Shown here: piece by piece, positions 1 through 57,744 of the stretch
Layout: each line of letters starts with the position of its first letter
How positions within the stretch are numbered: the first letter of the stretch is position 1
From: Lachnospiraceae bacterium
GTDB lineage: Bacteria; Bacillota; Clostridia; Lachnospirales; Lachnospiraceae
DNA length: 57,744 nucleotides
Assembly: GCA_017551165.1 (NCBI GenBank)
Contig: JAFZMO010000146.1
Span: 1-57,744, forward strand
Reading direction: 5' to 3'
Program-made: the position numbers and the translations under genes
The notes under the pieces: generated by a model
Told to the model about the DNA's origin: nothing
Database searches by the model: none
What the model saw: the letters and a program-made list of their open reading frames with translations, nothing else

Positions 1-2708
1 TACAGGTAGACGAAGCGCGCTTCGTCCGTGTCCGGATCCAGGTCCGTCATGGCCTGCTTGATCTTATAGGGCGCGCCGTTCAGCCAGGTGCCCGCTTCGC
101 TCGGCCACGCGTCCGGATAGCCGATGGACTGGTAATAGCCCCGATCCTGGACAAGGTTGCCCAGCGTGCCGGGATTGCCCGATTCGAAGGCCGCGTAGTA
201 GTCCACATATTTGCTGCCTTCCAGGCCCGCGTAGTCCTCCCAGGGCATGTACGCGTCCAGGGACAGGCCAATCCGGTCCGTAAAAAACCTGTTCGCCCCG
301 GAGTAGCTGTTGGAAACGTTCGGCGACAACGTGCCGCGGACCACCAGCAGGGTCCGTCCGCTGCCCCGGAAGTTGTCGTAGGCCTCTTTTTCGATGATCC
401 GGTCGCCGCCCCGCAGGCTGACGCTGCTCATGTCCGGGGTCATGTTCTCCGGCAGCAGCAGGTACCACGTGCCGGAGGTCTCCGGGATCACCGCGCCCGC
501 CGCGACCGCCGCGTCGTATTCCGCCCGGCTCGACAGGTTACTCTTCTCGTCGACATACATGTACAAATTCGCCTTGATCCGGCGGTTCACCGTATCGTTC
601 TCCGGCGGGTCCGGCGCGATGCCCGTGTTTCCGTATACGCTGAAGCCGGCGACGGCCAGCGTCGCGCTGCTGCTGTCGCTCGTCTCCTGCGTAAGACTGC
701 CGGCGGCTGCCGCCTCAAGCCAAGCCTCCTGGGAAGGCTGGACCTCATCCGGCCTGGTCGCACTGTAATAGTATGTGGTTTTCAGACTGGCGTCGTTGTC
801 CACGACGATGTTCGTATAGCTCTGAAGGACCGTCTCCACGACCTCCTTCAGATGATCGCTCGGAAGCAGCTTCACCGTCGGCCACACGGCAACCTTGCAT
901 GCCGCCTGGTTGGTCTCGAAGCGGGTTTTGTATCCGATGACACCGTCCGGGAAGGTGATCGTTTTCGTCCCGCTCTTCAGCGACACCGTCTCGAGCAGTG
1001 TCCATTTGCCGCTTGCGTCCTTGACCCAGACCTCCACGTCCGGCTTCGGCAGGCTGCTGTCCGGCTTATAGCCGAAGGTTGTGCCCGGAAGCATGTACTG
1101 GGACTGGGATGGCTGCAGATTTCCGTAGGTGAACATTTCCGGCGCTGCCACGGTAATGCCGGTGAAGCAGTAATCGCCGGCCTGCAGGGTGCCGGAGACA
1201 TTCTGGATCGTGAGCGTGTCGTCCGTGGTCTCCATCAGGTAGTTCCAGTTCAGGTAATGGGCCGGATCGTATTCCCATCCCTCCGGGAGGTCCGGGACCT
1301 CGCTAGTCGGGCCCGCGGTATACGCGTAACCGTACCCTGTGGTCAGTACCTCATACTCAATGGTTACGGGCTGATTGTTTCTAAGCGCACCGATTGCCGT
1401 CGAATAGGTATAGTTTTTCTTGTGATAGCTGCTGGTGCTGCCGTCCGGCACGTCCTTCGCCATCGTCGTATGCGTATGGCTTGGATGGGAATCCGTATAC
1501 TTATATACGGCAAATCTGCTCTCAGGAAACTCCCATCCCGAGTGCGTATAGTTCACCGTGGCGTCCACGCTTTTCTCCGAGATCTCCTGCGGATCACTTC
1601 CTCTCGCCGGGTCAGCCTCTGTCATCTTCCATGCCGCTGCAGCGCTGATCGTGTACGTCTTGTTTTCCTGCATCTGCGCGGTCGGATAAGCAACCCAAAT
1701 GTCCTGCGCGCGATTTCCGGTCCGGGTGCCCCGGTCGTCCCATTCGTAGGTCGCGACCGTCCGGGCATAATGCTGGCCGGCCTGCGCGCCGGAATTCTGC
1801 GTGGTGACCGTACCGCCGCCGGCAGTCCCGCCCAGAATGATTCCCGGGATCGTCGTCCCGTTTCCGGCAGCCTCCCCCGCCCACAGGTCCATGTCCAGCC
1901 GGAAATACTGCGACGCGTCGTAGTAGGGTTGGGTTTTCCAGCATACGAAGACATAGCCGCTCGCCGTTTCTGCGCCGCCCGGCAGATTGTCCAGAATATT
2001 CGGAGAAATATTATCCGATGTGTTGTAGACGGTACCGGTCAGGGACGCGCCGGGCGTCGTACCGTAGGTAGTCAGCGCGGCCTTGGTGTCGATCACGGCC
2101 GTCAGTTCCTGCGTGTCCATAATGTCCTTCGTGCCGTCCTTGGCGGTGACCTCCACCGTCACCTTCAGGGGATCGCTCGGCAGCATGTCCACGAGCCTGT
2201 TCGGCTGCAGGCCGGTGATCGTGCACTGGAACATGAGAGAATCACTCGCGCCGATCGTCGCGTCGTTGATGATCACGTACCGTCCGTCGCCTGCGTCCTC
2301 CCAGTGCCAGGAGACTCCTTCGGTCGGAGTGTTCGGAACCGGGAATGTCATGTTCCCGTATCCTTCGGTCCGGACGCTTCCGTCCGGCTGTGAACTCCGC
2401 TGATGAAAGATCTGCTTCGGCGCTGTGATCCGGATTGTTCCCGGTTCGTGCGTCTCCGCGCCCGACAGCACGATGTCGATCTGGTACTGGAGGGTGAACG
2501 TGTCACCGTTATCGTATTCCTTCTTGAGCAGCAGCTGCTCCGGAATCCCGTCGTAGTCGGTCGTCACCCACTTGAGCTTCGCATCCCGGATCTGTACCGC
2601 TCCTGCAGCGTACGCTACACGCGGCACAAGCATATCCCCTGCCGCCGGAAGTAGCATCAGCACGGAAAGAATGATCGCCATCACTTGTCTGAATCTCTTG
2701 TTCAACAT
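1..2708 (-). CDS. Large secreted/surface protein, C-terminus cut by window edge
   Basis: The frame is open from an ATG at 2708 to the left edge, giving about 902 codons with no stop. A very strong ribosome-binding site (AAGGGGGG, 6 bases before the ATG) fixes the start. Residues 1-35 form a signal peptide: charged LNKRFR, a hydrophobic core, then a likely cleavage site after VAYA. The mature part is rich in Thr, Ser, Tyr, Trp and Asp and has few Cys, as in beta-sandwich surface proteins of Gram-positives. I recognise no catalytic motif and cannot name the family. The C-terminus, where a wall anchor might be, lies outside the window. It is separated from the upstream gene by a hairpin at 2745-2777 and may have its own promoter. 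Secretion is well supported; an adhesin-like role is only a guess. Confidence 0.8.
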   Translation of the reverse strand, partial: MLNKRFRQVMAIILSVLMLLPAAGDMLVPRVAYAAGAVQIRDAKLKWVTTDYDGIPEQLLLKKEYDNGDTFTLQYQIDIVLSGAETHEPGTIRITAPKQIFHQRSSQPDGSVRTEGYGNMTFPVPNTPTEGVSWHWEDAGDGRYVIINDATIGASDSLMFQCTITGLQPNRLVDMLPSDPLKVTVEVTAKDGTKDIMDTQELTAVIDTKAALTTYGTTPGASLTGTVYNTSDNISPNILDNLPGGAETASGYVFVCWKTQPYYDASQYFRLDMDLWAGEAAGNGTTIPGIILGGTAGGGTVTTQNSGAQAGQHYARTVATYEWDDRGTRTGNRAQDIWVAYPTAQMQENKTYTISAAAAWKMTEADPARGSDPQEISEKSVDATVNYTHSGWEFPESRFAVYKYTDSHPSHTHTTMAKDVPDGSTSSYHKKNYTYSTAIGALRNNQPVTIEYEVLTTGYGYAYTAGPTSEVPDLPEGWEYDPAHYLNWNYLMETTDDTLTIQNVSGTLQAGDYCFTGITVAAPEMFTYGNLQPSQSQYMLPGTTFGYKPDSSLPKPDVEVWVKDASGKWTLLETVSLKSGTKTITFPDGVIGYKTRFETNQAACKVAVWPTVKLLPSDHLKEVVETVLQSYTNIVVDNDASLKTTYYYSATRPDEVQPSQEAWLEAAAAGSLTQETSDSSSATLAVAGFSVYGNTGIAPDPPENDTVNRRIKANLYMYVDEKSNLSSRAEYDAAVAAGAVIPETSGTWYLLLPENMTPDMSSVSLRGGDRIIEKEAYDNFRGSGRTLLVVRGTLSPNVSNSYSGANRFFTDRIGLSLDAYMPWEDYAGLEGSKYVDYYAAFESGNPGTLGNLVQDRGYYQSIGYPDAWPSEAGTWLNGAPYKIKQAMTDLDPDTDEARFVYL

Positions 2709-2744
2709 GGTAATCCCCCCTTGAGATTGAATTATCCAAAACGC

Positions 2745-2777
2745 AAAAATGCCGCGGCAATCCGCCGCAGCATTTTT
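2745..2777. terminator. Bidirectional-looking hairpin terminator
   Basis: The outer arms AAAAATGC and GCATTTTT pair perfectly around an inner GCGG/CCGC stem, so either strand ends in a T run. It follows the helix-turn-helix gene (stop at 2875) and precedes the surface-protein start. It may end the upstream transcript. If the weak promoter at 2802-2830 is real, it would instead lie in the surface gene's leader and could act as an attenuator. Confidence 0.6.
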
Positions 2778-2801
2778 CGACTGCGTAGTTGTCCAACTTT
2801 G

Positions 2802-2830
2802 AGTTTATCATAGCCCAACAGGTGTATCAA
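2802..2830 (-). promoter_or_regulatory. Possible promoter of the surface-protein gene
   Basis: On the minus strand, TTGATA (2825-2830) and TAAACT (2802-2807) are separated by exactly 17 bases. The -10 is imperfect. The predicted RNA would begin upstream of the hairpin at 2745-2777. Confidence 0.35.
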
Positions 2831-2874
2831 CCGCAGTATGAGTAGTTTTTTAACCGTTTGAGTAAACCGCTATA

Positions 2875-3756
2875 TCATGCGCCCAACAATTGCTGGCCGT
2901 ACTCGTACAGCGCGATGTTGATCGTGTCCACATCGTAGATACCGTTGTCGATAAAATACTCCACGATCAGGTCAAAGCGGCTGCTCGGCGACAGGGCAAA
3001 TCCTGCCCTCGCCAGCATGTCTCGCGTCTCGTCGAGCGACAGCCGCAACGCCAACGCCAAAGCCACCGCCGTCGGCTTCTTCGGCTGGTAATCCTCGTTA
3101 CACCGGATCTTGGAGAACAGCTTCCGGTCGAGCCCTGCGCGCTTATAGACCTCCGCGTCGGAGTACCCTCGCTCGTCGATCTTGCGCAGCAAACTCTGCT
3201 GCCATGTCTCGCTGACCTCCCTGACGACATCGCCGAGGGAGCGCTTCTTCGGTGTCGCCGCAGCTCCGCCGCATGCGCTGTCCCTTGCCGCGCTCTTTTT
3301 GTGAAGGGCGTAGCTTCGCGGCTTCTTCTCCTGAAGCCCGAGCGGTTCCTCGATGATCGGGGCGGCTTGTCCCTGTGGCGCTGAGGCGTCTTCCATCAGC
3401 TCGAAAGCATCTGTCGGTTCTTCATTTGACGTCTCTTCAATTTCCGCATCGAACTCCGCTGCTTCTGCGTCCGGCGTCTTCGCGGCGCTCGCCATTGCGG
3501 CCTGAGCAGCCATGGGCATCGCGGAGTTCATCATGAACGCCTGCGCCCCATCGTTGCGGGCACCTTTCGCCATCATGGCGGCACCTGCCATCAGCGCGGG
3601 CATTGCATCCGCTGCGCCGGCACTCGGGGCGGCATCCGCCTTCCCGCTCTCCCCGTCAGGCCGGAAATTCAGACGTAAAAACTCAGCCAGGCCGTCCCAA
3701 AGACGCCTGCGCTCGGTCTCGTCGAGTTTATTTTTCTTACCAAACAAAAATCCCAT
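2875..3756 (-). CDS. Cytoplasmic protein with C-terminal helix-turn-helix-like domain
   Basis: The product is 293 residues. I chose the ATG at 3756: it has GGGG seven bases upstream and begins one base after the stop of the LUD gene, which implies coupling. An in-frame ATG at 3774 lacks a good site. The N-terminus (GFLFGKKNKLDETERRR) leads into a Met/Ala-rich low-complexity stretch (about 45-100) and an acidic linker. The last ~100 residues are compact and helical, with SDAEVYKRAGLDRKLFSKIR followed by KKPTAVALALALRLSLDETR, which reads like an XRE-type helix-turn-helix plus extension. From memory, similar C-terminal modules occur in clostridial proteins behind varied N-terminal domains, for example macro domains; I cannot verify that here. 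Its role is unknown; a regulatory or defence-associated adaptor is a guess. Confidence 0.75.
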   Translation of the reverse strand: MGFLFGKKNKLDETERRRLWDGLAEFLRLNFRPDGESGKADAAPSAGAADAMPALMAGAAMMAKGARNDGAQAFMMNSAMPMAAQAAMASAAKTPDAEAAEFDAEIEETSNEEPTDAFELMEDASAPQGQAAPIIEEPLGLQEKKPRSYALHKKSAARDSACGGAAATPKKRSLGDVVREVSETWQQSLLRKIDERGYSDAEVYKRAGLDRKLFSKIRCNEDYQPKKPTAVALALALRLSLDETRDMLARAGFALSPSSRFDLIVEYFIDNGIYDVDTINIALYEYGQQLLGA

Positions 3757-3757
3757 A

Positions 3758-4387
3758 TCAATACCCCAGATCATCGTTTACCAGGATCACGTGGATGCGG
3801 CCCTCATGGCGCGAGTAGCGCGTGATCAGGATCTGGCAGCAGATCGTGTCCGGCGACTTGCAGTTTATGCAGGAGCCGGTTTTCGAGCACGGCGTCGAGA
3901 GTCCGAAGCGCTGCGTGTTGATCGGCGCCGCCACATTGCGGGCGCGCTTCATCGCATGGTCCACGTCCTTGCATACCTTGTTCATGCCGACGATGAATAC
4001 CACATAACGCGGTCCCTGTGCGATTGCGGAAACGCGGTTGGCGTTGCCGTCGATGTTGATGATCACACCGTCCTCCGTCATCGCGTTGGCGCTGGCAATG
4101 AAGTAATCCGCGTCGTACGTCGCCAGCATCGCCTCACGCTTGTTCGGCGTCGCGTCGCGGTCAATGAAATCGTAGCGGCCGCTCCGCAGCGCGTCCGTGA
4201 GCCCGATCTCCTTCGCGCTCATGCAGCCGCCCATGCCGACGCTCGCCCCCTCGGGGATCAACTCGAGCGCCATCGAAAGCGCCTCCTCCTTGGTCTCGGC
4301 ATAGTACCCCGTCATGTTGCGGGACTCCAGCCCCTTGATCACCTTCTCCGCCAGAAGGCGGTTCCTCTTCAACGTCATCTCATTCAT
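3758..4387 (-). CDS. LUD-domain protein (LutC/YkgG-like)
   Basis: The product is 209 residues and starts at the ATG at 4387, preceded by AAAGGAGG with a 7-base gap; the in-frame GTG at 4405 lies within that site. It shows the LUD (DUF162) pattern: an N-terminal helix with LKRNRLLAEKVIKGLESRNM, a glycine-rich loop GASVGMGGCMS, then DATPNKREAM and NAMTEDGVIINIDG. A C-terminal cysteine cluster (PCSKTGSCINCKSPDTICCQ) is usual in single-domain clostridial members. Relatives include a subunit of the LutABC lactate oxidation complex, but lutA and lutB are absent here, so a lactate role should not be assumed. It is transcribed just ahead of the helix-turn-helix-like gene, one base apart. Confidence 0.85.
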   Translation of the reverse strand: MNEMTLKRNRLLAEKVIKGLESRNMTGYYAETKEEALSMALELIPEGASVGMGGCMSAKEIGLTDALRSGRYDFIDRDATPNKREAMLATYDADYFIASANAMTEDGVIINIDGNANRVSAIAQGPRYVVFIVGMNKVCKDVDHAMKRARNVAAPINTQRFGLSTPCSKTGSCINCKSPDTICCQILITRYSRHEGRIHVILVNDDLGY

Positions 4388-4415
4388 GCTGCACCCTCCT
4401 TTCACTCCTATTCCT

Positions 4416-4443
4416 ACAATACCACAGATGGCCCGTTTTCCAA
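4416..4443 (-). promoter_or_regulatory. Possible promoter of the LUD gene
   Basis: On the minus strand TTGGAA (4438-4443) and TATTGT (4416-4421) are 16 bases apart, upstream of the LUD gene and back to back with the + strand promoter at 4483-4511. Confidence 0.4.
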
Positions 4444-4482
4444 AGAAAATCTTTCGGAAAATGCGGGATCTCTCCCCTTCTC

Positions 4483-4511
4483 TTGCACCGCGCCTCCATT
4501 TCGGGTATACT
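4483..4511 (+). promoter_or_regulatory. Sigma-A-like promoter of the alpha/beta hydrolase gene
   Basis: TTGCAC (4483-4488), a 17-base spacer and TATACT (4506-4511) lie 38 bases before the ATG at 4549. The spacing and both hexamers are close to consensus. Confidence 0.75.
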
Positions 4512-4548
4512 GTGGATAATCCGATATCATTGGGGAGGAGAAGAGAGT

Positions 4549-5382
4549 ATGGGTTACGTTCAGATCAACGAGAGTATTCGCCTATTTTATGAAGAGTTCG
4601 GTGCCGGTGACCGCATCGTTCTTTCTGCGCAGGTCGGGTTTTACCCCATCGGCATGCAGCAGAAGCTCGCGCAGCTCGGCTACCACGTCTATTGCATCAC
4701 ACTGCGCGGCTTCGCGCCCTCGTCGTATGTCACCGAGGACTATGGCTCCGACTGGTACAACGTTTTCGCCGATGACGTCGTCGCGTTCGCAAACGCTCTC
4801 GGCATCCGGCGGTTCGTCTACATGGGAGCGTCGCACGGCGCCGGCGTCGGCTGGCACCTGATGCTTCGCCATCCCGAGCGCGTCCTCGCCTTCGTCGCCG
4901 TGGTCGCAGGTCCGCACAGCCTCAAGGAGGGCACGATGTCCTATCGCCAAATGCTCGAGCAGGGCATCATTTCGTCCCCGCCGCCCTTCGACCCACCAAT
5001 CGACGGCGATCCCGAGCGGCAGAAGCGCCGCGATGTCCGCACCGCGCACATTTCGTCGCGACAGACGCCTGCGGATCCCCGCGAGCGGGCCATCGATTAC
5101 GGGCGTCCCCTGATGGGGCTCGGCTCGGAGGAAGCGCTGTGTGACGCGCTTCGCACCATCACGGTGCCCACGCTCCTGATCGGCGGCACCGAGGATCCGA
5201 TCAGCACGATGGAGCTCATGTCGCGCACGGCCTCCTGCCTTCCGCACTGCAAGCTCGTCGTGTACTCGAACTGCGGCCACAACATCGACACCGACCTCAT
5301 CGAGGAGGTCACGGACGAGGCCGACCGCTTCATCCACGTCGCCGCCGCGACCGGCAAGTGGTACATGCCCGTCCATGCATGA
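4549..5382 (+). CDS. Alpha/beta hydrolase
   Basis: The product is 277 residues, starting at the ATG at 4549 with GGGGAGGAGA seven bases upstream; longer in-frame starts would fall inside the promoter. It has the standard alpha/beta-hydrolase order: strand-rich N-terminus, nucleophile elbow GASHG near residue 104 (catalytic Ser), acid region LLIGGTEDPIS and the late histidine in NCGHNIDTD. There is no signal peptide, so it is cytoplasmic. Its substrate cannot be read from the sequence. It is one of only three + strand genes here, has its own promoter, and ends at a shared terminator facing the phosphodiesterase gene. Confidence 0.88.
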   Translation: MGYVQINESIRLFYEEFGAGDRIVLSAQVGFYPIGMQQKLAQLGYHVYCITLRGFAPSSYVTEDYGSDWYNVFADDVVAFANALGIRRFVYMGASHGAGVGWHLMLRHPERVLAFVAVVAGPHSLKEGTMSYRQMLEQGIISSPPPFDPPIDGDPERQKRRDVRTAHISSRQTPADPRERAIDYGRPLMGLGSEEALCDALRTITVPTLLIGGTEDPISTMELMSRTASCLPHCKLVVYSNCGHNIDTDLIEEVTDEADRFIHVAAATGKWYMPVHA

Positions 5383-5392
5383 TTTGCGCATC

Positions 5393-5422
5393 AAAAATGC
5401 CCGCCGGTATGCGGGCATTTTT
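5393..5422. terminator. Bidirectional terminator between convergent genes
   Basis: A perfect 12-bp stem (AAAAATGCCCGC with GCGGGCATTTTT) closes a 6-base loop. It serves both the + strand hydrolase and the minus-strand phosphodiesterase, which converge here. Confidence 0.9.
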
Positions 5423-5441
5423 CGTGTTCTGATTATTACGC

Positions 5442-5468
5442 GTGACAAAAGAACCGTCCCCGTGTCAT
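5442..5468 (+). repeat. GTGACA/TGTCAC element, copy 1
   Basis: This 27-bp member of the nine-copy family reads GTGACAAAAGAACCGTCCCC on the + strand, with its last base changed (TGTCAT). The stop codon of the phosphodiesterase gene (5465-5467) lies inside it. Confidence 0.9.
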
Positions 5469-6556
5469 CGGAAAATGATGAGCGGGATCCGCATCTCGTC
5501 CTCGGTCAGGCTGCCGTGCATCGACTTCCAGCACTCGCCGGAGTAGTAGATCGTGAGGTCATCGGTCGCGATGGCGAGGTAGTCTCCGAGCATCGAGCGG
5601 AACATCGGGTGATGCTTGCCCGTGCCCATGAGGTTCTTCTCGATGACATCCTCCATCGGCATGAGGAGGAATTTGTCTCCGAAGAGGCGGTTGAACTCCT
5701 GAACGAAGAAGTCCTTCTTCTCCTCCTTCACGAAGAAATTCAGCGCGCGCGGCTCCAGCGACGGCCATCGTTTCAGGCACTCGCAGAGCTGCGGGTAATC
5801 CTTGAGGAGCACGTAATCCGTGTCGCTGTGACCGTGGTCCGCCGTGATCACGAACAGCGTGTCCGTCAGGCGCTCCGCGAGCTCGCTCACGACCTTCTCG
5901 AGGTGAAGCATCTCCTCGTGCGCCTCGTCCGAGCCGCAGCCGTTCCGGTGCAGTATGCCGTCCGGCTGGTTCCAGTAAGCGTAGATGTATCTCTGTCCCG
6001 ACTCCGCGCACAGGGTTTGGATGCGGTCGCAGATGTCCTCGATCGTGTCGAGGCTCGGGTCGGAGAACTTGATCAGCATATGAGCTTCCTTCCCGAAGCG
6101 GTTCAGCCGGTTGACTGCGCTCTCGTACGGCGTCAGCGTCCACGCAACGTTGTAGTCCGCGACCTGATCCTCCGTGCACTGCTTGCGGTTTAGAAACACC
6201 ACGACGTTCTCATCCAGCTGCGGATAGTAGCACTCCCAGCCGAGCCAGGCGTGCTCACACGGCTGCAAGCCCGACATCACCGACGTCGTCGCCGCCACCG
6301 TCGTCGAGAGGAACGTCGAGTTGTAGATACCCGCCACATGCGAGCGGAACGGTCCGTCCTCCGCCAGATGACGGTTGAGGATCTTCTCCCCCATGCCGTC
6401 CAGCAACAGCACCACGATGTTTTTGTAATCGCGGTCCATATATTGATCCAATAACGGCAGGCTCTTCCCTACCGTCTCCACGCCGAACTTCTTCATAACC
6501 GAGTTCGGCAGATTTGCTATGCAATTCTCATAATCCGGCCACACAAGCTTTGCCAT
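5465..6556 (-). CDS. NPP/alkaline-phosphatase-superfamily phosphodiesterase
   Basis: The product is 363 residues. Metal ligands of the type I phosphodiesterase/nucleotide pyrophosphatase fold are visible: Asp53 in LLLDGMGE, a Thr nucleophile region near residue 90 (STTVAATTSVMSG), Asp199 and His203 in YWNQPDGILH, and Asp240, His241 and His243 in ITADHGHSD. It has no signal peptide, so unlike many family members it should act in the cytoplasm. The substrate is unknown; nucleotide-sugar or phosphodiester metabolites fit the neighbouring sugar kinase and isomerase. It is the last gene of a leftward block, and its stop codon lies in a repeat element. Confidence 0.85.
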   Translation of the reverse strand: MAKLVWPDYENCIANLPNSVMKKFGVETVGKSLPLLDQYMDRDYKNIVVLLLDGMGEKILNRHLAEDGPFRSHVAGIYNSTFLSTTVAATTSVMSGLQPCEHAWLGWECYYPQLDENVVVFLNRKQCTEDQVADYNVAWTLTPYESAVNRLNRFGKEAHMLIKFSDPSLDTIEDICDRIQTLCAESGQRYIYAYWNQPDGILHRNGCGSDEAHEEMLHLEKVVSELAERLTDTLFVITADHGHSDTDYVLLKDYPQLCECLKRWPSLEPRALNFFVKEEKKDFFVQEFNRLFGDKFLLMPMEDVIEKNLMGTGKHHPMFRSMLGDYLAIATDDLTIYYSGECWKSMHGSLTEDEMRIPLIIFR

Positions 6557-6576
6557 ACAATCCTTTACCTTTCAGT

Positions 6577-6595
6577 TCATTTTCCGACGAAAAAT
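6577..6595. repeat. Imperfect palindrome built from the CATTTTCCG motif
   Basis: CATTTTCCGACGAAAAATG sits in the 45-base gap upstream of the phosphodiesterase gene. It is an inverted pair of the window-wide over-represented motif. Similar spacer palindromes occur at 14922-14936, 26380-26394 and 41981-41996. Confidence 0.6.
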
Positions 6596-6601
6596 GCTCC
6601 G

Positions 6602-7432
6602 TCACACCTCCACGCCGGCCTCCTCCGCCGCCTTCTTCACGAAGCGGAACGCGTCGTCGTACTCCCCGAACGTCGACATGTGCTCGAGGAGGATCGCGCC
6701 GTCCTTCGGCAAATACCGGTCGATGATCGCGAGGATCCTCGGGTAATCCAGCTCGCCCTGTCCCGGCGGGCACTCATCGATGTGCGTCGTGTAGCGCGTG
6801 AGCTCCATCCGGCTGTCCTTGATGTGCGTGCTCCTGATGTACGGGGCGAGCTTCGAGAAACACTCCTCCACAAAGCTCTCCGCGCACAGGAAGCGCCGCG
6901 GCTGGTTGATCATGTTCACGAAGTCCATGTGCGCCGCGAACATGCTCCGGTCGACGTCGCGGATCAGCTGCAGATACGAGTCCGGCCCGTCGGGGATCAT
7001 CCACGGCATCGGCTCGATCGTGTAAAATGCGCGCGTCGGCGCCGCGGTGTCGATCACCTGCCGGATGCTCGCCACGATGTTGTCATAGTTGTCCTTCGTG
7101 TAGTTCGACCGGTCCGCTGCATCCCACGCGAGCCCGCTCTCGGTCCCCGCGATGTTGACACAGCACTCGATCCCGAGACGGTCCGCCAGCTTCAGCTGCC
7201 CGACAGCGTACGCGAGGTTCTCCTCCCTGCCGCCGAGGATGTTTCTCCACACGCCGATCTCGCTGATCTTGACCCCGTGCTTCTCCACGATACGCATGTA
7301 GCGCTCGATCGTCTCATCGCTGTCCGCGCACGAAAACGGCGCGGTGATCGCCTTAAAGCCCGACCGCACCAGCAATTGTTCCCATTCATCCGGTGTGCGG
7401 TACACGCCCGTGACGGTTCCTCCGAGTATCAT
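6602..7432 (-). CDS. Sugar phosphate isomerase/epimerase (xylose-isomerase-like TIM barrel)
   Basis: The product is 276 residues starting at the ATG at 7432 (MILGGTVTG) behind GGAGGGG. An apparent earlier GTG at 7468 is inside a repeat element and is rejected. The AP-endonuclease-2/xylose-isomerase barrel is recognisable from its metal-ligand sites: IEPMPW (Glu), AAHMDFVNM (Asp), STHIKDS (His) and ILLEHMST (Glu). Members interconvert keto sugars or cyclitol-like compounds. Its place next to a PfkB kinase and a phosphodiesterase suggests one catabolic or salvage route for an unknown sugar; the substrate is not evident. Confidence 0.85.
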   Translation of the reverse strand: MILGGTVTGVYRTPDEWEQLLVRSGFKAITAPFSCADSDETIERYMRIVEKHGVKISEIGVWRNILGGREENLAYAVGQLKLADRLGIECCVNIAGTESGLAWDAADRSNYTKDNYDNIVASIRQVIDTAAPTRAFYTIEPMPWMIPDGPDSYLQLIRDVDRSMFAAHMDFVNMINQPRRFLCAESFVEECFSKLAPYIRSTHIKDSRMELTRYTTHIDECPPGQGELDYPRILAIIDRYLPKDGAILLEHMSTFGEYDDAFRFVKKAAEEAGVEV

Positions 7433-7441
7433 AACCCCTCC

Positions 7442-7468
7442 GTGACAAGGGGACGGTTCTTTTGTCAC
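7442..7468 (-). repeat. GTGACA/TGTCAC element, copy 2
   Basis: This 27-bp element is in the opposite orientation to copies 1 and 3 (GGGGACGGTTCTTTTGTCAC on the + strand). With copy 3 it forms an inverted pair flanking the 88-residue gene at 7515-7781. Confidence 0.9.
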
Positions 7469-7514
7469 ATCCCCGCTGTCTTATCTGTTTTTTCTCACTG
7501 CATTACTCGCCGGT

Positions 7515-7781
7515 CTACAATTTCTCCGAGTACGAATTCACCTTCTGGGAATTGTGCGAAAAATTCTGCAGCTTCCCCGTGTACTCCGTGATCTTTATGC
7601 GGTAATGCTCCTCCTGCTTCGAGTTCAGCTTGCCCGCGGCGAGCAGTTCCTCGTAGCGTTTCTTCAGCTCTGCGAGATCCTCCTTCGTCGCGTCGCGGTA
7701 GTTATTTTCCGCGTTCAGACGAAGTCTCGTCATGATCTCCTCCAGCTCTGTGTGCGTCTCTTTCTTCAGCCAGGAAAACAT
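7515..7781 (-). CDS. Small coiled-coil protein, function unknown
   Basis: The product is 88 residues from the ATG at 7781, with GAGGAGG six bases upstream; longer forms would start inside a repeat. The sequence (MFSWLKKETHTELEEIMTRL and onward) is charged and strongly helical, with heptad-like spacing through most of its length, so a short coiled coil or helical hairpin is likely. I do not recognise a family. It sits between a PfkB kinase and a TIM-barrel isomerase but is boxed in by two oppositely oriented GTGACA elements, so it may be a mobile passenger rather than a pathway member. Confidence 0.7.
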   Translation of the reverse strand: MFSWLKKETHTELEEIMTRLRLNAENNYRDATKEDLAELKKRYEELLAAGKLNSKQEEHYRIKITEYTGKLQNFSHNSQKVNSYSEKL

Positions 7782-7823
7782 ATCATACCTCCTCGTGTGG
7801 TCAGTGACTTTGCGCTTGGAAAT

Positions 7824-7850
7824 GTGACAAAAGAACCGTCCCCCTGTCAC
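7824..7850 (+). repeat. GTGACA/TGTCAC element, copy 3
   Basis: A 27-bp copy with perfect terminal hexamers. The stop codon of the PfkB kinase gene (7847-7849) lies in it. Confidence 0.9.
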
Positions 7851-8740
7851 AAAAGGGCGCGGACTTCCTCAAGCTTCGGGGGGTGCAACGGCAGCGGGAA
7901 TCGCGAGATCGCGACCGCCGAGCACGCCGAGGCAAACCTCACCAGCTCCTCGTCGTTCATGCCGTGCAGCAGGCCGTAGACACAGCCGGCCTTAAAGGTG
8001 TCGCCGGCGCCCAGGGTGCTCCGCACCGTGACGCGGAACGGGCTCATCCTGTGGATGGGCTCGCCGCGGCGGGCGTAGAGCATGTCGCCGCTGCCCTGCG
8101 TGATGATCGTAAGGCCCGTCGAAGTCTCCTGCAGCTGCGCGAGGATGTCCTCCGGCGCCTGCCCCACGTAACGGGTGGCGGTGCACTCCTTCGAGACCAC
8201 GTTGACCGCGGCCATCTGGTGCAGAGGCGATTCGTGGTGCGAGTCGATCGTCACAAACGGGATGCCGTGCTTTGCGCAGATCTCCGCGACGCGCAGCGAC
8301 TCTGCTCCGAAGAACGGGTCGACCGCCGCTGCCTTACAGCCCGCGATATCCTCCTCGCGGGGAATGCTCCACCAGCGCTCTCCCGTGGAAAATAACGTCT
8401 GAAAGCGTCCCATCGGTGAGCGCACCAGCCCTGCGATCACGACGTAGTCCATGACGCCCGGGTCGTCGTAGTCAAAATTGAGCGGCGACAGGTCCACCTG
8501 CTTGTCCGCGTAAAACTTGCGGAGCATCGGCGCGACCTCTCTGCCGATCCACGTGCCGTCCATGCGGACCGAAACGCCGAGCGAATCCAGCACGGTCGCT
8601 GCGGTTCCGGTCTCCCCGCCCGGCAGGAAGTATTTTTCGGCGATCTCCGCGTACTCATCCGGCTCCAAAAAGCCGTCCTTCAGCAGAAACGAGTGGGTCC
8701 CCAACACCTGCCCGAACAGGTAGACTTCCGGCTGTCTCAT
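7847..8740 (-). CDS. PfkB-family carbohydrate kinase
   Basis: The product is 297 residues, a normal length for the family, starting behind AAAGGAG. It shows the ribokinase fold signatures: PGGETGTAATVLDSLG (40-55) near the substrate loop, and the anion hole with catalytic Asp247 in STLGAGDTFKAG (241-252). It should phosphorylate a sugar or nucleoside with ATP in the cytoplasm. The substrate pocket is not diagnostic. It is transcribed between the methyltransferase and the small gene and isomerase. Its last codons run into a GTGACA element that provides the TGA. Confidence 0.9.
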   Translation of the reverse strand: MRQPEVYLFGQVLGTHSFLLKDGFLEPDEYAEIAEKYFLPGGETGTAATVLDSLGVSVRMDGTWIGREVAPMLRKFYADKQVDLSPLNFDYDDPGVMDYVVIAGLVRSPMGRFQTLFSTGERWWSIPREEDIAGCKAAAVDPFFGAESLRVAEICAKHGIPFVTIDSHHESPLHQMAAVNVVSKECTATRYVGQAPEDILAQLQETSTGLTIITQGSGDMLYARRGEPIHRMSPFRVTVRSTLGAGDTFKAGCVYGLLHGMNDEELVRFASACSAVAISRFPLPLHPPKLEEVRALL

Positions 8741-8761
8741 CCTCTTCTCCTTTCGAAGCCC

Positions 8762-10741
8762 CTACGCAAGCGGCTTCTCTGCAACCACAATACAATTCGA
8801 ATCCGGGTACTGCGGAACCGACAACTCGACCTTAGGCGCAAGATGCGTCACGTAGCCCGGCTCCAGAAACGACTCGCAGCGGATGATCCGCGCCCCGAGC
8901 CCCTCAAAGTACCGACGGTACTCCTCGATCGTAAAATACCCGAACTGCTCCTGTACCTCGTGCGCGTAGCTCTCCTGCCCCCAGGTGTACGTGTACAGGA
9001 ATTCCCTCGCAAAATTCGTCACCGCGGTCACCTTGCCCGCCGCCTCATCGATCGTGATCTTTCGATCCTCGATGTCCGTGAGCCCTTTGAAATCCCGCAT
9101 GTAATTGCGGAAAAACTCGAGCCCTGCAGGATCCTTGAACGTGATCGTGATCGTCGAGTCATCCACCGGCGACTTCACGCCGTCGCGGATCACGATGCGC
9201 CCGCCCGGGCGAAGCGAATCATACGCGTTCCGAAGTGCATGCTCCACCGAACGGATGTCAAACTTCCCCCGCTCGGTCTCGGTGTACGAGTAGATCTCGT
9301 GCAGGATCGACGAGAACACCACCGTGTCCACCGGCTGTGCGAACCGGTCCGTCGCAAAATTGTGCCGCAGCACCGTCCAGCCGTGCCCCTCGCCCTTCTT
9401 CTTGTCCTCGAGGACGCGGATCACGTTGTCGGAGATGTCCGTTCCGATCACGGTCTTCCCCGGGTACCGCTCCTCCAGAAGGTCGAGCAGCACGCCTCCG
9501 CCGCTGCCCACGTCGACGACAGTGTCGCCGACCACGTAGTCGATGATCGTATTTTTCGTGCTCGACTCGCTGTCGTTCATCGTCTCGAGGTACTTCGCCT
9601 CGTTGTTCAACCGGTCGAACTCGTCGCGGCGGAACCCGAACATGTCGTACAGCGTCGTGATACTCTTCTCAAACGTCAGCAACCCACAGCGCTCCGCCTC
9701 CACGCAGAAATCGATCAGCTTCTCACACACGGCGGAGAACCGGAAATCCACCAGCATCGCCCGGCCGATGCGCTTCACGACCAGCTCCACATTTTCCACC
9801 GAGCGGTCGCGCATGTATTTTTCGATGATGCGCTCCTTGTACACGTTGACGTGCTTGCGCCCCTGGTAATCATAGTACAGCCCGTCCGCGAGCGGCTTGA
9901 ACGACAGGTACTGCACGCCGTCCTCGACCTTCGCGAGCATTTCCCGCAAAAGCCACTTGATCTGCTCGGGCGTAAAATCAGCGAACGCCGCCGGAAAATA
10001 CCACAGCTCATACCGCGGGAAGATCTGCTCGCGGAACATCGCCGTCAGCTCCTCGTCCGCGTCGGCAAGCCGGCGGTCGAGTCTCGTCATGCGCTCCCGC
10101 GCGGGATACTCCGCAAGGTCGCCCGCAAGGATCCGCCGGATCATTGTGTCGGCCTCCCCGCGCACGCGCTCCCACAGCCCGCAGCTGACGCCGCCGATGA
10201 CGCAGTGGTTGAGCACCGACAACACGCGGTAGAGCGACTCCTCACCGAGCACGGGAAGAAGCTCCCGAAGCGGTGCGTTGTCCGCCACGAGCACCTCGCC
10301 GCGGATCGCCTGGCCGACCAGGCCGTGCGTCGCGATCAGCGTACCGATGGTCTGCTTCACGCCCTCGTCGCAGTCCTTCGGCTCGTACTCCTCCCCGAAG
10401 ATCTCCGCCGAAGCGATGTTGTGGATGTCGAGGGCGTAGCCCCTGCTGCGCCACCCGTCGCGCTCGCGGATTGAGCCGCCCTTGGACACCTCGGACCACT
10501 GCAGTGTCGTCTTCACAAGCGCATATTCGCTTTCCGTGAGAAGACCCGCGCTCCGGTCCTCCTCCAGGATATCCAGCGTGCGGAACACATAGCAGAGCGT
10601 CTCGCGCCCGCTGACTTCCTCCACGGACTCCACCCGCTCCACGTTCACGCCGTGGTGCTCCGTGTAGTACAGGTACGCGAGCCATCGCTCGCTCTCGAGC
10701 AGCCGCTCCTCAAACTGTCTTCCGTCCTCCAGTACGATCAT
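8762..10741 (-). CDS. Two-part protein with C-terminal SAM-dependent methyltransferase domain
   Basis: The product is 659 residues. The first ~390 residues are acidic, helical and unknown to me. The C-terminal part carries a class I methyltransferase: motif I VVDVGSGGG (408-416), the acidic residue GTDISDN, then FSSILHEIYSY and the SLRPGGRIVIRDG strand that follows in many such enzymes. Fusion to a ~390-residue partner is unusual; the N-terminal part may bind the substrate or be a second enzyme. There is no signal peptide. It lies between the YdcF-like gene and the PfkB kinase on the same strand. Its acceptor could be RNA, a metabolite or a protein. Confidence 0.8.
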   Translation of the reverse strand: MIVLEDGRQFEERLLESERWLAYLYYTEHHGVNVERVESVEEVSGRETLCYVFRTLDILEEDRSAGLLTESEYALVKTTLQWSEVSKGGSIRERDGWRSRGYALDIHNIASAEIFGEEYEPKDCDEGVKQTIGTLIATHGLVGQAIRGEVLVADNAPLRELLPVLGEESLYRVLSVLNHCVIGGVSCGLWERVRGEADTMIRRILAGDLAEYPARERMTRLDRRLADADEELTAMFREQIFPRYELWYFPAAFADFTPEQIKWLLREMLAKVEDGVQYLSFKPLADGLYYDYQGRKHVNVYKERIIEKYMRDRSVENVELVVKRIGRAMLVDFRFSAVCEKLIDFCVEAERCGLLTFEKSITTLYDMFGFRRDEFDRLNNEAKYLETMNDSESSTKNTIIDYVVGDTVVDVGSGGGVLLDLLEERYPGKTVIGTDISDNVIRVLEDKKKGEGHGWTVLRHNFATDRFAQPVDTVVFSSILHEIYSYTETERGKFDIRSVEHALRNAYDSLRPGGRIVIRDGVKSPVDDSTITITFKDPAGLEFFRNYMRDFKGLTDIEDRKITIDEAAGKVTAVTNFAREFLYTYTWGQESYAHEVQEQFGYFTIEEYRRYFEGLGARIIRCESFLEPGYVTHLAPKVELSVPQYPDSNCIVVAEKPLA

Positions 10742-10762
10742 TCCGGTTTCCTCTCCTCTTTC

Positions 10763-10779
10763 GGTGACCCCATGTCACC
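10763..10779. other. Short perfect hairpin GGTGAC/GTCACC
   Basis: A 6-bp perfect stem with a 5-base loop lies between the YdcF-like and methyltransferase genes. The arms resemble the ends of the GTGACA element without its core, so it may be a relic. There is no T run, so I do not call it a terminator. Confidence 0.45.
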
Positions 10780-10786
10780 TGACGCA

Positions 10787-12292
10787 CTACGACAATACTA
10801 CGTTCGATATGTATTCAAGCACCACCAAAAGTAGGTTCAGCAGCACGAGGCCGCCGACCACGATCGCATGGCGCTTCTTCTCCTTGACGATCGTCGCGAT
10901 GAACTCGCGCACGAACGCGTTGATCCAGAAATAACTCCTCGTCTTGGCACCGATGCCCTCGAGGCGGAAGCCCTGTTCCGTCGCGAGAAGTCCCGCGCGC
11001 AGCACGTGGTAGTTGGTGGTGGAAAATGCGACCTTCGGGGAGGCCGCGTCCGCTCCGTCCGCGGGAGCATTTTCCGAGATCAGCTCCAGGGAATTGCGAA
11101 GGTTCTGTTCGGTGTTGAAGGACCGGTCCTCCAAAAGGATCTGCTCCTCGGGAACGCCGTTCTCCGTGAGGTACCTGCGGATCGCCTCCGCCTCCGACAC
11201 GATCTCGTCATCGCCCTTGCCGCCCGACGGGATGAACGTGATGTCGCGTCCCGTCTTCTCCTTCTGCATCTTTGCAAACTCGACCGCGCGGTCCGCGCGC
11301 GCCTGCAACAACTTCGTGAGTGTTCCGTCGCTGCGCAGACGGCAGCCGTGGATCAGGATGTAGTCCTTGTCAAACGCGGGCACATGCTTTGCCGCGCGCA
11401 CGCCGAGGAAGATCGTGCCGAACAGGATGCACTCGAGGTACGCCACCAGCGAGTAGACGACATTTTCCGAAAATGTCTCGACAAACCGCCCGATGCCCGT
11501 CCACCGGTGCACATCGATCAGCGTGGTCTGCTGGAAGAAGCTGTTCAGGAAGAACGGCAGCAGCGAGCCGAAGCCGAGGACGATCGCGAGGATCGACGCC
11601 AGCATGTTGCGCCAGCCGAAGCCCTCCTTCATCATCAGTCGGATGTTGCTCACGAACACGGAGATCGTCGTGAGGATGACGATCGGAAACGTGAACAGCA
11701 CGAGTGACGCCATCGTGTTCATCGCCTGCCGAAGCGCTGCGATCAGACCTCCGCCGGAGATCGCCCCGCGCACCTGCGAAAGCAGCGCAAACACGAGGAA
11801 AATGATCAGTCCCGCGTAGAGAATGTTGCGATACCGATACATGTTTTCCCGTACGGAATTGCGGAATTTGATGATCATCGCAACCAAGAGCGCCGCGAGG
11901 TAGATCGCGATCAACACCTGCATCAGCCGGCTGCCCGTGCACTCTCCGAAATAATCCTCGGACGTGATCACGCCGGACGCGTGGACATAGACGATCAGGT
12001 AGGACATGTTCAAGCCGTCCGTACCGGCCGGATGTTCTATAACCTGTAGGAATACCCTGCCCTTCCTCACAGACTTCATTCGGACGATGAGCTCGTCGCC
12101 CTCGACCTCACAGCCGAGGATCTCAACCTCTCCCTCCGAATCCTCTTCGCATCTCACGACAAAATGATTGCTCCTGCCGCCGAACTCGCTCAACTTCTTG
12201 TGGAGCTCGAACTCATTGCCGTTCACGAGGATATAGCAGGCTCCGATCGCTGCCATCACGACCGCCGCAACAACAAACCACAAACGCTTCAT
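10787..12292 (-). CDS. Polytopic membrane protein with YdcF/SanA-like (DUF218) domain
   Basis: The product is 501 residues. It has an N-terminal signal anchor (6-24), an extracytoplasmic segment (about 28-120), then five or so hydrophobic segments (about 125-300). The soluble DUF218 domain begins at DYILIHGCRLRSDGTLTKLL and contains SFNTEQNLRNSLELI and FSTTNYHVLRAG, the usual signature order. A final TM segment closes the protein. DUF218 proteins (SanA, ElyC, YdcF) are linked to envelope integrity, with no firmly established reaction. It starts four bases after the stop of the histidine phosphatase gene, so the two are probably coupled. Confidence 0.85.
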   Translation of the reverse strand: MKRLWFVVAAVVMAAIGACYILVNGNEFELHKKLSEFGGRSNHFVVRCEEDSEGEVEILGCEVEGDELIVRMKSVRKGRVFLQVIEHPAGTDGLNMSYLIVYVHASGVITSEDYFGECTGSRLMQVLIAIYLAALLVAMIIKFRNSVRENMYRYRNILYAGLIIFLVFALLSQVRGAISGGGLIAALRQAMNTMASLVLFTFPIVILTTISVFVSNIRLMMKEGFGWRNMLASILAIVLGFGSLLPFFLNSFFQQTTLIDVHRWTGIGRFVETFSENVVYSLVAYLECILFGTIFLGVRAAKHVPAFDKDYILIHGCRLRSDGTLTKLLQARADRAVEFAKMQKEKTGRDITFIPSGGKGDDEIVSEAEAIRRYLTENGVPEEQILLEDRSFNTEQNLRNSLELISENAPADGADAASPKVAFSTTNYHVLRAGLLATEQGFRLEGIGAKTRSYFWINAFVREFIATIVKEKKRHAIVVGGLVLLNLLLVVLEYISNVVLS

Positions 12293-12296
12293 AAAC

Positions 12297-12920
12297 TCAC
12301 CCGATATACAGATTCATATACGGCACTACCGTTGGCCGGTCCCGTTCGATCACGAACTTCGTGACTCCGCCGGAGTGCCCGTAAAACTTCCTCTTGAGCG
12401 TGTCCGCAAACGTATCGCCCATAAGCATCGCATTGAGGAACGTGAGCGCTCCCCCGTGCGAGACGATCAGGATCCGCTCGTCGTCGGACGCCAAGACTTC
12501 CTCGTACACCTTCGCGACGCGGTTCCACAGCTCCGTGTCCGACTCCGCGTCGGGAAATGACCGGAAGTCCGGATCGTAGACCGCCGGCTGCGGCGTCACG
12601 TGCTCGTTGTACCAGTCGCGCGGCTTGCCGTTGCCCTCACCGAGGCTGATCTCCCGAAGCGCCTCCGTCACGATGAACCGCTCCTGCGGGATCTTCAGGC
12701 TCTCATTGATGCCCTCCGCGGTCTGCATCGCGCGATTTAAGTCCGAAACGTACAGTCTCGAGCCCTCGCAGCCGCCCTCACGCTGCGCCAGCCATTCGCC
12801 GATCGCACGCGCCTGCGCGCGCCCTCGCTCCGTCAGGTTCCAGTTGCCCTGCGCGCCGACGTAGCCGGTGACATGGTGCTCCGACTCCGTGTGCTGTACC
12901 GTGATGATGATCTTTTTCAT
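12297..12920 (-). CDS. Histidine-phosphatase-family protein with altered RHG motif
   Basis: The product is 207 residues and starts behind AAGGAGG. The fold is clear: N-terminal strand IIITVQHTE, VSDLNRAMQTAEGIN, a Glu/Asp-rich loop EALREISLGEGNG and the second catalytic histidine in ILIVSHGGALTF. The canonical Arg-His-Gly is Gln-His-Thr here; the phospho-accepting His is retained but the phosphate-binding Arg is replaced. I recall a clostridial subgroup with QHT, so this may be a lineage trait rather than decay. It is probably a cytoplasmic phosphatase of unknown substrate, possibly for the sugar phosphates of the adjoining block. Confidence 0.85.
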   Translation of the reverse strand: MKKIIITVQHTESEHHVTGYVGAQGNWNLTERGRAQARAIGEWLAQREGGCEGSRLYVSDLNRAMQTAEGINESLKIPQERFIVTEALREISLGEGNGKPRDWYNEHVTPQPAVYDPDFRSFPDAESDTELWNRVAKVYEEVLASDDERILIVSHGGALTFLNAMLMGDTFADTLKRKFYGHSGGVTKFVIERDRPTVVPYMNLYIG

Positions 12921-12964
12921 TGTTCTGTCCTCCTTCTTGTGTGTAATTTCTCCCTATGCAAACT

Positions 12965-12991
12965 GTGACAAAAGAACCGCCCCCGTGTCAC
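12965..12991 (+). repeat. GTGACA/TGTCAC element, copy 4
   Basis: A 27-bp copy with one core change (CCGCCCCC). It supplies the stop codon (12988-12990) of the HD-GYP gene. Confidence 0.9.
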
Positions 12992-14721
12992 ATGCAGGTT
13001 GCTGTCTCGTGGCGGGCCTCCGCGTCGGGCTGTGAGCGGTAATACTCCTCAAGGCGCGGCCGTGCGGCCACGTAGTAGCGCTCCAGCGCGGGATCGAACT
13101 GCGTTCCCATGCCCTCCATAATGATTCTGTCGGCCTTCTCGAAGGACATGCTATCCTTGTACACGCGCTTGCTCACAAGGGCGTCGTAGACGTCCGCGAT
13201 CGCCATGATGCGCGCCTCGATCGGGATCTGCTCGCCGGCGAGCTTCTCGGGATAGCCGGAGCCGTCCCAGCGCTCGTGGTGGTAGTGGGCCATATTTTCC
13301 GCAACATGATGGAACGCCTCGTCCTCGGTCCCCTCGAGGATCGCGTGCACGATGCGCGCTCCCTCGCGGGCGTGGGCCTTCATTTTCTCAAACTCCTCGG
13401 GCTCGAAGCGGCCGGGCTTTCGGAGGATGACGTCGTCGACCGCGATCTTGCCGAGATCGTGCATGGGCGCCGCCTTGATCATGTTATCGATAAATTCTTT
13501 CGACAATTGTAGAACGTTGTCTTTACTGATCTCATCGGTCAAAATGCGCACGTTTTCGCTCGTGCGTCGGATGTGGCCGCCGGTCGAATTATCACGGCTT
13601 TCAACCATGGTCGCCATGCCGAGGATCAGCTTGTTGTGCATCATTTCCAGGTTCTCCGTCTTCTCCGCGACCTGCTCCTTCAGCTTGCCGTTGAAGTTGT
13701 TGAGAAGCGAGACGTACTGCTGCCGCTTCGTGTCGTCGGTGAGGAAGAACTGGTAACCGCGCTTCCGCTTGCCGGAGTAGAGATAGTTCAGCGACACCAG
13801 ATAGATGTTCTCCCCGGAGTGGTACCGGAAGTCGCTGTTGCTCTGGTCGTGCTCGTACGTGTCCAGCCAGCGGTTCACGCTCTTGCCGACCGTGGAGTTC
13901 TCCGGCAGCAGCCGGTCCACGATCACGTCCCTAAGCTCCGGGAACACCGCGAGCGCCGTCTCATTGCAACCGAGGTAGTGGCGCTTGAAGTCAAACGACA
14001 GAAAGCCCTTGTCGCCGCGCTGCACGATGGAATCGATGCCGCTGTCGGTGATGTCGTAGAGACACACCTGGTGGATGATGATCAGGTACATGATCTGCGC
14101 GAACACATACGCTATGGGCAGGAACTCGATGCGGTCGGTGATGATCGCGCGTCCTCCGTAAAATGTGAAGATCGCCACCGTCTCCGGGATAAACAGCAGC
14201 AAAATGATCTTATTCGGCACCCTCTTCTTGCGCAGGTAGCTGTACACAAGCGCCGTGAGGCCGATCGCAAAATACAGCATGACCAGCAGCACATACACCG
14301 TGTGCAGCGGCCCGTATACCTTGTTGACCAGCCGCCCGTCGCCGTCCTCCTTCACAAACTCGCAGGAGCGGTAGAACCAAGTCTTCTCGCCGACCGTCAG
14401 CGCTCCGAAGTAAGCAAACGTGCTCGCGACAAACATCGCAAACCGTACCATTCTCGGCAAAATGATGTCACACAGATTGAGAATGGAGAGCGTGATCATC
14501 AGCAGCAGGTACGTTCCGCCGAAATAGGTGATCTTGTTGGCCAGGATCGCCTCCTCGAGCGTCGACGACCGAGCCGTCAGCACGTTGCCGAGGATCGCGA
14601 TCGGGATCATCGAAAAGATCAGTGTGACATGGACGTCAAAATGCTTGTGCCATGACAGAAAATACAGCATTGTCAGGACGATGGCGATCGCCAGCAGCAC
14701 CTGATAGTACGCAACAACCAT
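12988..14721 (-). CDS. Membrane-bound HD-GYP c-di-GMP phosphodiesterase
   Basis: The product is 577 residues. Seven or so TM helices occupy residues 5-220, arranged like the 7TM N-termini of some sensor kinases. A PAS-like region (about 225-330) and a short coiled coil follow. The HD-GYP domain has DNSTGGHIRRT (377-387), the metal pair His421/Asp422 in HDLGKIA, and HHERWDGSGYPEKLAG with the GYP triplet at 489-491, then ADVYDAL. All ligands appear intact, so hydrolysis of cyclic-di-GMP is expected. It has its own strong promoter and a structured leader. Its stop codon lies in repeat copy 4. Confidence 0.92.
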   Translation of the reverse strand: MVVAYYQVLLAIAIVLTMLYFLSWHKHFDVHVTLIFSMIPIAILGNVLTARSSTLEEAILANKITYFGGTYLLLMITLSILNLCDIILPRMVRFAMFVASTFAYFGALTVGEKTWFYRSCEFVKEDGDGRLVNKVYGPLHTVYVLLVMLYFAIGLTALVYSYLRKKRVPNKIILLLFIPETVAIFTFYGGRAIITDRIEFLPIAYVFAQIMYLIIIHQVCLYDITDSGIDSIVQRGDKGFLSFDFKRHYLGCNETALAVFPELRDVIVDRLLPENSTVGKSVNRWLDTYEHDQSNSDFRYHSGENIYLVSLNYLYSGKRKRGYQFFLTDDTKRQQYVSLLNNFNGKLKEQVAEKTENLEMMHNKLILGMATMVESRDNSTGGHIRRTSENVRILTDEISKDNVLQLSKEFIDNMIKAAPMHDLGKIAVDDVILRKPGRFEPEEFEKMKAHAREGARIVHAILEGTEDEAFHHVAENMAHYHHERWDGSGYPEKLAGEQIPIEARIMAIADVYDALVSKRVYKDSMSFEKADRIIMEGMGTQFDPALERYYVAARPRLEEYYRSQPDAEARHETATCM

Positions 14722-14740
14722 GAGAATTTTTCCTCCCTTG

Positions 14741-14806
14741 CCGGCGTCGTACGCACACAGCGCCGGTCAGTATATTTACGTGAGGGCAGTCAATGCGACT
14801 GCCCTC
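14741..14806 (-). promoter_or_regulatory. Two-hairpin leader of the HD-GYP gene
   Basis: The leader between promoter and ATG holds two stems: 14782-14806 (a perfect 10-bp stem GAGGGCAGTC/GACTGCCCTC with a 5-base loop) and 14741-14766 (CCGGCG/CGCCGG). Neither is followed by a T run, and I do not recognise a c-di-GMP riboswitch. The 12-mer ATGCGACTGCCC is shared with the terminator at 46804-46833. Confidence 0.5.
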
Positions 14807-14832
14807 GGCGTTTAGTCTTATGTGATAGCTAA

Positions 14833-14861
14833 ATAGTACCATTTTCGGCGCTTTCTTTCAA
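14833..14861 (-). promoter_or_regulatory. Sigma-A-like promoter of the HD-GYP gene
   Basis: TTGAAA (14856-14861), a 17-base spacer and TACTAT (14833-14838) on the minus strand lie about 110 bases before the HD-GYP ATG. Confidence 0.75.
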
Positions 14862-14864
14862 CAG

Positions 14865-14920
14865 AAAAAAGGCACAGGAACAATCGTTTCATTTTCGAAG
14901 CGGAATTGTCTTGTGCCTTT
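14865..14920 (-). terminator. Terminator of glmS
   Basis: The arms AAAGGCACA and TGTGCCTTT form the base of a long imperfect hairpin, followed on the minus strand by six T. It lies just after the glmS stop codon. Confidence 0.8.
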
Positions 14921-14921
14921 A

Positions 14922-14936
14922 CATTTTCCGGAAAAT
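14922..14936. repeat. Palindromic copy of the over-represented motif
   Basis: CATTTTCCGGAAAAT joins two half-sites of the window-wide motif, two bases downstream of the glmS stop codon. Confidence 0.65.
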
Positions 14937-14937
14937 A

Positions 14938-16776
14938 TTATTCCACCGTCACGGACTTCGCAAGGTTTCTCGGCTTGTCGATGTCACAGCCGCGGTTGAG
15001 CGCCACATAGTACGCGAAGATCTGCAGCGGCATTACGCCGAGCACCGGCTGAAGCATCGGGTGCGTCGAGGGGATGACGAGAAGCTCCGTCGCCTGGTCA
15101 CGCACCGCTGCCGCGGTCTCCTCCGTCGCCACCACGATGACATCGGCGCCGCGCGCGCGGACCTCGACGATGTTGGAGCGCGTCTTCTCGAGCAGCGGCC
15201 CGTAGGTGGCGAGCGCCACGACGAGCGTGCCGGGCTCGATCAGCGAGATCGTGCCGTGCTTGAGCTCTCCTGCCGCGTAGGACTCGGAGTGAATGTAGGA
15301 GATCTCCTTGAGCTTCAGGGAGCCCTCCAGACCGAGCGCGTAGTCGAGGTTGCGGCCGATGAAAAACACGCTGTTGCGGTTGAAGTAATGGGACGCGGCC
15401 TTCTGGCAAATGTCGACATCCGCAAGGAGCTTGTCGATCTTCTCCGGCAGCTCCGTGATGCCCTGAACAATTGATGTGTACTCCTCCTTCGGGAGGCGTC
15501 CGTTCACATCTGCCATGTAAATGCCGAGCATGATGAGCAGAACCATCTGCGTCGTGTACGCCTTCGTGGTCGCCACGGCGATCTCCGGGCCGGCCCAGGT
15601 GTACAGCACGATGTCGGACTCACGCGCGATCGAGCTGCCCATGACGTTGACGATGGAGAGCACCTTCGATCCGCCCTTCTTCGCCTCGCGGAGCGCAGCC
15701 ATCGAGTCGAGCGTCTCGCCGGACTGGCTGATGACGATCACAAGCGTGTCCTCGCCGAGCAGCGGCTCGCTGTAGCGGAACTCCGATGCCAGATAGGCGT
15801 CAACGGGGATCCTCAACAGCTTCTCGAGGACGTATTTTCCGACCATGCCGACGTGGTATGCCGAACCGCAGGCGACGATGTTGATCTTCCTAAGGCCCTT
15901 CAGATACTCCTCCGCGCCCTCAAGCTCGGGAAGCACGATACGGCCGTCCTGCAGGCGCGGGGAGACGGTCTTGCGGACTGCCTCGCCCTGCTCCATGATC
16001 TCCTTGAGCATGAAGTGCGCGTATCCGCCCTTCTCGGCGGCGCTCACATCCCACTCGATCGTATGCTTGTCCTTCTCGATCGGCGTGCGGTCACGGTCGT
16101 AGATCTGTACGCCGTCCGCCGTGAGCACTGCCACCTCGCCGTCCTCCATGTACGTCACGGTGCGCGTGTGCGCAAGAAGCGCCGTCACGTCCGAGGCGAT
16201 GTAGTTGCCGTCCTCGCCGTAGCCGATCAGCAGCGGAGCGTCCTTGCGCGCCGCGATCATCTGCCCCGGATAATCCGAGCACAGGATGCCGAGCGCGTAC
16301 GCGCCCTGGATTCGGCTCAGCACGGCGTACACCGTGAACAGCAGGTTGCCGATCTTCTTGTAATAGTACTCCAGCAGCTGCACGATGACCTCGGTGTCGG
16401 TCTCCGACGCAAAATGAATCCCCTTGCGCTGCAGCGACTCCTTGATCTCCAAATAGTTCTCAATGATACCGTTGTGGACGACGGCAATCTTGCCGTCCTG
16501 CCCGATATGCGGATGTGCGTTGACGTCGTTCGGCTCGCCGTGCGTCGCCCAGCGCGTGTGACCGATACCGATCTTGCCCTGCAGCGGGTCGCACTTCGAG
16601 AGTGCCTCGCGCAGCACCGAAAGGCGGCCCTTCGTCTTCTTCACCTGAAGGTCTCCGCTCTCCGAGACAACCGCCACGCCGGCCGAATCATAGCCTCGGT
16701 ACTCAAGCCTTTCCAAGCCGTCCAACAGGATCGGCACCGCTTCCTCACGTCCGGCATATCCAATAATTCCGCACAT
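14938..16776 (-). CDS. glmS: Glutamine--fructose-6-phosphate aminotransferase (isomerizing)
   Basis: The product is 612 residues, full length. It makes glucosamine-6-phosphate from fructose-6-phosphate and glutamine, the first step to UDP-GlcNAc for peptidoglycan. The N-terminal class II amidotransferase begins MCGIIGYAGREEA, with the catalytic Cys2 exposed after Met removal, and contains GIGHTRWATHG. Two SIS domains follow (CGSAYHVGMVGKY and VISQSGETLDS; GRNLDYALGLEGSLKLKEIS). It ends with the usual PRNLAKSVTVE. Only 73 bases separate it from the upstream XRE gene and no glmS ribozyme is present, so it is probably co-transcribed with the regulator. It has its own terminator. Confidence 0.98.
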   Translation of the reverse strand: MCGIIGYAGREEAVPILLDGLERLEYRGYDSAGVAVVSESGDLQVKKTKGRLSVLREALSKCDPLQGKIGIGHTRWATHGEPNDVNAHPHIGQDGKIAVVHNGIIENYLEIKESLQRKGIHFASETDTEVIVQLLEYYYKKIGNLLFTVYAVLSRIQGAYALGILCSDYPGQMIAARKDAPLLIGYGEDGNYIASDVTALLAHTRTVTYMEDGEVAVLTADGVQIYDRDRTPIEKDKHTIEWDVSAAEKGGYAHFMLKEIMEQGEAVRKTVSPRLQDGRIVLPELEGAEEYLKGLRKINIVACGSAYHVGMVGKYVLEKLLRIPVDAYLASEFRYSEPLLGEDTLVIVISQSGETLDSMAALREAKKGGSKVLSIVNVMGSSIARESDIVLYTWAGPEIAVATTKAYTTQMVLLIMLGIYMADVNGRLPKEEYTSIVQGITELPEKIDKLLADVDICQKAASHYFNRNSVFFIGRNLDYALGLEGSLKLKEISYIHSESYAAGELKHGTISLIEPGTLVVALATYGPLLEKTRSNIVEVRARGADVIVVATEETAAAVRDQATELLVIPSTHPMLQPVLGVMPLQIFAYYVALNRGCDIDKPRNLAKSVTVE

Positions 16777-16849
16777 AGTCGTTTACTCCTTGTCATCCAT
16801 TCAGAATTCGTATTTCGGAAAATGTATTCCCCAATCCATCGTCCGTTTT

Positions 16850-17386
16850 CTACTTCCCCTTGGCGATCTCCTCGTTGATCTCCGCTGCCACCGACGCGAG
16901 GATCATCTCGAGATAGCGCTCCGGCTCCGGGTACGTGTTCCGGCGGATCTTGAATTCGTCGAGAGACCCGATCAGTCTGCGGATCGGATCTCGGTACCGG
17001 TTCAGCACCAGCATCGTTCCGACCACTTCCTTCTGGTCGTAGTGGACCATCACGCCCGCGCTGTAGCTCTCGTAGTACGACACGATCCCCTTCTTCCAGA
17101 GATAGAAGACACTGTTGACGATCCTTCGTCCCTCGTCCACCGGCTCCGCGTTCGCGTTGGCCACGCTCTGCGCATCGCTTCCGTAGTAGAGCTGCTCGAT
17201 GCTCATGCCGAGTCCGCGTGCGATCTTCGCGATCGTCGTCAGATTTGGGATCTTTCTTGAATTCTCATAGGCGCTCAGCGTCGTGTTCGCGATCCCGCTC
17301 CGCTTGGCCAGCTCCTCCTGGGAAATTCTCTTTTTTTGTCTCGCTTCTCGAATATTTTCACCGATTTTGTCTTCGTATGTCTCCAT
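16850..17386 (-). CDS. XRE-family transcriptional regulator
   Basis: The product is 178 residues, starting at the ATG behind GGAGG. The N-terminal helix-turn-helix (about 9-65) reads IREARQKKRISQEELAKRSG then NTTLSAYENSRKIPNLTTI. The C-terminal ~100 residues are an unassigned domain that may sense a ligand or dimerise. It has a near-consensus promoter. Two copies of AGTTAAA, 41 bases apart, lie over the start region and the leader, as expected for autorepression. It precedes glmS on the same strand, so it may set glmS output or control the divergent TlpA gene. Confidence 0.9.
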   Translation of the reverse strand: METYEDKIGENIREARQKKRISQEELAKRSGIANTTLSAYENSRKIPNLTTIAKIARGLGMSIEQLYYGSDAQSVANANAEPVDEGRRIVNSVFYLWKKGIVSYYESYSAGVMVHYDQKEVVGTMLVLNRYRDPIRRLIGSLDEFKIRRNTYPEPERYLEMILASVAAEINEEIAKGK

Positions 17387-17419
17387 GTGCTACCTCCAAC
17401 GGGGGGCATTTTGCGCCAA

Positions 17420-17475
17420 ATAGTTAAACTATCGTGTAATTTTCTTCAATTCATGTGTAACAAGTTAAATCATCG
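17420..17475. promoter_or_regulatory. Paired operator candidates for the XRE regulator
   Basis: ATAGTTAAACTAT (17420-17432) is a perfect 13-base palindrome with a central base. AGTTAAATCATCG (17463-17475) repeats its half-site. Compared directly, AGTTAAACTATCGTGTA and AGTTAAATCATCGTTGTA are near-identical direct repeats 41 bases apart, about four helical turns. The second covers the predicted transcription start of the XRE gene. Confidence 0.6.
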
Positions 17476-17483
17476 TTGTATAT

Positions 17484-17512
17484 ATTATACTACGATTTTT
17501 CGGAAATTGCAA
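17484..17512 (-). promoter_or_regulatory. Sigma-A-like promoter of the XRE gene (and probably glmS)
   Basis: TTGCAA (17507-17512), a 17-base spacer and TATAAT (17484-17489) on the minus strand. It is among the best promoters in the window and sits directly upstream of the operator candidates. Confidence 0.8.
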
Positions 17513-17535
17513 TAGGCGACGCGAAGGCGCCCGTC

Positions 17536-17564
17536 TTCCATTTTCCGCCCGCGTATGGTACAAT
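17536..17564 (+). promoter_or_regulatory. Probable promoter of the TlpA-4Fe-4S operon
   Basis: TACAAT (17559-17564) with a weak -35 TTCCAT (17536-17541) and a 17-base spacer, divergent from the XRE promoter. A copy of CATTTTCCG overlaps the -35 region. Confidence 0.55.
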
Positions 17565-17616
17565 ATAGGTTGGGTCTACGCATAATGCGTGTCCCGGGAA
17601 AGGAATTACTTCGAAT

Positions 17617-18288
17617 ATGAACAATCTGACGAACAAGAAAAAAGCGCTCACCGCGCTTCTGTTATCTCTTATGCTGATCCTTGCGATGTCCGTTGCCGCA
17701 GGCTGCACCTTCGGCGACACGGACGATACCGGTGAGGATGGCACTCCCACCCTTGCGGTCACGACAGCGACGCCCACGCCCGAGGGCTATGACCCGGGCA
17801 CACCGACGCCCGCCGAGAACAAGTTCCCGAACCGTCCCAATGCGGACACGCGTTCCGGCTCGGCGAAGGAGCTGTCCGAGGGTGACGTCGCACCGGAGTT
17901 CTCGGTATCGCTTTTGGACGGCAGCACCTTCCGCCTGTCCGAGCACGACGACGAGGTCGTTCTGTTGAACTTCTGGGCGACCTGGTGCGGTCCCTGCGTC
18001 CGCGAGATGCCCGATCTTCAGAAGCTCTACAAGGAAAACCGTGCCGGCTTCGCGATGTGCTGTATCAGCGTCAGCGACCCGCTCTCCGATGTGAAGCTGT
18101 TTGTCAATGAGAACAATTTTGAGAGGGGAATGCTCGGTTGCGCCACCGGCTCTGCTCTCGGCGAGTACTACCCGAGCGACTACATCCCCTACACCGTCGT
18201 CGTCGACCACGGCATCGTCCGCGAGACGATCATCGGAACCCATTCCTACAGCGATTATTGCAAGATCATCGAAAAATATCTCAAGTAA
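17617..18288 (+). CDS. TlpA/ResA-type thioredoxin-fold lipoprotein
   Basis: The product is 223 residues. The signal peptide ends in the lipobox AAGC, with lipidated Cys30, so the protein is anchored outside the membrane. A Thr/Pro-rich linker (about 40-70) follows. The thioredoxin-like domain shows APEFSVSLLDGSTF, then LLNFWATWCGPCVREM with the redox pair CGPC near residue 125, and the cis-Pro region YIPYTVV. TlpA-like proteins reduce or oxidise disulfides on extracytoplasmic targets. It is followed 31 bases later by a membrane 4Fe-4S protein that could supply electrons, an arrangement I take as one redox unit. Confidence 0.92.
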   Translation: MNNLTNKKKALTALLLSLMLILAMSVAAGCTFGDTDDTGEDGTPTLAVTTATPTPEGYDPGTPTPAENKFPNRPNADTRSGSAKELSEGDVAPEFSVSLLDGSTFRLSEHDDEVVLLNFWATWCGPCVREMPDLQKLYKENRAGFAMCCISVSDPLSDVKLFVNENNFERGMLGCATGSALGEYYPSDYIPYTVVVDHGIVRETIIGTHSYSDYCKIIEKYLK

Positions 18289-18319
18289 CATTTTCCGAAG
18301 ATGACTCAGGAGTCCGCCC

Positions 18320-19306
18320 ATGGCCAAGCTCAAGACGACAAATGCAACCCCGAACTCGCCGCGCGTACGCCGCTACACGCAGCTGATGGCGGCCGTGCTC
18401 TACAACTGCCATTTCCGAGGATTTGCCCAGGGCAAGATCTACAAGGGCGACCTCAAGGGCGTCTGCGCGCCGGGCCTCAACTGCTACTCGTGCCCCGGCG
18501 CCGTCGCGTCGTGCCCGCTCGGCAGCCTGCAGTTCGCGCTCGTCAACTCGCATTACCGCTTCCCCTACTACATTCTGGGGACGCTCCTTCTGTTCGGGCT
18601 GTTCCTCGGCCGCGTCATCTGCGGTTTTCTCTGCCCTGTCGGTCTTCTGCAGGAGCTGCTGCACAAGATCCCCTCGCCGAAGATCCGCAAGAGCCGCGTC
18701 ACGCGTGTGCTCTCCTACCTCAAATACGTGCTTCTCGCGGTGCTGGTCATCGTGATCCCTCTTTGGAATCTCGCGCCCGGCTTCTGCAAGTATGTCTGCC
18801 CCGCCGGCACGTTCGAGGCCGGTCTGCCGCTCACGCTCAAAAACAAGCAGCTGCGCGCCATGACCGGGGTTCTCTTCTCCTGGAAAATTCTCCTTCTGAC
18901 GCTGATCCTCGTGCTCTGCGTCGTTTGCTTCCGCGCCTTCTGCCGGTTCCTGTGCCCGCTCGGCGCGATCTACTCGTTCTTCCATCCGGTCAACGTCTTC
19001 GGCATTCGCGTCGACACCAATCTCTGCACGAACTGCGACGCCTGCGTGAACCACTGCCCGATGGACATCCGCCGCGTCGGCGACCGCGAGTGCGTTCACT
19101 GCGGCAGCTGCCGCTCCGTCTGCCCTACCGGCGCGATCCGGTACGGCTACAAAAAAGGCGGCGCAGCTCACGCTGTCACCGCCGTTCGTATCGTTCTTCT
19201 CATCCTTGCCATTCTACTCGTGTGGTATGGCTTGCATCAAGGCGATCTCGACTCTCTGAAGGCCAAGGCCTTCCGCATCTGCTACGAGTGCATCGGCATC
19301 GGCTGA
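18320..19306 (+). CDS. Membrane 4Fe-4S protein (NapH/CcoG-like)
   Basis: The product is 328 residues, starting behind CAGGAG. Hydrophobic segments lie near residues 75-95, 130-150, 190-215 and 290-310. Cys-rich membrane motifs FLGRVICGFLCPVG and FCRFLCPLGA match the NapH/RdxA group. Two ferredoxin clusters follow: CTNCDACVNHCP and CVHCGSCRSVCP. An early cysteine group (CAPGLNCYSCPGAVASCP) may hold another cofactor or disulfide. The likely role is passing electrons across the membrane to the TlpA lipoprotein encoded just upstream; this pairing is inference. It converges with the AlgX-like gene and no clear terminator separates them. Confidence 0.9.
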   Translation: MAKLKTTNATPNSPRVRRYTQLMAAVLYNCHFRGFAQGKIYKGDLKGVCAPGLNCYSCPGAVASCPLGSLQFALVNSHYRFPYYILGTLLLFGLFLGRVICGFLCPVGLLQELLHKIPSPKIRKSRVTRVLSYLKYVLLAVLVIVIPLWNLAPGFCKYVCPAGTFEAGLPLTLKNKQLRAMTGVLFSWKILLLTLILVLCVVCFRAFCRFLCPLGAIYSFFHPVNVFGIRVDTNLCTNCDACVNHCPMDIRRVGDRECVHCGSCRSVCPTGAIRYGYKKGGAAHAVTAVRIVLLILAILLVWYGLHQGDLDSLKAKAFRICYECIGIG

Positions 19307-19328
19307 AGCGACGCAAGTACCGTCTCTG

Positions 19329-20720
19329 TCATTTTCTCACCGAATAGTAATACCGGCCCTTCGTCTCCACGAGCACGCCGATCACGGAGCTCTCGCTCAC
19401 GCCCTCGGGCAGGTAGCAGGAGAATCCGTTGTCGCCGAGTTCCGCTGCGCCGAGCAGCTCCTGCTCGAACACCGGGAACGCCTCGTAGAACACGCTGCCC
19501 TCCCCTTCCTTAGCGACCATATACACGCGGTAAGAGTCACCGAGCCACGTCTCGTCAAGGTATCCGTAGATGTGCGACAGTCCGCCCGACTCCTCGCTCG
19601 CCCAGAAATTGTAATCGCCGGGCATGTCGATCGCATCGAGGATATCGATCTCCGCGCGCGGAGCCTCCATCAGAGGCGCCTTGGACGCCAGATTGATCAG
19701 GTTGCGCTCCACGATCTCCAGGATCACCGTGTCGGCTCCGACACGATCCACTGAGCTCATGCGGTACGGCACCGCACGCTCGAACTCCGCCTTCTTGAAC
19801 GCCTGCGCAAAATACCGCCACGTCGTGTTTCCGAACGAGTCGCGGAACATCAGCAGGCTTCCCTCTCCCGCACCGCCGACGGTCTCGATCACGAGCGATT
19901 CGTCGAAGACAACACCCTTCGTGGTGAAGGTATATTCGATGTCGGGATACTTCTGCATATCGTCGTCCGGCGCGTCAGGATACAGCATGTTCGCAAGGTC
20001 CGCATCCCAGTCGTTGCGCTCCGTGAACGTCACATTCTCAAAGAGGTCGTGCTGCGACGAGAGCCGCCCGATGATCGTGCGGTACGCAAGCATGCCGCCC
20101 TCGTACGTCCAGTGCGAGTCGCGTTCCTGGTACAGCACGCGGGAGTCCGCGCCAAACGCATCGCGCAGGTCGACAAACTTCACGCCGAGGTCGTACACCT
20201 GCGTCACGACCGCGTCGAGGTTGCTCGGGCCGTCCGCCCTGTGGTAGCGGTCGGGCATATTTTCCGAATAGAGCGTATTCTTGTTCGGCGCCACCGTGAA
20301 GACGAACTCCGCGCCGTGCTCCGCGCAGTAATCGCTCATCAGCCGAAGCGTCCTCGCGATGTTGTTTGCGTTTCGGTCGGAAAATGTTCTCACATGGCAG
20401 TAGTCGTCCGCCGTCTCCGCATAGTACAGCCAGCCGTTCTTCCCGAGGATCACCTGATTTTCCGACGACTCCCCGAACAGCTTCTCCTTCAGCGCAGTCT
20501 GCGCCTTCACCAGCCACGAGCGGCCGCCCATGTGGTCGGAGAACCACGCGTCGAACTGCGTGAAATAGTTCTTATTCAGCTTGCCGTCCTCCGTGACATG
20601 CGGAAACTCTGCCTGCTCCCGCTTCTCCGACGCGGACGTGTCCTTCGACATCCACACCGTACAGAGCGGCACCAGACAGATCATCAGATAGATCACGATG
20701 AAAGCAAGCTTCTTTCTCAT
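19329..20720 (-). CDS. AlgX/AlgJ-like SGNH (DHHW-type) protein
   Basis: The product is 463 residues with an N-terminal membrane anchor or signal (5-25). It carries the alginate O-acetyltransferase-like SGNH features: VFTVAPNKNTLY, the Asp-x-His pair in ERDSHWTYEGG (about 205), and the Ser region MFRDSFGN (about 297). Such proteins act outside the membrane, transferring acetyl groups delivered by an MBOAT partner. The partner is the adjacent gene, 11 bases upstream in the same operon. The target is probably a secreted or wall polysaccharide. It is the last gene of the envelope operon. Confidence 0.87.
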   Translation of the reverse strand: MRKKLAFIVIYLMICLVPLCTVWMSKDTSASEKREQAEFPHVTEDGKLNKNYFTQFDAWFSDHMGGRSWLVKAQTALKEKLFGESSENQVILGKNGWLYYAETADDYCHVRTFSDRNANNIARTLRLMSDYCAEHGAEFVFTVAPNKNTLYSENMPDRYHRADGPSNLDAVVTQVYDLGVKFVDLRDAFGADSRVLYQERDSHWTYEGGMLAYRTIIGRLSSQHDLFENVTFTERNDWDADLANMLYPDAPDDDMQKYPDIEYTFTTKGVVFDESLVIETVGGAGEGSLLMFRDSFGNTTWRYFAQAFKKAEFERAVPYRMSSVDRVGADTVILEIVERNLINLASKAPLMEAPRAEIDILDAIDMPGDYNFWASEESGGLSHIYGYLDETWLGDSYRVYMVAKEGEGSVFYEAFPVFEQELLGAAELGDNGFSCYLPEGVSESSVIGVLVETKGRYYYSVRK

Positions 20721-20731
20721 CTCCCAAACTC

Positions 20732-22141
20732 CTAGAACCGGAAATAAATAAACGGATTATAGCTCTCCGACGCCAGCGCCATCAGCGCCAGGCCGAGGAT
20801 CGCAAGAGCCATCGCCATCGCGGCAAAATCGCCGAAGCGCTTGCCCGAGCGGGACATCTGCCAGCGCACCGCAAGCGCCCGCGGAAGCGGCGTACAGCCG
20901 ATGACGGCGCACACAAGCACCAGGATCGCGTACGGCGACAACAGCGCCGCTGCCTTCACAAACCCAAAGCCGTTGGCTGCGCCGAAGCCGAACATCGCGG
21001 CGATCATGTAGCCCGCCTGCGACAGTGTGTCCGCGCGGAATACGACGAAGCCGATCGTCACCATGAGAAGCGCATAGATGTGGTTAAACACCTTCCAGCC
21101 GCGGCCCACGGGGATCCACTCCTTCTCCTCCAGCATCTGCAGCGTGCCGTGGAACAGACCCCACACGAGGAACGTCCAGTTCGCGCCGTGCCAGAAGCCG
21201 GTGCAGAAGAACACGACGTATTTGTTGAAGATCGTGCGCGCCTTGCCCTTGCGGTTGCCGCCGAGCGGAATGTAGAGGTAATCGCGGAACCACGTGGACA
21301 GCGAGATGTGCCAGCGGCGCCAGAACTCGCGGATGCTTCCGGAGATGTACGGATAGTTGAAGTTCTCCAGAAAATGGAACCCGAACATGCGGCCGAGGCC
21401 GATCGCCATGTCGGAGTATCCGGAGAAGTCAAAGTAGATCTGCATGAGGTACGCGATCGCACCCACCCACGAGGCGAGCAGGCCGACGTTGTCCTTCGGC
21501 ATCGCAAACACGGTGTCCGCAATGTACGCCATCGTGTTGGCGATCAGGACCTTCTTGCCGAGACCGACGCTGAACCGCAGAAGTCCCGTGTAAATGTCGT
21601 CCACGGTCGCGTTGCGGTGGCGGATCTCATTCTCGATGTCGTGGTATTTGACGATCGGGCCCGCGATGAGCTGCGGGAAGAACGAAACATAGAGAAGCAG
21701 GCGGAAGAAGCTCCGCTGCACCTCGGTCTGTCCGCGGTACACGTCGATGACGTACGAAAGCGCCTGGAACGTGTAGAAGGAGATGCCGATCGGAAGCGAC
21801 AGCTTCGGCACCGGCAGCGCCGCCCCCTCGGGGAGCACCATGTTGAGTGACTCGACGAAGAAGCCCGCGTACTTGAACACGAACAACAGACCGATATTGA
21901 CAATGACCGCGAACGTCAGGACCATTTTCCGATGACTGCCCGCCACGCCGATGCCGAAGAGGTAGTTGCAGAGCACCGAGATCAGCAGCAAAATGACATA
22001 GACAGGCTCCCCGTAAGCGTAGAACAAAATGCTCGCGAGGATCAGGACCGCATTTCTGAGCCTGCCGTTCGGAAGAACCGCGTGCAACAGAAACACGATC
22101 GGAAAGAAAATGCACAAAAACGTCACGGAACTGAAAACCAT
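20732..22141 (-). CDS. MBOAT-family O-acyltransferase (AlgI/DltB-like)
   Basis: The product is 469 residues with about ten TM segments. Signature sites are REFWRRWHISLSTWFRDYLY, IPLGGNRKGK and the catalytic histidine in CTGFWHGANWTF. AlgI/PatA-like members move acetyl groups from a cytoplasmic donor across the membrane. Paired with the AlgX-like gene this makes a polysaccharide or peptidoglycan O-acetylation module. No dlt genes are near, so D-alanylation of teichoic acid (DltB) is less likely. It lies 15 bases after the transglutaminase gene. Confidence 0.93.
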   Translation of the reverse strand: MVFSSVTFLCIFFPIVFLLHAVLPNGRLRNAVLILASILFYAYGEPVYVILLLISVLCNYLFGIGVAGSHRKMVLTFAVIVNIGLLFVFKYAGFFVESLNMVLPEGAALPVPKLSLPIGISFYTFQALSYVIDVYRGQTEVQRSFFRLLLYVSFFPQLIAGPIVKYHDIENEIRHRNATVDDIYTGLLRFSVGLGKKVLIANTMAYIADTVFAMPKDNVGLLASWVGAIAYLMQIYFDFSGYSDMAIGLGRMFGFHFLENFNYPYISGSIREFWRRWHISLSTWFRDYLYIPLGGNRKGKARTIFNKYVVFFCTGFWHGANWTFLVWGLFHGTLQMLEEKEWIPVGRGWKVFNHIYALLMVTIGFVVFRADTLSQAGYMIAAMFGFGAANGFGFVKAAALLSPYAILVLVCAVIGCTPLPRALAVRWQMSRSGKRFGDFAAMAMALAILGLALMALASESYNPFIYFRF

Positions 22142-22156
22142 AAAAACTCCCAGCGG

Positions 22157-24379
22157 TTACGGAAGCGAGTAACCGTAATAGTATTCTGCGGTGTAGCCGG
22201 ACTTGCCGGGGTACGGACCGTACTTCGTGCTCGTGTAGGTGAACGTGAACGTCTTGAGCTGCTCTGTCGTCACCATGAACACGTTGGAGCGCATCGCATC
22301 GATGTGGTACCACTGACCGTCCTTCTTGACGATCGTCCAATGATGCTCGGAGTACGAATGGCCGCCACCCTTGATGACGCGCGCTTCGTAGCCCGCCACC
22401 TTGAGGATCTCGGTCATCAGCGCCGCATAATGCCAGCAGGCGCCGCAACGCTTGTTGATCGCCTCGACCGCAAGCGTCTTGATGCCCTTGCCGCCCGAGG
22501 AGTAGTACGAGTAGTAGCTGCAGCGCTTGCGCACCCAGTTGTACAGCGCCTTGATATCCGTGCTCTTGATCTCGTTTTCGATCACGTTCTTTAAGTATTC
22601 ATCGAGGTTATCCTCGGTGATCTTGTCAAATTTCGCCGTCGCAACACCGTTAGCGTCGATCGTGTAGGTCTTGCTGCCGATCTTCTTCTCGGTGTTGGTC
22701 AGGATCTTGCCGGAGGACTCGACGTATCGCGTCTTGCCGCCGACGCGCTGCAGGCCTTCCTTCGTGATGAGGGCGCCCGAGTCGCTGAACGCGTAGAGCG
22801 ATCCCTCGACCTTCGCCGCGCCGGTCGCGATCGTTCCGTCGGAAAATACGTAGTACTTGCTGCCGCTCTTATACCACCCCGCAGACGGGAAACCGCCGCT
22901 CTCGAGGAGGTAGTAGTATTTGCCGTCGATCTTGACGTTGCCCGAGAGCATCACGCCGTCCGAACCGAAGTAGTATTTCTTGCCGTCGATCGTCGCCCAG
23001 CCCGCATGCGCGCTGCCATCATCGTGGTAGCGTGCGAGCTTGCCGTTCACCTTCTGCAAGCCCCCGGTGGGAACGCCGTCCTTGCTGAGATAGTAGTATT
23101 TGCCGTCGATCTTCGTGATACCCGTCTGGAGGTATCCGCGCACGTAGTACTGCCGTCCGACCTCAGAGTCGATGAAGCCGTCCAGATACGCGCCGTCCTC
23201 GCGGAAGTAGTACCTCGTGTCGCCGAGCTTTACCTCGCCGACATACATCAGACCGGAGTCTGCAAAGCAGTACTCCACGCCATCGATCGTCTGCCATCCG
23301 GTCACCATCGCGCCGTCGCTCTCGAAGTAGTACCGGCCGTCCTCGCGCGTTATCCAGCCGCGTGCCAGGCGATAGTCATCCTCGAAGCAGTACTGGCGCC
23401 CGTCGAGCTTCTGCTTGCCCTTCAACAGACCCTGCTCCGTGCTGTAGAAGGTGTTCCCCTCCGCGTCGTCGATCCAGCCGTAGCAGAACACGTTGTTCTT
23501 CAGGTACCACGCCGCACCGTCGATCTCGGCGACGCCGTCGATCCGCCGGCCGTCCTCCGAAAAATAGTATTCCCTGCCGCCGACGTCGACGCGCCCGAAC
23601 ACGAGCGCACCGTCCTCGCCCGGCGCATAATACAGACCGCCCGGCGTCTGCACGAATCCGGTCTGCAGGTAGCCGTTCCAGTCAAAGTAATATTCCGATG
23701 TTCCGATCTGACTGATGTCCGTCTGCATCGTGAGCGTCTTCGGCGAAAAATACCGCCTGCCCTCCTCGCAGTCGACCCATCCCGTCAGCACCTCGCCGTC
23801 CTCCGCGAAGCAGTACACACCGTCACCGAGCCTGCGCACGCCCGCCTCGATAAATCCATGCGAGTTCCGGTAATAGAGCTTGCCGTTTTCCTCATAAAAT
23901 CCCCGCTTGAGCGTTCCGTCGACCTCGTCGAACCGGTACTCCTCGCCGCCGATCGCAACAACGCCCTTCGTGATGCCGTCCTTCGTCGAATAGTAGATCC
24001 TGCCGTCCAGCTCCGCCGGCCCCTCGATCAGGAAGCCGTCTCCGTCGAACAGATACTCATTTCCCTCGGTGGCAAACCTGCCGATCACGCGGTTCCCCTC
24101 GTAGAGGTAGTACCTGCCGTCGGCGGAGTCATGCCATCCCGGCTTGTGCAGCAGCACCATGAAGACAACCACGGCGAACAATCCGAGAATTGCGGGCACC
24201 AAAAGAACCGCGAGGAGTTTCTGCCTTCTGTGCAGTTTGTTGCGCATCCGGCTTCTCCACTCGCGGATCCCATCGTTTCGGGATTCGGTATCCTCCGTCA
24301 GTTCGGCCGTCTCATACGACTCCTCCGACAAGTCGAGGTCCTCCTCCGGCTCCTCCCGGTTATCCACGTAGATTTCCAT
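22157..24379 (-). CDS. Membrane-anchored transglutaminase-like protein with wall-binding repeats
   Basis: The product is 740 residues. Residues 1-50 are acidic and cytoplasmic, a single TM lies at about 55-80, and the rest is outside. About 25 tandem repeats of the glucan/choline-binding type (patterns like IDGKYYYLSKDG, VDGREYYFSEDG, QTGFVQT) span residues 85-580. The C-terminal transglutaminase/protease-like core has Cys in NKRCGACWHYAAL, His in SEHHWTIV and Asp in WYHIDAMR. The Cys-His-Asp triad is complete. Such enzymes cross-link or cleave wall-associated proteins or peptides. It sits in the envelope operon between the peptidase and acyltransferase genes. Confidence 0.93.
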   Translation of the reverse strand: MEIYVDNREEPEEDLDLSEESYETAELTEDTESRNDGIREWRSRMRNKLHRRQKLLAVLLVPAILGLFAVVVFMVLLHKPGWHDSADGRYYLYEGNRVIGRFATEGNEYLFDGDGFLIEGPAELDGRIYYSTKDGITKGVVAIGGEEYRFDEVDGTLKRGFYEENGKLYYRNSHGFIEAGVRRLGDGVYCFAEDGEVLTGWVDCEEGRRYFSPKTLTMQTDISQIGTSEYYFDWNGYLQTGFVQTPGGLYYAPGEDGALVFGRVDVGGREYYFSEDGRRIDGVAEIDGAAWYLKNNVFCYGWIDDAEGNTFYSTEQGLLKGKQKLDGRQYCFEDDYRLARGWITREDGRYYFESDGAMVTGWQTIDGVEYCFADSGLMYVGEVKLGDTRYYFREDGAYLDGFIDSEVGRQYYVRGYLQTGITKIDGKYYYLSKDGVPTGGLQKVNGKLARYHDDGSAHAGWATIDGKKYYFGSDGVMLSGNVKIDGKYYYLLESGGFPSAGWYKSGSKYYVFSDGTIATGAAKVEGSLYAFSDSGALITKEGLQRVGGKTRYVESSGKILTNTEKKIGSKTYTIDANGVATAKFDKITEDNLDEYLKNVIENEIKSTDIKALYNWVRKRCSYYSYYSSGGKGIKTLAVEAINKRCGACWHYAALMTEILKVAGYEARVIKGGGHSYSEHHWTIVKKDGQWYHIDAMRSNVFMVTTEQLKTFTFTYTSTKYGPYPGKSGYTAEYYYGYSLP

Positions 24380-24399
24380 TCTCTCACCTAAGCTATGCC

Positions 24400-26346
24400 T
24401 TACAGCTCATAGTCCGCAAATACATACTTCTTGATGCACGGGAAGTCCGCCTCCTCCTTGCCGAGCTCGAAGTGCCACCACTCCTGCTTGCGGCGAAGCG
24501 GCACAAGGCCGGTGCCCGTGGTCATGATATCGTACAGCGCGTTGGCGTTGTCATTGTTATATTCCATATTGCCGCGATAGTCGAGCGCATGCATCTTCGT
24601 CTGCATCACAAGCTCTGCGCCGCGCACGTCGAGCGAATCAAACGCCTCGATGGTAAGGTCGAGTGCGATCCCCTTGTTGTGGTTCGAGTCGACGGCGATA
24701 TAGTTCTCTTCCTTGAAGTTGACGCCCGTGAAGAAACCATTGGCAAGCGTCAGTTTTGTTCCCTCCGCAACCTCGATCTCCTCGCGGAAGTATCCCGCGT
24801 CCTTCATCGACCGATACACGGCCTTCGAGGTCGAATTCGGGCGGTAACTCTCATAGATCAGCAGTCCGTATCCCTTGGCAAGTGCGTTGCGCTGTGCCGT
24901 CAGAAGCGACAGAGCAACGTCCCAGACAGCCGGCATGCGGTCGCGTGAGCTGTAGTTCGGAAGCGCCTGCCCCGTGATGCCCTCGATCAGGTTGTAGCCG
25001 GGCGTCGTGAGCGCAGCCTTTGCGTCAGCCACGCGGAGCGGATCGTAGCGCGTCTCCGGTGCGGAGTCATCCTCGATCTGCAGCGCATTGCCGCCGCAGG
25101 TGAAGATCGATGCGTACGCGTTCGTGCGGTTGTAATGGATCGAGTACGGGTTGGACGAGGGATAGATCTGCGCCAGATCCACGAGAAGTGCGTTCGCGAG
25201 CACCCAGCCCTGTGCCTCGTACTCCTCAGCGCTGCTCGACCAGTACACATGCACACTGTAGCGGTTGTCGCCGAGGTAGCACACGTAGCGCCCCTCCTCG
25301 TCCGCCGTGATGCGCATCGCCTGACCGGCATCGATGTTGCCGTACGACTCCGTGAGCTGCGGATCGGCGTACAGCGGGTCGGCAAATTCCATCCAGCAGT
25401 CAATGCCGAGGCATCCCGCCGCCGACGAGTATGTCACATGCTTCTTCTCCCCGCCCACGTTGAGAACAGCGGCAGCGCCGGCGAAAGGATCACCGAAGCC
25501 GGTGCCGTCCGGCGTGAATGCAAGAGGGCTCGACTCCAGCGTCTCAAAGCCATCCATGACGATCTTCAATATCGCTTCGTATTCTACTCCTGTAGTAAGC
25601 GCCCCGATTGAAAAATGAGTCGCCTCCGTTGTGTAGGTCTCCCACTCTTCCGTTCCCTTGGCGCGGTACCATAGCTCATGGCTCTCGCCCTCCCACACCT
25701 GTGCGCAGGTGAAGGTGGCCGAATTGATCGTCGTCCCGTTTAACTCGCAGGTGACGATCGGCCTCTCTACCATGATCTTCACCGGCTCTGAGAGCGCACC
25801 GAGCTCGCGGTTCGGTCCGAGCGAGCGGACCTGCACGGTATAGTAATCCCCCATGGGCACCGTAAATCGATAGGTATTGTCCTCCGACGGCTGCACGATC
25901 GTCTGCTGATTCTCTCCGCCCTCCGGACAGTAATTGATCTCGTACGCGCTCGACTCCGCAACCGGCGGGATCTCCAGCGTGATCTCACCGTTATACACAC
26001 TGTATTTTACTTCACCGGGTGCCTCCGCGCTGTTCCAGCCCGACGGAACATCCTCCGTCGGCGTTGTACCACCCGGCGTAACCTCACCGGTCGGTTGCTT
26101 CACACTGTCCGTCGGGATCTTACCTTCCTCCGTCGGCGTCGCCGCAGCGCTCCCGCCGGGCGTCACCGTGGCCGTTACGTTCTTATTCGGCTCGGGATCG
26201 TCGAAGATCCCGTCGATCAGCTTTGTCATGCCCCAGAACAGGAGCACCATCGCAAGCAGCGCACCCGTGATCACCATGCACCAGCGGATGATGCGCTGCG
26301 ACTTGCGCAGCTTCTTACGTTTCTTTTTCTTAGGTTCCGTACTCAC
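24400..26346 (-). CDS. Membrane-anchored D-Ala-D-Ala carboxy/dipeptidase (VanY/VanX-like)
   Basis: The product is 648 residues with a GTG start behind GAGGGG. A lysine-rich cytoplasmic tail precedes a TM (about 22-45); a Thr/Pro linker and two fibronectin-III-like domains (about 105-285) follow. The C-terminal M15 peptidase shows IYESYRPNS, the zinc pair in SNHNKGIALDLT, and EWWHFEL with Glu622 and the third ligand His625. These enzymes trim D-alanyl ends of peptidoglycan stems or recycle D-Ala-D-Ala. The family supports wall remodelling rather than vancomycin resistance: no vanHA or vanRS genes are present. Confidence 0.88.
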   Translation of the reverse strand: MSTEPKKKKRKKLRKSQRIIRWCMVITGALLAMVLLFWGMTKLIDGIFDDPEPNKNVTATVTPGGSAAATPTEEGKIPTDSVKQPTGEVTPGGTTPTEDVPSGWNSAEAPGEVKYSVYNGEITLEIPPVAESSAYEINYCPEGGENQQTIVQPSEDNTYRFTVPMGDYYTVQVRSLGPNRELGALSEPVKIMVERPIVTCELNGTTINSATFTCAQVWEGESHELWYRAKGTEEWETYTTEATHFSIGALTTGVEYEAILKIVMDGFETLESSPLAFTPDGTGFGDPFAGAAAVLNVGGEKKHVTYSSAAGCLGIDCWMEFADPLYADPQLTESYGNIDAGQAMRITADEEGRYVCYLGDNRYSVHVYWSSSAEEYEAQGWVLANALLVDLAQIYPSSNPYSIHYNRTNAYASIFTCGGNALQIEDDSAPETRYDPLRVADAKAALTTPGYNLIEGITGQALPNYSSRDRMPAVWDVALSLLTAQRNALAKGYGLLIYESYRPNSTSKAVYRSMKDAGYFREEIEVAEGTKLTLANGFFTGVNFKEENYIAVDSNHNKGIALDLTIEAFDSLDVRGAELVMQTKMHALDYRGNMEYNNDNANALYDIMTTGTGLVPLRRKQEWWHFELGKEEADFPCIKKYVFADYEL

Positions 26347-26379
26347 GTTCTATCCCCTCACAACTTCTTTCATCGATTG

Positions 26380-26394
26380 CATTTTCGAAAAATG
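26380..26394. repeat. Spacer palindrome of the CATTTTCG type
   Basis: CATTTTCGAAAAATG lies in the 57-base gap between the lipoprotein and peptidase genes and is one of several motif-derived palindromes in spacers. Confidence 0.5.
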
Positions 26395-26403
26395 ACTGTG
26401 TTA

Positions 26404-27120
26404 TCAGTTGTAGCTCGCATCCAGCAGTGCAATCTCCGTCACCACGTCATCGTCGAGGTAGAAGAGCATCTGGATCGTGCCGTCACTGTAGGTGATGATC
26501 GAACCGTCATCCTCCGCGGGATCGCCGTAGGTCTCAAGGATCTCCCCTGCCGTAGATCCGACCTTGATGCCCCTGGGCGTCTCTCCGACATCGCCCGAGA
26601 CACTCACAAGATACACTATCTCGCGGCTGTTCTTCGACAGCGTATTGACGACGAGGCCGTCATAGTAGTAGTTGACGTCGTTGCCGTCATCCATGCAGGC
26701 AACGCCCTCCAGGCGCTCCTTCACCTTGCCGACCGATTCCGCCATCCCCGTGAAGTCCATGTTCGGCTTGACGGTCACCCCGTTCACGACATAGGCGCAG
26801 TCCGCCGCCGAGAAGCTGCCGTCCGCAGGCGGCGTATCCGGGCCGGGATCGTCGGTCGGATGCAGACCGGGCGTCACATCGCCGGGCGTCACCTCCGGCT
26901 TGGGCGTCGGTGTGGGTGTCGCAGTCGGCGTGGGCGTCGGCGTCGGCGAAGGCTCATCGGAGTCCACGTAGAGCGTGCTGTCGCCCTCCCCCTTGCCGAT
27001 GCCGAGCACAACGCGGTTTGCCCCGTCTTCCCCGGGAGCTCCCCTGCGTTCCGCGCAGCCGACAAGCGCGAGAACAAGCACCGCGAACAGCAGTATCATT
27101 TTCCGACGCTTCAACCTCAT
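26404..27120 (-). CDS. Lipoprotein with Thr/Pro linker, first gene of envelope operon
   Basis: The product is 238 residues from the ATG at 27120 (MRLKRRKMILL); a longer frame would read through the promoter. The signal ends in the lipobox ALVGC (Cys22). A (Thr-Pro)n linker spans about 55-95. The C-terminal ~130 residues form a small alpha/beta domain containing GIKVGSTAGEILETYGDP and ITYSDGTIQMLFYLDDD. This reads like the BamE/SmpA-type or PepSY-like small folds of secreted proteins, but I cannot assign it. It is exported and membrane-anchored. It follows a near-consensus promoter and leads the operon that ends with the O-acetylation pair. Confidence 0.8.
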   Translation of the reverse strand: MRLKRRKMILLFAVLVLALVGCAERRGAPGEDGANRVVLGIGKGEGDSTLYVDSDEPSPTPTPTPTATPTPTPKPEVTPGDVTPGLHPTDDPGPDTPPADGSFSAADCAYVVNGVTVKPNMDFTGMAESVGKVKERLEGVACMDDGNDVNYYYDGLVVNTLSKNSREIVYLVSVSGDVGETPRGIKVGSTAGEILETYGDPAEDDGSIITYSDGTIQMLFYLDDDVVTEIALLDASYN

Positions 27121-27181
27121 GACAATCTGACTACCCTTCTGACGAAGCAAACTCGCTTCGTCCCATAGACATCCACGGTAT

Positions 27182-27210
27182 ATTATACTCAAAAGCGCCG
27201 CCACACGCAA
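27182..27210 (-). promoter_or_regulatory. Sigma-A-like promoter of the envelope operon
   Basis: TTGCGT (27205-27210), a 17-base spacer and TATAAT (27182-27187) on the minus strand, immediately after the terminator of the preceding gene. Confidence 0.8.
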
Positions 27211-27211
27211 C

Positions 27212-27237
27212 AAAAAAACGAGCGGCACTAAGGCCGC
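27212..27237 (-). terminator. Terminator overlapping a stop codon
   Basis: The stem GCGGC/GCCGC has a 6-base loop that contains the TAG stop of the YD-repeat gene (27228-27230); seven T follow on the minus strand. The last coding bases therefore form the terminator. Confidence 0.8.
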
Positions 27238-28676
27238 CCGGTTCCTTCTTCCTCCGTATCCATCGGATAATAGAATTCCTTGCGCAGACACATCTGCTCC
27301 CCGCTCAGATTCAACGCTTGGTAATCGATGAGGCATGTGTATCCTTCAATCTGCTCCCCATTGTACAAGTAATTGTATCTGACATTTACGCAGTTGCCGA
27401 AAGAATCGTATCGGAAATCTTTTGATACGATCGACTCATAAAAGATCTGTCCCGAGACAAATTTGGTAACTGCATGCTCCTCGTACCGGTCGAATCTGCT
27501 GTCCTCGTATCTGCTGTTCCCGTGCAGATCTACCGTCCGTGTCCCTACGGATTCCGCGATTTCGTTCAGCGCCTTCGCCGAGGCTGAAGTGTATGTCGAC
27601 TTCTCCGTGTACCGTTTTCCCTCGAGGGTATAGGTGCTTTCGGTTTTGTTTGCCGGTTCTCCGTTGACATACATAAGCTCGGTGATCGCTCTTCCCTGCT
27701 CGTCTCTCGTGTATTCGGTCCTCACCTCACTGTCGTTGCCGCGGGCGTCTTTGCCCTTCCTCGTCCGGCTCATCTCAAATCCTTCGGCATTGTACTCGAC
27801 AGTCACCGTGACATCGTACGCAACCGCCCCTTCCAGCGAATCGGATTTGCCGTTGAAATCCTCAGCGGCCTCATAAAGTGTCTCCGTCCTGGAGCCGTCA
27901 TCGTGGTACTCCACCGCAAAGGAGATACACCATTTGTCCTCCCCCGTGTAGTTAGGATACTCCGGCACATACTGGCGGATCACCCGTCCCTGATCGTCAC
28001 AGACCGAGCGGACCTGCACCTTCTCGATCATCGCCCCGTCCGGCACTCCGTCGCCGTCGCCGTCATAGGAGATCTCCTTCTCGCTCATCTTGTGATCGTA
28101 GGCATCGTACGTCGTCTCGATGCGTGACAATTCCCCGGAGCCGTCATTCGCATACCAGGCATACAGCGTCTGACGCCCTTTCTCGTCCGACTCCTTGCAT
28201 GCGATCTGCACCGACTCCCCGTCGGAATTCGAGTCAAACCAAACCCGCTTCCGCATCACACCGGAGGGATCGTACCAGCTCCATGTCTCCATACCCGGAG
28301 TCTTTGAGTGATCGATCACCTTCGTGTAGTGTGTGTCTTCCTCGTAAACATACTCCGTCACGTACTCCGGCATATCTCCCGTATACGTGGTTCGCTTCAC
28401 ACGCCTACCGAGCTCGTCGTACTCATACCGGATGCTCGAATCCGCTTTCTTTCCGTTGTCGTACGTATAGGAAACGACTGTCTTCAGCATGATCACGGCC
28501 TGCGCCCCCGGCGTCGCGGACACCGTCGCCGACCCCGCCACCGGTTCCGTCACGTCCGGTTTGTCCTTCGGCTCCGGCTCTTTATCCCGGAAAATAATCA
28601 CCATCAGCGCGACCCAGCCTGCCAGCGCCGCCGCGCAGATGCCGAGGATCAGCCATTTTACGTTCTTTCTGCTCAT
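27228..28676 (-). CDS. Membrane-anchored YD-repeat-like protein (copy A)
   Basis: The product is 482 residues. A single TM anchor lies at about 8-28, and the rest is extracytoplasmic. It shows diverged RHS/YD-type units: IRYEYDELGRRVKRT, TTYDAYDHKMSEKE, TEYTRDEQGRAITELMYVNG, FRYDSFGNCVNVRY. These are the strand-turn repeats of RHS-like shells, but there is no RHS core, toxin tip or VgrG partner. It is clearly paralogous to the gene at 33024-34388, which shares the anchor KWLIIGICAVALVGW and the repeat style. Function unknown; a surface scaffold or binding protein is plausible. Its stop codon lies in its own terminator. Confidence 0.75.
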   Translation of the reverse strand: MSRKNVKWLILGICAAALAGWVALMVIIFRDKEPEPKDKPDVTEPVAGSATVSATPGAQAVIMLKTVVSYTYDNGKKADSSIRYEYDELGRRVKRTTYTGDMPEYVTEYVYEEDTHYTKVIDHSKTPGMETWSWYDPSGVMRKRVWFDSNSDGESVQIACKESDEKGRQTLYAWYANDGSGELSRIETTYDAYDHKMSEKEISYDGDGDGVPDGAMIEKVQVRSVCDDQGRVIRQYVPEYPNYTGEDKWCISFAVEYHDDGSRTETLYEAAEDFNGKSDSLEGAVAYDVTVTVEYNAEGFEMSRTRKGKDARGNDSEVRTEYTRDEQGRAITELMYVNGEPANKTESTYTLEGKRYTEKSTYTSASAKALNEIAESVGTRTVDLHGNSRYEDSRFDRYEEHAVTKFVSGQIFYESIVSKDFRYDSFGNCVNVRYNYLYNGEQIEGYTCLIDYQALNLSGEQMCLRKEFYYPMDTEEEGTGRP

Positions 28677-28720
28677 AACTCCCCCATGTTTCGTGTACTA
28701 AATGCCTGCGGGACCTTATC

Positions 28721-29830
28721 CTACAAGAATGCGGAAAATGAAATAAACAGCACCGTGATGGTGACCATCGACACCGCGGTCGTAACCGCGATCGCCGAAG
28801 CCAGCGTGCTCGTATCCTCGCCGATCTTCTCCGCCTGGATCATCGGAAGATTGCCTACCGGGACCGCTGCCATGAGGCACATGGCAAGCGTGGCCGCCGG
28901 GTCAAACGAGCATGCGTGCATAACCAATACAATGATCGTCGGCAGCAACACCATGCGTAGCGCGATATACGCCCAGATGCGGGCGTCGCGCAGATGCTTC
29001 GTAACCTGCGAGCGGGCGATGTTGATTCCCAGAAGAGCCATCGACAGGAAGACCGTCGCGTTGCCTATGTAGCTCACGCTGTTCGCGAGGATCGGCGGCA
29101 GCTTGAGGTCAAACCAGAACACCACGAGGGCTGCGATCGCCATGATGGTGCCGGCGTTCAGCGCACCGCGAAGCGGGTTTGTGCGAAGGTGCTTTGTACC
29201 TTCCTCACTCGCCGGTTCCCCGGCACTCCGCTTCCTCTCCGGCTCAGCGTTCCCCACCATTCCAGCGTTCCCCACCATTTCAGCGTTCCCCACCATTCCA
29301 GCGTTCCCCACCATTTCAGTGTTCCCCACCATTTCAGCGTTCCCCACCGGCGCGTCCGAACCTCCGTCATCCCTGCCGCTCCCGAGGATCGCCATTCCGT
29401 GCGTGTAAAACAGCAGGCTGTAGAACACGTTCACAACAATGACATAGAGGATCGAGTTGGCCGGCAGGACCGCCCGCGCGATCGGGATCCCCAAAAAGCC
29501 CGTGTTGGTGTACACCGTCATCAGGTTGTAAAACCGCCGCTTGTCCGGCTCCACACGCAGCAGATGCGGAAGAACAAAGCCGAGCACGACCAGCAGCGCG
29601 TAAAAGCCCGCGCCGAGAGCCGCTGCAATCAGCAGATCCCGATGCGTCGCCGTGATGCCGCCCGCCAGGATCGACGCTAGGATCAGCGCCGGGTTACACA
29701 CATCCATCACGATGGTGGAGATATTTTTCGTCGTGAGCGCATCCGCCACTCCGCGTTTCTGCAGATAAATGCCGATCGCCACCAGAATACAGATGACGCC
29801 CATCTGCTGCACTATAATACTGAGACTCAT
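28721..29830 (-). CDS. AEC-family permease with inserted hexapeptide repeats
   Basis: The product is 369 residues, with ten TM segments in two halves typical of auxin-efflux-carrier-like transporters (bacterial MleP/MdcF group). The N-terminal half contains ISTIVMDVCNPALIL and VYTNTGFLGIPI; the C-terminal half contains LLGINIARSQV and MAAVPVGNLPMIQ. Between halves, in the cytoplasmic loop, lies a stretch of tandem Gly-Asn-Ala-(Glu/Gly)-Met-Val units encoded by an 18-bp minisatellite, then a charged segment. The insert should change loop length but not transport helices. The substrate is probably an organic anion; none can be named. Confidence 0.9.
   Translation of the reverse strand: MSLSIIVQQMGVICILVAIGIYLQKRGVADALTTKNISTIVMDVCNPALILASILAGGITATHRDLLIAAALGAGFYALLVVLGFVLPHLLRVEPDKRRFYNLMTVYTNTGFLGIPIARAVLPANSILYVIVVNVFYSLLFYTHGMAILGSGRDDGGSDAPVGNAEMVGNTEMVGNAGMVGNAEMVGNAGMVGNAEPERKRSAGEPASEEGTKHLRTNPLRGALNAGTIMAIAALVVFWFDLKLPPILANSVSYIGNATVFLSMALLGINIARSQVTKHLRDARIWAYIALRMVLLPTIIVLVMHACSFDPAATLAMCLMAAVPVGNLPMIQAEKIGEDTSTLASAIAVTTAVSMVTITVLFISFSAFL
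29248..29349 (-). repeat. 18-bp minisatellite inside the AEC permease gene
   Basis: Five full 18-bp units (GCGTTCCCCACCATTYCA on the + strand) and a partial sixth. Units differ at one or two positions. Because 18 is a multiple of three, gain or loss of units keeps the frame. Confidence 0.95.
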
Positions 29831-29896
29831 CGTTGCTCCGTTTCGTCCGTTTGCTTCGTCAGTTTGTTCTTTTTGTTCGCTTCGTAAAAATTTCTC

Positions 29897-29924
29897 AAAA
29901 AACGAAGCGTCCGTATATACGGAC
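29897..29924 (-). terminator. Terminator of the LRR protein gene
   Basis: The palindrome GTCCGTATATACGGAC (29909-29924) is followed on the minus strand by GCTTCG and six T, 20 bases after the LRR stop codon. Confidence 0.65.
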
Positions 29925-29943
29925 TAGTCCTGATTTTTGATAT

Positions 29944-32178
29944 TTACTCCGCGTCATGCTTCCGTTTCCTGCCTGCGATCAGCCAGCATCCCTCGCCGAC
30001 CGCGATCACGGAGACAAGGATCAATGCGTACAGCAGGTAGTTAGGCCCCGACTTATCGTCCTTCGCTTCAGCGGCATTCCGCTCCTCCTGCGGCGCTTCC
30101 GTCGGCGTCACATCACCCGCCTGCGGCGTGATCGTAACACCATCGGGTGTCTGCGTCGGGGTTGCTTCAGCCGGTGTCGGAATGGACTCGGCCCGCGTCG
30201 GAACCGCTTCGGTAGGTGCGGGAGCTGCCTCGGTCAGCGTCGGAACTGCTTCGGTAGGCGCAGGAACAGCCTCGGTCGGCACAGTCGTAAGAGCGGCTTC
30301 GGACGGCGTCGGTGTTCCCGTCGGCTCCGGAGTGTCCGTCACCTTCGGCGTCTCTGTTGGTTTCGGCGTGTTTGTCGGCGTCGGCGTTTCGGTAGGCTTC
30401 GGTGTGCTCGTCGGCGTCGGTGTGCTCGTCGGCTTCGGCGTGTTCGTCGGCGTCGGTGCCTTGGGCGTCGGCGTCGTCGTCTTCACACCCTTGTTCACTT
30501 CCAGCAGGCGCTTCAGCATCTCCTCAAACTCGGAGCGCGTCGCCTTGCCGTGAGGATCGATTTTCCGCTGTTCCTTCGGCGCGTTCGGATCGCCCTTGCC
30601 GTCCGTGATGTGCCATGTGATGGCCCAGCAGACCGCCTCCCAGGCGTATTGGTCGATCTCATAGTAGTCCGCAAAATCGTCGCTTCGTCCGAAGTCGATC
30701 GCGCGATTGTAACCCATGTACTCCGAGTATCTCATCAGCATGAGCAGCAGGTCCTGGATCGTGACATACTCGCCCACGCCGAACCGGTCGGAGGAGACGT
30801 CCGGCGTACCCACTGCGATCGCATAGGCCTCGCCCCACAGGAGCGCCGCCTCATACGAAGCGCCCTTCTTCACGTCCTTGAACCGGGACGTGAGTCCCGC
30901 AACGCTCGGCTTGCCCGCCATCTCATACAGCTTCTGGACCGCCGCCTCGCGCGTGACCAGATTCTTCTCCTCGGTCTTGTCCGCCGCCTTCGTCGGCGTC
31001 GGTGTCGGCGTCGCACTCTTTGCTTCGGTCTTCAGCGTCACCGCATCGTCAAAGCACAGAAAATACAGGTTGTCCCCGCCGGTCGACGTGTCGCCGCCGT
31101 AGTCGATCGTCCACGAGTGGCCCTTGCACACCTCGTACTCCGCCTTCTTCTTGCCCTCCTTGTACGTCTTCACAAGGAGCGGGTTGTTTCCGATATCCAG
31201 CGTCGTAAACTCGTTGGTAAACGCCTGCAGAAAATGGAGCTGATCATTTTTCGATAGATCCAGACTGCTCAGCTGATTGCATGCACAGTCCAGGTAAAAC
31301 AGCTTCGGGTTGTTCGAGAGATCCAGCTTCGTGATCTGGTTGTAGCTACAGATCAGCTTCTGCAGCTCCCTGTTCTTGCTCACGTCCACGGAAGTGGCCT
31401 TGTTGTAGGCGCAGTTATAGTACTGAAGTCCCGTGTTGTGGCTCACGTCGATGCTGCCGAGGCCCGGGTTGTTCCAGATATCCAGGCGCTTCAGCTTCGG
31501 ATTGTTCGAGACGTCCAACTTCGTCAGATGGTTCCCGAACGCGTCCAGATGCGCCAGTTTCGGGTTGTTCGTAAGGTCCAGCGACGTGAGCTCGCAGTTG
31601 CCGCAGGTCAGATGCTCAAGCAGCGGATTCTTCGACACATTCAGCTTCGGAAGAGGGTTCGTATTGCACTCGATGAACGCCATTTTCGGATTGTTCGAAA
31701 CGTTCAGGGAGGTCAGATTGCAGTCGAAGCAATACACCCACTCCAGCTCCGGATTGGCCGAAAAATCAAGCGCCGTGAACTTGTTGCCGGAGCACCACAC
31801 ACCGTGCAGCGCCTTGTTCTGCGTGAGGTCCATGGTCTCGATCGCATTGTCCATGCACCACAGTCCCTCCAGCGCGCTGAAAAACTCAACGCCCTTGATG
31901 GACTTGATCCCCTCGCCATCGCAGTGAATGTTGATCGTCCTGCTGATCTCGTCCGCATCCAGGACGCCGTTTCCGTCCCTGTCGTAATCCGGTCCCGCGA
32001 TCACCGCCCGGAACTTCGGGTCCGGAAAATTCGTCTCATTGATCTCCACCGGCGCGCTCTCGGCAGCACTGGCCGTGTTGGCCCCGCTGCCGTTCATCAC
32101 GATCCCGTTACCAAAGATCATGGCCGCCGCAACCAAGCCGGCGATCATCCCGGCGGCTTTCGTTTTCATTTTCCACAT
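29944..32178 (-). CDS. Leucine-rich-repeat surface protein with S-layer-like segment and membrane tail
   Basis: The product is 744 residues. A signal peptide (1-39) is followed by an EF-hand-like loop DYDRDGNGVLDADE. About eleven LRR units (about 95-340) of the form LDLSNNPKLFYLDCACNQLS resemble internalin/BspA repeats. Residues about 400-570 look like S-layer-homology-type segments (TREAAVQKLYEMAGKP; TRSEFEEMLKRLLEVNKG). A long Thr-Pro-rich spacer (575-705) ends in a TM helix and the charged tail RKRKHDAE. It should be displayed on the cell surface and bind a partner through the LRR face. It is transcribed after the flavodoxin-like gene and before a terminator at 29897-29924. Confidence 0.88.
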   Translation of the reverse strand: MWKMKTKAAGMIAGLVAAAMIFGNGIVMNGSGANTASAAESAPVEINETNFPDPKFRAVIAGPDYDRDGNGVLDADEISRTINIHCDGEGIKSIKGVEFFSALEGLWCMDNAIETMDLTQNKALHGVWCSGNKFTALDFSANPELEWVYCFDCNLTSLNVSNNPKMAFIECNTNPLPKLNVSKNPLLEHLTCGNCELTSLDLTNNPKLAHLDAFGNHLTKLDVSNNPKLKRLDIWNNPGLGSIDVSHNTGLQYYNCAYNKATSVDVSKNRELQKLICSYNQITKLDLSNNPKLFYLDCACNQLSSLDLSKNDQLHFLQAFTNEFTTLDIGNNPLLVKTYKEGKKKAEYEVCKGHSWTIDYGGDTSTGGDNLYFLCFDDAVTLKTEAKSATPTPTPTKAADKTEEKNLVTREAAVQKLYEMAGKPSVAGLTSRFKDVKKGASYEAALLWGEAYAIAVGTPDVSSDRFGVGEYVTIQDLLLMLMRYSEYMGYNRAIDFGRSDDFADYYEIDQYAWEAVCWAITWHITDGKGDPNAPKEQRKIDPHGKATRSEFEEMLKRLLEVNKGVKTTTPTPKAPTPTNTPKPTSTPTPTSTPKPTETPTPTNTPKPTETPKVTDTPEPTGTPTPSEAALTTVPTEAVPAPTEAVPTLTEAAPAPTEAVPTRAESIPTPAEATPTQTPDGVTITPQAGDVTPTEAPQEERNAAEAKDDKSGPNYLLYALILVSVIAVGEGCWLIAGRKRKHDAE

Positions 32179-32197
32179 CGCACAATCTTCCCTTCAC

Positions 32198-32224
32198 GTG
32201 ACACGGAGACGGTTCTTTTGTCAC
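32198..32224 (-). repeat. GTGACA/TGTCAC element, copy 5
   Basis: A 27-bp copy (GTGACACGGAGACGGTTCTT on the + strand) in the 57-base gap between the flavodoxin-like and LRR genes, 12 bases after the former's stop codon. Confidence 0.9.
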
Positions 32225-32235
32225 ATCCCGGCCAC

Positions 32236-33006
32236 TTACTGATAATTATCAAACAAACACTGCTCATACACCTTCTTGCCGAGCAGCGTGATCGCCTGCT
32301 TCGGGCAGGTGTTGATACACGCATAACACATTGCACAGCGGTCAGCGGACACCGCGCGGCCATTCGAAACGGTCAGGTTGCCCATCGGGCACTGTTTCGT
32401 GCACAGGCCGCAGCCGACACACGCATCGCCGATCTTCAGTTTCTTTGAGTAGTCCGTGGTCTTGCGGTAGAACCAAAGCCGCTGGCCGAACAGACCTGCA
32501 AGGTGGGCAAAGAAGCTGAGGCCTTCCCGCGGGTACTTTCCGGTCTCACGGATCTGCCGCGCCGCGGCTTCAATCCTCTCGTCCGCCTTCCGGACCGTCT
32601 CCCGGTTCGTCTCCAAGGGCTTCTTCAAAAGTTTGCTGTCGCCGATCGAGTCGGGCATCACCACCTGGAGTCCTCCGATGATCGTTGCACCGTACTTGCG
32701 CAGAAGTCTCGCGCTGCATCCGGTCCCGTCCCCGGAGAAAAGCCCCATCGTCGTCATGCAGAAGACCTTCTTGCCTTCCCACACATCCTTGTTTCTCTTG
32801 ATGAAATCTCTGACCATGTACGGCGCATTGGAAAATTGCGTCGGATACGCCAGAAACACCGTATCATTTGCGGCAATCCGCTCAAGGATCGCCTTCTCAT
32901 CACTCACGCTCAGCCGGATCGTCTCTGCCTCCGGATCCAGCAATTGCAGCAGTTTCTCAAGACAATGCTTCGTGTTGCCTGTCCCGCTGAAATAAATACC
33001 TACCAT
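32236..33006 (-). CDS. EFR1-type flavodoxin/ferredoxin fusion protein
   Basis: The product is 256 residues from the ATG at 33006 behind GGGGGAG; an earlier GTG at 33030 is less likely. The N-terminal flavodoxin-like domain has the FMN phosphate loop YFSGTGNTKHC and TTMGLFSGDGTG. The C-terminal part holds two 4Fe-4S motifs, CVGCGLCTKQCP and CAMCYACINTCP. This is the EFR1 architecture, an anaerobic electron carrier or flavin-dependent reductase whose partner is unknown. It is cytoplasmic. It starts 17 bases after the second YD-repeat gene. Confidence 0.93.
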   Translation of the reverse strand: MVGIYFSGTGNTKHCLEKLLQLLDPEAETIRLSVSDEKAILERIAANDTVFLAYPTQFSNAPYMVRDFIKRNKDVWEGKKVFCMTTMGLFSGDGTGCSARLLRKYGATIIGGLQVVMPDSIGDSKLLKKPLETNRETVRKADERIEAAARQIRETGKYPREGLSFFAHLAGLFGQRLWFYRKTTDYSKKLKIGDACVGCGLCTKQCPMGNLTVSNGRAVSADRCAMCYACINTCPKQAITLLGKKVYEQCLFDNYQ

Positions 33007-33023
33007 TGTCTCCCCCTCTTTCC

Positions 33024-34388
33024 TCACCATCTTTGCTTATAATAACTCCATTCTTTCTCGCCGTAATCCTCGATTGCGGTCGGATCATAGTACTGCTCGT
33101 TCTCCTTTGCCTGCTCCTCGGTGATCACTTTCGGAACATAGGTGAATTGTTCCCGCCACGTCTCCCCATTCTCTTCTGTCACCACAATGGAGATGCAATT
33201 TCCGTATTCATCATACGTGTATGCCCGTTCTGTGGAGAGTATCTCTTTGCTGTCAGTCTCCCATTCCCAGGATTCGTATCGGACGACGGACTTCATGATC
33301 CGACCCTGCTCATCATACTCAGCCTCATATATAACCCCTTCACTGTCAATTTGGCTGTTATACTGATAAACCTGCAAGGTGTTGCCCTTGTGATCCAACT
33401 CACGAGTGACTATTTTCATAGGATAGGGATTCCCGTTGTCATCATAATTGTACTCGGTATACCTCTCCAGCGTTCCTCTCTCCGTCGGCTCCGTCTCCAA
33501 TGAGTCGTAGTACCCCCATGGTTTCCCGTCTTGATATTGCTGGTTCAGGATTCTCTCTCCGTCCTTGTCGAAATCTATGCGGTATTCAACGACAGAATCA
33601 TCATACATATTGTGGCTCCAGACCGTCCACGCCCCATCTTCCCTGTGAGTGATCGTTTCCTCTACCACTTCACCGCCTTCCGGCCATATACGATACACTT
33701 TGACCGCGCGTCCAAGTTCATCGAATTCCGCACGTTCGAAAGGCCGCCATTGTCCGGTCTCAACCACATACTCTTCTCCGGTAACCATCCATCCGTTCGC
33801 GTCAACGCCGCACCGCGCTCCTTCCTTCAGCACACCGTTCTTATCATAGGAAAATATTGAAGTATTGATACCGTATCTGTTTGTCTCGGACTCATAGACC
33901 AACAAGTAACTTCCGTCTTCTTTCTTAATGTATTCTTTTTTTCCCCGCTGGTTACCGTCGACGTCAAGAAGGATCTCAATCCTGCCTTCGAACGTCTCCG
34001 GATCATCTGCCCATATGTCAAGATAGACATCTTTATACCAAGTCTCTCTCACCAGACCCTCACCCGAAATGTATTCGAAGGTCCGCACATCGCTCTCTGC
34101 CTTCAGCTTGCTGTAATCCTCATACTTCGCAGACCGGATGCACCGCCCCTCATCGTCATACTTGTATCGAGTGCCGCGGGTAACCCCATCATAAATCTCA
34201 ACAGCCTCCGTCCGGCACCACACCAGGACGCTTCCCTGCGGCACCTCCGGAATTCCGGTCTCCGGCGTTTTTCTCCCGCCGTCTTTGCCTCCGCCGCCGA
34301 AGATCACTGCCATCAATACGCCCCAGCCAACCAAGGCTACGGCGCAGATCCCAATGATCAACCATTTTATTTTCCGATTTTTGTTCAT
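33024..34388 (-). CDS. Membrane-anchored YD-repeat-like protein (copy B)
   Basis: The product is 454 residues, from the ATG at 34388 behind GGGGAGGAAC. It has a TM anchor (about 8-28, KWLIIGICAVALVGWG) and an extracytoplasmic body of diverged YD units: YKYDDEGRCIRSAKYEDYS, AEFDELGRAVKVYRIWPE, AEYDEQGRIMKSVV, RAYTYDEYGNCISIVV. It is paralogous to 27228-28676. Base composition is a little more AT-rich than the flanks, which may mean different ancestry or relaxed selection. Unknown function. Confidence 0.75.
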   Translation of the reverse strand: MNKNRKIKWLIIGICAVALVGWGVLMAVIFGGGGKDGGRKTPETGIPEVPQGSVLVWCRTEAVEIYDGVTRGTRYKYDDEGRCIRSAKYEDYSKLKAESDVRTFEYISGEGLVRETWYKDVYLDIWADDPETFEGRIEILLDVDGNQRGKKEYIKKEDGSYLLVYESETNRYGINTSIFSYDKNGVLKEGARCGVDANGWMVTGEEYVVETGQWRPFERAEFDELGRAVKVYRIWPEGGEVVEETITHREDGAWTVWSHNMYDDSVVEYRIDFDKDGERILNQQYQDGKPWGYYDSLETEPTERGTLERYTEYNYDDNGNPYPMKIVTRELDHKGNTLQVYQYNSQIDSEGVIYEAEYDEQGRIMKSVVRYESWEWETDSKEILSTERAYTYDEYGNCISIVVTEENGETWREQFTYVPKVITEEQAKENEQYYDPTAIEDYGEKEWSYYKQRW

Positions 34389-34402
34389 GTTCCTCCCCAC
34401 AT

Positions 34403-34429
34403 GTGACAAAAGAACCGTCCCCTTGTCAC
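34403..34429 (+). repeat. GTGACA/TGTCAC element, copy 6
   Basis: A 27-bp copy with perfect ends, one base after the TAA of the response-regulator gene. With copy 7, which has the opposite orientation, it brackets that gene. Confidence 0.9.
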
Positions 34430-34430
34430 T

Positions 34431-35078
34431 TTATCGTTTGCCCGTCAGGTAATACACCGCGAGCGCGGTTCTGTGCGACAGTCCCTCCTTTGCGAGGATG
34501 CCGGTGATGTAGTTCTTGACGGTTCCCTCGGAGATGAAGAGCTTGCCGGCGATCTCCTTGTTGGAGAGTCCCTCCGCGACCGCCTTGATGATCTCGAGCT
34601 CGCGCGGCGAGTAGTCCGAGGCGTCGAACCCGGCTGCAGCACTGCCCGCGGTGATCGCGCCGGGAGCGCTGCCAGCGAGCGTCTCGAGCACATTTTCGTC
34701 CATGACGCCGGTCCCGTAGTACACCGACTTGATCATCTGCTTGAGATGCTCCGGCGTGTGGTTCTTGATCAGGTAGCCCTTGGCGCCGTTCTGGAGCGCC
34801 TGCCGCACGAGGTCGTCGTCGTCAAATGTGGTGAGGATGAGCACCTTGCCGAGCCCCCGCTCCACGATCTGCTTCGTCGCCTCAATGCCGTCCATCACGG
34901 GCATCTGAATGTCCATGAGGAAAATGTCGGGCGCCTCCCGCTCGGCGAGCTCTATGGCCTCCCTTCCTGTCGAGGCGGTGCCGAGCACCTCGAAATCGTC
35001 GTCGACGTCCAGAATGATCTTCATGCCGTCCCGCACGAAATCACTGTCGTCCGCGATGATGATCTTGATCTTGTCCAT
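34431..35078 (-). CDS. NarL/LuxR-type response regulator
   Basis: The product is 215 residues. The receiver domain has the acidic pocket ADDSD, the phospho-acceptor Asp in DIFLMDIQMP, Thr in LILTTFD and Lys in GYLIKNH. After an Ala/Gly-rich linker comes the LuxR-type helix-turn-helix: SPRELEIIKAVAEGLSNKEI then LFISEGTVKNYITGIL. It is the partner of the histidine kinase encoded next upstream and is expected to regulate the adjoining ABC exporter. It is the last gene of that operon and is flanked on both sides by GTGACA elements. Confidence 0.95.
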   Translation of the reverse strand: MDKIKIIIADDSDFVRDGMKIILDVDDDFEVLGTASTGREAIELAEREAPDIFLMDIQMPVMDGIEATKQIVERGLGKVLILTTFDDDDLVRQALQNGAKGYLIKNHTPEHLKQMIKSVYYGTGVMDENVLETLAGSAPGAITAGSAAAGFDASDYSPRELEIIKAVAEGLSNKEIAGKLFISEGTVKNYITGILAKEGLSHRTALAVYYLTGKR

Positions 35079-35105
35079 GTATGTTTCCTCTCTGTTCGTT
35101 TGATG

Positions 35106-35131
35106 GTGACAGGGGACGGTTCTCTTGTCAC
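35106..35131 (-). repeat. GTGACA/TGTCAC element, copy 7
   Basis: A 26-bp copy (one base shorter in the core) that contains the TGA stop (35128-35130) of the histidine kinase gene. Confidence 0.9.
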
Positions 35132-36258
35132 ATTGGCAGCAGCATCGTCACGGTGAAGCCCGCCTCCGTCTCAAAGCTCAGGGTTCCGCCCGCGGCGCGC
35201 ACGCGCTGTCGCATGCCCGAGATGCCCATGCCGTCCTTGATCTCTTTGCAGCCGACGCCGTCGTCGCGGATGCTGCAGCGGACCATTTTGTTCATCACCA
35301 CAAGCCGGATGTCGATGTGGCTGCAGTGCGCATATTTCATCGAGTTGGTGACCGCCTCGAAGGCGTTGTCGAGAATGACCTCCCACAGCTCGTCGCCGAT
35401 CAGCGTGAGGTCGCCCTCGCTGCCGAACTCCGTCTCCACGCCCTTGTCGTTGCAGTCCTCGCAGAGCTTGTAGAGCTGCAGCAGCGCAAGCTCCCGCTTC
35501 TCGGGGCGCTCCTTTCGCAGGATGCCGCGGATCTCGTCCATTCCGGTCCGCAGCTGGTCGATCACTGCCTGCGTCATCGCGCGCGACTTCTCCGGGTCCT
35601 TCTCCATCAGGACCTTGACGCCCTCAAGCTGGTAAATCGAGCCGTTGATGTTGTGGCCGAGCTTGTCGTGGAGCGTCTGGGAGAGGGACGCCCTCTCCTC
35701 GAGGATCTGATTTTCCGCAAGAAGCATACTCTTGCGGATCTCCTCACGGGACGCATGCTCGCGCTCACGGATGTCCTTCTTGAGGTTCTGCTCCGTGACG
35801 ACGTCCTCACGCATGCGCTTGCGATAGTCCGCGACAATGTAGTTATGCTGAATATAGACGGTCAGGATCACGAAGACCACGACGATCTGCGCCGTAAAGC
35901 CGAGCGGCGTCTCGATCCACACTCCGAGGAGCGCGACGAAATACCATCGGAAGTCGAGCGCCGGAAACAGCGACAGGACCTCAAACAGCGTGCAGTAGGC
36001 AAGCATAATGAACTCCCGGCCGCCGATATACACGAGCAGCAGATTCAGCGCCACGCCGGCCAGCGTCATCAAAAGCTTCGCCCGCTCGCCGAACAATTCC
36101 TTCGTCGCCATCACGCCGATATAGAACGAAACAAGCAGGAGTATCCCGACGGACACTCCTGTCCCTTCCGTTTCGCCCATTGCCCCATACGCACAAAGCA
36201 CTACCATGAGCGCCAGCCGCACGAAGACAAAATAGTTTTCCCTCAATCGATCACTCAT
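35128..36258 (-). CDS. NarL-type sensor histidine kinase
   Basis: The product is 376 residues. Five or six TM segments (about 10-135) with very short loops give no extracellular sensor domain, like the intramembrane-sensing DesK/LiaS class. A coiled coil (140-185) leads to a HisKA_3 box with phospho-His in QTLHDKLGHNINGSI. The ATPase domain has the N-box VILDNAFEAVTNSMKYA and the G-boxes DDGVGC and GMGISGMRQR. It overlaps the upstream permease gene by 8 bases, so it is probably co-expressed with the exporter, whose activity it may sense. Confidence 0.93.
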   Translation of the reverse strand: MSDRLRENYFVFVRLALMVVLCAYGAMGETEGTGVSVGILLLVSFYIGVMATKELFGERAKLLMTLAGVALNLLLVYIGGREFIMLAYCTLFEVLSLFPALDFRWYFVALLGVWIETPLGFTAQIVVVFVILTVYIQHNYIVADYRKRMREDVVTEQNLKKDIREREHASREEIRKSMLLAENQILEERASLSQTLHDKLGHNINGSIYQLEGVKVLMEKDPEKSRAMTQAVIDQLRTGMDEIRGILRKERPEKRELALLQLYKLCEDCNDKGVETEFGSEGDLTLIGDELWEVILDNAFEAVTNSMKYAHCSHIDIRLVVMNKMVRCSIRDDGVGCKEIKDGMGISGMRQRVRAAGGTLSFETEAGFTVTMLLPM

Positions 36259-37501
36259 CGCTGTTCCTGAACCTGATCCCTACACTGCCGAGACTAAAGG
36301 TGATAATCATATACGCTATTGTAACACAAAACAGCATAAAATACACCTTATTGTCGCGGACCATCAACATTTCCGTCGCATCCATGAACCATTTCTGCGG
36401 CATCATGTACGAGATGGTCTTGACGGCCCGTGTCGTGGAATCGAGCGGAAAATAAAGTCCGCTCAGCAGGGAGGACATACTCCACAGCGTAAACGCCGCC
36501 ACATTGGCGCTGAAGATGTTTCCGAGCAGGATACCCAGAAGCAGGCTGATCGAGCTGAAGATCAGTCCGAGCAGGAAGAACATAGCCAGAAACGAGGCGC
36601 GCCCCATGCCGAGCTTGTCGGTGCTGATCATGAGCGTGCACACGCCCATCACGGCCGTCAGCATCGCGGAGACAATGCCGCCGCACAGGAATTTGGCGGT
36701 GTAGTACTCCCTCGGCGTGATGTTGCTTAACCGGATCCTGGTGAGCACCATGTCCTTCTGTTCGCTGATCACGGTGTGCGCCACGAAGATGCCACCGAAC
36801 ACAAAGCCCATCGTCAGGATGGCAAATGCATAGCCCATCAGCGCCTTCTGATCGAGCTGTTCGTTGGTCAGATTGCGCGAATTCACGCCGGCGAACGAGA
36901 CCACCTTCATCTCGGGAAGTTTCTTGCCCATCTCCCTAAGATACCCGGCCGCACTGTCGCTTCCGACGGTATCCGCCGCCGTCCGGATCTGGCCGATGAT
37001 CATATGAAGCTCATTGTCGAACAGAGCCTTACGCTCATCCTCGGAGAGCAGATAGACGACCATTCCGTCCTGCAGATCGCCTGCCACCGCCTCCTCATCG
37101 AACGTTTTGCCGAGATACAGTGCGGCGCCCATGCGGTCGTCGTATCCGTCGATCTCCGTGCGGGCGTCCGCATCCGCCTTCGTCATCTGCGGCGCCTTCA
37201 CGCGGCATACGAGAAATGCTCCGCTCTCCGTCAGCTTGTCCAGCAGATACTCCGAGAGCTCCGTCTGCGCCGCATCGTACACCTTGACGACAAATTTGCC
37301 CTTGCCGCCGTAGTATGCAACCTTGTCCTCCGCCTTGTCAAGCTCAACGATCTCGTGATCGTTCGTCACCTCATACGCGCCGAGGTTCTTCTGCTGCAGC
37401 CGCAGCACCACGGTGGACAGGATCGGCGTGATCAGAAGAAAGAACCAGAATCCGGGATTCCGGAACAGAATTTTGCAAGTTGTTTTTATGATCGCTCTCA
37501 T
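36251..37501 (-). CDS. ABC-2-type permease subunit 1
   Basis: The product is 416 residues with one N-terminal TM (18-38), a large extracytoplasmic domain (about 40-220) and five C-terminal TM helices, the ABC2_membrane_3 layout. VLTRIRLSNITPREYYTAKF before the second TM is characteristic. It starts inside the stop codon of the other permease gene (ATGA overlap), so the two subunits are made together as a heterodimeric exporter or peptide-resistance pump. The substrate is unknown. Confidence 0.9.
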   Translation of the reverse strand: MRAIIKTTCKILFRNPGFWFFLLITPILSTVVLRLQQKNLGAYEVTNDHEIVELDKAEDKVAYYGGKGKFVVKVYDAAQTELSEYLLDKLTESGAFLVCRVKAPQMTKADADARTEIDGYDDRMGAALYLGKTFDEEAVAGDLQDGMVVYLLSEDERKALFDNELHMIIGQIRTAADTVGSDSAAGYLREMGKKLPEMKVVSFAGVNSRNLTNEQLDQKALMGYAFAILTMGFVFGGIFVAHTVISEQKDMVLTRIRLSNITPREYYTAKFLCGGIVSAMLTAVMGVCTLMISTDKLGMGRASFLAMFFLLGLIFSSISLLLGILLGNIFSANVAAFTLWSMSSLLSGLYFPLDSTTRAVKTISYMMPQKWFMDATEMLMVRDNKVYFMLFCVTIAYMIITFSLGSVGIRFRNSDE

Positions 37502-38562
37502 TGCTTTACACTTCTCCTTATGCTTCCTACCGCCAGATTCAGCAGCGTGAACACCGCAATGAATCCCGCCAGGATCAGGATCGCGCTCTTCACATAGTCG
37601 CTGTGGCCCATGCCGGACAGCTCGACGAGCGCCCGGTTCTCATGATAGATCGGGTCCAGCTGTTTGAGCCAGTCGGGATGCGACGAAAACATGTACGTCT
37701 CGAAGCTTCCGCCGATGTATCCGAGAACCCACACGATGCCGAAGGAAATGATGATCGACGCGAGCATGCTGTTCGTCAGCTCGTAGATAAACATCTCCAT
37801 CGCCGTCGCCGCCATGACCGACAGCAGCACGATCACTGCCGACAGGGCGATCTTCCCCCAGTGGACACCCATGATCACACCACCGACAAGCGACGCGATG
37901 CCGATGCCGCCCGCAACCGTCGCCACAAGCGGGATATACCGTGCCAGGAACAGCTGCAGTACCGAGAGGTTCGACACGCGAAGCCTCTCGTCGATGCGGT
38001 GCTTCTTCTCGCTCGAGAACAGCCCCGCCGCGCACACGAGTGCGCACCAGCCGAAGTATACGACATAGATGATCCCGTAGTAGTCGGTCGAGTCGATCGC
38101 CGGCACGAAGAACGGCTTCTCGGTCGTAAACCGAACCTGTGTGTAGTCACCGCTGATCGCACTGTTCACGATCGCCGAGAGCATGTATTGGAGCGTGCCG
38201 CTCTGCGCCTTCGTGTCCTCCGTCTCATAGATCGTGTAGGAGTCGCTTCCGAACTCCACGAAACCGCCGAGCTTGTAGTCCTTGATCAGCTTTTCGGGGT
38301 CTCCGTCCTTGTACTCCGCGAACGTGATCCCGCTGTCCCTGCCGGCCGCTGCGACCTTGTCCATGTAGCCGTCAAACACACTCTCCTCCGCCACACGGTA
38401 TCCGACCGTGAACTGCCCCGAGCCCTCGTAGCTCTCCATCATTGCGGAAAATGCGCTGATCAGCACCGCCGAGATCACGATCGGGCAGAGCACGTACAGC
38501 AGGATGTTCACCGGGCTGCGGTACATTATTTTCAGATTGTTTTTTATCAAATATCGAATCAT
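37498..38562 (-). CDS. ABC-2-type permease subunit 2
   Basis: The product is 354 residues from the ATG at 38562 behind GGAGAG; an earlier GTG lies inside the ATPase gene. It shares the layout of subunit 1: N-terminal TM (about 18-40), extracytoplasmic domain to about 165, then five or six TM helices, with DERLRVSNLSVLQLFLARYI ahead of the second. It works with subunit 1 and the ATPase. Confidence 0.9.
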   Translation of the reverse strand: MIRYLIKNNLKIMYRSPVNILLYVLCPIVISAVLISAFSAMMESYEGSGQFTVGYRVAEESVFDGYMDKVAAAGRDSGITFAEYKDGDPEKLIKDYKLGGFVEFGSDSYTIYETEDTKAQSGTLQYMLSAIVNSAISGDYTQVRFTTEKPFFVPAIDSTDYYGIIYVVYFGWCALVCAAGLFSSEKKHRIDERLRVSNLSVLQLFLARYIPLVATVAGGIGIASLVGGVIMGVHWGKIALSAVIVLLSVMAATAMEMFIYELTNSMLASIIISFGIVWVLGYIGGSFETYMFSSHPDWLKQLDPIYHENRALVELSGMGHSDYVKSAILILAGFIAVFTLLNLAVGSIRRSVKQ

Positions 38563-38599
38563 GGTTACTCTCCGTATCGGTTGTTTTCGTTCTCCCCCA

Positions 38600-39373
38600 T
38601 CACTGATCACGCAGCTTCTTGCCTGTCAGTGTGAGGAACACTTCCTCGAGCGTGATCTTGTCGGTGTCATCGACCACCAGCTTCTTCAGCTCCTCGCTCG
38701 TTCCGATCGCGATGATCCTGCCGTTGTCCATGATCGCGATGCGCGTGCAGATCGCCTCGACCTCCTCCATGTAGTGGCTCGTGTAGATGACCGTCGCGCC
38801 GTTTTTGTTGGACTCCTTGATCTTCTCGAGGATAAAGTTTCTCGACTGCGGGTCGATGCCGACCGTCGGCTCGTCGAAGATCAGCAGATCCGGGTGATGC
38901 CCGATCGCGCAGGCGATGTTGAGTCGGCGCTTCATACCGCCGGAGAACTTCTTCGCGTAATCGTTCCGGCGCTCCGAGAGGCCGACGTACGCGAGCGACT
39001 CGTCGATGCGCTTCCTAAGCTCATCCCCCTTGATGCCGTACAGCGATGTGAAGAGCTCCACATTTTCCCACGCCTTGAGACTTCCGTGGATCGCCAGGTG
39101 CTGCGGGATGTAGCCGAGGTGGCTGCTGAGCTTCTTGCGGTTCTTCCGAAAATCCTCTCCCATGAACTCGATCGTGCCGAAGTCCGGCTTCACGATGTTG
39201 CAGATCATGTTCATCGTCGTGCTCTTGCCCGCACCGTTCGGTCCGAGCAGGCCGAAGATCTCGCCCCGCTCGATCTCGATGTTCAGGCTGTCCACAACCG
39301 CGCGGTTGTCGTATTTCTTGGTCAGGTCGACCGTCTTCAGGATGATCTCTCTTGTGTTCTTGTTGTCTTCCAT
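38600..39373 (-). CDS. ABC transporter ATP-binding subunit
   Basis: The product is 257 residues. I chose the second of two adjacent ATGs (39373), which is 6 bases from GGAGG. Walker A is GLLGPNGAGKST, the signature is KKFSGGMKRRLNIACAIG, Walker B is DLLIFDEPTVGID, and the switch His is in IYTSHYMEEVEAI. The subfamily is the multidrug/lantibiotic-type DrrA/CcmA exporters. It is the first gene of the operon ATPase, permease 2, permease 1, kinase, regulator; the upstream region has no clear promoter I can name. Confidence 0.95.
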   Translation of the reverse strand: MEDNKNTREIILKTVDLTKKYDNRAVVDSLNIEIERGEIFGLLGPNGAGKSTTMNMICNIVKPDFGTIEFMGEDFRKNRKKLSSHLGYIPQHLAIHGSLKAWENVELFTSLYGIKGDELRKRIDESLAYVGLSERRNDYAKKFSGGMKRRLNIACAIGHHPDLLIFDEPTVGIDPQSRNFILEKIKESNKNGATVIYTSHYMEEVEAICTRIAIMDNGRIIAIGTSEELKKLVVDDTDKITLEEVFLTLTGKKLRDQ

Positions 39374-39490
39374 CATTTTCCTCCGTATCCGGTGCGGACC
39401 CCCGTCCGCCCTTGCTGATGACAGAATACCAAGCGGCATGGTTTTTGTGTAGTGAGAAAAGAAACATTCTCGATATGACTTTCGTCACAG

Positions 39491-39519
39491 AAAAATGCCG
39501 GAGCCCTTCGGCCCCGGCA
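39491..39519 (-). terminator. Terminator downstream of the 39549-40301 gene
   Basis: The stem TGCCGG-A-GCC pairs with GGC-C-CCGGCA around CTTC; five T follow on the minus strand. It isolates the ABC operon from the upstream pair. Confidence 0.9.
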
Positions 39520-39548
39520 CATCGTCCCCAGACAGTCCTGAAATTATC

Positions 39549-40301
39549 TCATTGCGCGTTGGCCGCGTACAGCTCCGCGCGTTTGTTCTGCCACTGCAGC
39601 TCCTTGGTCAGGCGGTCGTATTCCTCCCACCGTCCGGCCTTCACCGCCGCCGCAGCCTCGTCCTCCCAGCCGTTCTCCTTCGCGAACACATCCGCATCGA
39701 TCGACGCCGCATAAAGCCGAAACTGCTCTGTTGTCATCCTCGGAAAATGTTTCCGCGTCCACTCCGGGATCACCACATCCGCGTCCGTCAGCCTTGCAAG
39801 CACCTTTCGGAATCTCTCCGCATAGTACTTCTGACCGATCCCTTCGGCAAACGCCGCGATCTCCGTGAGGACCCGCCGGTACTCTTCCGTGCAGTTTGCA
39901 AACTGCGGAAGGCCTGCCGGCGCGGTCGGGAAATCATTTTCCGTAAATGTGTACACAAACGGGTGCTGCTTATCCTTCACATTGCGGTCGAACTCGCTTC
40001 GCACCGTCCAATATGTCTTGCGGCCATCCCCGAACACCGTCAGAAGCCCCTGCCGGCCTTCCCACACAAAGTCTGCGTACGGCTCGCCACGGTCGCGGTC
40101 ACCGAGCGCGTAGAACGCATACGCGTTCGTGACGCCCCGCCCGGTCAGCTCCGTCTTCCAGGCTTCCTTGCCCTCGACTTCCGCATCTGCGAACCGGAAT
40201 ACCATCCGGTCCTTCTCCCTCTCCAGCTCGTATGTCTCCCCCATCGGCACATCACGCAGATATGCCGCAAGCTGCGCCAGCATAAACATATCGCCTCTCA
40301 T
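39549..40301 (-). CDS. Hypothetical cytoplasmic protein
   Basis: The product is up to 250 residues. The start is uncertain: ATGs at 40301, 40289 and 40283 are all possible and none has an ideal site, though GAGAGG precedes the later two. It has no signal, TM helix or recognised motif. It is mixed alpha/beta, with blocks such as AYAFYALGDRDRGEPYADFV and an acidic, helical C-terminus. It follows a small membrane protein gene by 17 bases and shares its promoter (40847-40875). Confidence 0.7.
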   Translation of the reverse strand: MRGDMFMLAQLAAYLRDVPMGETYELEREKDRMVFRFADAEVEGKEAWKTELTGRGVTNAYAFYALGDRDRGEPYADFVWEGRQGLLTVFGDGRKTYWTVRSEFDRNVKDKQHPFVYTFTENDFPTAPAGLPQFANCTEEYRRVLTEIAAFAEGIGQKYYAERFRKVLARLTDADVVIPEWTRKHFPRMTTEQFRLYAASIDADVFAKENGWEDEAAAAVKAGRWEEYDRLTKELQWQNKRAELYAANAQ

Positions 40302-40318
40302 GTTCTGTCACCACCCCG

Positions 40319-40786
40319 TCACTCTATGTCACTCTCGTCCATCACCACTTTAATGATCACCCAGCGCTTCTTCTCCGGGTCGTATCCCACGCGGTACGGC
40401 TTGTTCGGATAATCGCTGGTCTTCAAAAAGCCGTAGCGGAAAATCCCGGGCGATCTCTCCGACATCACCTGACCGTCCTTCGTTGCTTCAAAGCCCACCG
40501 ACAACCATCTGCGATTGTTAAACCAAAACGCACTCGGCTTCACCAGCTGTACGTCCGTCAGTGTAACGCGGTTGTAATGCCGATACATCTTGATCTCGCG
40601 GATCATACACACAAGGATCAAAGCAGCGATCGGCATGAACGCGATCACCGGCAAATACCACGGCTTCACCATGAACACGAGAAGCAACATCGCTACCATC
40701 GTTAGGGCGAGCCCAATCCCGGCAAACGCTGCGCTGAAGAAGCAATTGTTGGAATACAGGTTCTCTCCCCGATATGTTGTTTTCAT
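40319..40786 (-). CDS. Small membrane protein, function unknown
   Basis: The product is 155 residues, starting behind GGGAG. Two TM helices (about 17-40 and 44-64) are followed by a soluble C-terminal domain of about 85 residues containing RVTLTDVQLVKPSAFWFNNR and PYRVGYDPEKKRWVI. The layout resembles PH-like or DUF-type small envelope proteins, but I do not recognise the family. It is driven by a near-perfect promoter and transcribed with 39549-40301. Confidence 0.8.
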   Translation of the reverse strand: MKTTYRGENLYSNNCFFSAAFAGIGLALTMVAMLLLVFMVKPWYLPVIAFMPIAALILVCMIREIKMYRHYNRVTLTDVQLVKPSAFWFNNRRWLSVGFEATKDGQVMSERSPGIFRYGFLKTSDYPNKPYRVGYDPEKKRWVIIKVVMDESDIE

Positions 40787-40846
40787 ACTCTCCCTTTCTG
40801 CAAAACCAGGCTCCGGCCGGATGCCGGGCTCATTTGCTTGGGGAAG

Positions 40847-40875
40847 ATACTATCATATATTATTCGAGATGTCAA
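40847..40875 (-). promoter_or_regulatory. Near-consensus sigma-A promoter
   Basis: TTGACA (40870-40875), a 17-base spacer and TAGTAT (40847-40852) on the minus strand, upstream of the small membrane protein gene. Confidence 0.85.
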
Positions 40876-40903
40876 TATCATTTACGTCGATTCTTTGAGA
40901 TTT

Positions 40904-41956
40904 TCACCGTCTCAGCTCGTAATCGACCAGCGTCATCGCGTCATTGACGACTTTCTCCTCGCCCACGCGCACGAAGCCGCATTTTTCGTACAGATGACAG
41001 TTTGCAGGCTCCTGCAGGATCGTCTCGAGCTTCCACGTCTTAACCTCCGGGTACATCTCGAAGGCCTTTTGGATCGCGACGTAGCCGATGCCCTGATTTT
41101 GGTAGCGCGGCAGCACGAACAGCGGGCTGATGAAGGAGACCTCCTTCTCGTTCGGATCGTTGTGGCCGACGTTGATAACGCCGACGCGCGCGCCGTCCTT
41201 CAGGATGAAGTAGTATTTGCGGTTCGGCACCGCCGCCCTCCGCTGAATGCGCTCGATCGGCTCGATGGCCGGCGACCCTGCGTCATGGTATTTTTCGTAG
41301 AGCGGCATAAAGCTCTCGACCTGCATCTGATGCACCTGCGCAAGCTCGTCCTCCCGCACCTCCTCAAGGCGCATCCGCGCGGACAGCTCCTTGGTCCCGG
41401 GTCTCGCCAGCGCAAAGCGCTCCTTGATCATCCGCGCGACCTCGTCCGGCTCTAAATTGGTGTTGTCGATGCGCATGTAGTTGGCAAACGTCAGCTCCCC
41501 TTCGCGGCTCTCCAGCCGGTACTTCGTCTCCTCGCGGATCATGCGGTCCTGCGAGATCACAAGATCGCGCTTGGACGCCTTGTTGCGCAGACGGTTCTCG
41601 GTCCTGTTCCGCTCGAGCCGCACAGCCCGGTCCGCCACCAGCTCCACGTAGTACACGGTGCCGCCGGTTTCCTCAAACCGCTTCGCGACATTGGCGATGT
41701 ACTCCCAGTCGGACGGCAAGTCAAACGCCCACATGTACGTAAAGATCATGCCCGAATAGTCGGTCTTCATAAACTCCTCGAAGACGACCTCCCGGATCCT
41801 CGCAACGGCCGCCCCGTCGTATTTGCCGAAGATCTCGATCACCGGCTCGATCGCCATGTGGTTGTGAAACAGCCTGTAATCCGTGATCTTCATGAGCTCC
41901 TGCCCGACCGTCATCTTCCCGACAGCCCCGCTGCCGATCAGCACTACCAGATTCAT
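40904..41956 (-). CDS. Fusion of P-loop kinase-like domain and GNAT acetyltransferase
   Basis: The product is 350 residues, from the ATG at 41956 behind GGAGGG. The N-terminal ~185 residues are a small-molecule-kinase-like P-loop domain (AAA_33 type): VVLIGSGAVGKMTVGQEL, with Met in place of the usual Ser/Thr after the Walker Lys, a form I recall in related stand-alone proteins. The C-terminal ~155 residues are a GNAT domain: VREDELAQVHQMQVESFMP, PLFVLPRYQNQGIGYVAIQ (acetyl-CoA loop) and YEKCGFVRVGEEK. A two-activity protein could phosphorylate and acetylate related small molecules; substrates are unknown. Confidence 0.88.
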   Translation of the reverse strand: MNLVVLIGSGAVGKMTVGQELMKITDYRLFHNHMAIEPVIEIFGKYDGAAVARIREVVFEEFMKTDYSGMIFTYMWAFDLPSDWEYIANVAKRFEETGGTVYYVELVADRAVRLERNRTENRLRNKASKRDLVISQDRMIREETKYRLESREGELTFANYMRIDNTNLEPDEVARMIKERFALARPGTKELSARMRLEEVREDELAQVHQMQVESFMPLYEKYHDAGSPAIEPIERIQRRAAVPNRKYYFILKDGARVGVINVGHNDPNEKEVSFISPLFVLPRYQNQGIGYVAIQKAFEMYPEVKTWKLETILQEPANCHLYEKCGFVRVGEEKVVNDAMTLVDYELRR

Positions 41957-41980
41957 ATGTTTACCCTCCGCTTTTGGTTT

Positions 41981-41996
41981 CATTTTTCGAAAAATG
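41981..41996. repeat. Perfect 16-bp spacer palindrome
   Basis: CATTTTTCGAAAAATG is a perfect palindrome in the 45-base gap between two genes. It resembles the over-represented CATTTTCCG motif in inverted duplicate. Confidence 0.7.
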
Positions 41997-42001
41997 CCCC
42001 G

Positions 42002-42424
42002 TTAGTCCCCCGGGAACCCCTCGCACTCCCGCGTGCTCGTCTTGCCGTCCTCGACCGTGTTGATGATCGCAACCTGGAAATCGTCCTCGTAGATCACCTC
42101 GCCCGGCAGCTCCGTGCGCTCCGACAGATAGAGCTTTTGGCCGTATTTGGCGGCGATCCGGCGGTAGAACGTCATCTGCTCCCAGATGCTGTTGCCCTCC
42201 GGCGTGTCCTTGAACCAGGTGACCGCCCCCTGCGTGTTCCCGGTTTCGTAGAACGGCGGCACCGGCAGGACCTCCTCAAAATAGGCCCGGTTGCGCCAAT
42301 ACTCCGCTGCTTCCTCCTCCGTCACGGTCTTTGCATCGACCAGCTTGCCGACCGTCGTGAAAATGCCTCTCGGCTGCTTCGTCGCATACGCGATGTCCGC
42401 CGTGTGAACCCTGTAATATCGCAT
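42002..42424 (-). CDS. Small hypothetical protein
   Basis: The product is 140 residues with a strong site (AAAGGAG, 7 bases). It is acidic and soluble, with recognisable blocks MRYYRVHTADIAYATKQPRG, EEEAAEYWRNRAYFEEVLP and GAVTWFKDTPEG. I recall similar proteins in clostridia but no function. It begins 33 bases after the terminator of the micro-transcript and has no obvious promoter of its own, so partial readthrough of that terminator may feed it. Confidence 0.75.
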   Translation of the reverse strand: MRYYRVHTADIAYATKQPRGIFTTVGKLVDAKTVTEEEAAEYWRNRAYFEEVLPVPPFYETGNTQGAVTWFKDTPEGNSIWEQMTFYRRIAAKYGQKLYLSERTELPGEVIYEDDFQVAIINTVEDGKTSTRECEGFPGD

Positions 42425-42456
42425 CTCTTGTCTCCTTTCCCCGATCCCCCGAATAT

Positions 42457-42486
42457 AAAAAAACGCCTGTCCAGAAAAGACAGGCG
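42457..42486 (-). terminator. Strong terminator of the micro-transcript
   Basis: A perfect 8-bp stem CGCCTGTC/GACAGGCG with a 7-base loop, followed by seven T on the minus strand. It lies 57 bases after the 28-residue ORF and 33 bases before the next gene. Confidence 0.93.
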
Positions 42487-42542
42487 GTCGGTATACGGGA
42501 ATAAACTGTACTCCGAGTCTCTATTCTTCTCTGTGATCACAA

Positions 42543-42629
42543 TCAGGACACGCAATAAAAGCTATACATATGATTCATATGAATAGCGTATTCATGCGCA
42601 TAGCGATTGATGATCACAACAGCGTTCAT
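42543..42629 (-). CDS. 28-residue peptide on its own short transcript
   Basis: This ORF, MNAVVIINRYAHEYAIHMNH then MYSFYCVS, has an ideal ribosome-binding site (AGGAGG, 7-base gap), a near-consensus promoter 29 bases upstream and a strong terminator downstream. The unit is about 195 bases and self-contained. Codons 15-23 overlap a perfect RNA hairpin: GCTAT-A-CATATG, loop ATT, CATATG-A-ATAGC (42561-42587). The peptide is rich in His, Tyr and Met. It could be a small functional protein, a toxin-like peptide, or a leader whose translation controls readthrough into the 140-residue gene. Nothing known is assigned. Confidence 0.65.
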   Translation of the reverse strand: MNAVVIINRYAHEYAIHMNHMYSFYCVS

Positions 42630-42657
42630 GAGAATTCCTCCTCGAAATATTGTGCAT

Positions 42658-42686
42658 AGGATACTCCGATTCCCGGCATCTGTCAA
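42658..42686 (-). promoter_or_regulatory. Near-consensus promoter of the micro-transcript
   Basis: TTGACA (42681-42686), a 17-base spacer and TATCCT (42658-42663) on the minus strand, upstream of the 28-residue ORF. Confidence 0.85.
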
Positions 42687-42726
42687 CCCCAAATATATCT
42701 ATCTCGTGGCGACACGGGAACGGCTA

Positions 42727-43203
42727 TCATCGCAACTCGTACTTCAGCGGCGTGTATTTCGTCCTGTTGTCGACAAATCCGATCTTGCGATAGATCGGCT
42801 CGCCCTCCTTCGTCGCAACCAGGTCGATCCGGTCCAGCTTGTGCTCGCGGCCGTACTCGACCAGGTTTTTCATCAGCTGCGTGCAGATGCCCTGCCCGCG
42901 GTACGCATCCTCGGTGTAGACGCTCAGCACCTCACCGCCCAGGCCGTTCGGCCGGAACGGGCTCGACGGCTTCTCCTCGAGCAGCAGATACGCGGCTGCG
43001 ACCAGCCTTCCCTCCGCCCGCGCCACGAACGCGATCAGCTCCGTCCCGAGTTTTCTCGAAAAATACTCGGGCAGCTGCCGGCGCATGCACGCCTCCTCGT
43101 ACTCCGTGATCGAGCCGAATTCGTCGATCATATAGGCGATGCGCAGGCGCACCAGCTCCGGGATATCCTCCGCTCTCGCGGTGTCAAAAACAACATTTTC
43201 CAT
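42727..43203 (-). CDS. GNAT-family N-acetyltransferase
   Basis: The product is 158 residues, from the ATG at 43203 behind AAGGAG; a longer form would start inside repeat copy 8. It has the GNAT fold: N-terminal TARAEDIPELVRLRIAYM, central strand GRLVAAAYLLLEE, acetyl-CoA loop VYTEDAYRGQGICTQLMK and the C-terminal YRKIGFVDN. It acetylates an amine on an unknown small molecule or protein. It is cytoplasmic and downstream of a HAD phosphatase gene. Confidence 0.9.
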   Translation of the reverse strand: MENVVFDTARAEDIPELVRLRIAYMIDEFGSITEYEEACMRRQLPEYFSRKLGTELIAFVARAEGRLVAAAYLLLEEKPSSPFRPNGLGGEVLSVYTEDAYRGQGICTQLMKNLVEYGREHKLDRIDLVATKEGEPIYRKIGFVDNRTKYTPLKYELR

Positions 43204-43216
43204 AAAACTCTCCTTG

Positions 43217-43242
43217 GTGACACGAGGAGGTCCCTCTGTCAC
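43217..43242 (-). repeat. GTGACA/TGTCAC element, copy 8 (diverged)
   Basis: A 26-bp copy with a diverged core (GTGACACGAGGAGGTCCCTC on the + strand) but intact ends. The TGA of the HAD phosphatase gene (43239-43241) is inside it. Confidence 0.8.
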
Positions 43243-44213
43243 AGTTCCTCCAAAAGGTCATACAGCGCATCCTGCGAGAGCACGCCGCGGAGCATGTCCC
43301 GAGGGAACATTCCCTCCTCGTCCGCCTCGTAATCGCCGAGGAAACCGTCGTTTAAATAGTTCTTGAGGACATCGATCTGCTCCTTGTTCGCCTTGCCGGC
43401 CTTCGCAAGGTTGAACAGCTCCTCCATGCGGCGCACGCGCTCGGTGCGCAGGAAGATCTCGATGCCGCGCTCGTCGTTGCCGCCGATAACTTCGTCCGCG
43501 ATCCGCTTCACCTCGGGCTCCGCATTACCCATCGCGATGCCCCGCCCGCAGCACTGCAGCATGCCGATGTCCGCGAGATCGTCGCCGAAGGCAACGATCT
43601 GCTCCGAGGGAAGACCGAGACACTCACACAGCACGTCGATCGCATGCTCCTTCGTGATCCCGTGGTTCGTGAACTTATACCAGTCGCCGTCCGAGAACTT
43701 GATCGCATCCAGCTGCGGAAAATGCCCGATCACCTCGCGGGCCTTCCCCGCATCCGCGATCTCCAGGCAGATCTTGAGCGCGCTCTTGCGGAAGTTTCGG
43801 AATGTGATCTTCCGCCCGCGCCGGAAGCTTCTCGTGAGCACGTCGTCCGGCATCACAAAATTCAGATAGTAGCTGCCGTCAGCTGCGTCCAGCGTGATGT
43901 TGACATCCCCACCGACAACGCTCTTTGCGTACCGCACCAGCTCTCGGACCTGCGCCGCCTCAACAGCCGACTCAAAGATTTTCTCGCCCCGCAGCTCCAC
44001 CGTTGCGCCGCCGCTTGCGATGATCACGTCCGGCACAAGCCGCCCGGTGTACTGCGCCGAATTCTCCGCGCTCCGCGACGTTGAAACGCCGATCATCACG
44101 CCGGCTCTTCGGTACTCTCCGAGCACCGCGAGCGCCCCCTCCGGGATCGTCTTGTCGCTCCCCAGAAGCGTCCCGTCCAGATCAAACAGATACAACTTCT
44201 TCTCGTCAAACAT
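43239..44213 (-). CDS. Cof-type HAD-superfamily phosphatase with C-terminal extension
   Basis: The product is 324 residues, starting behind CAGGAGG. HAD motifs are complete: motif I LYLFDLDGTLLGSD (nucleophile Asp), motif II GVSTSRS, motif III Lys in AIKFSDGDWYK and motif IV VAFGDDLADIGML. The type IIB cap lies between II and III. After the usual end there is a ~60-residue helical extension (ERVRRMEELFNLAKAGKAN and onward) that typical Cof proteins lack. It probably dephosphorylates sugar phosphates or flavin/nucleotide metabolites. Its stop codon lies in repeat copy 8. Confidence 0.9.
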   Translation of the reverse strand: MFDEKKLYLFDLDGTLLGSDKTIPEGALAVLGEYRRAGVMIGVSTSRSAENSAQYTGRLVPDVIIASGGATVELRGEKIFESAVEAAQVRELVRYAKSVVGGDVNITLDAADGSYYLNFVMPDDVLTRSFRRGRKITFRNFRKSALKICLEIADAGKAREVIGHFPQLDAIKFSDGDWYKFTNHGITKEHAIDVLCECLGLPSEQIVAFGDDLADIGMLQCCGRGIAMGNAEPEVKRIADEVIGGNDERGIEIFLRTERVRRMEELFNLAKAGKANKEQIDVLKNYLNDGFLGDYEADEEGMFPRDMLRGVLSQDALYDLLEEL

Positions 44214-44234
44214 TCTGTGCCTCCTGTACCGGGA

Positions 44235-44948
44235 CTACTCCTCTGTCCCTTGTTCTCCCCGTAGATCTTGCGTGATCTGCATCAGACTGCGATGCCTGAG
44301 CTTGCGCGGCTCAAAGCGGATCAGAGAATACACCGCCTGCATCACGAGCCCGGCGCCGAACGTGCTGAGCAGCGTGCCGATGCCGATGGGGCCGCCGAGC
44401 AGCCAGCCGAACAGCAAGACAACCGCCCAGAGCAGCACCTCCACGATGCCGATCGGCACCTTCGGGAGCCGCTTCCCCAGACCCACCAGCAGCGCGTCAC
44501 GCGGACCGCAGCACTGCTGTGCGCTCATGTAGATCCACATCCCGAGCGCCATAAAAACAAACCCGGCGAGCATGATGACCACGCCGAGCAGCGTGCTTTT
44601 GTTGGTCGGTAGGTGATTGAGCGAATTGAACATCTGCACGAAATTGCCCGTGAGCAGCGCGTCGATCACGGTGCCGTAACCGATCCGTTCGCGCAGGATG
44701 ATATCGATGACCAGCACGGTCACTGCGACGCAGGTCATCGAGAGCCCGTAATCGAGCGGCGTGTGCTTCGCGATGCCCATGCCGAGGCAGTCCCATGGCG
44801 CCAACCCGATGTTGGCGTAGATCGTTCCGTGCACGCCGAAGGAAAATACCAAAAGCCCCGCCACGATCTGCAGCCATTCGCGCACGATGCGTTTCCGTCC
44901 GCGCGCTCCCGACTGCTCGGTGGTTTCATTTTCCGAATGTAACTCCAT
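44235..44948 (-). CDS. YczE/YyaS-like integral membrane protein
   Basis: The product is 237 residues, from the ATG at 44948 behind GGGAGG. A charged N-terminal tail is followed by five TM segments. Family marks are GTIYANIGLAPWDCLGMGIA, MSAQQCCGPRDALLVGLGKR and GWLLGGPIGIGTLLS. The family is widespread in Bacillota and its transport or regulatory role is unproven. It follows the aldo/keto reductase gene by 11 bases and precedes the HAD gene by 21. Confidence 0.85.
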   Translation of the reverse strand: MELHSENETTEQSGARGRKRIVREWLQIVAGLLVFSFGVHGTIYANIGLAPWDCLGMGIAKHTPLDYGLSMTCVAVTVLVIDIILRERIGYGTVIDALLTGNFVQMFNSLNHLPTNKSTLLGVVIMLAGFVFMALGMWIYMSAQQCCGPRDALLVGLGKRLPKVPIGIVEVLLWAVVLLFGWLLGGPIGIGTLLSTFGAGLVMQAVYSLIRFEPRKLRHRSLMQITQDLRGEQGTEE

Positions 44949-44959
44949 GTTTCCTCCCG

Positions 44960-45982
44960 TCAAACCTTGGTCCTGCCTGCGAGAATGTCGCGGTAATCGG
45001 CGAGGTTCTTGCGCAGCAGCTCGGGAATGTTCAGCTCATACGGGCAGCGCGTCTTGCAGAGTCCGCAGTCAACGCACTCGTCGATGCGCGCCATCTCGGT
45101 CTGCCAGTGCTCCGTGAGCCAGGCCTGCGACGGGGCGCGGCGGATCATTTGCGACATGCGCGCGCACTGGTTGATCACGATGCCGACCGTGCAGGGCGAG
45201 CAATAACCGCAGCCTCGGCAGAATTCACCGAGCAGCTCCTTGCGGTCGTTCTCGATGAACTCGCGCAGCTCGTCCGTCATCGCAACGTCCTTGTCGAAAA
45301 ATGCGAGCCACTGCTCGAGCTCCTCCATGCGCTGGATGCCCCAGATCGGCAGCGCCTCATACTGCGACATGAACGCCATGCACGCGTCCGCGTTGGTCAG
45401 CAGGCCGCCCGAGAGGCCCTTCATCGCGATGAAACCCATGCCGGCCTCCGCAGTCGCCTTCACAAGCGCGATGTCGCGTTCGCTCGCCAAATAGGAGAAC
45501 GGAAACTGCAGCGTCTCGTAAAGCCCGCTCGCCACGATCTCCTCGGCGACGCCGATCTTGTGTGCGGTGATGCCGATGTGGCGCACGAGCCCCTGCTCCT
45601 TCGCCTCGCAGAGTGCCTCGTAGAGCCCCGTCCCGTCGCCCGGGCGGAAGCACTGCGGCGCACAGTGAAGCTGGTAAATGTCGATATAATCCGTGCGGAG
45701 AGCCTCGAGACTCGCGCGAAGCTCCTCGCGCAGCGCATCGCCGGTCTTCGCCTGCGTCTTTGTCGCGATGTAGATCTTGTCGCGCATGCCGGAGAACGCC
45801 TCTCCGAGCTTCCGCTCGCTGTCCGTGTAGGCGTGCGCGGTGTCAAAGAACCGCATGCCGCCGTCATAGGCGCGGCGCAGGATCCGGACCGCCGTGTCGA
45901 CATCGACACGCTGGATCGGCAGCGCGCCGAATGCGTTCTGCGGACTCACGATCCCGGTTTTTCCCAAAGTAATAGTTTTCAT
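44960..45982 (-). CDS. Aldo/keto reductase with C-terminal 4Fe-4S motifs
   Basis: The product is 340 residues, starting behind AAGGAG. The N-terminal TIM barrel has the aldo/keto tetrad region: FFDTAHAYTDSE (Asp and Tyr), KIYIATKT (Lys) and IDIYQLHC (His). The C-terminal ~90 residues carry CRGCGYCSPC and CVDCGLCKTRCP, as in the ferredoxin-linked aldo/keto reductases common in clostridia. It probably reduces an aldehyde or sugar, with electrons from NAD(P)H or an iron-sulfur carrier. It heads the unit with the YczE-like and HAD genes. Confidence 0.92.
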   Translation of the reverse strand: MKTITLGKTGIVSPQNAFGALPIQRVDVDTAVRILRRAYDGGMRFFDTAHAYTDSERKLGEAFSGMRDKIYIATKTQAKTGDALREELRASLEALRTDYIDIYQLHCAPQCFRPGDGTGLYEALCEAKEQGLVRHIGITAHKIGVAEEIVASGLYETLQFPFSYLASERDIALVKATAEAGMGFIAMKGLSGGLLTNADACMAFMSQYEALPIWGIQRMEELEQWLAFFDKDVAMTDELREFIENDRKELLGEFCRGCGYCSPCTVGIVINQCARMSQMIRRAPSQAWLTEHWQTEMARIDECVDCGLCKTRCPYELNIPELLRKNLADYRDILAGRTKV

Positions 45983-46024
45983 AGTGTCTCCTTACAGTCC
46001 GAGCAAAGTCCCGAAGCGCGGCGC

Positions 46025-46309
46025 CTATCGGTAGTCGATGATCGCGCGAAAAGAACTCCCCTTCGTGTACTCGTTGAGCGCTGCAATGATGTCCTCCTTG
46101 TCCTCGTCGGCAATATCCCCGAGGACGCTCTCATCTTTCAGAAAATAAACGCTCCGCTCCGGCCTGGTGATCCATTTCCAGTCCGTACCGCGGAAGAACA
46201 CGTAGAACTCATTTTTCAACGTCAGCTCGCCCGTGATGAACGCATTCCTTCCGTCCGTGAACATCACGATCACGTGGCCCCTTGCAACTTGTATGGTATC
46301 AACTGTCAT
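46025..46309 (-). CDS. Small protein, possibly Imm74-like immunity family
   Basis: The product is 94 residues, starting behind AGAGAGGAG. The pattern IQVARGHVIVMF, FITGELTL, FYVFFRGTDWKW and the late EDKEDIIAALNEY resembles what I remember of the Imm74 family of putative immunity proteins, but I cannot confirm it. No polymorphic toxin lies beside it, so if it is an immunity gene it is an orphan. It is soluble and cytoplasmic. Confidence 0.65.
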   Translation of the reverse strand: MTVDTIQVARGHVIVMFTDGRNAFITGELTLKNEFYVFFRGTDWKWITRPERSVYFLKDESVLGDIADEDKEDIIAALNEYTKGSSFRAIIDYR

Positions 46310-46330
46310 GTCCCTCTCCTCTCTTTGAGC

Positions 46331-46711
46331 TTACGCGTCTCTCCGCCTCTTCCGAACGAACTCCGCGACGTAGCACGGCACGATCCCGATGGCGTAGCTC
46401 ACCAGGTCAATGACCGAGAAGCCCGTCCCCAGAATGATCCTCGCCAGCCGGTTTGTGATCCCGAACCGGTCGCAAAATCCCCACAGTTGCAGGAATTCCA
46501 CCGCAAACGCGAACACCAGGATCGCGCTCGGCAACAGCCACCACAGCTTCGGCCAATCCGGCACGACCGAGCGAAACAGCGTGTACAGCAGTATCACGAT
46601 CAGCACATCGCCCAGATAACTGCGCACCCAGCCGTGCGCGTACATTCCGATCAGTACTTCCGTGCCGAACAAAATCACGGAAAGTATGATGAAAATGCCC
46701 CTCTTCTTCAT
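46331..46711 (-). CDS. DUF2809-family small membrane protein
   Basis: The product is 126 residues with four TM helices. The family pattern is visible: a short first TM, VRSYLGDVLIVILLYTLFRS, the third-helix VFAFAVEFLQLWG, and LGTGFSVIDLVSYAIGI near the end. Function unknown. It lies 21 bases upstream of the Imm74-like gene, in the same direction. Confidence 0.85.
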   Translation of the reverse strand: MKKRGIFIILSVILFGTEVLIGMYAHGWVRSYLGDVLIVILLYTLFRSVVPDWPKLWWLLPSAILVFAFAVEFLQLWGFCDRFGITNRLARIILGTGFSVIDLVSYAIGIVPCYVAEFVRKRRRDA

Positions 46712-46777
46712 GTCCGTACCCCCACGGAAAATGTTTCTACTATTCTACACTATCCCCTCGAAACTGGCAAGGGGACC

Positions 46778-46803
46778 GTGACAAAAGAACCGTCCCCCCT
46801 CAC
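46778..46803 (+). repeat. GTGACA/TGTCAC element, copy 9
   Basis: A 26-bp copy with an intact left end and core, but the right end reads CCTCAC instead of TGTCAC. It abuts the terminator of the flotillin operon. Confidence 0.85.
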
Positions 46804-46833
46804 AAAAAGGGCAGCCGCTCTATGCGACTGCCC
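46804..46833 (-). terminator. Terminator of the kinase-flotillin-LytTR operon
   Basis: GGGCAG pairs with CTGCCC around an inner GC pair, followed by five T on the minus strand. The arm ATGCGACTGCCC also occurs in the HD-GYP leader hairpin. Confidence 0.85.
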
Positions 46834-46879
46834 CCGGTGCCTTTCGGCCTGCTTTCTTTGGTTATGCAAGCGCCCGCGA

Positions 46880-47614
46880 TCAGCGCTTTTCGGTCGTGAA
46901 CCGCTGCTTGATCTCCTCGTATTTGTCGGAGGTCATGAGCGCCGTCTCGTCCGTATCACGGAACTTCACAGTGTAGGTCCAGCGGCCGTATACCTCGAGC
47001 TTGCGGACCGCGTCGGTGCGGATGATATAGGACTTGTGGCAGCGGATGAACTGCTCCGGATCGAGCCGCTCCTCCAGCGCCGACAGAGACTGTGACGTAA
47101 GGAACGTCTCGTCCCTGGTCACGATCCTCGTCATGCCGTCCGTGCGCTCGATCATGATGATGTCCTTGAGGTCAACGAGGTTGATCTCCTCCTTGCCGCG
47201 GATGATCAGCTTCTCGAGCGAGGCGTCCGTCTTCTCCTCCGCTTCCCTGACGACCGTCATGCTCTTGATGCGGTCGAGCGTCTTGCCGATTCGCGCCATA
47301 TCAAACGGCTTGACCAGATAGTCAAACGCGTAGATCTCAAACGCGTTGGCCATGTACTCGCTGTGCGCCGTGGCGAACACGATCTTCACCTTGGGATCAA
47401 CCTCGGTCATCGCCTTGGCACACTCCAGGCCGCTCTCGCCGCCCAGATCGATGTCCATGAATACCACTTCGGGGCGCAGCCGGATGAAGTCGCTGATGGC
47501 CGTCGCAAAATTCCCACACGAAGCCACGACACTGCAACCTTCATTCTTCTCAATCATTTTCCACAGGATGATGCGGATCTGCTCCTCATCCTCGACAACC
47601 ATAATCTTCATCAT
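46880..47614 (-). CDS. LytTR-family response regulator
   Basis: The product is 244 residues; the second ATG (47611) is an equally possible start. The receiver domain has VVEDEEQ, the phospho-acceptor Asp in VVFMDIDLG, Thr in VFATAHSEYM and Lys in FDYLVKPFD. The LytTR DNA-binding domain (about 135-240) has KLIIRGKEEINLVDLKDIIM and the typical FIRCHKSYIIR. It is the last gene of an operon whose first gene is a GHKL-type kinase, the standard LytTR partner; three membrane genes lie between. It probably regulates the operon or envelope functions. Confidence 0.93.
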   Translation of the reverse strand: MMKIMVVEDEEQIRIILWKMIEKNEGCSVVASCGNFATAISDFIRLRPEVVFMDIDLGGESGLECAKAMTEVDPKVKIVFATAHSEYMANAFEIYAFDYLVKPFDMARIGKTLDRIKSMTVVREAEEKTDASLEKLIIRGKEEINLVDLKDIIMIERTDGMTRIVTRDETFLTSQSLSALEERLDPEQFIRCHKSYIIRTDAVRKLEVYGRWTYTVKFRDTDETALMTSDKYEEIKQRFTTEKR

Positions 47615-47651
47615 AACTACACCCCGTAAAATACTTAGTTCGTTCCGGTTC

Positions 47652-48356
47652 TTACTTCTCTGCGGACTCCTTACAGCAGTTCATGCCCCACAGAGCGATC
47701 ATCACTCCGATACCGGCTCTCGTAAGATACGCGATCGGTGTGGTATCTCTGCCGATCTCCATCATGTTGGTACGTGCGAACGGGCTGAACGTAAACAGCA
47801 GGTCGCTTCCCTTCCAGGTCTCCGACATCAACGGTCCGATGTTCAGCACAAGCTCCAAAAGGAACCCGAGCGCCGCAAGCGCGATCGCAATGATACCGAA
47901 TATCCCGGCAACCGGCTTGTTCAGCATCAGCGCCACAGCCATCAGCAGAAGCATCAGTACAACCAGCGCCGGCAAAATGATGGTATTGATCAATCCGAGG
48001 GTGTTGTAGGAATTCCACCACTCGGGATCGACTTTCCCGAGCCCCATGAGATGAAACTGATATGCGATCAGTGCGAGATCGAGGCCCGTACCGATCAGAA
48101 GCAGGAGCTTGCTCTGCCGGAACATTGCGATGGCCAGCACCAGCAATGCCACGGTCAGGATCGTGAGCGTCCACTGCGTTGTCTTGGTATCCTGTGCTGT
48201 GTACGTTTCACACAGATACCCCAGATAGCCCTTGTCCGTGTAACCGCGTGCAACATATTTCAACGGATCGACCAGCGTAAAGTACGCGAATGTGAGGCAT
48301 GCGATGAGCAGCACCCAACCGGCCGTAAAGGAATACAGTTTTTTATTGTCTTTCAT
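47652..48356 (-). CDS. Six-TM membrane protein, function unknown
   Basis: The product is 234 residues, from the ATG at 48356 behind GGAGG (gap 11); a longer frame would extend into the FloA spacer. TM segments fall near residues 10-28, 62-80, 84-101, 118-142, 146-172 and 204-222. A 30-residue loop after TM1 carries two acidic-aromatic stretches. I see no family motif. Its place between FloA and the LytTR regulator, with short gaps (28 and 37 bases), suggests it is a client or sensor component of this unit. Confidence 0.8.
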   Translation of the reverse strand: MKDNKKLYSFTAGWVLLIACLTFAYFTLVDPLKYVARGYTDKGYLGYLCETYTAQDTKTTQWTLTILTVALLVLAIAMFRQSKLLLLIGTGLDLALIAYQFHLMGLGKVDPEWWNSYNTLGLINTIILPALVVLMLLLMAVALMLNKPVAGIFGIIAIALAALGFLLELVLNIGPLMSETWKGSDLLFTFSPFARTNMMEIGRDTTPIAYLTRAGIGVMIALWGMNCCKESAEK

Positions 48357-48384
48357 TATAATTCTATCCTCCGATAAATTGAAC

Positions 48385-49374
48385 TTACTGTTCTGTCTTT
48401 TTCTCCACATAATTGATCACACCGTTGCCGATGTCATTTTTCATCTTGGTGTCGGCCTGAACGTTCTGCATCTTGTAGTAGTCAAGCACACCGAGATTGC
48501 CGGACTTCAGCGCCTCTGCCATAGCTCTCGGAACGTCTGCCTCGGCCTTGACGACCTCGGCTCTCATCTCCTGCTCGAGAGCAACTGCCATAGCTCTTCT
48601 CTCCTCGGCCTTCGCCTGGGCGATCTTCGTGTTCGCCTCAGCCTGCAGGCTTTGAAGATTTGCACCGATGTTGCGGCCGATGTCGATGTCGGCGATATCA
48701 ATGGAGATGATCTCGAATGCAGTCCCGGAATCCAGACCCTTCTCGAGAACGACCTTGGAAATGTCATCCGGATTCTCCAGCACGCTGCTGTGCGTCGTTG
48801 CGGAACCTACGGTCGTGACGATACCCTCACCGACACGGGCGAGAACCGTCGCTTCACCGGCACCACCGATCAACTGCTTGATGTTGGTGCGGACCGTTAC
48901 ACGAGCCTTAACCAAGAGCTCGATACCGTCCTTGGCAACCGCCGAGATCTGCGGCGTCTCAATAACCTTAGGCGTAACGCTCATGGTCACCGCCTCGAAC
49001 ACATCGCGGCCTGCGAGGTCGATCGCGGAAGCCTGCTCGAAGGTCAGGTCCATACCGGCGCGCTCAGCTGCGATCAATGCGTTGATCACGTTGTCGACAT
49101 TACCGCCGGCCAGGTAGTGCGCCTCAAGCTCATTGGTCTTAACGTTCATGCCGGCCTTGGTCGCCTTGATCATCGGCGCCACGATCTTCTTCGGCTGCAC
49201 GCGGCGGATCTTCATACCGATCAGCGAGAAGATGCCGATCTTAACGCCGCTCGCTACTGCGGAGATCCACATTCCGACCGGAATGACTGTGAAAAATACA
49301 ACCACCAATACGATGATGATCGCTGCAATGATGACAGGCGTTCCCGAAGTAGCCAAAAGAATAGTTGTTCCCAT
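48385..49374 (-). CDS. floA: Flotillin-like protein FloA
   Basis: The product is 329 residues, a normal FloA (YqfA) length, starting behind GGAGGAC. A hydrophobic hairpin-like segment (15-45) anchors it in the membrane. The band-7/SPFH-like region follows, with the conserved [20 protein letters not shown] and [16 protein letters not shown]. The C-terminal Glu/Ala-rich coiled coil ([20 protein letters not shown]) is the flotillin oligomerisation domain. FloA scaffolds membrane microdomains for signalling and secretion proteins. It lies one base after the NfeD gene, its usual partner. Confidence 0.96.
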
Positions 49375-49375
49375 A

Positions 49376-49858
49376 TTAGTCCTCCTCTACAAAAATACTG
49401 TTGTTTTTAATCGATGTGATCACCAGTGCTTTGCCCTTGCAAATGTACCCCGTGGAGATCACGTTCAGTTTTACTCCGTCAAACTCGCCCTTGCCCGATG
49501 GCCGGAGATCCGAGATCGCACGCCCCTTCTTTCCGATGAGATACTCCATGTCCTTCTCTTCGATGAAGAGGTTCTGTCCCTGAAGATCCGTGTCCAACTT
49601 GATCGGCGACTTCACTTTCTTTGAATTGAATAGCTTGATGCAGACCACCATCATCACCGCGATGACCGCGATCGCGATCGTTGCTACGATCACCCGCTCT
49701 GACATGTTCCGTCCTACGAGGAACACGCCTGCTATCGTGCAGATGGTTCCGCTGATACCGGGCACGCCGAAGCCGGGCAGGAACACCTCGATCCCGATCA
49801 GGACAATGCCGATGATCAGTACCACAATACCCAGAATCTGTATCGCTTCCATGTTCAT
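49376..49858 (-). CDS. NfeD-family membrane protein
   Basis: The product is 160 residues. Two or three TM helices occupy residues 5-80: [16 protein letters not shown] in the loop is the family mark. A C-terminal OB-fold domain (about 95-160) contains [20 protein letters not shown], which is conserved in NfeD. NfeD proteins are encoded with stomatin or flotillin homologues and are thought to stabilise the scaffold. Its ATG overlaps the TGA of the kinase gene (ATGA), so translation is coupled. Confidence 0.93.
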
Positions 49859-50649
49859 TCTTCCTTTCCGAACCTCACCGTGAATACGGTTCGGTCCTCT
49901 TCTGTTTCCAACGCTACTGTTCCGTTGTTCGCCGTCAGAATCTTCGTGACGATCGCGAGCCCCATTCCATGGCCTTCGCCCTTTTTTGTGGTAAATCCCT
50001 TTCGGAAAATGGCCTCCCGAATCTCGTCCGGTATCTTCGGGCCGTTATTTTCCACTTCGAAGAGATAACTCTCTTTCGTCTCCGTGATGTTGACGCGAAC
50101 GGTTTTTTCTTCTCTATTACAATCCCCCAAAGCACGGATCGCATTGTCGATCAGGTTCGAGAGCACCTTGCAGAGCTCCCAGTCCTCGATCTGCAGTCCC
50201 GCCAGGTCCGACTTGACCTCGATCAGGAACTCGATCCCCTTCGCCTCCGACTCCGCCGACTTCGCTGCCAGCAGAGCGTTGATCGCAGGTTTCGATGTCT
50301 TGATGGCCTTGCCGGTCTTCAGCAGGTCCTTGTAGACCTTCCGGAGATACTCGTTCATCTCGTCGTACTCCTCCAGCTCCATCAACCCGTATACCACCTG
50401 CAGGTGATTCAGGTAATCGTGCCGGTCCATTCTGAGTCTGTCGTTCAGCTGACTGAGATTGTCGAGGCTCTCCCGGAGCGCCCGGTTCCGGCTCGCCTGT
50501 TTCAGGTAGTTCGAAGCCAGAATCACCAGACACGCCATAAGCGCCACGATCACCAGGATCAGCAATACCAGATAAACTTTATCTTCCACAACACCCTCCG
50601 TGATCACTTTGTGACCCAAGAATACCACTTCCGCGTTCGGAAACAACAT
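49855..50649 (-). CDS. GHKL-type (AgrC-like) sensor histidine kinase
   Basis: The product is 264 residues from the ATG at 50649. The promoter -10 is so close to it that the RNA leader would be about 6 bases, so the GTG at 50589, with GGAGG five bases upstream, is a credible real start. One TM helix (about 28-50) has no extracellular sensor. A coiled coil leads to the phospho-His box MDRHDYLNHLQVVYGLMEL. The ATPase domain has the N-box VLSNLIDNAIRAL, VENNGPKIP and GEGHGMGLAIV. It is the expected partner of the LytTR regulator four genes later. With no sensor domain, input may come through the co-encoded NfeD/FloA/6-TM proteins. Confidence 0.92.
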   Translation of the reverse strand: MLFPNAEVVFLGHKVITEGVVEDKVYLVLLILVIVALMACLVILASNYLKQASRNRALRESLDNLSQLNDRLRMDRHDYLNHLQVVYGLMELEEYDEMNEYLRKVYKDLLKTGKAIKTSKPAINALLAAKSAESEAKGIEFLIEVKSDLAGLQIEDWELCKVLSNLIDNAIRALGDCNREEKTVRVNITETKESYLFEVENNGPKIPDEIREAIFRKGFTTKKGEGHGMGLAIVTKILTANNGTVALETEEDRTVFTVRFGKEE

Positions 50650-50660
50650 GTTCTCTCCCA

Positions 50661-50689
50661 ATTATACAAAAAATCAACTGAAATGTCAT
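50661..50689 (-). promoter_or_regulatory. Promoter of the kinase-flotillin-LytTR operon
   Basis: ATGACA (50684-50689), a 17-base spacer and TATAAT (50661-50666) on the minus strand. It ends 11 bases before the annotated ATG. Confidence 0.8.
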
Positions 50690-50696
50690 CCGAAAC

Positions 50697-50738
50697 AAAA
50701 ACGGAGGCTCCATGACCGTCTCCGGACATGTCGCCTCC
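50697..50738 (-). terminator. Terminator of the metalloprotease gene
   Basis: A long stem (GGAGGC/GCCTCC with inner CATGACCG/CGGACATG, one mismatch) followed by five T on the minus strand. It lies directly after the metalloprotease stop and before the kinase operon promoter. Confidence 0.85.
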
Positions 50739-50743
50739 CTTGA

Positions 50744-52177
50744 TCATTTCACTTTTTCGATCGTCCACTTCTGGACACCTTCGGCACCGACCGTACACAG
50801 CTGCGCAGTCTCGCCCTCCGTCACCGTGATCACGCGACCGCTCGGGTACGGCGTCTTCATATAATAGCTGCCGTCCTCCAGCTCCGTCAACAGCCAGCTC
50901 TGGGCGTCGACGTAGCCGGTGTACTGCCACAGGCTGATCGTGTTGCCCTCCATATCCCAGGCGTTCCCTAGATCAATGAGGAGTGTCGGGAGCTCCTTCG
51001 GCGTGAACACATAGTGTCCCTCGCCCGAATAGCGGATGTCCCAGACGCAGGGCGTCTTCGAGAGCGTCAGGCGGGGGTCCGCCTCCTGCCCCGTCAGGTA
51101 GCCGCTGCCGTCGGCCGCGGCGATCGTGTAGTAGCCGAGGTTCGTGATGTTGCGCTTGATCAGCGGCCACATTTTCGGATACATGCCGACCAGCTTGACC
51201 GTACCGTCATGCTCGTAGGGCAGCTTGCCCTTCAGGACGAGCTTGTAGAACTCAAAGAAATCGTAGTCGTTCGCACCGTTGATGTACTGCTGATAGCCCG
51301 GTGTCGCTCCCTGATACGCGTGCGTATCGGGGTACTCCACGCCGAGCAGCTCCTTCATCGGCTCGAGCTGATGCATCCACTCGTGCACCGCCACCGCCGT
51401 CGCATACAGTGACGGGATCTCCGGATCTGCCAGCGGATACGTTCCCTGCGCCGGCTCCGTCAGATTGAATGTCGAGTAGCCGAGGGACGATGTGATCCCC
51501 GCCAGCTCCAGTCCGAGAATGACGTCGTGAACGCCGTGGCCGTCCTTCGACTCGTTCCGGGCGCGGTTCTCCTCCCCGGCGGTCTGCACGGTCGTCAGTA
51601 CGGTGTCAACCTCCTGCGATGCGGTGTATTGCTCAATGTACGGCATCGCGGTCTCCTGCTCGAGATACAGCCAGTCATCGCCGGGATACTGCGTGAGCGG
51701 CGCGACCTCGTCGACAAAATGCAGATCCACAATAATATCAATGTTGTGATCGGCAATGCTCTCCACCGATTTTTCGTAGTTCAGGGCAACCGCTTTCAGA
51801 TACTCGCGGTCAAAGTCGGTCATCTGAAAATCCAGATCGCCGAACGTGACGTGCGTGAACCCGAGCCAAAGCACATAGTACTTGACCGGCTCGTCCAGCC
51901 TTGTGTAATCACCGGCGTTGTACTGCTCAACCGCCTCGCGGATCATCCGCTCCGTGTTCTCGGTGAACGATGATATGGAAAATGCAGACGGCTCCGTCGG
52001 TACTGCCGTCGGCGTTTCGGCGGCCGGTTTCGGCGTCTCCTCGTTCTTCGTCGGCACTCCGGTCGGTGTTGACGTTACCTTCGTGTCATTGTCTTCGATC
52101 CTCGCTCCGCACGCGCACAATACTACAACTGCACACAGCAACAGGCACAGAAAAACGATGCGTTTCTTCTGTTTCAA
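50744..52177 (-). CDS. Putative zinc-metallopeptidase lipoprotein
   Basis: The product is 477 residues with a TTG start, forced because the signal peptide begins there, behind GGAGGG. The lipobox is LCAC with Cys23. A Thr/Pro linker spans about 35-70. Mid-protein, AVAVHEWMHQLEP is an HExxH zinc site and Glu/Asp-rich segments follow, so a metallopeptidase is likely, though I cannot name the clan. The last ~100 residues (from about LLIDLGNAWDMEG, then SLWQYTGYVDAQSWLLT) look like a ricin-type lectin segment. It is membrane-anchored outside the cell and may cut glycoproteins or wall-associated substrates. Confidence 0.8.
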   Translation of the reverse strand: MKQKKRIVFLCLLLCAVVVLCACGARIEDNDTKVTSTPTGVPTKNEETPKPAAETPTAVPTEPSAFSISSFTENTERMIREAVEQYNAGDYTRLDEPVKYYVLWLGFTHVTFGDLDFQMTDFDREYLKAVALNYEKSVESIADHNIDIIVDLHFVDEVAPLTQYPGDDWLYLEQETAMPYIEQYTASQEVDTVLTTVQTAGEENRARNESKDGHGVHDVILGLELAGITSSLGYSTFNLTEPAQGTYPLADPEIPSLYATAVAVHEWMHQLEPMKELLGVEYPDTHAYQGATPGYQQYINGANDYDFFEFYKLVLKGKLPYEHDGTVKLVGMYPKMWPLIKRNITNLGYYTIAAADGSGYLTGQEADPRLTLSKTPCVWDIRYSGEGHYVFTPKELPTLLIDLGNAWDMEGNTISLWQYTGYVDAQSWLLTELEDGSYYMKTPYPSGRVITVTEGETAQLCTVGAEGVQKWTIEKVK

Positions 52178-52247
52178 AATTCTTTCCCTCCAAGTAATTC
52201 TTTTTCCCCAATATTTATTATATTTCGCATTCGAATTTCTGCCGCTT

Positions 52248-55200
52248 TTACGCTCTGCGACGTCTCCTGTTCACTGCGATGATCATGACAACCGCACCGA
52301 GCATCGCATGCACCAAAAGTCCCAAATTGATGACATCACCGGTCGTCGGCGTAGGGACCGGCTCCTCCGGCTTCGTTTCCGGCTCTGCGGGTTTCGTCTC
52401 CGGCTCTTCCGGCTCCGCAGGTTTCGTCTCCGGCTCTTCCGGCTCCGCAGGTTTCGTCTCCGGCTCTTCCGGCTCCGCAGGCTTTGTCTCCGGTTCTTCC
52501 GGCTCCGCAGCCTTCTCCTCCACACGGAACTTGGCAACAACGTCACCGTCAACATCGTCAAACGTCGCAGTCAGGGAGTGTTCCCCGACCTCCAGTCCGT
52601 CAAGGAATTCCGGAAGGAGCTCCACGATCAGACTGCCCCGGCTCGTCTTGGATCCACCTGTCGGGATTGCCTTTCCATCCACAAGGATTGACTTCGAGTG
52701 ATCGAATGTGGACGAATCCTCGACATTGCTCTTGTACTCGAAGATCAAACTGATCCCGTCGCTCTTCGTGTGGATCGGTACATCCTTCTTCGGATCGAGT
52801 GCAGCGCTTCCGTCACCGTATTTTACGGAACTGAGATAGTATTCCTTCTTTGTTTCCGCCGTGATCTCCGTCGCCGTAAATTGTGCTGTGTAAGTCGCAT
52901 CCCCCGTAACCTCGGTGATCTCGGGCTCCCAGGTGTCGTTAAATGTATACGTGTACTGCTGCGTTGCCTTCTTCGTCGGCACATTTCCCGTGTACACAGG
53001 CTTCGTACCGTACGCAACAACGCCGCTCTGCAACACGTTGCCATCGCCGTCGACAAATGTTATCGTGCATCCGTAAATCTCGAACGTTATGCCACAGTCC
53101 TTCGGCAGCTTGTAATTATCATTGGAGAGCACTGTCGCGGTCGCCGTGTGATCCTTGCCAATCTCCTTGGCGGTTCCTTCCACAGTGACTTCGCACGAAT
53201 CGCCCTCGACCAGATTGGTTATCGTCACGACCGGCTGATGCTCCTTCCCATCGTACGGGAACTTCAGGTCGCTCCAGGACAATGTTACCTCTCGTTGGCT
53301 GATCGACAGCGTACCGACCGTGCTCTTCACATCCAAATAGCAATCCTCATTGGTCAGCTCATAGGAAAATGTATTGTTTCCCTCAGAACTGTCCGCGCAA
53401 TCTTTCACGCCTTTCAGACCGGTATCCGTCGTTGTGATGGTCACGGTATCCCCGGTCGGAAGAGTAAACACCTTACCACCACTGTTCGCATCCGCCGGCA
53501 CTTCTGTGCCACCGTAAGTCACCTTGTATGTTCCCGAGTGTACTTTGCCATCGTATTCCCAGTCCTGCGTAGAGGATTCGATAACCAGCTGATTGGCATC
53601 GACTACTGTGATCAAGCAGGTTTTCGATATCTGATCTCCCTCAGAATCGACTCCGACCGTAGTTACCATTACTGCCGCCTCCCCGCAAATGTCCGAAGCT
53701 TTGATATACACGGCAGCGCCGCTTTCAACTTCTTCCGACGAGGACAATTCCTCGCTGCAGTCCTCATCCTTGTACAGCATGATCAAGGCATCTCCCGCGG
53801 TCACACTCCATGTTACTTTCGTGTTGTCCGCGTTGTCAGGGGATACCTCCGCTGTCAATGCAAGGACTCCTCCGATTGTGATCTGCTCCTCCTCCGCTTC
53901 CTTCTCACCGTTTTTTATCGCAACATCGATCACACAGACGGGTGCCGTCACATCGATGATCTGTACATTGGAAAAGCAGGGCGCATACTCCGTACCGTCA
54001 ATCGTTTCACCGGAAAATGCAGCGCGCACGTAGTACTCTCCGCTGGTGTCAGGGGCATCTGTCCATTCATAGCCCGTGGTCTTGCAAAATTGCAGGGAAA
54101 AAGTATCTGCCGAAGCCTCCAGGCTTTCCGAATCCTCTTCCTTTGCTTTCAACGTTACCTTCGGGACAAAGTCCGCGATATCATCAGCCGTAAACCCGTC
54201 CGCAAGATGAAGCGAAGGATTTTTTGCAAAACTGTCTCCGGTATATTCACTCACGGTAGAATTAAACTCATGCGCATACTGCGGGCTGGGCAAGCCGACA
54301 AGATTGGTATATTCATCACCCGTGTTGGCGCTGTTTTGATAAAGTGTTAACGTGTTTCCGTTGCGACCGGCAATCCACCACTCGATTGGCTTTTTATCGG
54401 TTCCTGTTCCGATATACAGTTTTTGATATGTAGCATTTACACCGACATAGGACTGATCCTCGTCGAATTCTCTGCCTTCAAGGAAAGTGCATTCTTCCTC
54501 ACTGCCATATACGCCCCAGGAACACGACAGGTCACTCTTATATGCGAAAACACGAGGGTTTGTGCTTTGGGTCTCGTTGGCAACCTCGGCAACTCCGCTT
54601 TCACTGATTATGAACGTCAACGGTTCCGAAGCGCTTGCCAGTGAATCATTTGTCGCCGGGGTCTCCGCCCAGACCTTCACCGTATACCCTTTCAGATCCA
54701 ACGTATTTGTGAACGTCACGGAAGTTGTATCCTCGCCCAAAACCTCAATACTGCCAATACAAACAGTGTCTCCGGCTGCTGCATTTTCCGTAGGAGTATT
54801 CTTATCCCACGACTTATATACCTGTACCATTAAATACTTGTCCTTAGGCAGTGGATTACTAGAGGTAAATGTCAATTCATTATTACTGGTATTGTATGTG
54901 ACTTCGCCATCAAGTTTGATCTCTGCACTGATCTCTTTCAGATACATTCCCCAGGACGGGACAAAACTATCGTCTTTTACATCCAATTTAGAATACTCGC
55001 TGATTTCAATTTTTAATAGACTTGTGTTCGTTACTGTCGGAGCAGCAGCAACAGCTGTAAACAAATCCGACGGCAAAACGATGTTGCCGCATGCACAAAC
55101 GGCATATGTGCGGATCTTATTTGTGTTCCCAGTGTCGATGATCTCATTGCTGCTGACATCCCAACCATAATCAGAAGATACTACATTCCCCTTGTCGTTA

Positions 55201-55811
55201 TATGCCGGAGAACGAAGCCACGGATAGTTCGCCGAACAGGCCCAGTACGGAATCGGAATGATGTCCCTCCATTGTGCGACCTGACCATTTTCCACTTTTT
55301 GAATGTATGAATAGTAATAACTCAGATCATAACCCGGATCGGCACTGATCAACTGGTCAAAATAATCCAAAAAGACCGACTCTTCGTCATCACTTACTTT
55401 ATAGCATCCACTGGGAAGCCAAAACAGGTCTTTCGTTACAACTTCACTTGTTGTCCCCCAGAATTTGCCGTCATTGAACATCGTTGTGACAACTTCCTGC
55501 GGCTGGAACAGAGCAAGCTCTGCCGTAGTAAAACAATCCAGGAAATTCGGAGCATCAGCTCCTCCCTTCGTTCCATGGGATCCGTCAAGCGGCAGATTGT
55601 TGTCCACTTTCGTCAGTCCGTTCAGCCACGCGCGCAAATCACTTCGCGCCCATTGGTTGGCATAACCGTCGATCAACAGATACTGCTCCTCCGAAGGCTG
55701 GGCATAAGCTTTGTACGCATCCATACATGCAACCCCGAAACAGCACACGATCAGTGCCAAACTCAAAAATACTGCAATTCCTCTTCTTATCAACGAACGC
55801 TTCATACTCAT
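52248..55811 (-). CDS. Large multidomain surface protein with wall-anchor-like tail
   Basis: The product is 1187 residues. The start is the ATG at 55811 or the one at 55805 behind AAAGGAGG. It has a signal peptide (about 8-36), then a DUF6273-like domain (IPIPYWACSANYPWLRSP; NIVLPSDLF). Several Ig-like and MBG-like modules occupy about 260-1080. Four near-identical ten-residue repeats (EEPETKPAEP) come next, then PTPTTGD, a TM helix and the tail NRRRRRA. The tail resembles a sortase signal, with TTG in place of LPxTG. It is probably exposed on the surface. Its ATG overlaps the stop of the preceding small gene. The 5' third is more AT-rich than the rest. Confidence 0.87.
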   Translation of the reverse strand: MSMKRSLIRRGIAVFLSLALIVCCFGVACMDAYKAYAQPSEEQYLLIDGYANQWARSDLRAWLNGLTKVDNNLPLDGSHGTKGGADAPNFLDCFTTAELALFQPQEVVTTMFNDGKFWGTTSEVVTKDLFWLPSGCYKVSDDEESVFLDYFDQLISADPGYDLSYYYSYIQKVENGQVAQWRDIIPIPYWACSANYPWLRSPAYNDKGNVVSSDYGWDVSSNEIIDTGNTNKIRTYAVCACGNIVLPSDLFTAVAAAPTVTNTSLLKIEISEYSKLDVKDDSFVPSWGMYLKEISAEIKLDGEVTYNTSNNELTFTSSNPLPKDKYLMVQVYKSWDKNTPTENAAAGDTVCIGSIEVLGEDTTSVTFTNTLDLKGYTVKVWAETPATNDSLASASEPLTFIISESGVAEVANETQSTNPRVFAYKSDLSCSWGVYGSEEECTFLEGREFDEDQSYVGVNATYQKLYIGTGTDKKPIEWWIAGRNGNTLTLYQNSANTGDEYTNLVGLPSPQYAHEFNSTVSEYTGDSFAKNPSLHLADGFTADDIADFVPKVTLKAKEEDSESLEASADTFSLQFCKTTGYEWTDAPDTSGEYYVRAAFSGETIDGTEYAPCFSNVQIIDVTAPVCVIDVAIKNGEKEAEEEQITIGGVLALTAEVSPDNADNTKVTWSVTAGDALIMLYKDEDCSEELSSSEEVESGAAVYIKASDICGEAAVMVTTVGVDSEGDQISKTCLITVVDANQLVIESSTQDWEYDGKVHSGTYKVTYGGTEVPADANSGGKVFTLPTGDTVTITTTDTGLKGVKDCADSSEGNNTFSYELTNEDCYLDVKSTVGTLSISQREVTLSWSDLKFPYDGKEHQPVVTITNLVEGDSCEVTVEGTAKEIGKDHTATATVLSNDNYKLPKDCGITFEIYGCTITFVDGDGNVLQSGVVAYGTKPVYTGNVPTKKATQQYTYTFNDTWEPEITEVTGDATYTAQFTATEITAETKKEYYLSSVKYGDGSAALDPKKDVPIHTKSDGISLIFEYKSNVEDSSTFDHSKSILVDGKAIPTGGSKTSRGSLIVELLPEFLDGLEVGEHSLTATFDDVDGDVVAKFRVEEKAAEPEEPETKPAEPEEPETKPAEPEEPETKPAEPEEPETKPAEPETKPEEPVPTPTTGDVINLGLLVHAMLGAVVMIIAVNRRRRRA
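52381..52500 (-). repeat. Four 30-bp tandem repeats in the surface-protein gene
   Basis: Four consecutive 30-bp units encode the Glu/Pro/Thr/Lys decapeptide spacer in front of the wall-anchor-like tail. The middle two are identical and the outer two differ by two or three bases, so unit number may vary between strains without shifting the frame. Confidence 0.95.
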
Positions 55812-56095
55812 TTTCCTCCTTTTATGTACATATCTGCGATCTTATTCAGTTTTATTACAAGAGGGTGGTCCGGCAGCCAGCAGGCATCAGCTAATCCCTT
55901 CGGATAATACGGATAGAACTTTTCAGGATCTCTGACCCGGATCATCCTGCAAATCTCACTTTGCACGTCTCTTAACCGGTCATAAGTCATATAGGCAGGT
56001 CGGACATCCGGATTCCTGAGTAATAATCGTATCTCTTCCATGGCTTCTTCCACCAGCTTATCAAAGTTGCTCACATTACTATCCCCCCAGTTCAC
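55808..56095 (-). CDS. Small hypothetical protein
   Basis: The product is up to 95 residues. Starts are uncertain: GTG at 56095 (AGGA, 5 bases) or GTG at 56074 (GGGGGG, 8 bases). It is soluble, helical and has aromatic-rich ends: FDKLVEEAMEEIRLLLRN, VQSEICRMIRVRDPEKFYPY, DHPLVIKLNKIADMY. I know no function. It overlaps the large surface-protein gene by four bases (ATGA), so it may be co-translated with it. Composition is AT-richer than the window average. Confidence 0.65.
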   Translation of the reverse strand: MNWGDSNVSNFDKLVEEAMEEIRLLLRNPDVRPAYMTYDRLRDVQSEICRMIRVRDPEKFYPYYPKGLADACWLPDHPLVIKLNKIADMYIKGGK

Positions 56096-56102
56096 TTAGT
56101 TC

Positions 56103-56382
56103 CTACTTAACACACATCTTTGATATCAGTTCTACTTTTCCACCGGTGATAATCATGTTGTATTTCATTCCCAAAAAGGTGGTGAAACTGAAAGACTTAT
56201 TATCGATAACCTGGAGACCGACGCAAGTATCAGGTCTTTTTGCGACAACTATATCACACATATTCCAAACACCGTCTATGTAAAGATTGTTCTTCTTAAG
56301 ATTTCCGGCATTATGTTCATCCGGATCCCAATCTCAGGAAAGAATATATTCTCCTAGTTTATAATCGTGTTTTGTAAACATA
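56103..56382 (-). pseudogene. Frameshifted small gene (about 92 residues if repaired)
   Basis: From the ATG at 56382 the frame reads MFTKHDYKLGEYILFL and soon hits a stop. Removing one base near 56334-56336 restores a single frame to the TAG at 56103, giving DWDPDEHNAGNLKKNNLYID and later FLGMKYNMIITGGKVELISK. The intact downstream frame with sensible composition argues for one single-base indel, real or a sequencing error. The protein is unrecognised; it could belong to an immunity-like small-gene set. Confidence 0.6.
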
Positions 56383-56413
56383 TTAACCTCTGATCTACTA
56401 TCCCGAAATATTG

Positions 56414-56812
56414 CTACTCTTCTTCGCGATCCTCAACATATGCCAAAAATGAATCCTGCAATTCACAGTCATTTTCATGATCATTCAGCTGAACCTTGAT
56501 TGATATATCTTCCGGTCCTTCGAATCCGTCAAGAATAGCCATAACATTTGATATTGTGTCAACGATAGTACTCTTGATTATTGAAAACAATACCTGCTTT
56601 CCTTCATCATCTAGTCTATTGTATAAACCAATGGCATTCTTCCAGTATTCGATTGTACCTTCCTCATTAGGATCACACGAAAAGAACTGTTTGTACAATT
56701 CCATGTTGCCTTCAACAACATTTTTGTAGATTTCCTCAGTAAACAAATCAACCATTGATTTATAATCTCCATAACATAAATGCCAAAAGATATCTGCCGT
56801 TCCGAGGGACAT
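56414..56812 (-). CDS. Acidic small hypothetical protein, AT-rich
   Basis: The product is 132 residues, with no clear ribosome-binding site before the ATG at 56812 (a T6 run precedes it), so the start may be elsewhere or expression weak. It is very acidic (ends EDREEE) and probably helical: MVDLFTEEIYKNVVEGNMEL, EYWKNAIGLYNRLDDEGKQV. Base composition is strikingly AT-rich against the GC-rich flanks, suggesting recent acquisition. No family is recognised; small acidic proteins in such patches are often immunity proteins, which is only a guess. Confidence 0.65.
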   Translation of the reverse strand: MSLGTADIFWHLCYGDYKSMVDLFTEEIYKNVVEGNMELYKQFFSCDPNEEGTIEYWKNAIGLYNRLDDEGKQVLFSIIKSTIVDTISNVMAILDGFEGPEDISIKVQLNDHENDCELQDSFLAYVEDREEE

Positions 56813-56826
56813 AAAAAACCGATGTT

Positions 56827-57008
56827 TTACGATCCATTATCAGGATCAATTTCGTTGTCGGTCAACATTTTCCTAAGCCGCATGATTTCATCGATCAACA
56901 GCGGCACATCCTGCCTGCAGGAAGCGATAAAATCCTGATCGGCGATCGAGGACCCGCTGTGGCTTGCTCACACCTATGCTGAATTGCTATGAGGTCTTTC
57001 ATTTCCAT
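56827..57008 (-). pseudogene. Frameshifted remnant of a small phage-type protein
   Basis: The N-terminus MEMKDLIAIQHRCEQAT and the C-terminus GSSIADQDFIASCRQDVPLL are in different frames; 182 bases is not a multiple of three. From memory, full-length relatives read RCEKATPGPW, then a middle segment, then ADQDFIANARQDIPxLLDEI. The middle is missing here, so an internal deletion plus frameshift is likely. Confidence 0.55.
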
Positions 57009-57082
57009 CGTACGATCTCCCTCGCATAATCTCTGACTTGGTATTTTTCTAATTGTACCATATCGCAATCATATTGAACAGC

Positions 57083-57114
57083 AAAAAGTCCCCGGTCGCA
57101 AGGATCGGGGACTT
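57083..57114 (-). terminator. Terminator of guaA
   Basis: AAGTCCCCG pairs with CGGGGACTT and five T follow on the minus strand, 37 bases after the guaA stop codon. Confidence 0.92.
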
Positions 57115-57150
57115 CTACTCTCACTGTTATGTGCACTTTATTATGTGCTT

Positions 57151-57744
57151 TTACTCAAACTCGATTGTTCCCGGCGGTTTACTCGTAAGGTCGTAGAATA
57201 CGCGGTTGACGCCGCGGACCTCCTTGATGATGCGGTTCATGACGATGTCGAGAACCTCATAAGGAATGTGCGCGGAGTCCGCGGTCATGAAGTCCGTCGT
57301 GCGGACTGCGCGGAGCGCGATCGCGTAATCGTAGGTGCGCTCGTCTCCCATGACGCCGACGGAGCGAACGTTCGTGAGCGCCGCATAGTACTGGTCTGGC
57401 TTCCACGAAGCGACCTCGCCGGTCTCCTTCTTGTACGCGTCGAGCGCCTTGCCGACTTCCTCGCGGAAAATGTAGTCCGCGTCCTGTACGATGCGGATCT
57501 TATCCTCGGTGATATCGCCGATGATGCGGATGCCGAGACCCGGGCCCGGGAACGGCTGGCGCATCACGAGCTTCTCCGGAATACCGAGCTCAAGGCCGGC
57601 CTTGCGGACCTCGTCCTTGAAGAGGTAGCGCAGCGGCTCCACGATCTCCTTGAATTTTACATAGGACGGCAGACCGCCTACGTTATGATGCGATTTGATG
57701 ACGGCCGACTCGCCGCCGAGGCCGGACTCCACAACGTCCGGATA
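57151..57744 (-). CDS. guaA: GMP synthase (glutamine-hydrolysing), C-terminal part
   Basis: The last 197 residues are present; the 5' part lies beyond the right edge. This is the dimerisation/synthetase C-terminus of Gua[68 protein letters not shown] and the invariant ending KPPGTIEFE. GuaA converts XMP to GMP in purine synthesis, with glutamine as nitrogen donor. A strong terminator follows. Confidence 0.97.

Follow-up and report, generated by a model that had tools for sequence, protein, structure and literature searches.

Why should one short word recur along an entire stretch of bacterial DNA? The stretch considered here, called the window, is 57,744 nucleotides of contig sequence from a Lachnospiraceae bacterium with a GC content of 0.574, and its most frequent 7-mer and 9-mer are GGAAAAT and CGGAAAATG, respectively. 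Exact counting over both strands gives 58 copies of the 7-mer (29 on each strand), 38 of CGGAAAAT (19 on each) and 23 of CGGAAAATG (12 plus, 11 minus), the last listed in Table 1. An earlier note on this DNA had estimated about 55, 36 and 23 copies, nearly equal between strands, which lies close to the exact result; eight of the nine positions that it quoted fit within a few bases, and the ninth, 10000, should read 9993.

The word is genome-wide and exceeds codon and Markov expectation

Copies had been placed in both spacers and genes, and in differing codon phases. With the home-made gene calls used for the window, 47 of the 58 7-mers fall inside genes and 11 outside. In each orientation the 47 intragenic copies occur in every one of the three phases, with uneven frequencies. 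The minus-strand 9-mer at 14922..14930 shares one base with an opposed 7-mer at 14930, and the two form the inverted pair CATTTTCCGGAAAATA. Searches of the window for RNA families and tRNAs found none. Across the 2.54-Mb draft genome, CGGAAAATG occurs 808 times over both strands (382 + 426) and its reversed spelling only four times (2 + 2). The over-representation is confirmed as real and genome-wide.

Table 1. Copies of the 9-mer in the window, with the wider 7-mer set in the last line
Feature	Position	Strand	Remark
CGGAAAATG	4455..4463	+	first 9-mer of window; outside gene calls
CGGAAAATG	5469..5477	+	exact match
CGGAAAATG	6578..6586	-	outside gene calls
CGGAAAATG	11068..11076	-	exact match
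CGGAAAATG	11461..11469	-	exact match
CGGAAAATG	14922..14930	-	outside gene calls
CGGAAAATG	16816..16824	+	outside gene calls
CGGAAAATG	17539..17547	-	outside gene calls
CGGAAAATG	18289..18297	-	outside gene calls
CGGAAAATG	20378..20386	+	exact match
CGGAAAATG	21923..21931	-	inside MBOAT gene 20732-22141
CGGAAAATG	27097..27105	-	outside gene calls
CGGAAAATG	28732..28740	+	exact match
CGGAAAATG	38445..38453	+	exact match
CGGAAAATG	39741..39749	+	exact match
CGGAAAATG	39935..39943	-	exact match
CGGAAAATG	43716..43724	+	exact match
CGGAAAATG	44927..44935	-	exact match
CGGAAAATG	46725..46733	+	outside gene calls
CGGAAAATG	50003..50011	+	exact match
CGGAAAATG	54011..54019	+	exact match
CGGAAAATG	54782..54790	-	exact match
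CGGAAAATG	57464..57472	+	last 9-mer of window
GGAAAAT/ATTTTCC	4455..57472	both	58 copies, 29 per strand

Could composition or codon usage produce such numbers? In 369.6 kb of the organism's own genome, the counts stay far from both third-order Markov and codon-shuffled expectation. Over both strands, 122 copies of CGGAAAATG are observed against ~7.6 expected under an order-3 Markov model. Codon shuffling of 287 gene calls predicts 16.7 sense and 14.1 antisense copies of the 7-mer where 114 and 125 are found, and 2.4 sense and 3.3 antisense copies of the 9-mer where 36 and 43 are found. The remaining in-gene excess, 8-fold for the 7-mer to 14-fold for the 9-mer on both strands, rules out codon usage as the cause and upholds the earlier statement that codon preference cannot explain the word. 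A family of repeats, for example REP or MITE, is also ruled out, as flank information falls near background within a few bases of the core. The 7-mer is denser between genes (1.69 per kb) than within them (0.76 per kb).

A degenerate motif without polarity

The full motif is a degenerate ttttCGgAAAATgc, about tttyCGGAAAATGm, with an AT-rich core adjoining CG; it is not a palindrome, its GC share lies below one half, and several of its positions are degenerate. As a position-weight motif it occurs at 1.61 sites per kb across the full window and at ~1.5 per kb (1.47) over the sampled genome, in and between genes. EM started from two unrelated seeds did not recover the motif and returned only diffuse patterns.

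Chi-like and other polar recombination or segregation motifs (Chi, KOPS) are also short words over-represented in a genome. However, in stretches where a single strand holds >75% of the coding bases, with the gene-strand majority taken to stand for the leading strand, 141 copies of the 7-mer are co-oriented and 162 opposed, and the even strand split in the window occurs although 45 of 48 gene calls share one strand. These strand counts lead us to reject a polar motif, to which we assign a near-negligible probability, and they bear out the earlier view that the word is unlike such motifs. Bias toward gene ends is likewise absent (45-40-44-38-46 sites by fifth of gene), as is bias in reading orientation (96 sense, 117 antisense).

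Close pairs of sites (<=40 bp) in genome G000 are opposed in 48 cases and direct in 6, or 14 and 0 under a stricter site definition. Opposed pairs also outnumber direct ones in G009 (8:3), G002 (6:0) and G007 (11:5), and G004 reverses the pattern with 5 opposed and 9 direct. Any regularity of spacing is weak, with coefficients of variation in five genomes of 0.93, 0.91, 1.22, 1.00 and 0.96.

Motif sites are conserved at permissive positions

Comparison of orthologues revealed that synonymous codons within motif sites are retained in 405 of 529 cases against an expected fraction of 0.534 (MH OR 3.25), and weighting with a family bootstrap gives an OR of 3.11 (1.95-4.94). These values supersede an earlier run on stop-to-stop frames, antisense frames included, that gave an OR of 2.50. 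The TTT codon illustrates the effect, being retained in 115 of 122 cases within motif sites versus 821 of 1767 at other places. No retention effect appeared with six control word sets (OR 0.45-0.77), and the variants CGGAAAAC and CGGAAAAG were unprotected in the same test. Motif sites fall at less conserved amino acids, yet the synonymous codons there are better kept. In clade C, which comprises G006, G017 and the dialect-bearing G015, retention reaches an OR of 1.75 over 52 codons for CGGAAAAT or GGAAAATG; two further word sets give 0.74 and 0.81. Motif sites are shown to occupy permissive codon positions and to be themselves conserved beyond codon expectation.

These data bear on whether the word is a functionless product of context-dependent mutation or repair bias. 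Such a bias could affect both strands and lift intergenic density, but it would have to yield a 7-9 bp word in 8- to 14-fold excess within genes, protect that word at codons such as TTT and not its two variants, and alter its spelling between closely related species. We consider this explanation very improbable.

Related species carry dialects of the word

How does the spelling vary among relatives? De novo EM returned CGGAAAATG in G000, G009 and G002. Spellings in related species include CGGCAAATGC and GGCAAATGC, and another genus carries GGnCAATGY. The dialect is CGGCAAATnC in G007, reached from both dialect seeds, cGGcAAATGC in G004 (3/4 seeds), GGcAAATGC in G015 (3/4 seeds) and cGGnCAATG(T/C) in G118, from the other genus (4/4 seeds). 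Each genome's own word exceeds its codon-shuffled expectation, with ratios of 13.3 (G000), 12.4 (G007), 7.9 (G004), 6.4 (G015) and 7.8 (G118), and the species-specific spellings share the frame CGGnnAATG. Two congeners, G006 and G017, lack the motif; in G017 the single word CGGCAAATG still reaches a ratio of 3.6 (5 vs 1.4), in the sense orientation only. In G253 the word is enriched (517 vs 24 reversed; 6 vs 0.5 expected within genes over 38 kb), an enrichment known only from counts because EM failed on the 48.7 kb of mixed composition available there.

The earlier note had likened the word to uptake sequences or to HIP1. A HIP1-like origin would have a DNA methyltransferase or methyl-directed repair make and maintain the word, and HIPs are described as abundant, methyltransferase-linked and, in some cyanobacteria, swapped for alternates (PMC4390886). 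However, the HIPs described there are GC-rich palindromes, and this half of the comparison fits less well because the word is non-palindromic and degenerate, with species dialects; being less than half GC also counts against it. We regard a HIP1-like origin as improbable. The likeness to DNA uptake sequences (DUS) gained support because of the density, the lack of orientation bias, the dialects and the conservation in permissive codons.

A possible role in self-DNA uptake

From these properties we infer a role in DNA uptake: the word may be the core of a genome-wide self-DNA uptake tag that works like the DUS of Neisseriaceae and the uptake signal sequences (USS) of Pasteurellaceae, a proposal whose chances we put at about even. 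In this mechanism a minor pilin of a type IV pilus operon would bind the tag on free DNA, the best receptor candidate being a ComGD/GspH/PpdA-like pilin, perhaps together with its downstream neighbour. PilT-driven pilus retraction, followed by ComEA and ComEC, would then import the DNA, which would be kin DNA because it is tagged. Recombination of tagged DNA would keep tags frequent, and a shift in receptor preference would drive dialect change. The broader proposal, that minor pilins of monoderm Lachnospiraceae select kin DNA through a CGGnnAATG-type tag with dialects, is advanced tentatively, at slightly less than an even chance.

Is the machinery distributed as such a role would predict? 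ComEA is present in all 22 genomes of the genus (21 above cut-off), ComEC in 20 of 22, and a strong PilC match of the type IV pilus in 17 of 22. Because ComEC is near-universal across the order (58 of 61), its presence is uninformative. Strong PilC is missing in G000, where PilT is cut by a contig end, and in G010, G013, G020 and G021 (79-85% complete), where only a paralogue of ~50% identity and weaker matches were found. The PilT of the pilus operon scores 482 bits against pilT_fam, above cut-off. One operon pilin has ComGD, GspH and PRK10506 matches, all sub-threshold; PRK10506 we take to be PpdA. Of the 10 motif-bearing genomes in which pilin 4 was located, 9 give it a net positive charge and G005 a charge of 0; the motif-less G017 also shows +1, and the charge pattern as a link to the motif is suggestive only. 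A search of PDB sequences with the pilin 4 alignment gave seven matches, all pilin or pseudopilin chains and all ending within the first 65 positions. In the streptococcal Com pilus, ComGD and ComGF are described as required for DNA capture (PMC12153270).

The machinery is not sufficient for the motif, because motif-less G006 and G017 keep ComEC, ComEA and the PilT-PilC pilus. Outside the genus, the pilus runs in the wrong direction relative to the motif: among 20 genera hand-picked for high or low CGGMAAATG counts, strong PilC (E below 1e-20) occurs in 4 of 10 high-count and 9 of 10 low-count genera. In motif-rich G253 (98% complete), neither a PilC of that type nor a PilT was found.

An alternative hypothesis is that the word is bound by an abundant cytoplasmic protein with a role in nucleoid organization, chromosome segregation or the control of recombination, and that the specificity of this protein drifts from one species to the next. 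The enrichment in G253 with no pilus found would fit such a chromosomal protein, as would the genome-wide spread, the greater density between genes, the AT-rich core adjoining CG and the conservation of sites. Non-polarity, however, counts against orientation-dependent use, and we know of no nucleoid or segregation protein with so many degenerate, non-polar, intragenic sites and with dialects within a genus. We judge a chromosomal protein somewhat unlikely as the explanation.

If the word is an uptake tag, sequence-specific uptake would extend beyond two Gram-negative families and may have a third origin. Sequence-dependent transformation is said to occur only in Neisseria species and Pasteurellaceae (PMC3630211), and a self tag in a Gram-positive group would be unexpected. 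A third case, with several dialects in one genus and motif-less congeners, would open the origin and turnover of tags to study, and would be relevant to gene flow among rumen bacteria. The motif carriers are a group of rumen bacteria. Even if another protein uses the word, a genome-wide motif of Lachnospiraceae that is conserved, non-polar and dialect-forming still calls for an explanation.

Comparison with known systems

Like HIP1 of cyanobacteria, the word is an oligomer that recurs very many times and has alternate forms in relatives; unlike the methyltransferase-tied GC-rich palindromes described for HIP1, it is neither palindromic nor GC-rich (PMC4390886). Like the monoderm Com pilus, the pilus here has several minor pilins, one of them with a ComGD-like match, but uptake by the Com pilus is stated to be without sequence specificity, and the operon here includes a PilT-family ATPase (PMC12153270).

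USS and DUS are listed as occurring about once per kb, without orientation bias, slightly over-regularly and with some close opposed pairs (PMC1626085). Gene-end and reading-orientation biases are reported for known uptake sequences (PMC2346458), whereas the word here has neither. Like the Neisseriaceae DUS, it is a genome-wide, strand-neutral, non-palindromic word of ~9-12 bp with related-species dialects around a common core (PMC3630211, PMC2397512), at permissive but conserved sites and with close opposed pairs (here in G000). It differs in its unrelated sequence (CGGAAAATG against the DUS GCCGTCTGAA; PMC1626085), in its Lachnospiraceae hosts, in its lower exact-word count (808 against ~1900 AT-DUS) and in its putative receptor, a candidate pilin rather than a demonstrated ComP orthologue. 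About 55% of high-confidence Neisseria terminators are reported to contain DUS (PMC1852404), whereas opposed pairs here are few. The Pasteurellaceae USS differs in sequence, phylum and its higher counts (1471 AAGTGCGGT in H. influenzae), and its predicted receptor is PpdA/ComN, where the candidate here is a pilin with sub-threshold PRK10506/GspH/ComGD-like matches; it resembles the present word in occurring about once per kb, non-oriented, with two dialects and a 9-bp core (PMC1626085, PMC12616744).

Results

By exact count over its 57,744 bases (GC 0.574), the window holds the 7-mer GGAAAAT/ATTTTCC 29 times on each strand, the 8-mer CGGAAAAT 19 times on each and the 9-mer CGGAAAATG 12 times on the plus and 11 times on the minus strand. 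The whole draft genome that holds the window (G000; 2.54 Mb in 160 contigs, completeness 91.41, contamination 7.69) has 382 + 426 copies of CGGAAAATG versus 2 + 2 of the reversed word. The over-representation claimed in the earlier note is real and strong, and the lack of strand skew described there also holds when sites are compared with the strand carrying most genes (141 co-oriented, 162 opposed). For one window protein, the closest named homologues come from MAGs that carry the label Lachnospiraceae or Lachnoclostridium; several of these MAGs are ruminant-derived.

When synonymous codons were shuffled within 287 home-made gene calls in 369.6 kb of G000 (15%, window included), the expectation was 16.7 7-mers in sense and 14.1 in antisense, against 114 and 125 observed; for the 9-mer it was 2.4 and 3.3, against 36 and 43 observed. 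Codon usage is therefore ruled out as the cause of the excess, as the earlier note had argued, and the codon-shuffled null it proposed is far exceeded in both orientations. The 7-mer is denser outside genes (1.69 per kb) than inside them (0.76 per kb). When all 7-mers were scanned and an excess was required on both strands, ATTTTCC ranked first in G000 and its congeners G009 and G002, and ATTTGCC ranked first in a further congener, G007.

Expectation-maximisation against an order-3 background returned ttttCGgAAAATgc in G000 at 1.64 sites per kb, with an identical core recovered from both G009 and G002; a narrower form of the motif has 632 sites in 430 kb (1.47 per kb). Spacing is near random, the coefficient of variation being 0.93 in G000, 0.91 in G009, 1.22 in G002, 1.00 in G007 and 0.96 in the congener G004. 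No bias was seen in position along genes (45, 40, 44, 38 and 46 sites by fifths) or in coding strand (96 sense, 117 antisense). Neighbours at most 40 bp apart are mostly opposed in G000 (48 versus 6 in the same direction; 14 versus 0 with a stricter site definition), G009 (8:3), G002 (6:0) and G007 (11:5); G004 departs from this pattern, with 5 opposed and 9 direct.

Across the 22 genomes of the genus, CGGAAAATG ranges from 63 copies (G006) to 1060 (G009), and CGGCAAATG from 41 (G006, G017) to 445 (G013). On a midpoint-rooted rpoB tree of 19 of these genomes, two adjoining clades are rich in CGGAAAATG; inside one of them G007 has shifted to CGGCAAATnC, reached from both dialect seeds. In a third clade the two spellings coexist at moderate density, G004 having cGGcAAATGC, and in the fourth G015 has GGcAAATGC. 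Also in the fourth clade, no seed led to the motif in G006 (360 kb) or G017 (302 kb), where its words are near expectation. Among 248 genomes of the family's other genera, CGGMAAATG per megabase is highest in G118, G253 and G134. G118 (stretches L315-L317, L321 and L322) has its own dialect, GGnCAATGY, found as cGGnCAATG(T/C) at 1.7 sites per kb with all four seeds and exceeding the codon-shuffled expectation 7.8-fold (53 versus 6.8); by the same null CGGCAAATG occurs there 8 times versus 0.4 expected. All dialects align without gaps on CGGnnAATG.

Conservation at synonymous sites, a check suggested by the earlier note, was assessed on 567 directed orthologue pairs, involving 176 reference genes, from the stretches sampled in ten genomes of the motif-rich clades. 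At positions with an unchanged amino acid, 405 of 529 codons inside CGGAAAAT or GGAAAATG sites are identical, versus a fraction of 0.534 predicted from the same codons elsewhere (Mantel-Haenszel odds ratio 3.25). TTT is retained in 115/122 cases inside sites and 821/1767 outside; GGA shows no gain (6/26 versus 1187/2908). Odds ratios are 2.85 for the word of the other dialect, 2.02 for CG[ATC]AAAAT and 0.45 to 0.77 for six control word sets (one-base variants, other AT-rich words, scrambles and a common word). Since orthologue pairs are non-independent, we applied weights and a bootstrap across 56 gene families, of which 28 contain sites, obtaining 3.11 (1.95 to 4.94) for motif codons and 0.70 to 1.13 for three control sets. 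Amino acids are less conserved under the motif (0.786) than elsewhere (0.865) and codons are better kept, so the sites occupy permissive places, yet the DNA word itself is held.

The search for competence genes found ComEA in all 22 genomes of the genus, with 21 matches above the cut-off, and ComEC in 20 of the genomes; ComEC is present in 58 of 61 relatives and is therefore non-discriminating. Strong PilC matches occur in 17 of the 22, and a largely conserved pilus operon surrounds PilC in 17 stretches of 12 to 16.5 kb from 16 genomes. Its PilT was confirmed by family, its PilB-like protein and PilC were assigned by homology, and its pilins were recognised by their prepilin N-termini (N_methyl in 5 of 6 proteins); from size and order, our guesses for further conserved genes are PilD and PilM/N/O. 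The G000 PilT is identical to that of its congener G011 over 229 residues, as far as the contig end. A second, distinct pilus locus with its own PilC is present in G012 (L277, contig 175).

The window also carries a second, unrelated repeat of ~27 bp, GTGACA.GGGG.CGGTTCTTTTGTCAC. Its core, CAAAAGAACC, has 8 copies in the window and 14 in 370 kb of G000, and the five repeat copies inspected are imperfect palindromes, REP- or MITE-like. The MBOAT, choline-binding-repeat and M15 peptidase genes are clustered in several relatives too.

Other features of the window
Feature	Window position	Remark
Copies of the ~27 bp repeat	5446, 7455, 7828, 12969, 24200, 32211, 34407, 46782	
MBOAT acyltransferase	20732-22141	Adjoins choline-binding-repeat gene
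Choline-binding-repeat protein	22157-24379	With transglutaminase-like domain
M15 peptidase	24400-26346	Adjoins choline-binding-repeat gene
1187-residue protein	52248-55811	No Pfam match at 1e-8
30-bp tandem repeat	52377-52510	Within gene of 1187-residue protein

Discussion

The word may serve DNA uptake. Counting against this reading, the motif-less G006 and G017 retain pilus and Com genes. In 20 other genera, strong PilC was found in 4 of the 10 chosen for high CGGMAAATG counts versus 9 of the 10 chosen for low counts, and the low-count genera may carry other dialects, as G118 does. In G253, which has 517 copies, PilC of that type and PilT were both looked for and not found; this genome could employ its Tad-like pilus instead or could have lost the pilus; alternatively, it may be a sign that the word has another purpose.

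Among the matches listed in a literature search, with most subscription journals and preprints outside its scope, no title concerned a motif resembling uptake sequences, whether in Lachnospiraceae or elsewhere among monoderms. The fourth pilin of the operon matches TIGR02596, GspH, ComGD and PRK10506, the last of which we take to be PpdA, all below their cut-offs. As described in PMC12153270, DNA capture in Streptococcus sanguinis requires two minor pilins, one of them ComGD, and PMC12616744 presents PpdA as the predicted receptor of uptake signal sequences. That the word works like a DNA uptake sequence is well supported at the sequence level. Because the pilus distribution is inconclusive, we regard it as no more than a putative member of that class.
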